IMG/VR virus record: IMGVR_UViG_3300020156_000088
Span: 1-20,138 of that record
Strand: one strand, 5' to 3'
Length of the DNA stretch: 20,138 bases
From: a virus
Shown piece by piece: positions 1 to 20,138 of this stretch. The notes below the pieces were generated by a model. The model was not told the origin of the DNA and did not search any database. It worked only from the letters and a program-made list of their open reading frames with translations. The position numbers were made by a program, and so were the translations under genes. Position 1 is the stretch's first letter, and each line of letters opens with the position of its first letter.

Positions 1-372
1 GCTCAGCGCCCCCCGCACCCCTGCCGCCCACCCGCGGAGGACCCGGAGCGAACAAACCATTGAAAAGGTTGAGCTTTCAGGCACGACGTAAGGCATACCC
101 CCGCCGGGTATCGTCGCTCAGATGCACGGGCACACGGATGCGCAGCCTAGCTGATTAGCTTAGGCCCTTGTTATCGTTCAGGTTTCAGGCGTGTTGATAC
201 CCTGCAGCTCAGGCGCAGATACAATAGGATGCGAGAACGGGCGGGATACCGCTTAGGCCACGGGCGAACATGGGATTAAATGCAAGATAGGCTTGTGTTC
301 CTAAGCGAAACGTGGGACATTGAGTCATCGGGCAGACGGAAGCCCGGCCACTGAGGCGAGGACCGACACCCC
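1..372. other. Non-coding leader before the early genes
   Basis: No open reading frame of useful length is seen here. It contains an imperfect inverted repeat at 145-165 (GCCTAGCT, 4-nt gap, AGCTTAGGC) and two identical GCTTAGGCC nonamers at 158-166 and 251-259. A CCTAAG-containing 19-mer at 300-318 recurs upstream of the second gene. A possible -35 (TTGATA, 194-199) and -10 (TACAAT, 220-225) are 20 nt apart, too far for a convincing sigma-70 promoter. It may be the regulatory head of the early region. Confidence 0.5.
300..318 (+). repeat. 19-bp leader repeat, copy 1
   Basis: CCTAAGCGAAACGTGGGAC lies 54 nt before the first early gene. It matches 18 of 19 bases of a second copy at 636-654, before the next gene. 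A short dyad (CAAG-N5-CTTG, 283-295) lies just upstream, where copy 2 has a TCAM-N7-KTGA dyad. A shared promoter or leader element is inferred. Confidence 0.55.
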
Positions 373-579
373 ATGAACGCCCCCGTTACCCGCACAACCG
401 ATCTCGGCTGCGATTGGTACGCCAACGAATACGCAGACGGTTCAATGACGCTGCACAACCCTGAAAAGGGCCAACGCATAGACCTCGAACCCGCGAGCGT
501 GGAACGCTTGCGCGCTATCTTTCGCGGCCGTAGCCACCGCCCTGGTGGTCCAATGACGGTAGCTGCGAAGCGCGCCTAA
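373..579 (+). CDS. Small early protein of unknown function
   Basis: This encodes 68 residues with an ATG start and a GAGG-type ribosome binding site about 10 nt upstream. I do not recognise a family. The N-terminal half looks like a small beta-rich fold (the CDWYANEYADGSMTLHN stretch), followed by a basic tail rich in Arg and Lys. It is the first gene of the early array and is preceded by the 19-bp leader repeat. Its position suggests an early host-takeover gene, but nothing in the sequence gives a function. The opposite strand is also open here; that reading has no ribosome binding site and is rejected. Confidence 0.55.
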   Translation: MNAPVTRTTDLGCDWYANEYADGSMTLHNPEKGQRIDLEPASVERLRAIFRGRSHRPGGPMTVAAKRA

Positions 580-616
580 CCCCTCACCCCTTGGAACCCG
601 AACCCGGCCGACGCAT

Positions 617-631
617 TCAACATTTAGTTGA
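617..631 (+). promoter_or_regulatory. TCAM-N7-KTGA dyad, site A
   Basis: TCAACATTTAGTTGA is a dyad with perfect 5-bp arms (TCAAC/GTTGA). It lies in the gap between the first two early genes and is followed by the 19-bp leader repeat at 636-654. The right arm extends to TTGACA, which resembles a sigma-70 -35 box, but no -10 box is evident at the proper distance. It is one of eight exact matches noticed in intergenic DNA. Confidence 0.55.
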
Positions 632-635
632 CAGT

Positions 636-654
636 CCTAAGTGAAACGTGGGAC
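636..654 (+). repeat. 19-bp leader repeat, copy 2
   Basis: CCTAAGTGAAACGTGGGAC differs from the copy at 300-318 by one base. It sits 5 nt after dyad site A and 29 nt before the ATG at 684. A shorter match (GTCCTAAGT, 2319-2327) follows the dyad near 2289. Confidence 0.55.
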
Positions 655-683
655 GCTGCGACACCTACAGAGGAGACTCGATC

Positions 684-1265
684 ATGACCGAAGAAGCATG
701 GATCATCGTCTACAAGGCCGATGGTGACGACCTCAACTTGACCACGCGCCACGTCGGCCCCTTTGCCTCGCACGATGAGGCTTACGACGCCCTGTGCGAG
801 CTTCCTGCACCGATCAACGGCGGCCACAAGTTCATTCAGGAACTGGAGCAACCGACCGGCGTGTCGCGCCGTATTGATGACCAGTGCAGCACCCACAAAC
901 GCAACCCGGAACCCGGCCACCGCTGCGATACATGCCACCGCATCCGTATCGAAATGACGATTGTTCGTAAGACGGCAGGGGCGCTGATAGATGCCGGTTA
1001 TTTCGTCAGCGTGAACGATGGTGATGAAACCACCGTAATGGATAGCCGCATGGTTTCTGAAATCATGGCGGCCGTCTTCACCACGGATGAGGATTATTTC
1101 TACGCCCGGCGCGAGGCGACCGGAAAAGATCGGGACTACGATTCGTTCGTGCGGTTCATCTACGGGAACGACGGTCCCGACGTGATCAATGATTACAGCA
1201 CGTCGCTTGAGTCCGTGATGCGCCCCGTTCTCGACTACTGCGACACGCTCGACGTATACGCCTGA
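684..1265 (+). CDS. Conserved phage protein, apparently two joined modules
   Basis: This encodes 193 residues. The ATG at 684 is chosen over an upstream in-frame GTG at 648 because AGAGGAGA (669-676) sits at proper spacing before it. Residues 1-90 form an N-terminal module with a possible zinc-binding knuckle (C68, H71, C81, C84). Residues 91-193 begin with Met and carry an acidic, aromatic module (VNDGDETTV; FTTDEDYFYA; VRFIYGNDGPDVINDY). From memory, this second module occurs as a separate small protein in other proteobacterial phages, so the gene may be a fusion. No enzymatic motif is visible. It is driven by its own leader (dyad A plus the 19-bp repeat). Confidence 0.75.
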   Translation: MTEEAWIIVYKADGDDLNLTTRHVGPFASHDEAYDALCELPAPINGGHKFIQELEQPTGVSRRIDDQCSTHKRNPEPGHRCDTCHRIRIEMTIVRKTAGALIDAGYFVSVNDGDETTVMDSRMVSEIMAAVFTTDEDYFYARREATGKDRDYDSFVRFIYGNDGPDVINDYSTSLESVMRPVLDYCDTLDVYA

Positions 1266-1294
1266 CGTCCATCCCACAGAGGAGAGCACCACCG

Positions 1295-1552
1295 ATGACA
1301 CGCGAAGAACAATGGGCCGACATACAAGCCGCCGGCCGTGCCGAAGGTCGCAGCGCCCTGGAAGTCGCGCGCCTCGTCCACACCTACCGCGTCACATGGG
1401 AAATCGACGTTGAGGCGTCATCGCCCCAGGAAGCCGCCCGGCAGGCCCGACACCACCAAACCAAGCCCGACACTACGGCAACCGTGTTTGACGTCCACCG
1501 CGAAGGCGTGGAGCCCGTGCGGGTGGACCTGACCGAATTGGAGGAGCGCTGA
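1295..1552 (+). CDS. Small conserved phage protein
   Basis: This encodes 85 residues, with an ATG preceded by AGAGGAGA (1278-1285). The central part (TYRVTWEIDVEASSPQEAAR) resembles a short beta-alpha domain common in phage early regions, in which a strand is followed by a helix with an S/D-P-E-E-A-A-R signature. A later strand (TATVFDVHREG) completes the pattern. The molecular role is unknown. It lies 29 nt after the previous gene and is probably co-transcribed with it. The first 25 residues are helical and may be a separate extension. Confidence 0.7.
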   Translation: MTREEQWADIQAAGRAEGRSALEVARLVHTYRVTWEIDVEASSPQEAARQARHHQTKPDTTATVFDVHREGVEPVRVDLTELEER

Positions 1553-1584
1553 CCATGCCCCGCCCCATAACAGAGGAGTCCACC

Positions 1585-1740
1585 ATGACCGCGAAGCGTA
1601 GCTTTATCATCCGCGATAGGTTCGGCCGTCGCGTAGCAACTATTCGCGCGACTTCACACGCCAGCGCCTTGACGGCCTTTCTTCAGAAAGCAGGCGAGTT
1701 GCAATCGGAGCGCGGCTTGTATGCGGAGGCCGTCGATTAA
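1585..1740 (+). CDS. Very small early protein of unknown function
   Basis: This encodes 51 residues. An in-frame ATG at 1555 is rejected in favour of 1585, which has AGAGGAG at 1572-1578 and would otherwise leave that site inside the gene. The product is basic at the N-terminus (MTAKRSFIIRDRFGRRVATIR) with a likely helix after it. The stop overlaps the next ATG by one base (TAATG), so the two genes are probably translationally coupled. ATGCCCCGCCCCAT occurs both at 1555 and at the start of the next gene (1740), hinting at a local duplication. Confidence 0.55.
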   Translation: MTAKRSFIIRDRFGRRVATIRATSHASALTAFLQKAGELQSERGLYAEAVD

Positions 1741-1949
1741 TGCCCCGCCCCATGAACCCCGCCCGCCGGGCCGCTCTCGACACGGGCCGCAGGTTCTACG
1801 CTGGCCCGCCATGCCGCAGCGGCCACAAGGGCGAGCGTTACACGTCAACGAACGCCTGCCGCGAATGCGTGCGGCTACAGGACCGCCCCGACAAGCGGCG
1901 CGCCACCACCACGGCCACGGATGATCCGTTGGCCGAGCTGATAGGATGA
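1740..1949 (+). CDS. Small zinc-knuckle-like protein with DPLxxLLG tail
   Basis: This encodes 69 residues; an ATG at 1752 is an alternative start. The core reads R-F-Y-A-G-P-P-C-R-S-G-H, then R-Y-T-S, then C-R-E-C. This is the Cys-x3-His/Cys-x2-Cys arrangement seen in small zinc-binding modules, often at the N-terminus of phage HNH-type proteins. No HNH catalytic residues follow, so a stand-alone nucleic-acid-binding module is the cautious reading. The C-terminus (DDPLAELIG) resembles the ends of proteins at 9899, 13106 and 13771. Confidence 0.65.
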   Translation: MPRPMNPARRAALDTGRRFYAGPPCRSGHKGERYTSTNACRECVRLQDRPDKRRATTTATDDPLAELIG

Positions 1950-1961
1950 GGAGTTGAAGAG

Positions 1962-2249
1962 ATGAGTAAGGTTTACAGTGTCGATGTCATGATTTGCGCG
2001 ACGGCTTATATTCGCGCTGACTCGGAAGATGACGCCGTCAAGCTCGCTGGTGAAGCATTTGCGTTTCCGAATGACGCATCGGTTTCGAACCGCACATCGT
2101 TTGGTGAGGTTGCTACGTCCGGCGCTGACTATTCTCAGTTGGAAGGCGTGACCCTTTCCCCCGCCATGACCTTCTATGGCTTTGGCGGTGGTGAAGCACT
2201 TCCCTTTGATGCGTCGGCTTTCGAGTGCGTCTACGACTTAGACGATTAA
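1962..2249 (+). CDS. Small conserved phage protein, unknown function
   Basis: This encodes 95 acidic residues. The ATG is preceded by GAGGAG (1948-1953), which overlaps the stop of the gene before. It starts with a beta strand (KVYSVDVMICATAYIRADSEDDAVKLA), a strand-helix module of the kind often annotated as a conserved phage hypothetical. The remainder is Gly- and Asp-rich. Codons are visibly richer in A/T than in neighbouring genes, which suggests a separate origin. A gap of about 110 nt follows and contains a dyad, so this may be the last gene of its transcription unit. Confidence 0.65.
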   Translation: MSKVYSVDVMICATAYIRADSEDDAVKLAGEAFAFPNDASVSNRTSFGEVATSGADYSQLEGVTLSPAMTFYGFGGGEALPFDASAFECVYDLDD

Positions 2250-2288
2250 CCATCCCGCCCGGAAGCCCGCACACCCGTTGACCCAGTT

Positions 2289-2303
2289 TCACTATTTGGT
2301 TGC
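2289..2303 (+). promoter_or_regulatory. TCAM-N7-KTGA dyad, site B (one mismatch)
   Basis: TCACTATTTGGTTGC matches the dyad family except for the last base. It lies between genes, is preceded by GTTGACC and is followed by GTCCTAAGT (2319-2327), the core of the early leader repeat. The next gene starts 59 nt downstream. Confidence 0.45.
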
Positions 2304-2362
2304 AACGGCACGGGCCGCGTCCTAAGTTATTCAGACCGGACAGAGCAGAGGAGTCACCCGCG

Positions 2363-2659
2363 ATGTTTGAACTTCCGCCTAGGTTACAGCGCGCATGGCT
2401 GGCTCATCGCGGCGAGGCTATGGACGCGCTCGGCATGTTCCAAGGCTATGCGCCCAACCGGCCGCGCGTCCCCGGCATGGATACGGCCGTAAGGCTGGCG
2501 GTGCGGATTGAAAGCGGGCGCACCGTCGAGCAAGCGGCGGCCCGTGAATATGTCTACCGCTGGAGTCTCGCGCTCGACGCGCTGGAATGCAGCGCACGCG
2601 GCAACGGCCGCGCTAACCCCTTCGCCGCGCATTACGCGCCGCACCTTTTGGGAATGTGA
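2363..2659 (+). CDS. Small basic early protein, unknown function
   Basis: This encodes 98 residues. The ATG at 2363 is preferred because AGAGGAG (2347-2353) precedes it; an upstream in-frame start at 2300 would overlap the regulatory dyad and lacks such a site. The product is rich in Arg and Ala and predicted helical. The middle stretch (AVRLAVRIESGRTVEQAAAREYVYRWSLAL, residues about 42-70) could be a helix-turn-helix, but this is only an impression. The next gene follows after 9 nt. Confidence 0.6.
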   Translation: MFELPPRLQRAWLAHRGEAMDALGMFQGYAPNRPRVPGMDTAVRLAVRIESGRTVEQAAAREYVYRWSLALDALECSARGNGRANPFAAHYAPHLLGM

Positions 2660-2668
2660 GGTAATCCA

Positions 2669-3109
2669 ATGACCCAGTTTCGCAACTTCGACGCACCCGC
2701 CCGGCCGCAGCGCGTGACGATCACTTGGCGCATGGAAACGCCGCAGGATGACAGCGGCGACACGCCAGAGGAACGCGACGACGCGTTTTGGCCAGCCCGT
2801 GACGATTACGAGTCGGAAGCGCTGTTTCAGGTCTACCAGGAACAGGCCGAACTCAGGATGGCGGCTTGGAGGCGCGATGAATGGTCCTACGTCGGAGTCG
2901 TCGCCGTGGCCCATGTCGCGGTTCCGATCGGCGGCGCCTCGTTCGTCATGCACGAATTCCGCAGCGCGGGCCTATGGGGCATCGAGTCGGACTCTGGCGA
3001 CTACCTACGCGAGGTGTTCGAAGAGGAACGCCGCGAACTGAAACGCCAGCTTCAGGAACTCGGCGCGGCCCTACAGTCGGGCGAATACGATGAGGAAGAC
3101 GCGGAATAG
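2669..3109 (+). CDS. Conserved phage hypothetical protein
   Basis: This encodes 146 residues, with GAGGTAA just before the ATG. Residues 1-65 are Asp/Glu-rich and variable. Residues about 70-125 (WSYVGVVAVAHVAVPIGG; SAGLWGIESDSGDYLREVFEEE) match a motif I recall from many proteobacterial phages, where a strand pair is followed by G-L-W-G-I-E-S-D-S and a charged helix. No function is known for this family. The C-terminal end is a highly charged, probably coiled-coil helix followed by an acidic tail. It is probably co-transcribed with the gene before it. Confidence 0.75.
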   Translation: MTQFRNFDAPARPQRVTITWRMETPQDDSGDTPEERDDAFWPARDDYESEALFQVYQEQAELRMAAWRRDEWSYVGVVAVAHVAVPIGGASFVMHEFRSAGLWGIESDSGDYLREVFEEERRELKRQLQELGAALQSGEYDEEDAE

Positions 3110-3120
3110 CTGCGTCTGCG

Positions 3121-3140
3121 GTTTCAACTAATCAGGGAGT
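3121..3140 (+). repeat. Twin leader sequence, copy 1
   Basis: GTTTCAACTAATCAGGGAGT contains the ribosome binding site of the gene at 3150. An almost identical sequence is at 3551-3570 before the gene at 3579. Its TTTCAAC start resembles one arm of the TCAM-N7-KTGA dyads. Confidence 0.5.
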
Positions 3141-3149
3141 AATCACGTT

Positions 3150-3539
3150 ATGGCTGACATTTACGAACAACACCAAGCCGCGTTCGCCCAAGTCTCGGCG
3201 TTCGTTATCTTGGACGCCAGCGGCGAGCGCGTCGCAACGGTGGCGCTGAAGTTTCCCCGCGACGGCGCGGGCCGACTCTATGCCTATGTTCACATCATCG
3301 GCGTGGAAATGGTGCGAGGCCATGCTAACGGCTATGGCTACGACAAGCGTTCGGCGGCGGTCGCGGCGGCTATCGCAAAGGTTCCGGCATACGACGACGC
3401 GCGCGACCAGGACTCCACCTACGGCCGCCGCGTCATCGCAACACGCGCCGCGTTCCAGAAAGCCGCGCCCGCCATGGACTCGGACGACTGGACTCGCGTG
3501 CTGGAGCGCGCCGGGTTCCGCGTCCTACAGGCGGTCTAA
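3150..3539 (+). CDS. Conserved phage hypothetical protein
   Basis: This encodes 129 residues. The ATG follows the AGGGAG site in the twin leader. The protein starts with a strand-rich part (AFVILDASGERVATVALKFP), continues with YVHIIGVEMVRGHANGYGYDKRSAAVAAAIAKV, and ends in a helical segment. The Y-G-Y-D-K-R-S-A-A-V signature is one I associate with phage proteins of unknown role. No catalytic motif, membrane segment or signal peptide is seen. The strong individual leader suggests high or separately tuned translation. Confidence 0.7.
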   Translation: MADIYEQHQAAFAQVSAFVILDASGERVATVALKFPRDGAGRLYAYVHIIGVEMVRGHANGYGYDKRSAAVAAAIAKVPAYDDARDQDSTYGRRVIATRAAFQKAAPAMDSDDWTRVLERAGFRVLQAV

Positions 3540-3550
3540 CCGCGCCCAAC

Positions 3551-3570
3551 GTTTCAACAAATCAGGGAGT
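3551..3570 (+). repeat. Twin leader sequence, copy 2
   Basis: GTTTCAACAAATCAGGGAGT differs from copy 1 (3121-3140) by one base, and the similarity continues for about five more bases. It supplies the ribosome binding site for the gene at 3579. Confidence 0.5.
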
Positions 3571-3578
3571 ATTCAACA

Positions 3579-4358
3579 ATGCTTACGCCAGCCAAGGCTT
3601 ATGAGATTGCCTCGCAATGGGGTTCGCTCATGACGAACGGCGATCCGGGAGCCGTGTTCTACACGTTCCCGATTAACGACGGCCGCCCGCAATCTGAGGC
3701 GCACCGTCAACAGTTGCTCGATTATACATTTGACCTCATCAAAGAGGAGCGCGACGACACACCCGACGACGAACTAGACCCGGAAACGGCCGAACGTGTC
3801 GCGGAGCTGCGCGCCCTCTGGGATTTCTTCAGCACGTCGCCCCTAGGCGACGGAGTCGAGCGACCCGAGCACCCGAACCAGTTTCATCTGGCGACGGACG
3901 GCGCTAACGGCGCATGGGCGGCCTTGGACGCCTTCACCCAAGGCTATATCGAGGCGCTGTTTTTCACTGAGTGCGAGACAATGGCCGCCGAAGCTGCCGA
4001 GCGTCACGGCTCGGAGCGCCACGCGCGGGAACTCGGCTTCGCGGACCTCGCCCCCGAAGCGCTGGCGCGGATCATCGAGGATTGCGAGCGGTTCCAACAT
4101 GCGCAACTCAAAATCCAGCAGGGCCGCCAGATATTCGGAAGACGTCAAATTACAACAGCCGTGCTGTCTGTTCTGCGCGGCCCTGATTTATGCATCAAGG
4201 GTGGCCGTGACTTCTGGTATACCCGCAACGGCCACGGGTGCGGGTTCTGGGATGGCGATTGGCCCGAACCCTACGCCAGCGAGTTGACGGCAGCCGCGAA
4301 GGCGTTCGGCGAGGTAGACGCCTACCTAGGCTACGACGGCAAGGTCTATCTGTCATGA
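3579..4358 (+). CDS. Conserved phage protein, two-module hypothetical
   Basis: This encodes 259 residues and is the longest early gene. Residues 1-50 (AYEIASQWGSLMTNGDPGAVFY) look like a module found as a small protein in other phages. From about residue 110, QGYIEALFFTECE, then DLAPEALARIIEDCERFQ, then GRDFWYTRNGHGCGFWDGDW and AKAFGEVDAYLGYDGKVYLS follow the order of a widespread phage hypothetical family. The function of both parts is unknown. The stop overlaps the next ATG (ATGA), so the next gene is probably translationally coupled. The stretch at about residues 178-205 looks less conserved in style, but the frame is intact on both sides. Confidence 0.75.
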   Translation: MLTPAKAYEIASQWGSLMTNGDPGAVFYTFPINDGRPQSEAHRQQLLDYTFDLIKEERDDTPDDELDPETAERVAELRALWDFFSTSPLGDGVERPEHPNQFHLATDGANGAWAALDAFTQGYIEALFFTECETMAAEAAERHGSERHARELGFADLAPEALARIIEDCERFQHAQLKIQQGRQIFGRRQITTAVLSVLRGPDLCIKGGRDFWYTRNGHGCGFWDGDWPEPYASELTAAAKAFGEVDAYLGYDGKVYLS

Positions 4359-4690
4359 CCGGCCGCGAACCCCTCCCCGTGATCTTCCGCGCCGAGTGGA
4401 ACGATAGCCCTAAGACCGGCAACATTCACATAACGGCCGTTTTCCCGACGCTCCCCGGAAACTCAGACCCGCGCACGTTCACAGTTTACGCGCGTGTAGG
4501 GCAACACTCCGCCGGCTCTAAGGAGTGGTATCGGTCAACCCGCCCGGCCACACCCGAGGAATACGCGGACCTGCTGGCCGAGCTGCGCGGGATCTATGAG
4601 CGCGACGACGACTCGGACGCGGTGCGACTCGTGATCGCCAAGCGGTTCACGAAACACCACGATGCGAGCCGGCGGGAGGCGCTGCGATGA
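4355..4690 (+). CDS. Conserved phage hypothetical protein
   Basis: This encodes 111 residues starting at the ATG that overlaps the previous stop by 4 nt. An upstream in-frame start at 4238 is rejected because it would run 120 nt inside the previous gene. Motifs recalled from phage hypotheticals are PVIFRAEW, HITAVFPTLPG, TFTVYARVGQH and EWYRSTRPATPEEYADLLAELRGIYE. The order suggests a small beta-sheet domain followed by a helix. Its biochemical role is unknown. Its stop again overlaps the next start (ATGA). Confidence 0.75.
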   Translation: MTGREPLPVIFRAEWNDSPKTGNIHITAVFPTLPGNSDPRTFTVYARVGQHSAGSKEWYRSTRPATPEEYADLLAELRGIYERDDDSDAVRLVIAKRFTKHHDASRREALR

Positions 4691-4773
4691 AACCGCACCC
4701 CGAACCCGGTTGGATTCTCGCCCTCATCGGCGCGGCCCTTGTGGTCGCGTCTCACCTGCTAGGAGTCATCTGA
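4687..4773 (+). CDS. Tiny single-pass membrane peptide
   Basis: This 28-residue reading frame has an ATG overlapping the previous stop (ATGA). The sequence is a short polar N-terminus (MKPHPEPGW) followed by one hydrophobic helix (ILALIGAALVVASHLLGVI). The overlap and the clean transmembrane profile support a real gene despite the length. The next membrane-protein gene begins 2 nt after its stop, and its ribosome binding site (AGGAG, 4761-4765) lies inside this gene. Possible roles are inner-membrane interference or superinfection exclusion; neither is shown by the sequence. Confidence 0.5.
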   Translation: MKPHPEPGWILALIGAALVVASHLLGVI

Positions 4774-4775
4774 CA

Positions 4776-4946
4776 GTGCTAGCGCTTCTCTTGGCGATGT
4801 TGATCATCGCCCTAATCAGCTCCACTCGCGAAGGGCGCGCGGTGGCCCGCGAATGGATCAAGCCGCTAGAACGGCGGCTGCTCATCCCCGCCGTGGTCCT
4901 ATGGGTGCTGTTGCTCTGGCCCGCTCTGGAGCAACTGGCGAGCTGA
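4776..4946 (+). CDS. Small two-pass membrane protein
   Basis: This encodes 56 residues from a GTG start with AGGAG 10 nt upstream. Two hydrophobic segments (LALLLAMLIIALISS and LLIPAVVLWVLLLWPAL) flank a charged loop (TREGRAVAREWIKPLERR). An in-frame start inside the upstream gene is rejected because it lacks a site and overlaps a coupled gene. It is the last gene of the early array, and a strong terminator starts 29 nt after its stop. The topology is compatible with a holin or an exclusion protein; its early location favours the latter. Confidence 0.5.
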   Translation: MLALLLAMLIIALISSTREGRAVAREWIKPLERRLLIPAVVLWVLLLWPALEQLAS

Positions 4947-4974
4947 CCCGCGCCGATCATCGCTGAAACTGTAG

Positions 4975-5007
4975 ACCCGGCGGCCCGTCACACGGCCGTC
5001 GGGTTTT
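4975..5007 (+). terminator. Factor-independent terminator of the early array
   Basis: An 11-bp stem with one G-U pair (ACCCGGCGGCC / GGCCGTCGGGT) and an 8-nt loop is followed by TTTT (5004-5007). It directly follows the last early gene on the same strand. Confidence 0.75.
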
Positions 5008-5016
5008 CGCTTGCCG

Positions 5017-5141
5017 GGAGCCGCCGCACGGCCGCTACGGGCGAGCTGGAGCCGCCGCACGGCCGCTACGGGCGAGCTGGAGCCGCCGCACGGCCGGTCC
5101 GCTACCTCGCGCCACCTGAACCGCCGCACGGCCGCCACGGG
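5017..5141. repeat. 31-bp tandem repeat
   Basis: Units start at 5017, 5048 and 5079 with a 31-bp period. The first two are essentially identical (GGAGCCGCCGCACGGCCGCT, then ACGGGCGAGCT) and the third stops after about 19 bases. A diverged fourth copy (CCGCCGCACGGCCGCCACGG) is at 5121-5140. A 31-bp period breaks any reading frame, so this is not a coding repeat. It lies between the early terminator and a minus-strand terminator. Confidence 0.8.
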
Positions 5142-5147
5142 CCACGC

Positions 5148-5183
5148 AAAAGGGCCGCCCTATGGGTTCAACCGGGCGGCCCT
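5148..5183 (-). terminator. Minus-strand factor-independent terminator
   Basis: On the minus strand, AGGGCCGCCC (5183-5174) pairs perfectly with GGGCGGCCCT (5160-5151) across a 13-nt loop, and TTTT follows (5151-5148). No minus-strand protein gene lies nearby, so it probably ends a short RNA that starts near 5307. Confidence 0.65.
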
Positions 5184-5307
5184 AGCAGGGGTTCAGGGAT
5201 GGTTCGCGGGGTTAGCGTTTCATGGTCGACTCTCCCTAGCGGTGCGGCGTCAAAGACGGCGCTTCTGGTCATGCCTGAGCATTGCGCCCACGGTTCGCGG
5301 CGACCGT
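5148..5307 (-). ncRNA. Candidate small transcript 1 (minus strand)
   Basis: The dyad at 5307-5321 reads TCACTTTACGGTTGA on the minus strand, closely like the dyad before the nucleotide operon. A perfect terminator lies about 125-160 nt downstream. Between them the minus strand has an AGGGAGAG site (5237-5230) exactly 6 nt before ATG-AAA-CGC-TAA, a three-codon frame. A 34-codon frame also starts at 5272 (5168-5272, product ending PEPLLGPPG) but has only a weak ribosome binding site. The transcript could be a regulatory RNA, a leader-peptide RNA or a small messenger. The start point is inferred. Confidence 0.35.
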
Positions 5308-5321
5308 CAACCGTAAAGTGA
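5307..5321 (-). promoter_or_regulatory. TCAM-N7-KTGA dyad, site C
   Basis: TCACTTTACGGTTGA on the minus strand differs in 3 of 15 positions from site F at 5818-5832 (TCACCATTCGGTTGA). Downstream on the minus strand is the candidate small transcript ending at the terminator 5183-5148. Confidence 0.5.
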
Positions 5322-5445
5322 ATTCCCACTAAACCGATAGGGATTGACGGATATTGCGGCCCTGAACGCGGCCCCGCCTGACTCGACCACGGGTGCGGTC
5401 AAAGCCAGCGACTGCACCGACGACCAGGTGTGCCGGCGACCCCCG

Positions 5446-5580
5446 TCCTCGATTACGCTCCCAGGCAGGGCCTCCTCGATTACGCTCGGAGTCACCCCGT
5501 CCTCGATTACGCCTGGAATTCGGGCCTCCTCGATTACGCTCGGAGTCACCCCGTCCTCGATTTATTTTTCAGCGACCCCC
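5446..5580. repeat. 27-bp minisatellite, five units
   Basis: TCCTCGATTACG recurs at 5446, 5473, 5500 and 5527 with an exact 27-bp period. A degenerate fifth unit at 5554 runs into a T-rich stretch. Units 2 and 4 are identical, giving a 54-bp higher-order repeat (5468-5506 equals 5522-5560). Because 27 is divisible by three, several frames stay open. The plus frame reads SSITLGVTP-like nonapeptides; the minus frame (5307-5549) reads SVIEDGVTP/SVIEEA-like repeats with GAGGAC before a GTG in each even unit. None has convincing flanking coding sequence, so a protein-binding array is as likely as a coding repeat. Confidence 0.75.
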
Positions 5581-5596
5581 TCGGGGAAATCAAAAC

Positions 5597-5634
5597 GAAA
5601 AAACCCCGGCAGCTCGGGGGTGAGGCTGCCGGGG
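5597..5634 (-). terminator. Strong minus-strand factor-independent terminator
   Basis: On the minus strand a perfect 10-bp stem (CCCCGGCAGC / GCTGCCGGGG) with an 11-nt loop is followed by TTTTTT. No protein gene on this strand ends here, which implies a short RNA from the region to its right. Confidence 0.8.
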
Positions 5635-5691
5635 CAAGGTCGGATCAGGGAGGAAACGCCCAGGAGGGCAGAAGCGTCAGGGACGCCTCAC
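5598..5691 (-). ncRNA. Candidate small regulatory RNA 2 with CCUCC loops
   Basis: On the minus strand TTGACA (5727-5722) and CATGAT (5703-5698) are 18 nt apart, a plausible sigma-70 promoter. Two dyads lie upstream (5743-5757, 5776-5790). The predicted RNA of about 94 nt would contain a hairpin GCGTC-CCT-GACGC (5686-5674), a hairpin GCCC-TCCT-GGGC (5669-5658), a single-stranded GTTTCCTCCCTGATCC (5657-5642) and the terminator. The pyrimidine motifs CCCTCCT and TTCCTCCC could pair with AGGAGG-type ribosome binding sites, as in known alphaproteobacterial CCUCCUCCC-loop RNAs. No open reading frame with a site is seen in it. Expression is inferred. Confidence 0.45.
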
Positions 5692-5742
5692 ATCAGGATC
5701 ATGGCCCAGGACCGGCGGCCGTGTCAACTGGCATTCTGACTT

Positions 5743-5757
5743 TCACCCTGCGCGTGA
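5743..5757 (-). promoter_or_regulatory. TCAM-N7-KTGA dyad, site D
   Basis: TCACGCGCAGGGTGA on the minus strand shares its AGGGTGA arm with the lysis-operon site (TCACTATTAGGGTGA). It lies upstream of the minus-strand TTGACA at 5727-5722. Confidence 0.5.
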
Positions 5758-5775
5758 TGCGATGTTAACCCAGCT

Positions 5776-5790
5776 TCAATTTCTTGTTGA
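5776..5790 (+). promoter_or_regulatory. TCAM-N7-KTGA dyad, site E
   Basis: TCAATTTCTTGTTGA has perfect TCAA/TTGA arms. Its centre lies 33 bp from site D and 42 bp from site F, forming a cluster of three between the nucleotide operon (+) and candidate small RNA 2 (-). Orientation is ambiguous because the arms are symmetric. Confidence 0.5.
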
Positions 5791-5817
5791 CCAGCCCGCA
5801 GCTCTGGGTCTACCGTT

Positions 5818-5832
5818 TCACCATTCGGTTGA
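5818..5832 (+). promoter_or_regulatory. TCAM-N7-KTGA dyad, site F, before nucleotide operon
   Basis: TCACCATTCGGTTGA ends 27 nt before the start codon at 5860, the first gene of the long nucleotide operon. The same 25-27 nt spacing occurs at 10474-10488 and 12474-12488. Confidence 0.6.
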
Positions 5833-5859
5833 TTGTTCAACTAACGGGACCAGAGAAGC

Positions 5860-6462
5860 ATGAACGAGCAGATCAACGCCACCATGCGGGCGATCCACGC
5901 CGAGAACGTGGCGCGGGGCTGGTGGAGCGATCCGAAGACAGGTGAGTCTATCCTCGCCACCCGCGATCGCGGCGGCCTGCTGGCGCTCGTCCACAGCGAA
6001 CTCAGCGAGGCCCTGGATGGCTTCGAGAACGAACAGATGGATGACCATCTGACCCATCGGCGGATGGCCGAGGTCGAGCTGGCGGACGCCAAAATCCGGA
6101 TCTTCGACATCGCTGGCGCAGAGTGTCTCGACCTCGGTGGCGCGATGCAGGAGGTCGCCGACGCGGACTACGATCGCCTGTCCCTGGACGGCACCTACAC
6201 GATCGAGGAAGTCCTGCTGCGCGCCCACCGGAACCTCAGTCGCGCGCTGGAGGGCTTCCGCAAAAATATGATGCACGCGGACATGCCGCACCGCAAGGCC
6301 ACCGAGGTCGAGCTGGCGACGGCGATGGTCCGCATCAACAACCTGGCGAGCGGCTGCGGGTTCGACCTCGCCGCCGCGATCGAGGAGAAGCGCGCCTACA
6401 ACGGCAAGCGCGCCGATCACCAGATCGCCAACCGCCTGACCGCGAACGGCAAGAAGTTCTAG
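5860..6462 (+). CDS. Tandem MazG-like protein, one half degenerate
   Basis: This encodes 200 residues, predicted all-alpha, resembling phage MazG-like NTP pyrophosphohydrolases, which cleave (d)NTPs to monophosphates. Two repeats are visible. Repeat A (about 39-100) has HSELSEALDGF with E47xxE50 and EVELADAKIRI with E73xxD76, the metal-binding pattern of the family. Repeat B (about 118-178) keeps the frame (HRNLSRALEGF, EVELATAMVRI) but has N125/R128 and T154 at the equivalent positions, so it is probably inactive. The C-terminus (DHQIANRLTANGKKF) matches the end of single-domain relatives as I recall them. The start has AGAGAAG upstream and follows dyad F. It opens the nucleotide operon. Confidence 0.75.
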   Translation: MNEQINATMRAIHAENVARGWWSDPKTGESILATRDRGGLLALVHSELSEALDGFENEQMDDHLTHRRMAEVELADAKIRIFDIAGAECLDLGGAMQEVADADYDRLSLDGTYTIEEVLLRAHRNLSRALEGFRKNMMHADMPHRKATEVELATAMVRINNLASGCGFDLAAAIEEKRAYNGKRADHQIANRLTANGKKF

Positions 6463-6465
6463 GTC

Positions 6466-6654
6466 ATGGACGACCAGCGCGCCTTCTTCATCGTCTCCCA
6501 GGCCACCCAGCTCATCGCCGCAGGCGGGCGCTACAAGCGTAAGAAGCTGGAGGACGTGGTCGAGGAAGTGATCCTCAACATGGAGTCGGTCGGCGACTAC
6601 CTGAGCCACCTGCGCGAGTCCGACGAAATCCCCGGCGAGAAGCCGCTGCAATGA
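6466..6654 (+). CDS. Small helical protein, unknown function
   Basis: This encodes 62 residues starting 3 nt after the MazG-like gene. It is predicted helical, with a basic patch (GGRYKRKKLEDVVEEVI) and an acidic C-terminal half. No family is recognised. Its stop overlaps the next ATG (ATGA), so it belongs to the same coupled array. The weak ribosome binding site (TAGG) suggests translation by re-initiation from the gene upstream. Confidence 0.6.
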   Translation: MDDQRAFFIVSQATQLIAAGGRYKRKKLEDVVEEVILNMESVGDYLSHLRESDEIPGEKPLQ

Positions 6655-6821
6655 TGGAGCACCTCGCCCAGGCCCTGCTCGCGGTGCTGCTCGGCGGCGT
6701 CGCCGTGGGCAGCGTCCTCACGCACGGCAAGTCTTACCCGACCCGCCCGTTCAACTGCATCCCGACCCTGGCCGGCGTCGCCGCCGAAGCCGTCCTCATC
6801 ACCATCGCCTGCTGGAACTGA
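6651..6821 (+). CDS. Small membrane protein in the nucleotide operon
   Basis: This encodes 56 residues with ATG overlapping the previous stop; a second ATG follows immediately at 6654. Two hydrophobic segments (LAQALLAVLLGGVAVGSVL and LAGVAAEAVLITIACW) flank a short polar loop (THGKSYPTRPFNCIP). The function is unknown. The gene is one of two membrane-associated products in this operon, the other being the anchored MazG at 7615. It ends 4 nt before the next ATG, which fits co-translation. Confidence 0.55.
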   Translation: MMEHLAQALLAVLLGGVAVGSVLTHGKSYPTRPFNCIPTLAGVAAEAVLITIACWN

Positions 6822-6825
6822 ACCC

Positions 6826-7290
6826 ATGAAGACCGTCTACCTCGCCGGCCCGATATCGGGTCTGTCGTACAAGGGCGCAACGGATTGGCGACAGTTCGCC
6901 GAGCTGGAGCTGCGCGACGCCGGCATCAAGGGCCTCTCGCCCATGCGGGCCAAGGAGTACCTGAAGGACGTCACGTCCGACGTCGGTTTCTCATCGACCT
7001 GCCACGAGTACGGCCACCTGTCTCCGCTCAGCGGACCGCGCGGGATCATGACTCGCGATCGCTTCGACGCGACCCGCTGCGACGTGCTCCTGGTGAACCT
7101 TGCCGGGGCCGAGAAGGTGTCGGTGGGCACCGTGATGGAGATCGCCTGGGCGGACCTCTGCCGCACGCCGATCGTCTGCGTCATGGAACCCGACAACGTC
7201 CACGAGCACGCCATGGTCACCGAGGCGATCGGCTTTCGCGTGTCGACGCTGGAAGAGGGCCTGCATGTCGTCAAGGCGATCCTGTCATGA
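6826..7290 (+). CDS. Nucleoside 2-deoxyribosyltransferase-like protein
   Basis: This encodes 154 residues. The N-terminal YLAGPISGLSY (5-15), the RDRFDATRCDVLLVNL stretch (77-92) and SVGTVMEIAWA (99-109) follow the order of nucleoside 2-deoxyribosyltransferase and dNMP-hydrolase relatives, with E105 as the likely catalytic glutamate. Family members cleave or exchange the N-glycosidic bond of deoxynucleosides or their monophosphates. Here it would supply or remove deoxynucleotides in the cytoplasm during phage replication. Substrate preference cannot be read from the sequence. The stop overlaps the next ATG by 4 nt. Confidence 0.75.
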   Translation: MKTVYLAGPISGLSYKGATDWRQFAELELRDAGIKGLSPMRAKEYLKDVTSDVGFSSTCHEYGHLSPLSGPRGIMTRDRFDATRCDVLLVNLAGAEKVSVGTVMEIAWADLCRTPIVCVMEPDNVHEHAMVTEAIGFRVSTLEEGLHVVKAILS

Positions 7291-7472
7291 GCGCTGAAAC
7301 GGACACCCCGCCCGCCGCCGACCTGCTGGCCGAGTTCGGACACGACCGGCTGATGGCCGCGATCCGCGCCTCCGTCACCGTCTACGGCGATGCGGTGGGC
7401 GTCTCGGTCCAGAGCTTCCTCGACCATCTGACCGGCAGCGACGACGCCGCTGCCCCTGGAGGTGACACATGA
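7287..7472 (+). CDS. Small acidic protein, unknown function
   Basis: This encodes 61 residues from an ATG overlapping the stop of the deoxyribosyltransferase-like gene. The middle (DLLAEFGHDRLMAAIRASVTVYGDAVGVSVQSFLDHL) is predicted helical, and the ends are Pro- and Asp-rich. No family is recognised. A longer in-frame extension upstream would lie inside the previous gene and is rejected. The stop overlaps the following ATG, so the gene sits in an unbroken coupled array. Confidence 0.55.
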   Translation: MSAETDTPPAADLLAEFGHDRLMAAIRASVTVYGDAVGVSVQSFLDHLTGSDDAAAPGGDT

Positions 7473-7618
7473 GCCGGACAACCCTCCTGCAGCGCGCCGC
7501 GGCGGCCGACGCCGACGCCGAGCGCTTCGACGCCGCCGGCAACTTCGGCCTGGCGATGCTGCGACGCCGCGACGCCAGCACGCTCAGGCAGTGGGCCGAT
7601 CGGGAGGGCCTGGCGTGA
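7469..7618 (+). CDS. Very small helical protein
   Basis: This encodes 49 residues with the start coupled to the previous stop (ATGA). The sequence is Ala- and Arg-rich and helical ([44 protein letters not shown]). No family is recognised. It looks like a small adaptor or a degraded regulator, but this is a guess. Its TGA overlaps the GTG of the next gene, and the tight packing on both sides is the main evidence that it is real. Confidence 0.5.
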   Translation: MSRTTLLQRAAAADADAERFDAAGNFGLAMLRRRDASTLRQWADREGLA

Positions 7619-8013
7619 CCACGGAAACCTTCCTCTGGATCATGGTCGCTCTGGGGTCCGCATACCTCCTGGTCGAAGGCACCCGCCGTCTCACGAAGCT
7701 CCAAACATTGAGCCAGAAGAATACGTCCGGCGCCTACAGCATCGGCAGCGATCAGTGGAACGGTCTGTCCAAGCTGATGGAGGAGGCCGGCGAGGTCATC
7801 CAGGTCGGCGGCAAGATCATCGGCGCGGGCGGCGAGGAGATTCACTTCGACGGCTCGAACCTGCGCGAGCGCCTGATCGAGGAGCTGGGCGACCTGCAAG
7901 CGGCGGTCAAATTCGTCGTCCGCGAAAACGGCCTCGACTGGGCTGCGATCCGGGAGCGTGAGCGCAAGAAGATGAAGCTGTTCTCCAAATGGAATGCGGA
8001 GACTAGGTCGTGA
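7615..8013 (+). CDS. Membrane-anchored MazG-type pyrophosphohydrolase
   Basis: This encodes 132 residues. The GTG start overlaps the preceding stop (GTGA); an in-frame start further upstream would lie inside the previous gene. Residues 6-21 ([16 protein letters not shown]) form a hydrophobic helix followed by Arg/Lys, a typical N-terminal anchor. The MazG domain runs from about 44 to the end, with EEAGE (E57xxE60) and EELGD (E90xxD93) and a C-terminal [12 protein letters not shown] helix. MazG enzymes hydrolyse (d)NTPs to monophosphates and pyrophosphate. Membrane anchoring is unusual for the family. The stop overlaps the GTG of thymidylate synthase, so the two should be made together. Confidence 0.8.
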
Positions 8014-8915
8014 TTTCGGCGCACACCCACCCCGAGCAGCAATACCTGCAGATCCTCCGCGACCTGCTGCTGATCGGCGAATATCGCGAGGGCCGCAACG
8101 GCGGCACCTACAGCCTGTTCGGCCGGCAGATCCGGTTCGACCTGTCGCAGGGCTTCCCGGTGCTGACCACCAAGCGCGTCCACTTCAAGTCGATCGTGGT
8201 CGAGCTGCTGTGGTTCCTGCGCGGCGACACCAACCTTCGCTACCTGCACCAGCACGGCGTCAAGATCTGGGACGAGTGGGCCGATGAGAACGGCGACCTC
8301 GGACCGGTCTACGGCCAGCAGTGGCGGTCGTGGCCGACCGTGCGGAAGTACCGTGACGGCATCCCCGAGGCCGCCCGCAGGTTCCCGCGCATCTCGCAGG
8401 TCGGCATGGCCGGGGAAACCCACTATTCGTTCGAGACGATCGACCAGATCCAGGGCGTCCTCGATTCACTCCGCAAGGACCCCTACGGCCGCCGCCACAT
8501 CGTCAGCGCCTGGAACCCGGCGCAGATCGACGACATGGCCCTGCCGCCGTGTCACTGCCTATTCCAGTTCTACGTCGCCAACGGCAAGCTGTCCTGCCAG
8601 CTCTACCAGCGCAGCGCGGACGTCTTCCTCGGCGTGCCGTTCAACATCGCCAGCTACGCGCTGCTGACGCATCTCGTCGCCCGCGAGCTGGGCCTGGAGG
8701 TCGGCGAGTTCATCCACACCTTCGGCGACCTGCACCTCTACGCCAACCACGTCGACCAGGCGGGCGAGCAGATGCGACGCAAACCGCGGCCGTTCCCGAC
8801 GCTGGACCTGCCGCCGTGCCGCCCCGGCCTGCTGCCGTGGGACCTCACGCCGGAGGAGTTCAACCTGGTCGGCTACGACCCCCATCCGCCGATCAAAGCC
8901 GAGGTATCAGTATGA
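8010..8915 (+). CDS. thyA: Thymidylate synthase
   Basis: This encodes 301 residues from a GTG overlapping the MazG stop. It methylates dUMP to dTMP using methylenetetrahydrofolate. Family landmarks are [27 protein letters not shown] (49-75), [22 protein letters not shown] (85-106), the catalytic cysteine C181 in [18 protein letters not shown] (199-204), N212 in FNIASY, and HLY (242-244). N212 is at the position that selects dUMP over dCMP, so a cytosine hydroxymethylase is unlikely. An insert of about 30 residues between W108 and the ETIDQI helix makes it longer than the E. coli enzyme of 264 residues. The end PIKAEVSV is close to the conserved C-terminus. Confidence 0.95.
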
Positions 8916-9163
8916 CGTGCAAGATTCCGACCGAGGAAGGCTTTTACTGGGCCAAGTGGCGCATCTGCGACGACGGCACGGCGGACGAAGACGAGTTCCA
9001 TCCGTCGAACACATGGGCGGTGGTCGAGGTGTTCGAGAACCACATGAACGACGGCGAACCCGACCAGTTTCGCGTGCTCGTGGGCGGCGTGGAGCAATCA
9101 CAGTCGGCCGAGAACTTCTTCTGGGGTGACGGCCCCTTGACCCATCCGGGGAGCGCCGCATGA
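8912..9163 (+). CDS. Small acidic phage protein
   Basis: This encodes 83 residues with the start coupled to the thyA stop (ATGA). The N-terminal [12 protein letters not shown] and [25 protein letters not shown] resemble a small beta-sheet domain that I recall from many phage hypothetical proteins beginning with P-x-E-x-G-F/Y-Y-W-A-x-W. No catalytic motif is seen. An in-frame extension upstream would run far into thyA and is rejected. Its own stop overlaps the next ATG. Confidence 0.65.
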
Positions 9164-9552
9164 CCCGCGCCCTCGTCTTCGGCGGACGCGACTACCAGCA
9201 GCAGGCGCTGCTGTTCGCCCGGCTCGATCTCATCCACCAGCAGCGGCAGATCACCACCCTGATCGAGGGCGGCGCGGCCGGCGCCGATCGCCTGGCCCGC
9301 CAGTGGGCGCTCAGTCGGGGCATTCCGGTCGCCACCTACGAGGCCGACTGGGACAACACTGGGCGCGTCGGCGCGGTGATCCGGTTCACCAGGCACGGCA
9401 AGCCCTACAACGCCGCGGCCGGCGGCATCCGCAACCAGCGCATGATCGACGAGGGTCGGCCCGACCTGGCGATCGCGTTCCCCGGCGGCGTCGGCACGCA
9501 GGACATGCTGCGGCGACTCTACAATACCCAGATTGAGGTGATCACGGCATGA
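9160..9552 (+). CDS. SLOG-domain protein (YpsA/DUF2493-like)
   Basis: This encodes 130 residues. GGRDY (8-12), IEGGAAGADRLARQWA (35-50), RNQRMIDEGRPDLAIAFPGGVGTQDML (91-117) are the signature of DUF2493/YspA-type SLOG proteins, a Rossmann-like fold thought to bind nucleotides or nucleotide-derived ligands. An insert (GRVGAVIRFTRHGKPYNAAAGG) precedes the third motif. In this operon a role in nucleotide sensing or turnover is likely, but no reaction is established for the family in phages. The start is coupled to the gene before (ATGA) and the stop to the next. Confidence 0.8.
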   Translation: MTRALVFGGRDYQQQALLFARLDLIHQQRQITTLIEGGAAGADRLARQWALSRGIPVATYEADWDNTGRVGAVIRFTRHGKPYNAAAGGIRNQRMIDEGRPDLAIAFPGGVGTQDMLRRLYNTQIEVITA

Positions 9553-9899
9553 AACTCGGCCCCCTGAACAGCGCCATCCGCCAGATGAAGGGCGCACCGA
9601 AGACGACGGCGCGATTCCGCGGCCCGGACGGCGAGGTCGTCGAGCTGGTCGGCGGCCTGGAGATCACCAAGCAGTCGCTGCTGGAAGCCCTGCGCCAGAC
9701 CTTCCCCGGCGGCCGGTCCGAGGAGACCTACATGGCCCTCACCGACGACGGCTTCCTGACGCTGGAGAACGGCGCAACCAGCAGTGCGGCGTGGGCTGCG
9801 CCGGCCGGCGATGATGAGGCCGAAGCCGCCGCCAGCGAACACGGATACATCGGCGAGCCCTCCGTCGCCGACGACCCTCTCGACGACCTGCTGGGATAA
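9549..9899 (+). CDS. Unknown protein ending in DPLDDLLG
   Basis: This encodes 116 residues, coupled by ATGA to the SLOG gene. Residues 20-75 look like a small beta-rich domain (FRGPDGEVVELVGGLEITKQSLLEALRQ), followed by an Ala/Glu-rich linker (about 78-103) and the C-terminal peptide VADDPLDDLLG. The last 19 coding bases including the G-G-A-T before the stop are identical to those of the gene ending at 13106. The domain-linker-tail layout resembles proteins that dock to a partner by a short C-terminal peptide. No enzymatic function is recognised. Confidence 0.65.
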   Translation: MKLGPLNSAIRQMKGAPKTTARFRGPDGEVVELVGGLEITKQSLLEALRQTFPGGRSEETYMALTDDGFLTLENGATSSAAWAAPAGDDEAEAAASEHGYIGEPSVADDPLDDLLG

Positions 9900-9905
9900 G
9901 CGCCG

Positions 9906-10472
9906 ATGACCCTCCTCATCGCCCTCACCTCCCCGGCCCCGGCCATGGGCAAGAGCACCGTCGCCGAACGCCTGATCAAGGCGCACGGATTCCATCTGCT
10001 GAAGTTCGCCGCGCCGCTGAAGGACATGATCCGCATCATGCTCCAGCGCCACTGCGGCATCCACGAGGCCATGGTCGAGCGCTACGTCGAGGGAGACCTG
10101 AAGGAAGTCGTCATTCCGGAACTCGGCGTGACCGGCCGCCACCTGATGGTCACCCTCGGGACCGAGTGGGGCCGCGACCAGGTCCGGCCCGACCTGTGGG
10201 TCCACCTGGTCTGTCAGGCCGTGACGCGCTGGCGTTCGCTGGGCCGCAACGTGGTCATCGACGACCTGCGCTTCGTCAACGAGTTCGAGATGGTGCAGGC
10301 GCTCGGCGGTGAGCCCGTTCGAGTCGTCCGGCCGGGTGTCATCAAGCCGTCCGGCCACCACTCGGAAGGCGCCCTGGACGGCCACTGTATGCGCTCGATC
10401 CACAATCGCGGCACGATCGACGACCTGCACCTTGACGTGGACCGTCTGGTCAGCGCTTTATCTGCCGCCTGA
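9906..10472 (+). CDS. Deoxynucleoside monophosphate kinase
   Basis: This encodes 188 residues. A P-loop (SPAPAMGKS, 9-17) follows the first strand, with a Ser in place of the usual first Gly. LGTEWGRDQVRPDLWV (84-99), VIDDLRFVNEFE (117-128) and HHSE (151-154) match the T4 gp1-like dNMP kinase pattern: substrate-binding TEWGRD and the D-x-R-F-x-N-E motif. It phosphorylates dNMPs to dNDPs, the step after thymidylate synthase and after MazG-type hydrolysis. It is the last gene before the dyad at 10474, so the next transcription unit begins immediately after. Confidence 0.85.
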   Translation: MTLLIALTSPAPAMGKSTVAERLIKAHGFHLLKFAAPLKDMIRIMLQRHCGIHEAMVERYVEGDLKEVVIPELGVTGRHLMVTLGTEWGRDQVRPDLWVHLVCQAVTRWRSLGRNVVIDDLRFVNEFEMVQALGGEPVRVVRPGVIKPSGHHSEGALDGHCMRSIHNRGTIDDLHLDVDRLVSALSAA

Positions 10473-10473
10473 A

Positions 10474-10488
10474 TCACTAATTTAGTGA
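10474..10488 (+). promoter_or_regulatory. TCAM-N7-KTGA dyad, site G, before nrdJ
   Basis: TCACTAATTTAGTGA is a perfect 15-bp palindrome, the best member of the family. It starts 2 nt after the dNMP kinase stop and ends 27 nt before the GTG of the ribonucleotide reductase gene. Confidence 0.65.
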
Positions 10489-10515
10489 CGTTCCAACCCG
10501 CACGAGGGGCTAACT

Positions 10516-12471
10516 GTGTCTGCTGTCCAACTCCCGACCGATTATCAATCTTTCATCCATCGTTCGCGCTACGCCCGGTTCGTCGACAGCAAGGGCCGCC
10601 GGGAGCACTGGAACGAGACGGTCGGCCGCTACTTCGACTTCTTCGAGCAGGAGCTGGACGAGCACCACGGCTACAAGGTCTCGCAGACGCTGCGCAGCGA
10701 GCTGGAGGACGCGGTCCTGGGCCTGCACGTCATGCCGTCCATGCGGGCGCTGATGACCGCCGGCCCGGCCCTGAAGCGGGAGAACCTGGCCGGCTACAAC
10801 TGCGCCTACCTGCCCATCGACCGGCCTCGGGCGTTCGCGGAAGCCCTCTACATCCTGATGTGCGGCACGGGGGTCGGCTTCTCGGTCGAGCGCCAGGTGA
10901 TCAAGCAGCTTCCCGAGATCCCGGCGACGTTCGACACCACGGACGAGACGATCATGGTTGACGACTCCAAGCGGGGTTGGGCTGACGCCTTCGAGACGCT
11001 GATCGTCTATCTCTACGCTGGCTCGATTCCCCGTGTTGACTACAGCCCCATCCGCAAGGCCGGCGAGCGCCTGAAGATCTTCGGCGGCCGAGCGTCCGGC
11101 CCTGAGCCGCTGCGCGCGCTGTTCGAGTTCACCATCCGCACCTTCCGCAACGCCGCGGGCCGGCGGCTGAACAGCCTCGAATGCCACGAGATCGTCACCA
11201 AGACCGGGGAAATCGTGGTCGTCGGCGGCGTGCGGCGCTCGGCCGAGATCAGCCTGTCCAACCTCTCCGACCAGCGGATGCGCGACGCCAAGTCCGGCCA
11301 GTGGTGGATCGACAAGCCCCACCTGGCGCTGGCCAACAACTCGGTCGCCTACACCGAAAAGCCCGAGGTCGGCGCCTTCATGGACGAGTGGTCGTCGCTC
11401 TACCGCAGCCGCTCGGGCGAGCGCGGCATCTTCAACCGTCACGGCGCGATCCAGAAGATGTTGCGCCTCGGCCGGCGCGACCACCGCTTCGAGTTCGGCG
11501 TCAACCCCTGCGCCGAGATCATCCTGCGTCAACGCGGCCTGTGCAACCTCACCGAAGCCGTCGCGCGGCCGGGCGACGCCATGGCCGAACTGAAGGAGAA
11601 GGTGGCGCTGGCCGCCGTGCTGGGAACCTGGCAGTCCACCCTCACCCGCTTCAACTTCGTCGAGCCCGACTGGCGGCGCAACGCCGAGGAGGAACGGCTG
11701 CTGGGCGTCTCGCTGACCGGCATCTACGACAACCCCCTGACGCGCGGCGACCACGGGCTGGCGACGCTGGCCACCAAGCTGCAGGCCCTGAAGTCCACCG
11801 TCATCAAGGCCAATCGGGTCGGCGCCCACGAGATCGGCATCAACCCCTCGGTAGCCACCACCACCGTCAAGCCCAGCGGCACCGTCTCGCAGCTCGTCGA
11901 CTGTCGCAGCGGCATCCACCAGGGCCACGCCGAGTATTACATCCGCCGCGTCCGCGCGGACAACAAGGACCCGGTCACCCAGTTCATGATCAACGAGGGC
12001 ATCCCGCACGAGCCCGACGTGACCAAGCCCAACGACATGACCGTGTTCAGCTTCCCGATGAGCGCGCCCGGCACGGTCACCCGCGACCAGGTCACGGCCA
12101 TCCATCACCTGGAGCTGGTCAAGTGCTACAACACCCACTGGTCCGAGCACGCCGTCTCCTGCACCATCAGCGTCAAGGAGCACGAGTGGCCGGCGGTCGG
12201 CGGCTGGGTCTACGACAACTTCGACGACCTCGCGGGCCTGTCGTTCCTGCCGCACTTCGAGGGCGATTCCAGCTACGCCCAGATGCCCTACGAGACGATC
12301 ACCAAGGCCGACTACGAGGCCAGGGTCGCCGCCATGCCGAAGAACATCGACTGGTCCGGCCTGCGCTTCTACGAGGCCGGCGAGGACACGGTGACCGCCA
12401 CCCGCGAGTTCGCCTGCGTCGGCAATACCTGCGAGATCGTCGACGCCCAGACGCCGCTTGCGTCTGCGTAG
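10516..12471 (+). CDS. nrdJ: Class II (adenosylcobalamin) ribonucleotide reductase
   Basis: This encodes 651 residues with a GTG start and GAGGGG about 6 nt upstream. It reduces ribonucleotides to deoxyribonucleotides using adenosylcobalamin as the radical source. Key residues fit the monomeric Lactobacillus leichmannii enzyme: C96 (AGYNCAYLP), C332 and E334 (VNPCAEI), C343 (RGLCNLTE) and the C-terminal redox pair C634/C639 (CVGNTC). The spacing C332 to C343 equals C408 to C419 in that enzyme. The N-terminal SFIHRSRYARF and ATTTVKPSGTVSQL also fit. It is shorter than the about 739-residue reference. A B12-dependent enzyme needs no oxygen or second subunit but does need host cobalamin. Confidence 0.93.
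   Translation: MSAVQLPTDYQSFIHRSRYARFVDSKGRREHWNETVGRYFDFFEQELDEHHGYKVSQTLRSELEDAVLGLHVMPSMRALMTAGPALKRENLAGYNCAYLPIDRPRAFAEALYILMCGTGVGFSVERQVIKQLPEIPATFDTTDETIMVDDSKRGWADAFETLIVYLYAGSIPRVDYSPIRKAGERLKIFGGRASGPEPLRALFEFTIRTFRNAAGRRLNSLECHEIVTKTGEIVVVGGVRRSAEISLSNLSDQRMRDAKSGQWWIDKPHLALANNSVAYTEKPEVGAFMDEWSSLYRSRSGERGIFNRHGAIQKMLRLGRRDHRFEFGVNPCAEIILRQRGLCNLTEAVARPGDAMAELKEKVALAAVLGTWQSTLTRFNFVEPDWRRNAEEERLLGVSLTGIYDNPLTRGDHGLATLATKLQALKSTVIKANRVGAHEIGINPSVATTTVKPSGTVSQLVDCRSGIHQGHAEYYIRRVRADNKDPVTQFMINEGIPHEPDVTKPNDMTVFSFPMSAPGTVTRDQVTAIHHLELVKCYNTHWSEHAVSCTISVKEHEWPAVGGWVYDNFDDLAGLSFLPHFEGDSSYAQMPYETITKADYEARVAAMPKNIDWSGLRFYEAGEDTVTATREFACVGNTCEIVDAQTPLASA
12448..12466 (+). other. Hairpin at the end of nrdJ
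   Basis: CAGACGC and GCGTCTG form a perfect 7-bp stem with a 5-nt loop, ending 3 nt before the nrdJ stop codon. No T tract follows, so it is not a standard terminator. It may stabilise the 3' end or cause partial termination before the gapR promoter region. Confidence 0.45.
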
Positions 12472-12473
12472 AT

Positions 12474-12488
12474 TCAACAATATAGTGA
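12474..12488 (+). promoter_or_regulatory. TCAM-N7-KTGA dyad, site H, before gapR
   Basis: TCAACAATATAGTGA lies 2 nt after the nrdJ stop and ends 25 nt before the ATG of the GapR homologue. Position relative to both genes mirrors site G before nrdJ. Confidence 0.6.
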
Positions 12489-12513
12489 CTCTGCACCATA
12501 GAGGACCAGAACT

Positions 12514-12786
12514 ATGAGCGGGATCGGGCACAACTCCGGTGAGGACACGCTGAACGGCACGGCGCAGACGCAGCTCCGCACCATCATCGAACGGATCGAG
12601 CGTCTTGAGGAAGACAAGGCAGCCGTCACCGAGGACATCAAGGAGGTCTACGCCGAGGCGAAGGGCAACGGCTTCGACGCCAAGATCCTGCGCAAGGTTA
12701 TCCGCCTGCGCAAGCAGGACAAGGCCAAGCGCGACGAGGAAGAGGCGCTGATCGACCTCTACCTCTCGGCCATCGGCGGGCTCTGA
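12514..12786 (+). CDS. gapR: GapR-like nucleoid-associated protein (DUF2312)
   Basis: This encodes 90 residues with GAGGA 8 nt before the ATG. The core (about 20-90) has [32 protein letters not shown], then [13 protein letters not shown] and a Glu-rich helix ending in LYLSAIG. This is the DUF2312/GapR pattern of alphaproteobacteria. Caulobacter GapR is a helical clamp that prefers overtwisted, AT-rich DNA ahead of replication and transcription complexes. A phage copy may organise replicating phage DNA or compete with host GapR. The N-terminal IGHNSG motif recurs in similar form near the C-terminus of the methyltransferase downstream. It has its own dyad promoter-like site. Confidence 0.88.
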
Positions 12787-13106
12787 TGGCCGATCCCAAC
12801 GAGCGCCTGCCCGCGCTGATCCGTGAGGTCACCGAAGCGGGCCTGCGGATCAACAACCTGTTCCACCGGGCGGATGGGCGCTGCCAGGCCAACCTGCGCT
12901 CGAAGGTGACTCCGGCCTTCTTCGAGTGGGGTTACGGCCGCACCTTCGTTGAAGCCCTGGAGACCGCCCTGGAGAAGGCCAGGGGCGGCAAGCTCGCCAC
13001 CAAGGCGACCACCGACGACCAGGGCCGCGCCGCGGTGCAGATCGGCATCGTCAAGGAGCCTGTCGCCCCCGTGGTCGCGGACCCGCTCGACGACCTGCTG
13101 GGATGA
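12786..13106 (+). CDS. Unknown protein ending in DPLDDLLG
   Basis: This encodes 106 residues; its ATG overlaps the gapR stop by one base (TGATG). Residues 15-65 (EAGLRINNLFHRADGRCQANLRSK; FFEWGYGRTFVEALETALEKARGG) look like a small domain I recall from phage proteins, in which an aromatic W-G-Y-G turn precedes a helix. A linker and the C-terminal PVVADPLDDLLG follow. The coding bases of the tail match those at 9879-9897 exactly for 19 nt. Its position between GapR and a DNA methyltransferase suggests a DNA-related role. No function is recognised. Confidence 0.65.
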   Translation: MADPNERLPALIREVTEAGLRINNLFHRADGRCQANLRSKVTPAFFEWGYGRTFVEALETALEKARGGKLATKATTDDQGRAAVQIGIVKEPVAPVVADPLDDLLG

Positions 13107-13771
13107 TCCTCGACGGACCTTTCGCCGGCCTGCAGCGCAACGGCTACGGCTTGATCGAGGCCGACCCGGCGTGGGGCTGGATAAGCTACGGCGGCAAGGC
13201 CAGCGCGCCGCACAGGACCGAGTCCGAGCCCTACGAGGTCATGACGATGGAGGCGCTGCGCGCCCTCCCTGTGGCGGATATCGCGGCCAAGGACTGCCTG
13301 CTCAATATGTGGGTGATCGGCAGCCATCTCGACCAGGCCATCGAACTCGGCCGCGCCTGGGGCTTCACCTTCAAGAGCGATGGATTCGTCTGGGTGAAGA
13401 CCGGCAAACACGATCCCGCCGTGCGCCCCATCAGCATGGGCAAATGGGTTCGCAAGCAGGTCGAGTATTCCCTGCTGTTCAGCCGCGGGAAGCCAAGTCG
13501 ACTCGATGCCGGGGTGCGCCAGCTCCTGGAGACCGGCGACAACGTCATCTATGCGCCGAAGCGGGAGCACAGCCGCAAGCCGGACGAGCGCTACGAGCGC
13601 ATTGAGCGTCTGGTGGCCGGCCCGTACGTCGAGCTGTTCGCACGCCAGCAGCGTCCGGGCTGGAGCGCCTGGGGGAACGAGGTTGGCAAGTTCGACCAGG
13701 ACGCGTTCGAAGCGCTGCTCGGCCACAACCGCGGTCCTGCGCTAGATCCCCTGGAAGCCGTCCTCGGCTGA
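13103..13771 (+). CDS. MT-A70-family DNA adenine methyltransferase
   Basis: This encodes 222 residues, ATGA-coupled to the gene before. IEADPAWGW (18-26) holds the catalytic motif as DPAW rather than the usual DPPW. LLNMWVIGSHLDQAIELGRAWGF (66-88) and FVWVKT (95-100) fit the Rossmann core, and REHSRKPDERYERIERLV with YVELFARQ and GWSAWGNE (154-192) is the conserved C-terminal half. Family members transfer methyl from S-adenosylmethionine to N6 of adenine. In the phage it probably modifies DNA to evade host restriction or alter host methylation control. The tail LLGHNRGPALDPLEAVLG resembles motifs in neighbouring proteins. It is the last gene before a 127-nt gap. Confidence 0.85.
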   Translation: MILDGPFAGLQRNGYGLIEADPAWGWISYGGKASAPHRTESEPYEVMTMEALRALPVADIAAKDCLLNMWVIGSHLDQAIELGRAWGFTFKSDGFVWVKTGKHDPAVRPISMGKWVRKQVEYSLLFSRGKPSRLDAGVRQLLETGDNVIYAPKREHSRKPDERYERIERLVAGPYVELFARQQRPGWSAWGNEVGKFDQDAFEALLGHNRGPALDPLEAVLG

Positions 13772-13898
13772 CCCCCTGCGACCTATGCGGCGGGATGTCG
13801 CTTTCACCTTTTCCTAGGACTTTTTTCATTGCGGGGTTGAAAGCTACATAGTACCTTTTGCCGGTCAAATCAGACCTTCTGGGGCAAGGAAACCCGAC

Positions 13899-14177
13899 AT
13901 GCTCACCACCACCAAACCCGTGGTTCTTCGTCTGTCCTTCGTGGAGCAGACAGCAAGCGAGGCCGTCGCCTTCTGGGAGCCCGATCGAAGTGGTGAGTAT
14001 GAAGTCGCCTGCGCCCGAGGGCGGGACTACGCCGACGAACTCCTGAGCTACATCCGCGATGAACAGAACCCGACCATCTTCGGCAGCGTCGTCCGCGCGA
14101 TCACGGCTGGCGGGATCTACGGGGCGGTGGAAATCGGCTTCTGCAATCGAATCGGCATCCAACTGCTCGGACTTTAA
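13899..14177 (+). CDS. Unknown protein, paralogue of next gene
   Basis: This encodes 92 residues with AAGGA upstream of the ATG. VVLRLSFVEQ, AVAFWEPDRSGEYE, ELLSYIRDEQNPTIFGSVVRAITAGGIYGAVEIGF align with the following gene along the full length. The shared order is a strand, a W-x-P turn, a YIRDExNP loop and two helices. No family or catalytic motif is recognised. It sits alone after the nucleotide operon, with a 127-nt upstream gap in which no dyad of the common type is complete. The role is unknown. Confidence 0.65.
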   Translation: MLTTTKPVVLRLSFVEQTASEAVAFWEPDRSGEYEVACARGRDYADELLSYIRDEQNPTIFGSVVRAITAGGIYGAVEIGFCNRIGIQLLGL

Positions 14178-14219
14178 CGGTGTTGACGAAGACTTCTTAA
14201 GGTCTGCCGTCGAATAGTT

Positions 14220-14243
14220 CCCCGAAGAGTAGCACCTTCGGGG
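14220..14243 (+). promoter_or_regulatory. Hairpin covering a ribosome binding site
   Basis: CCCCGAAG (14220-14227) pairs perfectly with CTTCGGGG (14236-14243) across an 8-nt loop. The 3' arm contains most of the GGGGAG ribosome binding site (14240-14245) for the TTG start at 14251. Folding would hide the site, so this may be a translational switch. No T tract follows. Confidence 0.5.
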
Positions 14244-14250
14244 AGACCTG

Positions 14251-14547
14251 TTGAACGCTTTGCTGCCTGATCAAACCAACGTCGTCGCCCTGACACGGAC
14301 CTGCTGTGTACGGCGGCTGTCCGAGTCCGAGGTCGACTACTGGTCGCCGGCTCGAACCGGCAACTGGATCATGGACCAGGCGACCGGCGGCATCTACGCC
14401 TCGCGCACGATCACCTATCTGAGGGACGAGAAGAACCCCGTCCTGTTCGTCTCGATGATGCGCGCGATGGTTGGGAAGGGGTGCTTCGAGGCCGTGGAGG
14501 CGGGGTTCGTCAAGGCGCTCGCCGAGCAGTTGACGGCTAGACCGTGA
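14251..14547 (+). CDS. Unknown protein, paralogue of previous gene
   Basis: This encodes 98 residues from a TTG start 5 nt after GGGGAG. VVALTRTCCVRRL, EVDYWSPARTGNWI, TITYLRDEKNPVLFVSMMRAMVGKGCFEAVEAGF parallels the previous gene, clearly a diverged tandem duplicate. No family is recognised. The ribosome binding site sits in a hairpin (14220-14243), and the rare TTG start also suggests weak or controlled translation. The 3' end overlaps the convergent minus-strand phosphoesterase gene by 11 nt. Confidence 0.65.
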   Translation: MNALLPDQTNVVALTRTCCVRRLSESEVDYWSPARTGNWIMDQATGGIYASRTITYLRDEKNPVLFVSMMRAMVGKGCFEAVEAGFVKALAEQLTARP

Positions 14548-15844
14548 AGGCCGCCTTGGCGCTCAGCGACGGCGCGCTGACGCCCTTCGCCTTCTGCAGG
14601 CGGTCGCGGATCTCCTGGATCGGCAGCACCCGCCGGCCGATCTCACCGTAGGTGCGGCTGCGCAGGATGACGGTGATCGACTTGCGGTTCCGATAGCCGC
14701 CGTCGTGCGCCCACTTGTCGAGCGCCGCCAGGTGGTTGAACGACTCGATGAAGATGCTCGGATGCTCCTTCATCACCATGCCGTGGTGGACGTGGCCGAT
14801 GTCGACGTAGTGGAACTCCGTCTCGCCGAAGTCCTTGCGGAAGTCGGTGGTCATCACGCCCGCCAGGCGCACCGGCTTGCAGGTGTCGCTGTGATGGGTC
14901 ATGACCAGGGTGTTGCCCATCCGGTAGGCGATGAACACGCTGTCGTTGTTGAGGATGTGGACGCGTCCCGTGGCTCCGTAGGCGACGCGCAGCAGCTCGG
15001 CCATCCAGATGTCGTTCGTACGGCTGTGGTTGCCCTGGTTGACGATGACGTCGACGTGGCAAGCCTTGGTCAGCGCCTTGTCGACGATCCAGCGCATGAC
15101 CCGGCTGTAGACCTTGATCATCTTGGGGAAGCGGCCGTCGTAGTCGAGCTTGTGGCCGCTCGCCTCGGTCTCGCCCTTCATGTTCTCGTAGTGGGTGAAG
15201 TCGCCGAGGTCGTTGATGACGATCCGTTCGCACGCCGGCAGCTCGTCGATCAGGACGCCGATGGCCGTGCAGAGTTCGGACTCGGCGATCTTCAGGTCGA
15301 AGTTCTCCCCCACCTCCGCGGCGTGGGCCAGCATCCCGAGGTGGGCGTCGCCGATGTTGATCCACGGGATGATGTCGGTGTTGAAGTCGAGCGGCGCGGC
15401 CGGCGCGCCAAGCGCCGGGACCTCCTCGTAGAAGGCGTCGATGGCCTCCTTGATCTGTTCCAGGTACGCCTGGTCGTCGAGCCGCGTCTTCGTCCACTGC
15501 AGGATCGGCTGGCGCTCGCCGCCGGGATGGACCCGCTCCAGGGTCGAGTGGCCCTTGGCGACGAAGGGACGGGGGACGATCGAGTTCAGCCCGTGCTCGG
15601 GATCGTAGCCCTGCGCGGCGGCTGCGGCGCGCAGCCGGGCGATGGCTCGCAGGATGGCGGTGTGGTGGATGCCTGCGGCTCGCGCCGCGGCCCTGGCGCC
15701 GCCCGTCTCGTTCAGCAGATCGACGTAGCGGGCCTGGGTCGGGGTCGCCCAGTCCTTCAGCTTCGGGTCGATATGAAAGGCGCTACTCAGGCGCTGAGTC
15801 CTTGGACGTCCGCCGCAGCCACTTGCCGACTGTGCGGGTTTCAA
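14537..15844 (-). CDS. HTH-metallophosphoesterase
   Basis: This encodes up to 435 residues. The N-terminal part (about 33-75: TPTQARYVDLLNETGGARAAARAAGIHHTAILRAIARLR) is a helix-turn-helix-like DNA-binding region. The calcineurin-like phosphoesterase core keeps its metal ligands: D166xH168 (GDAH), D215 (GDF), N272/H273 (GNH), H317/H318 (THHSD) and H351/H353 (GHVH). Such enzymes hydrolyse phosphodiesters, often nucleic acids, with two metal ions. No ATG, GTG or TTG gives a shorter protein, so the start is either TTG at 15844, 62 nt inside the preceding gene, or a CTG at 15790 with AAGGA 8 nt upstream. It is last in the lysis operon. Confidence 0.8.
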   Translation of the reverse strand: MKPAQSASGCGGRPRTQRLSSAFHIDPKLKDWATPTQARYVDLLNETGGARAAARAAGIHHTAILRAIARLRAAAAAQGYDPEHGLNSIVPRPFVAKGHSTLERVHPGGERQPILQWTKTRLDDQAYLEQIKEAIDAFYEEVPALGAPAAPLDFNTDIIPWINIGDAHLGMLAHAAEVGENFDLKIAESELCTAIGVLIDELPACERIVINDLGDFTHYENMKGETEASGHKLDYDGRFPKMIKVYSRVMRWIVDKALTKACHVDVIVNQGNHSRTNDIWMAELLRVAYGATGRVHILNNDSVFIAYRMGNTLVMTHHSDTCKPVRLAGVMTTDFRKDFGETEFHYVDIGHVHHGMVMKEHPSIFIESFNHLAALDKWAHDGGYRNRKSITVILRSRTYGEIGRRVLPIQEIRDRLQKAKGVSAPSLSAKAAFTV

Positions 15845-15998
15845 GAATCCGGATGACCGTCCAGATGATGGTGAACAGGGCCGCGACCGCCGGCAGGACG
15901 TCGGCGAGCGTGCCGATCACCACGCTGAGCGACAGCGCATCGACAGCGTGCTTGCCGACTTCCGCGGCGTTGAACTGGGTACTCACTCGCTTCGACAT
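15783..15998 (-). CDS. Candidate holin (membrane protein)
   Basis: This encodes 71 residues. A polar N-terminus (MSKRVSTQFNAAEVGKHAVD) is followed by a long hydrophobic region (ALSLSVVIGTLADVLPAVAALFTIIWTVIRIL, about 21-52) that can form two short or one long membrane segment, then a basic C-terminus. This layout and the LPxxAALxxIIWTxIRIxET pattern resemble small phage proteins annotated as holins. It overlaps the o-spanin gene by 16 nt. A holin forms membrane lesions that release or activate the endolysin. Another membrane protein (17327-17620) is an alternative holin; both may act together. Confidence 0.55.
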   Translation of the reverse strand: MSKRVSTQFNAAEVGKHAVDALSLSVVIGTLADVLPAVAALFTIIWTVIRILETRTVGKWLRRTSKDSAPE

Positions 15999-16279
15999 CC
16001 TGCTATGACGGGTTCTACTTGGCGAAGTCGCGCTGTCCGCAGGTCTCGGCCGGCCAGCACGAGTTGAAGGAATCGCTCGGGGTCCGCGGACCGCAGGGCT
16101 TGATCAGTGTCTGGGTAGCTGGGCGCGACACCGAGCGATCTTGGAACGCAGGACACGGCCACCGGGACGGCCACTTCCTTCGTGATGACGATGGGCTCGA
16201 CGCGGCCCTTGGTCGTGTTGCAGGCGCTGAGCATGAGACTCGCGACGGTGGCCGCGGTGATGCGGTGGAACCGGCTCAC
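15983..16279 (-). CDS. Rz1-like outer-membrane spanin lipoprotein
   Basis: This encodes 98 residues from a GTG overlapping the i-spanin stop (GTGA). The signal peptide ends in a lipobox (LMLSAC, Cys20), so the mature protein would be lipid-anchored in the outer membrane. The rest (CVPRSLGVAPSYPDTDQALRSA; LAGRDLRTARLRQVEPVIAGCR) fits the C-terminal pattern of Rz1-like proteins with two cysteines, although it is less proline-rich than lambda Rz1. O-spanins pair with the i-spanin to fuse or disrupt the outer membrane in the final lysis step. A longer reading of this frame upstream lies inside the i-spanin gene and is rejected. Confidence 0.75.
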   Translation of the reverse strand: MSRFHRITAATVASLMLSACNTTKGRVEPIVITKEVAVPVAVSCVPRSLGVAPSYPDTDQALRSADPERFLQLVLAGRDLRTARLRQVEPVIAGCRSE

Positions 16280-16704
16280 TTCAGCGCCTCCAGGTACTTG
16301 CGGCGAACGTCCTCGACGCGGGCGCAGGCGTCGGCCCCGGCCGGCCTGTAGTCGAGCGTGGCGTCGGCGCGAACTTCTAGCCGGGCGGCGGTGGCGCGGG
16401 CCTCGGCCAGGTCTTCCTCGGCCGCCGCCAGCCGGCGGTTGCTGTCGGCTTCCAACGCCTTCACCTTGGTCGACTGGCTGTCGAGCGACGCCTTCAGGCT
16501 CTCGACGTTGGTGTGGCACTGGCTGAGCTGGGCGATGTAGCCCGTCTGCGGGTTGTAGATGGCGTCCGACAGGGCGGCGTTCGCGGCCGTCAGCCGTCCC
16601 GTCTCGGCCTTCTCGACCAGCAGCAGGACGCCGAGCAGCAGGGCCACGGCCGCCGCGCCGAACGTGCCGAGCTTCCACGCCTGGGCCTGCACCCAGCCGA
16701 TCAT
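16276..16704 (-). CDS. Rz-like inner-membrane spanin
   Basis: This encodes 142 residues. The ATG overlaps the endolysin stop by 4 nt. One N-terminal membrane segment (LGTFGAAAVALLLGVLLLVE, about 12-31) is followed by a long periplasmic region rich in Ala, Glu and Arg (about 32-125) with heptad-like helices, typical of an i-spanin coiled coil. C63 may form a disulfide. It works with the adjacent Rz1-like lipoprotein to breach the outer membrane. The order endolysin, Rz, Rz1 with overlapping genes is the classical phage arrangement. Confidence 0.75.
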   Translation of the reverse strand: MIGWVQAQAWKLGTFGAAAVALLLGVLLLVEKAETGRLTAANAALSDAIYNPQTGYIAQLSQCHTNVESLKASLDSQSTKVKALEADSNRRLAAAEEDLAEARATAARLEVRADATLDYRPAGADACARVEDVRRKYLEALK

Positions 16705-17330
16705 GCCCAGCCTCCCGCCTGCAGGGCGTCCTGGAAGGCCATGGCGTGGCCGGCGATCTGATCGGCGCAGTCGAGGCCGTTGATGATCTTGCGGCTGACC
16801 ACGAACTGGCTGCGGATGGCCGGTCCGGTCTTCGGCAGGTAGTGGGACAGCTTGCGGCCGGTGAACCAGCCCTCGCTCATGCCGCGGATCATCACCGCGG
16901 CGGCGATGTCCGGACGCATGGCCAGGTCGGGGTTCCTGATCAGCGCGCCCTTCAGGGCAAGCTCCTGGTCGGCGCGCTCGTAGTTGCAGCGCCAGGTGAG
17001 CTGCACGTAGCCGCGGCCGGCGTATTTCACGCCGTCGCCAGGCGTCAGGTTGCCGTGCTTGCGCGCCAGAGTGGGCCGTGCGCCTTCGACGTCGTACATG
17101 CGCCGAAGGTAGGCCGCACCGCCGCGTTCCTTGATCGGCTGCATCGTGCCGGCCGTCTCGTGGTAGGCGGTGGCGATGGCGTAGGCCACGTAGGCAAGCG
17201 GCCACTGGGCGTCCTGGGCCGCCAGCAGGATGGCGTTGCAGCCGCCGACCTCGTCCTGCGACAGGGTCGGCCCGAGCAGGCCGAGGCGCACGGAGTCGAA
17301 GAAGGCCGCGGGGGTGGGCATGAAGGTCAC
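16701..17330 (-). CDS. Endolysin, glycoside hydrolase 19-like
   Basis: This encodes 209 residues. The GTG start overlaps the previous stop (GTGA) and has GAGG upstream; an ATG at 17321 is an alternative. AYHETAGTMQPIKERGG (55-71) has the likely catalytic E58 with E68, and VKYAGRGYVQLTW (101-113) is the hallmark G-R-G-Y/F-x-Q-L-T of chitinase-like phage endolysins. The enzyme would cut peptidoglycan glycan strands. No signal peptide or SAR anchor is present, so it should accumulate in the cytoplasm and need a holin for release. It is surrounded by holin candidates and spanins. Confidence 0.88.
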   Translation of the reverse strand: MTFMPTPAAFFDSVRLGLLGPTLSQDEVGGCNAILLAAQDAQWPLAYVAYAIATAYHETAGTMQPIKERGGAAYLRRMYDVEGARPTLARKHGNLTPGDGVKYAGRGYVQLTWRCNYERADQELALKGALIRNPDLAMRPDIAAAVMIRGMSEGWFTGRKLSHYLPKTGPAIRSQFVVSRKIINGLDCADQIAGHAMAFQDALQAGGWA

Positions 17331-17620
17331 GGCTTGGAGTCCTCGGGGTCGACCTCGAAGCCCAGGCCGCCCGGTCCGCTGCCCTTCACCTTCACGGCGG
17401 CGAGCGTGATCACGATCACCCCGATCAGGAACATGCAGGCGAGCAGCGTGTAGCCGAGGTAGTCGAGTTGCTTTTCAGCCAGCCGGTCAGGCCATCCGCC
17501 CTTCCAGACGATGTAGCTCAGCGCGGTTCCGGCCACCGTCAGGACCGGAGCGGCTCCGAACAGCGCCCACAGCCGCAGCGGGGCGGCCTTGAGCATCGCT
17601 GTCCAGAGCCGGGAGATCAC
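17327..17620 (-). CDS. Two-pass membrane protein, candidate holin
   Basis: This encodes 97 residues from a GTG start; an ATG at 17596 is possible. Two membrane segments (about 16-39, RLWALFGAAPVLTVAGTALSYIVW, and about 52-78, LDYLGYTLLACMFLIGVIVITLAAVKV) flank a charged loop. The C-terminus is Gly/Asp-rich. Its place immediately before the endolysin, with GTGA overlap, makes a holin role likely. No family is recognised with certainty. If the protein at 15783 is the holin, this one could be an antiholin or a second holin. Confidence 0.55.
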   Translation of the reverse strand: MISRLWTAMLKAAPLRLWALFGAAPVLTVAGTALSYIVWKGGWPDRLAEKQLDYLGYTLLACMFLIGVIVITLAAVKVKGSGPGGLGFEVDPEDSKP

Positions 17621-17625
17621 GGACG

Positions 17626-17850
17626 TCAGGCCGTTTCGAGCGCGACGAGGCGGGCTTCCATGGCCGCCAGCTTGGCGGACAGGGCGCCCTCCACCGGGTC
17701 GCCGCCGGCCGCGTCGAGCACCTCGACATCGCCGAGCGCGCCCAGCGTGGAGTCGAGCGATTGCAGCGCGCCTTTGAACGACTGCTTGAACTCGAAATCG
17801 CCGAGGGTGCCGAGGGGAAGTTCCAGGTTGGTGGTCTTGGGAGCAGCCAT
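17626..17850 (-). CDS. First gene of the lysis operon, unknown function
   Basis: This encodes 74 residues. The ATG at 17850 is preferred because GAGAGGT lies about 6 nt upstream; a TTG at 17865 lies before that site. The sequence has a hydrophobic-acidic N-terminal part (NLELPLGTLGDFEFKQSFKGALQSLDSTLGALGDVEVLD) and a C-terminal helix (LSAKLAAMEARLVALETA) with heptad spacing, possibly a short coiled coil. No membrane segment is seen. No family is recognised. It is directly downstream of dyad I and ends 5 nt before the next start. Confidence 0.6.
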   Translation of the reverse strand: MAAPKTTNLELPLGTLGDFEFKQSFKGALQSLDSTLGALGDVEVLDAAGGDPVEGALSAKLAAMEARLVALETA

Positions 17851-17861
17851 TTGAATACCTC

Positions 17862-17876
17862 TCAACTGTTCATTGT
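17862..17876 (-). promoter_or_regulatory. Near-match dyad beside site I
   Basis: On the minus strand ACAATGAACAGTTGA matches TCAM-N7-KTGA except for the first base. It lies between site I and the ribosome binding site of the gene at 17850, with a centre-to-centre spacing of 20 bp from site I. It may be a second binding site or chance. Confidence 0.3.
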
Positions 17877-17881
17877 TGCTA

Positions 17882-17896
17882 TCACCCTAATAGTGA
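17882..17896 (-). promoter_or_regulatory. TCAM-N7-KTGA dyad, site I, before lysis operon
   Basis: On the minus strand TCACTATTAGGGTGA is preceded by TT and ends 31 nt before the ATG at 17850. It is the only member of the family seen in front of late genes, and it is oriented with them. The first lysis gene follows directly. Confidence 0.6.
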
Positions 17897-17937
17897 AAGC
17901 AATAACACGGCGTGACGATTGGCGCAAACCGGCCGGG

Positions 17938-18429
17938 TTAGGCTACGGTGAATTCGCCGACCACGACGTAGGACGTGGCGCGGGACAGCCGCAGAGCCGT
18001 GCAGGTCGCACCCACCGGGATCGTTTGCGGCAGTCCGTCCTCGAACCCTGCGGTGGTGGTGATGTCCGTCCAGGTGCTCGACGGTCCCGGTGAGGCGTCG
18101 TTGGTCCATTGCAGCTTGGCGCCGTTCGTCCAGGTCGGACCCCAGCCGCCGGTTGTGGTGCCGCCTTGCAGGGTGACGCTCGTCACATAGGCGGACTCGG
18201 CCAGCGTCGCCTGGATATACTGGTTCGGGGTGCTGATCGTCGCCGCGAACGGTTCCCTCAATCCGTCACTCATGTTTGCAACCGAGGCAGGCTGAACACC
18301 CGCGCCGGCATAGTTCGTGGATTGCGAGAAGCTGGCGATAACGGGAGGGTCGCCCGGATCACCGCCACCGCCCTCCCCTGCGGCCGACAGCATCGCGCCG
18401 CCGTAGATCCCGCTCAGCGCCCGGATCAT
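17938..18429 (-). CDS. Tail-associated discoidin-like protein
   Basis: This encodes 163 residues. The ATG overlaps the stop of the DUF2793 gene (ATGA). After a Gly-rich linker (AAGEGGGGDPGDPP), a beta-sandwich-like domain follows: YIQATLAESAYVTSVTLQGG, GAKLQWTNDASPGPSSTWTDI, and a final ALRLSRATSYVVVGEFTV. This order resembles the F5/8 type C (discoidin) fold, which often binds carbohydrates. In a tail-fibre operon it may recognise surface polysaccharide. The identity of the ligand cannot be read. Confidence 0.65.
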   Translation of the reverse strand: MIRALSGIYGGAMLSAAGEGGGGDPGDPPVIASFSQSTNYAGAGVQPASVANMSDGLREPFAATISTPNQYIQATLAESAYVTSVTLQGGTTTGGWGPTWTNGAKLQWTNDASPGPSSTWTDITTTAGFEDGLPQTIPVGATCTALRLSRATSYVVVGEFTVA

Positions 18430-19058
18430 GCCGTCTCCAGATCGCCGGAGAGATCCCATTCGTTGGCGGCGACCTTGATCAGCGCCGCCGAGCTGCGCTG
18501 CGCCCGCAGCTTCAGTGTCGCCGGGGAGTTGATCGTCACGCCGCTGTCGGCGACGATCGTGGTCTGACCGGCGCCCGCCTGGTTGACCGGGATCTGCGTG
18601 CCGATCGGGAAGCCAACCGAACTGTTCTGCGGCACCGTCAGGGTGTTGGCGCTCGCGTTGTTCATCCGGACGTAGCTGGCGGCGTCGCCCGCGACGAGCG
18701 TGTAGCTGGTCCCGGACTGCGTGTTGACGCGAAGGCCCGGCGTCACCCATCCCGTGCCGTTCCAGACGACGAGCGTGTCTTCGTCGGCCACCCATGCGCG
18801 CCACCCTTCGGCCGGCGTCAGATACACCCACGCGCCGTTGTCGCGGACGGCCACGTTGTTGGCCTCGCCGCCGCTCGGCACGATGTAGATGTCCCCGTCT
18901 GTCGGGCTGCCCGGCAGCGCCGTGACACGGGACAGCACCGCGAGCTGCGCGACCGCCGAGAGCGTGCGCAGGTTCTCGTCCATGCCATCCTTCCAGCCAT
19001 CCTCGCCGAGGTCGTAGTAACTCAGCAGGCCGAGGCCGGGCATTGTGCGTGCTGTCAT
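18426..19058 (-). CDS. DUF2793-containing tail fibre protein
   Basis: This encodes 210 residues with AAGG about 9 nt before the ATG. Residues 8-105 (GLLSYYDLGEDGWKDGMDENLRTLSAVAQLAVLSR; PTDGDIYIVPSGG; NGAWVYLTPAEGWRAWVADEDTLVVWNGTGW) fit the DUF2793 pattern of alphaproteobacterial phage and gene-transfer-agent proteins. The C-terminal half (NNASANTLTVPQNSSVGFPIGTQIPV) is Ser/Thr/Asn-rich like fibre shafts or adhesin tips. It probably forms part of the fibre that contacts the host. It is followed by an overlapping discoidin-like gene. Confidence 0.8.
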   Translation of the reverse strand: MTARTMPGLGLLSYYDLGEDGWKDGMDENLRTLSAVAQLAVLSRVTALPGSPTDGDIYIVPSGGEANNVAVRDNGAWVYLTPAEGWRAWVADEDTLVVWNGTGWVTPGLRVNTQSGTSYTLVAGDAASYVRMNNASANTLTVPQNSSVGFPIGTQIPVNQAGAGQTTIVADSGVTINSPATLKLRAQRSSAALIKVAANEWDLSGDLETA

Positions 19059-19077
19059 AGAGTTGGACCTTCCGTCG

Positions 19078-20138
19078 TTATAAGAAATCGAACCAGCGCG
19101 GGATGAGCGGGAACGGCCACCAGGGCTCCGGATCGGTTCCGCCGCCCTCGGGAGGCGGCTCGACGGGCGGGATGGTGCTTCCGTCGACGCCGCCCCAGTC
19201 GTTGCCCCAGTCGTCCCCCCAGCCGCCGGTCCGGATCTTCACCCGCACCGTCGCGCCCTGCAGCGATTCCAGGCCGTCGCGCTTGGACGTCACCTTGACG
19301 TCACCCACGGCGAAGATGCCGAACGACGTGGCGGGCAGCTCGAAGCTGGTCCCGGTCAGGCCGTCGTGCGCGGTGATGAGGTCGCCCATCGGGGTGTAGA
19401 CGGCGACGGTCGTGGTCTGGCCGTCCTCCGGCGTGATGTCGTCGTCCGTCCAGGGGATCACCTGCGCGTCTTCCAGCAGCCGGTTGCGGTTGGCCCAACT
19501 CACCGTGATGCTGGTCGGCGACGTATCGGACACGTCGAGCGTGCCGAAGGCGGTATCGCCGACCATGACGTTGGCCGGCCGGTTCGGCAGGTGCGGCCGG
19601 CCGGTGAGGGTCGTGCCGACGACCGGCGCATCCTCCTCGGCGAGCAGGCCCTTCGAGGTGCGCGACAGGAGCTTGTAGCGAACGATCTCGCTGGCCCCGC
19701 GGACGGTGCTCGTGTCGATGAAGTTGCTCTCGCGGCCGACGAACCAGATCGGGGTGCCGCTCGGCCAGTCCCGCGGCACGGTGTCGAGGACGCCGCGCAG
19801 CAGTTCCCACCCGTCCTCCGAGAAGGACTGGATGAGGGCGATTTCCTGGAATTCCTCGGTCGCGTTGCCGATGAACACGAAGCCGGTCAGCGCCGGCCCG
19901 GCCGTGCCGAACACTTCCGGGAACTCGGGGATGACGGTCGTGGCTTCGGCCACCAGCGCGTCCTCCAGGAAGCAGTGGCCCAGCATCTCCTTGGTGCCGG
20001 CCACCTCCCCGATCTCGTCGCCATTCGGCATGATCGCCTGGTGGACGAGGTCGTAGGCGATGGTGTCGCCGTTGTCCTGGCTCGCCAGCACGGCGGCGAA
20101 CACTTCCGGATAGCTCAGGGCCTCCAGGTCCGCGGCGC
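19078..20138 (-). CDS. Phage tail protein, partial at window end
   Basis: The frame is open to the window edge, so the N-terminus is missing; at least 353 residues are present. ATEEFQEIALIQSFSEDGWELLRGVLDTVPRDWPSGTPIWFV and LSRTSKGLLAEEDAPVVGTTLTGRPHLPNRPANV lead into an Ig/fibronectin-like segment (SPTSITVSWANRNRLLEDAQVIPW). This resembles the C-terminal part of tail-tip or baseplate proteins of the host-specificity class. The very end is Trp-, Gly- and Pro-rich (WGDDWGNDWGG, EPPPEGGG). It is followed by fibre genes, consistent with the distal tail module. The GTG at 20101-20103 reads internally and is probably not the start. Confidence 0.7.
   Translation of the reverse strand, partial: AADLEALSYPEVFAAVLASQDNGDTIAYDLVHQAIMPNGDEIGEVAGTKEMLGHCFLEDALVAEATTVIPEFPEVFGTAGPALTGFVFIGNATEEFQEIALIQSFSEDGWELLRGVLDTVPRDWPSGTPIWFVGRESNFIDTSTVRGASEIVRYKLLSRTSKGLLAEEDAPVVGTTLTGRPHLPNRPANVMVGDTAFGTLDVSDTSPTSITVSWANRNRLLEDAQVIPWTDDDITPEDGQTTTVAVYTPMGDLITAHDGLTGTSFELPATSFGIFAVGDVKVTSKRDGLESLQGATVRVKIRTGGWGDDWGNDWGGVDGSTIPPVEPPPEGGGTDPEPWWPFPLIPRWFDFL

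Follow-up and report, generated by a model that had tools for sequence, protein, structure and literature searches.

What reads the 15-bp inverted repeat TCAM-N7-KTGA that recurs between genes in this stretch of DNA, and what would it do at the promoters there? The window analysed here is the entire 20,138-nt record of a phage fragment (IMGVR_UViG_3300020156_000088). A sequence-only reading had listed eight exact sites and two sites with one mismatch in it, and all eight exact coordinates are correct. The exact motif occurs 9 times in the window, whereas dinucleotide shuffles average 0.81 occurrences and never exceed 3, and 8 of the 9 matches lie in non-coding DNA, which makes up 18% of the window. 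The claim that all sites fall between genes thus held for the eight listed exact sites and failed for the ninth match, at 13302 inside a methyltransferase gene, which is probably a chance occurrence. The spacing is strict, with 8 intergenic sites for N7 and 0-1 for each of N0-N6 and N8-N14. The dyad is a real repeated element in the window.

To score the window sites, we used a matrix derived from 19 relatives only. The top seven positions window-wide were 617, 12474, 5818, 10474, 17882, 5307, and 5776, all of them previously listed sites, with scores of 16-26. The top-ranked position of the shuffles scored 7.8 on average and 17.3 at most, so that the lowest-scoring of the seven falls just within the shuffle maximum. 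Both one-mismatch sites exist. The site at 2289 is supported by its score, whereas that at 17862 scored only 3.8 and is unsupported. The window contains 25 one-mismatch sites, exact ones excluded, with about 16 expected, indicating that the two singled out earlier were a selection. The features are collected in Table 1.

Table 1. Dyads, promoters and genes in the window (scores from the matrix built on relatives).
Feature	Coordinates	Strand	Position	Match, score, remarks
Dyad TCAACATTTAGTTGA	617..631		52 nt upstream of gene 684	Exact; 25.8, highest in window; right end runs into TTGACA
One-mismatch dyad TCACTATTTGGTTGC	2289..2303		Intergenic	13.1; probable member
Dyad TCAACCGTAAAGTGA	5307..5321		No called gene directly downstream	Exact; 18.1
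Dyad TCACCCTGCGCGTGA	5743..5757		102 nt upstream of gene 5860	Exact; 8.9, near shuffle maxima; weak member
Dyad TCAATTTCTTGTTGA	5776..5790		Over -35 (TTGACC 5787-5792) of gene-5860 promoter	Exact; 16.4
Sigma70-like promoter of gene 5860, TTGACC-N18-TACCGT	5787..5816	+	Dyads 5776 and 5818 on either side	
Dyad TCACCATTCGGTTGA	5818..5832		Immediately past -10, 27 nt upstream of ATG 5860	Exact; 20.7
MazG-like pyrophosphatase gene	5860..6462	+	Operator cluster upstream	PHROG 5658, E=2e-64
Perfect dyad TCACTAATTTAGTGA	10474..10488		27 nt upstream of nrdJ start 10516	Exact; 19.4
nrdJ, adenosylcobalamin-dependent ribonucleotide reductase	10516..12471	+		PHROG 367, E=1e-170; TIGR02505, E=7e-83, under that model's curated cut-off
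gapR promoter TTGCGT-N17-TATAGT	12458..12486	+	Dyad covers -10	
Dyad TCAACAATATAGTGA	12474..12488		25 nt upstream of gapR	Exact; 25.7
gapR, nucleoid-associated protein	12514..12786	+		NCBIfam NF052541 equivalog, E=7e-44, over cut-off
Match in methyltransferase gene 13103-13771	13302..13316		Coding	Exact; 8.2; probably chance, not counted as member
Dyad upstream of minus-strand lysis operon	17882..17896		31 nt from start codon 17850	Exact; 18.6

The comparison set consists of 19 related phages, namely Casjensviridae and unclassified relatives. Their intergenic regions contain 244 sites with N7 and 6-26 with any other spacing, and each genome carries 6-27 intergenic dyads, the many copies that are expected of multi-operator repression. 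Counting unique sites in the relatives, the intergenic density is 10.5 times the coding density. Dyads also recur at the same gene starts: the gapR dyad is present at the same site in relatives L096-L101, and the dyad of the MazG-like gene at the same place in L096-L101, L104, and L149. Two findings that, by the sequence-only reading, would refute its proposal, an equal motif density in coding DNA and absence from the corresponding gene starts of related phages, were not observed. The half-sites vary by phage (TCAAC, TCACG, TCACA, TCACC), and the hosts of the dyad-bearing phages are alpha-, beta-, and gammaproteobacteria. That the dyad stands in front of most operons was overstated, as only 3 of the 10 window upstream gaps of at least 50 nt have an exact site with the present gene calls. 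The fraction in the relatives ranges from 4/33 to 22/38 and is under half in most genomes. Relatives defined by nrdJ and metallophosphoesterase were rejected, since most lack motif enrichment; these genes also occur in other phages and are of little use as guides. Scanning genome contigs for terminase returned two loci only.

The dyads overlap sigma70-like promoters in preferred registers, lying in the -35/-10 spacer, on the -10, or just past it. In the 19 phages, which overlap the set on which these registers were first seen, the three classes number 15, 20, and 14, compared with 1.6, 5.6, and 3.5 in flank shuffles, and all three exceed the maximum of 100 such shuffles. Within the window, a recognisable sigma70 promoter stands at an expected register for only two or three sites. 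The distance of 25-31 nt between dyad and start codon was measured correctly for all four genes concerned (Table 1), and where a promoter is recognisable this near-constancy largely follows from the position of the -10. The asymmetric sites do not all point toward the downstream gene as had been proposed: judged by positions 4 and 12, 5307 and 12474 face one way and 5818 the opposite way, and the relatives show no preference (36 vs 29).

These results bear on the possibility that a sigma factor, activator, or RNA polymerase of the phage reads the dyad as a phage-specific promoter element. The fairly uniform distance to certain start codons, the AT-rich centre, and the intergenic placement fit such a role, and the dyad does overlap promoters. 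However, it occurs in at least three registers relative to the -35 and -10 elements and is therefore not a fixed component of the promoter; on this ground and on the absent orientation preference, a fixed promoter element was rejected. Moreover, some dyads end 12-14 nt short of the start codon and are followed at once by the Shine-Dalgarno sequence, leaving no space for a promoter beyond an activator site. We consider a phage-specific promoter element very unlikely. Alternatively, the repressor considered below could use the dyads as stoperators, which in mycobacteriophage L5 have been proposed to act as roadblocks to elongation. The sites are numerous genome-wide, and some are downstream of the -10 or distant from any recognisable promoter. 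Against this, the dyads significantly overlap the -35/-10 region, and they are symmetric and lack orientation, whereas L5-type sites are asymmetric, so that a roadblock role appears unlikely.

We propose that the dyads very probably serve as operators for an XRE/CI-like immunity repressor, dimeric and encoded by the phage, that acts at many promoters. The dimeric regulator suggested by the sequence-only reading agrees with the dyad symmetry, the strict N7, the missing orientation preference, and the joint occurrence of dyads and an XRE-type phage repressor. The candidate, a protein of about 230 residues, is encoded in 22 of 38 records, and in 22 of the 29 records >50 kb. Among the latter, dyads number 1.5-4.6 per 10 kb where the repressor is present and 0.4-1.4 in the seven records without it, of which two are terminase relatives (G030 and pCB2051-A) and the remaining five, related through other genes, serve as weaker controls (Mann-Whitney p=6e-7, inflated, like the correlations below, because related sequences are not independent). 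In relatives without the repressor gene, the dyad count is about chance level. In 11 of 17 genomes, the 260 bp preceding the repressor gene contain an exact dyad. Operator distance correlates with the distance between HTH domains (Mantel r=0.25, p=0.008; partial r=0.23, p=0.011) compared with r=0.11, p=0.14 for the C-terminal domain, all of these values being inflated by relatedness. In RHph_X2_30, the XRE-type regulator (52754-53488) adjoins an integrase (51238-52443). The gene was not found in the dyad-bearing fragments G001, G002, G003, G015, and G019. Similarly, no repressor gene was recognised in the 20-kb window fragment, and for this reason we infer the repressor step for the window's phage, which would carry the same repressor outside the fragment. 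A lysogeny module has been described for AchV4 (PMC7996906) and the RcD cluster, and proteins of this kind were named cI-like or immunity repressors by their authors. AchV4 was lytic in its authors' hands, and stable lysogens were not obtained (PMC7996906).

The sites may also be read by another protein. A regulator of the host (CtrA, MucR/Ros, or other) would tie the phage to host physiology, and the Ros box is a similar N7 inverted repeat. CtrA sites are reportedly used by alphaproteobacterial phages (PMC9437464). The CtrA consensus is TTAA-N7-TTAA (PMC9437464), which the dyads do not match; as the sequence-only reading had recognised, they differ from this and from the LexA sites it quoted, all exact sites being TCAM-N7-KTGA. 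The occurrence of the motif in Achromobacter and Klebsiella phages as well, its background level in repressor-less records, and half-sites that vary among related phages in step with the phage repressor make a host reader extremely unlikely. Separately, a MucR/Ros protein encoded by the phage was rejected, PF05443 (ROS_MUCR) being absent from 8 of 8 motif-bearing phage records. Another phage protein, AlpA/Cox-like or a small protein near the primase, could be the main reader, either by itself or competing with the repressor. One dyad-bearing fragment (G001) encodes an AlpA-like protein with a spacer-class dyad upstream, and Cox-like roles have been proposed in AchV4 (PMC7996906). Both the covariation and the presence of dyads ahead of the repressor gene favour the XRE-type protein, and we regard another main reader as unlikely.

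The N-terminus of the XRE-type protein matches PF01381 (HTH_3) with E=7e-4 and 20.1 bits, under the 23-bit cut-off, and the protein matches PHROG 2967, annotated as transcriptional regulator, with E=1e-14 to 2e-33. In a structure model, residues 14-88 are helical, and N-terminal domains of TP901-1 CI occur among the weak matches by sequence and by fold. No match to Peptidase_S24, the domain of lambda CI and LexA-like repressors, was found in the repressor. The best fold matches are Hjc resolvases, and the model predicts for the C-terminal half a fold similar to that of a Holliday-junction resolvase, unlike the S24 peptidase of lambda CI. It is conceivable, though we give the idea very little credence, that the C-terminal domain is a disarmed resolvase-like fold that senses DNA ends, branches, or another nucleic-acid signal and so triggers prophage induction. 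Induction would then respond to DNA structure, not to RecA-driven self-cleavage, and 10-30 operators would be freed together.

In the proposed immunity system, repressor dimers would sit on dyads that lie over or beside sigma70-type promoters all along the genome. These dyads fall within the -35/-10 spacer, on the -10, or just past it, and possibly on the -35. The XRE-type protein presumably binds the dyads and represses by binding, and the bound repressor would block RNA polymerase. In a lysogen, early, nucleotide-metabolism, lysis, and structural operons would be silenced, and the repressor would control its own gene via the dyad upstream of it. If this is true, one protein could silence much of the phage genome. 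It would give a concrete immunity system for a widespread family, the Casjensviridae and relatives, whose hosts range from Klebsiella to Rhodobacter and Sinorhizobium. Our search, which covered the open literature, returned no paper treating Casjensviridae, repressor, and operator together; the papers found on this family and its relatives name the repressor at most and never the operator. Term searches of the main text of a MEME survey of alphaproteobacterial phages returned no such motif. The proposed system would allow the promoters silenced in lysogens to be predicted, and superinfection immunity groups to be predicted from the half-sites. The relatives would also provide a repressor-operator series for the evolution of immunity specificity, as already done with cluster A mycobacteriophages.

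Several known systems resemble the one proposed here. Lambda CI (OL/OR) and TP901-1 CI are likewise XRE/HTH repressors but act at few operator clusters, whereas the dyads here spread over the whole genome. The half-site spacing of the lambda operator is also unlike that of the N7 dyad. The repressor of Streptomyces phage phiC31 binds many conserved intergenic inverted repeats, similar to the dyads; its host belongs to a different phylum from those of the phages studied here. In the cluster A mycobacteriophages L5 and Bxb1, one immunity repressor acts at 20-30 sites genome-wide, and operator motif and repressor diverge in parallel (PMC6550527). Their stoperators, however, are 13-14 bp, asymmetric, oriented, mostly off promoters, and bound by a monomer (PMC6550527), whereas the sites here are 15-bp dyads without orientation and enriched over promoter cores. 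In SPbeta, a phage repressor, MrpR, likewise binds a repeated 15-bp element, SPBRE, at the promoters of numerous prophage genes. In silico work had predicted SPBRE well ahead of the identification of MrpR, which has the fold of an enzyme but does not act as one (PMC10516654). That fold is a tyrosine recombinase (PMC10516654), whereas the candidate here is an XRE-type protein in proteobacterial phages.

An exact scan of the window (20138 bases) found nine TCAM-N7-KTGA dyads against 0.81 expected and a maximum of 3 in 100 dinucleotide shuffles. By the calls of our own simple gene caller, which affect the coding/intergenic split at the margin, eight of the nine lie outside genes, within the 18% of the window that is non-coding. 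These eight had all been located correctly by the sequence-only reading, and its statement that the sites all lie between genes holds for them but not for a ninth exact match inside a methyltransferase gene. N7 is the sole enriched spacing, with eight intergenic occurrences compared with 0-1 for each other spacing from 0 to 14. The sites were then ranked with a symmetrised matrix trained on intergenic sites of 19 related phages, window excluded. The best score per shuffled sequence averaged 7.8 and reached 17.3, so that the seventh-ranked site (16.4) falls just inside the shuffle extreme. Of two proposed one-mismatch members, one ranked ninth and the other scored as background. The proposal that asymmetric members point toward the downstream gene failed both in the window and in the relatives (36 versus 29). 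The virus contig, whose record is exactly as long as the window, looks like a fragment: genes for replication, head and terminase that its relatives carry are missing from it.

Dyads and other features of the window
Feature	Position (strand)	Remarks
Exact dyad	617	matrix rank 1
Exact dyad	12474	rank 2
Exact dyad	5818	rank 3
Exact dyad	10474	rank 4
Exact dyad	17882	rank 5
Exact dyad	5307	rank 6
Exact dyad	5776	rank 7
Exact dyad	5743	background score
Exact dyad, in methyltransferase gene	13302	background score
One-mismatch site	2289	rank 9
One-mismatch site	17862	background score
Repeated TCCTAAGYGAAACGTGGGAC element	299-327, 635-663	second copy immediately after dyad 617
45-nt leader, two copies 76% alike	3101-3145, 3531-3575	before two genes; TTTCAAC-WAATCAGGGAG, including one half-site and Shine-Dalgarno
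Tandem array	5017-5096	31-bp unit, x2.6
Tandem array	5441-5562	27/54-bp unit
RF00519 (suhB/mmgR) match	5589-5676 (-)	44.9 bits (cut-off 41); fold z -6.0; terminator at end; TTGACA-N18-CATGAT just upstream
MazG-like gene	5860-6462 (+)	scanned promoter TTGACC-N18-TACCGT, dyads 5776 and 5818 on either side
gapR	12514-12786 (+)	scanned promoter TTGCGT-N17-TATAGT, -10 covered by dyad

Both tandem arrays occupy the gene-poor stretch ahead of the MazG-like gene. The Rfam match at 5589-5676, with its strong fold, intrinsic terminator and sigma70-like promoter, is probably a phage-encoded MmgR-like sRNA; it was not found in 8 related loci. Because two separate segments of the MazG-like protein match its homologue in the related contig G001, an internal domain duplication is suggested.

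Searching with the MazG-like gene retrieved phages with the same dyad ahead of the same genes, and the terminase of these phages led on to Casjensviridae. As the sequence-only reading would predict, the dyad thus recurs at the same gene starts, and its density in related contigs of at least 50% GC (unique sites) is 10.5 times higher in intergenic than in coding DNA. G001 carries 16 exact dyads, 12 of them in its 6.6% non-coding DNA, 12-77 nt ahead of gene starts on both strands. Across the 19 phages, 244 intergenic sites have the N7 spacing versus 6-26 at other spacings. Around several G001 dyads (loci L176/L177), another TCAA(C) half-site, the third, is often present some 3 nt past the dyad; TTGA-N3-TCAA occurs there five times, always intergenically.

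A candidate reader of the dyads was found at the end of contig G008, where an HTH_3-like protein (Pfam score below the curated cut-off) has a dyad upstream. Its homologue in RHph_X2_30 adjoins an integrase, and further homologues occur in RcMrWorf, RcCWillis, AchV4, Klebsiella phage N133 and DSS3-P1. AchV4_0078 has been termed cI-like (PMC7996906) and such a protein of the RcD cluster an immunity repressor (PMC8601537), both likened to ours by description rather than locus tag. A profile search detected the candidate repressor in 22 of 38 records; in one locus (L307, in G037) the homologue is broken by one in-frame TAA. Among the 29 records above 50 kb (shorter records and bacterial genome G022 excluded), the 22 with the repressor have 1.5-4.6 dyads per 10 kb and the seven without it 0.4-1.4 (p = 6e-7), two of the seven (G030 and pCB2051-A) being terminase relatives and the other five, which share other genes, weaker controls. 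The family member pCB2051-A has no intergenic dyads across 50 kb. In 11 of 17 genomes the 260 bp ahead of the repressor gene include an exact dyad; the remaining six have only a one-mismatch site in that stretch, often expected by chance alone. Half-sites vary among phages: TCAAC (AchV4, N133, RHph_X2_30, G016, G029, G031, G035), TCACG (G018, G024), TCACA/G (Rhodobacter phages) and TCACC (G026). HTH-domain distances correlate with operator distances modestly (r = 0.25, p = 0.008; partial correlation, p = 0.011), these p-values being weakened by shared ancestry, whereas C-terminal-domain distances show no significant correlation (p = 0.14).

In the AlphaFold2 model of the repressor (mean pLDDT 87) the N-terminal domain is helical and the C-terminal one alpha/beta; how the two are placed relative to each other is uncertain given a pTM of 0.56. 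Within the PDB the model best matches archaeal Hjc resolvases (E = 6e-5, TM 0.53 on target, about 120 columns), with the N-terminal domains of EspR and TP901-1 CI ranking lower. Judged by match length and secondary structure, as query coordinates were not reported, the C-terminal half of the repressor at L184:287-964 (minus strand) is predicted to resemble these Holliday-junction resolvases. No S24 peptidase was found in the repressor.

Promoters (TTGnnn-N16-18-TAnnnT-like, score threshold of our choice) were scanned around oriented dyads, and preferred registers emerged relative to flank shuffles. Of 171 sites, 22 have a -35 that begins between -8 and -6 (about 1 expected), the dyad filling the spacer, and the -16/-17 register, with the -10 within the right half of the dyad, accounts for 16 (3.8 expected). 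The registers were first noticed on this set; in a recount on a partly overlapping set, the 19 phage genomes and large contigs, the spacer, -10-overlap and downstream-of--10 classes numbered 15, 20 and 14 versus 1.6, 5.6 and 3.5, each exceeding every one of 100 shuffles. The register in which the dyad's TTGA serves as the -35 was mildly enriched (34 versus 19). For the first two classes, most -10 elements sit 22-36 nt from the start codon, which explains the near-constant dyad-to-start distance noted earlier. Several window dyads had no recognisable promoter in the scan. Some dyads end 12-14 nt ahead of the start codon with a Shine-Dalgarno immediately after, a placement that strains the alternative of a site for an upstream activator and makes it hard to accommodate. 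The observed sites, promoter context, linked gene and covariation best support a reading in which repressor dimers would sit on dyads embedded in promoters, shut out RNA polymerase and thereby silence the prophage; we infer that the window's phage, too, would encode such a repressor and form lysogens.

No description of these putative operators was found in the open-access papers searched. The proposed system would work like MrpR of SPbeta, whose 15-bp SPBRE element lies in many promoter regions (PMC10516654). The stoperators of L5 are partly alike (PMC6550527), but unlike the dyads in their symmetry, their orientation and the extent to which they overlap promoters; the present system differs from lambda CI in operator spread and in the C-terminal domain of the repressor.

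Follow-up and report, generated by a model that had tools for sequence, protein, structure and literature searches.

The window, by which we mean the whole 20,138-nt stretch of DNA analysed here (IMG/VR virus record IMGVR_UViG_3300020156_000088), is a viral contig containing genes for a tail protein, an endolysin, a ribonucleotide reductase, and a thymidylate synthase, and phages of Alphaproteobacteria are among its nearest relatives. On the minus strand of the window, positions 5691-5598 specify a predicted small RNA of 94 nt. It is preceded on the same strand by a -35-like hexamer, TTGACA (5727-5722), and a -10-like hexamer, CATGAT (5703-5698), which are assigned by consensus match only, are separated by an 18-nt spacer, share 10 of 12 letters with the consensus, and are placed as expected for an RNA starting near 5691. 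The RNA itself would consist of a 5' hairpin (hairpin 1) of 8 bp with the loop CCT (GAGGCGTC-CCT-GACGCTTC; 5689-5671), a weak hairpin 2 (UGCCC/GGGCG with the loop UCCU, encoded as TGCCC-TCCT-GGGCG; 5670-5657), the 10-mer UUUCCUCCCU (5656-5647), which is unpaired in the minimum-energy fold, and a Rho-independent terminator (5634-5604) with a perfect 10-bp stem (5634-5625 with 5613-5604), which is directly followed by a tract of six T (TTTTTT; 5603-5598). Because no T-run follows the stem on the plus strand, this terminator works in one direction. An earlier note on this DNA, made from the sequence alone, had described the promoter-like pair, the two short hairpins with TCCT and CCT loops, and the single-stranded segment leading into a perfect terminator (5656-5598), and all of these are present; for the two dyads that it placed further upstream, a search gave no inverted repeats of 12 nt or more. 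The note had also stated that no protein gene explains the terminator, and indeed none on the minus strand accounts for it; a protein encoded inside the 94-nt RNA is ruled out by the lack of an open frame. We note that 27-nt-period direct repeats (TCCTCGATTACGC units; 5441-5562), possibly a protein-binding or origin region, lie just beyond the terminator, that 31-nt direct repeats (GGAGCCGCCGCACGGCCGCTACGGGCGAGCT; 5017-5147) lie in the same gap, and that a 13-nt inverted repeat (92%; 4990-5002 and 5712-5724, 709 nt apart) brackets the gap holding the small RNA.

Taken one by one, such motifs are not in excess in the window, in which we found 2 promoter-like sites compared with 2.4 expected from shuffled sequence and 9 terminator-like sites compared with 10.6 expected. 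The 94-nt RNA, however, folds at -45.4 kcal/mol (z = -5.5), and none of 200 shuffled sequences folded equally well. We conclude that the single motifs of 5691-5598 are at chance level and that the segment as a whole is beyond chance.

The only Rfam match in the window is to RF00519 (suhB, "Makes More Granules Regulator RNA", mmgR), that is, the alpha-r8 (suhB/MmgR/Sis) family. The match covers 5676-5589 on the minus strand and the covariance model from end to end (1-77 of 77), scoring 44.9 bits where the gathering score is 41 (E = 1.7e-6); matches to NsiR1, sX13, and anti-hemB all stayed under their gathering scores and can be traced to the terminator and the TTTCCTCCC stretch. Alpha-r8 RNAs are recognised by a weak hairpin, the single-stranded UUUCCUCCCU of 10 nt that follows it, and a terminator (PMC12559287). 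All three traits are found in the 5691-5598 RNA, in which hairpin 2 precedes the 10-mer as it does in the family, and the 10-mer is identical, with the same letters as the proven seed of the SisA-D small RNAs, the four Hfq-associated alpha-r8 members of Caulobacter (PMC12559287). The neighbours of the RNA in the window are phage genes, and the chromosomal position of sisA and mmgR, beside an N-formylglutamate amidohydrolase gene, is not found here, although family membership does not need it. The earlier note had hinted at kinship with alphaproteobacterial RNAs that expose their motif in loops. The CCUCCUCCC-loop RNAs SmelA075 and SmelA099 carry that motif in hairpin loops (PMC3927594); they and the cuckoo/CcsR type share an anti-Shine-Dalgarno C/U motif with the window RNA, but CCUCCUCCC is absent from the latter, its loops are CCT and TCCT, and its motif is instead the single-stranded UUUCCUCCCU, so we rejected this kinship in favour of RF00519. 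The note was thus right about a phage small RNA with a CU-rich anti-Shine-Dalgarno segment, but the acting part, if the proven family seed is the guide, would be UUUCCUCCCU and not the hairpin loops. Judged by its sequence, 5691-5598 is a genuine phage small RNA that belongs to a family already known and does not represent a new kind.

Further, the window copy has many phage relatives. The note knew of no phage counterpart, but an exact-pattern search recovered the core, comprising hairpin 2 and the 10-mer, from at least 119 IMG/VR viral contigs, and among named phages the RNA is also present in Bradyrhizobium prophages, where it is not annotated; viral fractions given below apply only to the exact-pattern matches listed. 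Our literature search found no description of phage-borne alpha-r8 RNAs, but an earlier MmgR phylogeny lay outside that search, and it may mention prophage copies. The core was also seen in one phage with a cyanobacterial named host, Microcystis phage Mwe-JY08 (PP395640.1; L244); this host may have been misassigned, the culture perhaps having contained an alphaproteobacterium. At another locus (L409), the 10-mer has been kept where hairpin 2 has diverged, an indication of selection on the seed.

Many of the viral copies share a setting. Of the 119 viral loci listed, 43 have a same-strand NusG-family ORF (PF02357) upstream of the RNA, which in 41 of these 43 ends within 1 kb; as some viral contigs break off near the RNA, the NusG fraction is a lower bound. 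A large-terminase gene lies downstream in 25 of the viral loci listed, always on the same strand; 22 of these 25 have the NusG gene, and 21 have NusG, HNH, and TerL together. Host genomes have the core most often, in 58 of 120 loci, beside a conserved gene that we read from sequence as N-formylglutamate amidohydrolase, in agreement with the published neighbour, and in the NusG setting in only 2 of 120. The association also appears when the search starts from NusG, with loci gathered by comparing closer NusG pairs and by genome search: across 199 Bradyrhizobium genomes, 8 of 12 phage-type NusG loci have the 10-mer 121-377 nt downstream compared with none of 6 chromosomal nusG genes, and the viral contigs found by NusG have the RNA in 4 of 6 independent loci, at a distance of 0.3 to 2.9 kb. 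In the NusG-linked layout, a hairpin terminator comes first, then the RNA with its conserved CATAGG-GTGCGG start and its own terminator, and then HNH, whose frame has its first start codon (start codons being automatic choices) 0-23 nt after the terminator stem of the small RNA in 18 of 20 measurable loci. As there is hardly space for another promoter before HNH, late transcription at these loci probably reads through the terminator of the small RNA. In L012, L029, L109, L242, L243, and about 40 more viral loci, we note the order NusG-family gene, terminator, alpha-r8 small RNA, HNH, TerS, TerL, and portal as a recurrent layout of late-gene control in alphaproteobacterial phages. One prophage without the small RNA (L418) retains a terminator-like hairpin directly before HNH.

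When 19 NusG-linked RNAs were compared together with the window copy, 11 of 20 base pairs had changed on both sides, and the covariation score was 0.352 compared with 0.176 when shuffled and 0.06-0.14 when slid. The 5' hairpin and the terminator stem therefore covary in phage relatives; the test covers these two elements, hairpin 2 having been fixed by the search pattern. In addition, GCGGTAGC, which forms the core of ops (GGCGGTAGCGTG), the element that recruits RfaH, stands at the start of the RNA in 15 of 41 NusG-linked loci compared with 0.07 expected by shuffling. This enrichment at the 5' ends is seen, for example, in L012, L016, and L097; GCGGTAGC also occurs in 12 of 119 host loci and so is not exclusive to phages.

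The window copy does not belong to this late-leader class, as it has no NusG gene within the 20 kb, no downstream operon below 5598, and no CATAGG-GTGCGG start. We also rejected the idea that it leads the minus-strand late operon of its own phage, because no minus-strand genes lie downstream and the minus-strand late genes (14.5-20 kb) are upstream of the RNA. RF00519 gave no match above threshold in any of the 20 records found to be related through ribonucleotide reductase (tail protein in one case) or of the 46 related through the neighbouring MazG-type gene, and phages linked by any of these three genes showed no conserved small RNA in the corresponding position; four sub-threshold matches in these relatives were discounted because the 10-mer is absent. 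Gene order and relatives thus identify the window copy as a sporadic, stand-alone version. As to its origin, the RNA could have descended from the NusG, alpha-r8, HNH, and terminase layout and been kept as a stand-alone relic, as the NusG linkage of 43 of the 119 viral copies listed and the recovery of the RNA from 8 of 12 Bradyrhizobium NusG loci would suggest, but the window copy has none of the three features of that class named above, and we regard such a descent as rather unlikely. Because the nearest relatives do not have the RNA, its capture from a host chromosome is equally possible. The relic origin would be compatible with a role as a seed-pairing repressor, which we consider next.

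The earlier note had proposed that the C/U motifs pair with AGAGGAG-type sites of early genes, but target prediction ranked these sites no better than random positions (0.07-0.21), and the duplex energies of the RNA with ribosome-binding sites of the window were ordinary. The full complement AGGGAGGAAA occurs in the window only in the small RNA gene itself, even with one mismatch allowed. Early genes 3150 and 3579 have the common leader GTTTCAACNAATCAGGGAGTA (3122-3142 and 3552-3572), and its Shine-Dalgarno region can pair over 9 nt with the seed plus the seed's own 3' extension, which together read CUCCCUGAU. The candidate target site ATCAGGGAG lies on the plus strand at 3131-3139 in the leader of gene 3150-3539, where it would form 9 bp with 5652-5644, and at 3561-3569 in the leader of gene 3579-4358. 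Two such matches were obtained with none of 131 other natural seeds and with 1.2% of random extensions, but the two leaders are copies of each other (3.7% for one match), and the test was made after the data had been seen. These are the best matches in the phage and are suggestive only.

In Caulobacter, SisA represses mRNAs by pairing of the seed UUUCCUCCCU upstream of start codons, and this pairing is Hfq-dependent (PMC12559287). By analogy, the window RNA most likely acts in trans through UUUCCUCCCU, and we consider it probable (about 0.72) that 5691-5598 encodes a phage-borne alpha-r8 small RNA with its own promoter-like site and terminator, which is bound by Hfq and serves as a seed-pairing repressor of host alpha-r8 targets. 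Transcription would run from the promoter-like site to the terminator, and the RNA would, like SisA, associate with Hfq and use UUUCCUCCCU to pair with G/A-rich Shine-Dalgarno regions, so that mRNAs also under host alpha-r8 control are translated less; early genes 3150 and 3579 of the phage itself may be further targets via the ATCAGGGAG leaders, to which the 9-nt matches weakly point. Having the same seed as the host alpha-r8 RNAs, the phage copy is expected to join their network, with the same targets, competition for Hfq, and binding to any CrfA-like sponge. In a different emphasis, the phage copy would mainly inactivate a host sponge RNA of the CrfA type or load Hfq, thereby freeing or displacing host alpha-r8 RNAs, rather than repress mRNAs. 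Phage-encoded anti-sRNAs (AgvB and AsxR) are known in E. coli, and the sponge RNA CrfA pairs exactly with the alpha-r8 10-mer, both partners declining on pairing (PMC12559287); however, CrfA has been demonstrated in Caulobacter alone, and identity of the seed to that of host RNAs predicts repression and sponge binding alike and cannot separate them, so that we hold a predominantly decoy role to be improbable. That the segment is a mere terminator or insulator against antisense transcription from the 5860 promoter region, with a functionless RNA, would suit its place, flanked by the divergent 5860 operon on one side and on the other by the point where the upstream plus-strand operon ends, but is very improbable, as an RF00519 match over the whole model, with the 10-mer unaltered and the hairpin before it, would not be kept in a bare terminator.

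For the phages at large, we tentatively propose, at somewhat less than even odds, that a host-type alpha-r8 RNA is the terminated leader of the late promoter in many temperate alphaproteobacterial phages, that a phage NusG paralogue, perhaps recruited at the ops-like GCGGTAGC, allows polymerase to get past the terminator of the RNA into HNH and terminase, that the leader is otherwise released and works as a SisA/MmgR-like small RNA, and that the copy in the window phage is a relative standing alone, with a seed extension that matches the leaders of two early genes of this phage. The combination of a NusG paralogue, a small RNA with its terminator, and packaging genes suggests a switch by which phages of rhizobia and related bacteria would control their late genes through antitermination; our literature search found no report of phage NusG paralogues as late antiterminators. 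The multiple alpha-r8 paralogues found in the chromosomes of these bacteria may also have come from this phage layout. Since phages carry, in large numbers, an RNA that alphaproteobacteria use for tuning carbon metabolism (MmgR of Sinorhizobium, for instance, restricts polyhydroxybutyrate storage), infection may plug directly into host riboregulation.

Among known systems, the window RNA is closest to the alpha-r8 RNAs of bacteria, such as SisA-D of Caulobacter crescentus and MmgR of Sinorhizobium meliloti, with which it shares the 10-mer, the weak hairpin, the terminator, the size, and the whole-model match; unlike these, it is carried by a phage, does not lie beside an N-formylglutamate amidohydrolase gene, and extends its seed at the 3' side with GAUCC, whereas AGACUU is common in the family. 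The NusG-linked copies (Bradyrhizobium prophages ppBeUSDA76-1 and ppBdUSDA122-1; L012, L029, and L109) are of the same RNA family and likewise phage-borne but have the CATAGG-GTGCGG start and directly precede HNH/terminase genes, whereas the window copy stands alone. The layout of these copies matches the Q - pR' - tR' arrangement of lambda, with a NusG paralogue in place of Q. In Stx phages, the leader of the lambda-type pR' is a functional small RNA (StxS), which is unrelated in sequence and, unlike the window copy, is followed by late genes, but which, as a phage small RNA produced from a promoter-terminator pair, offers a functional parallel for the NusG-linked class.
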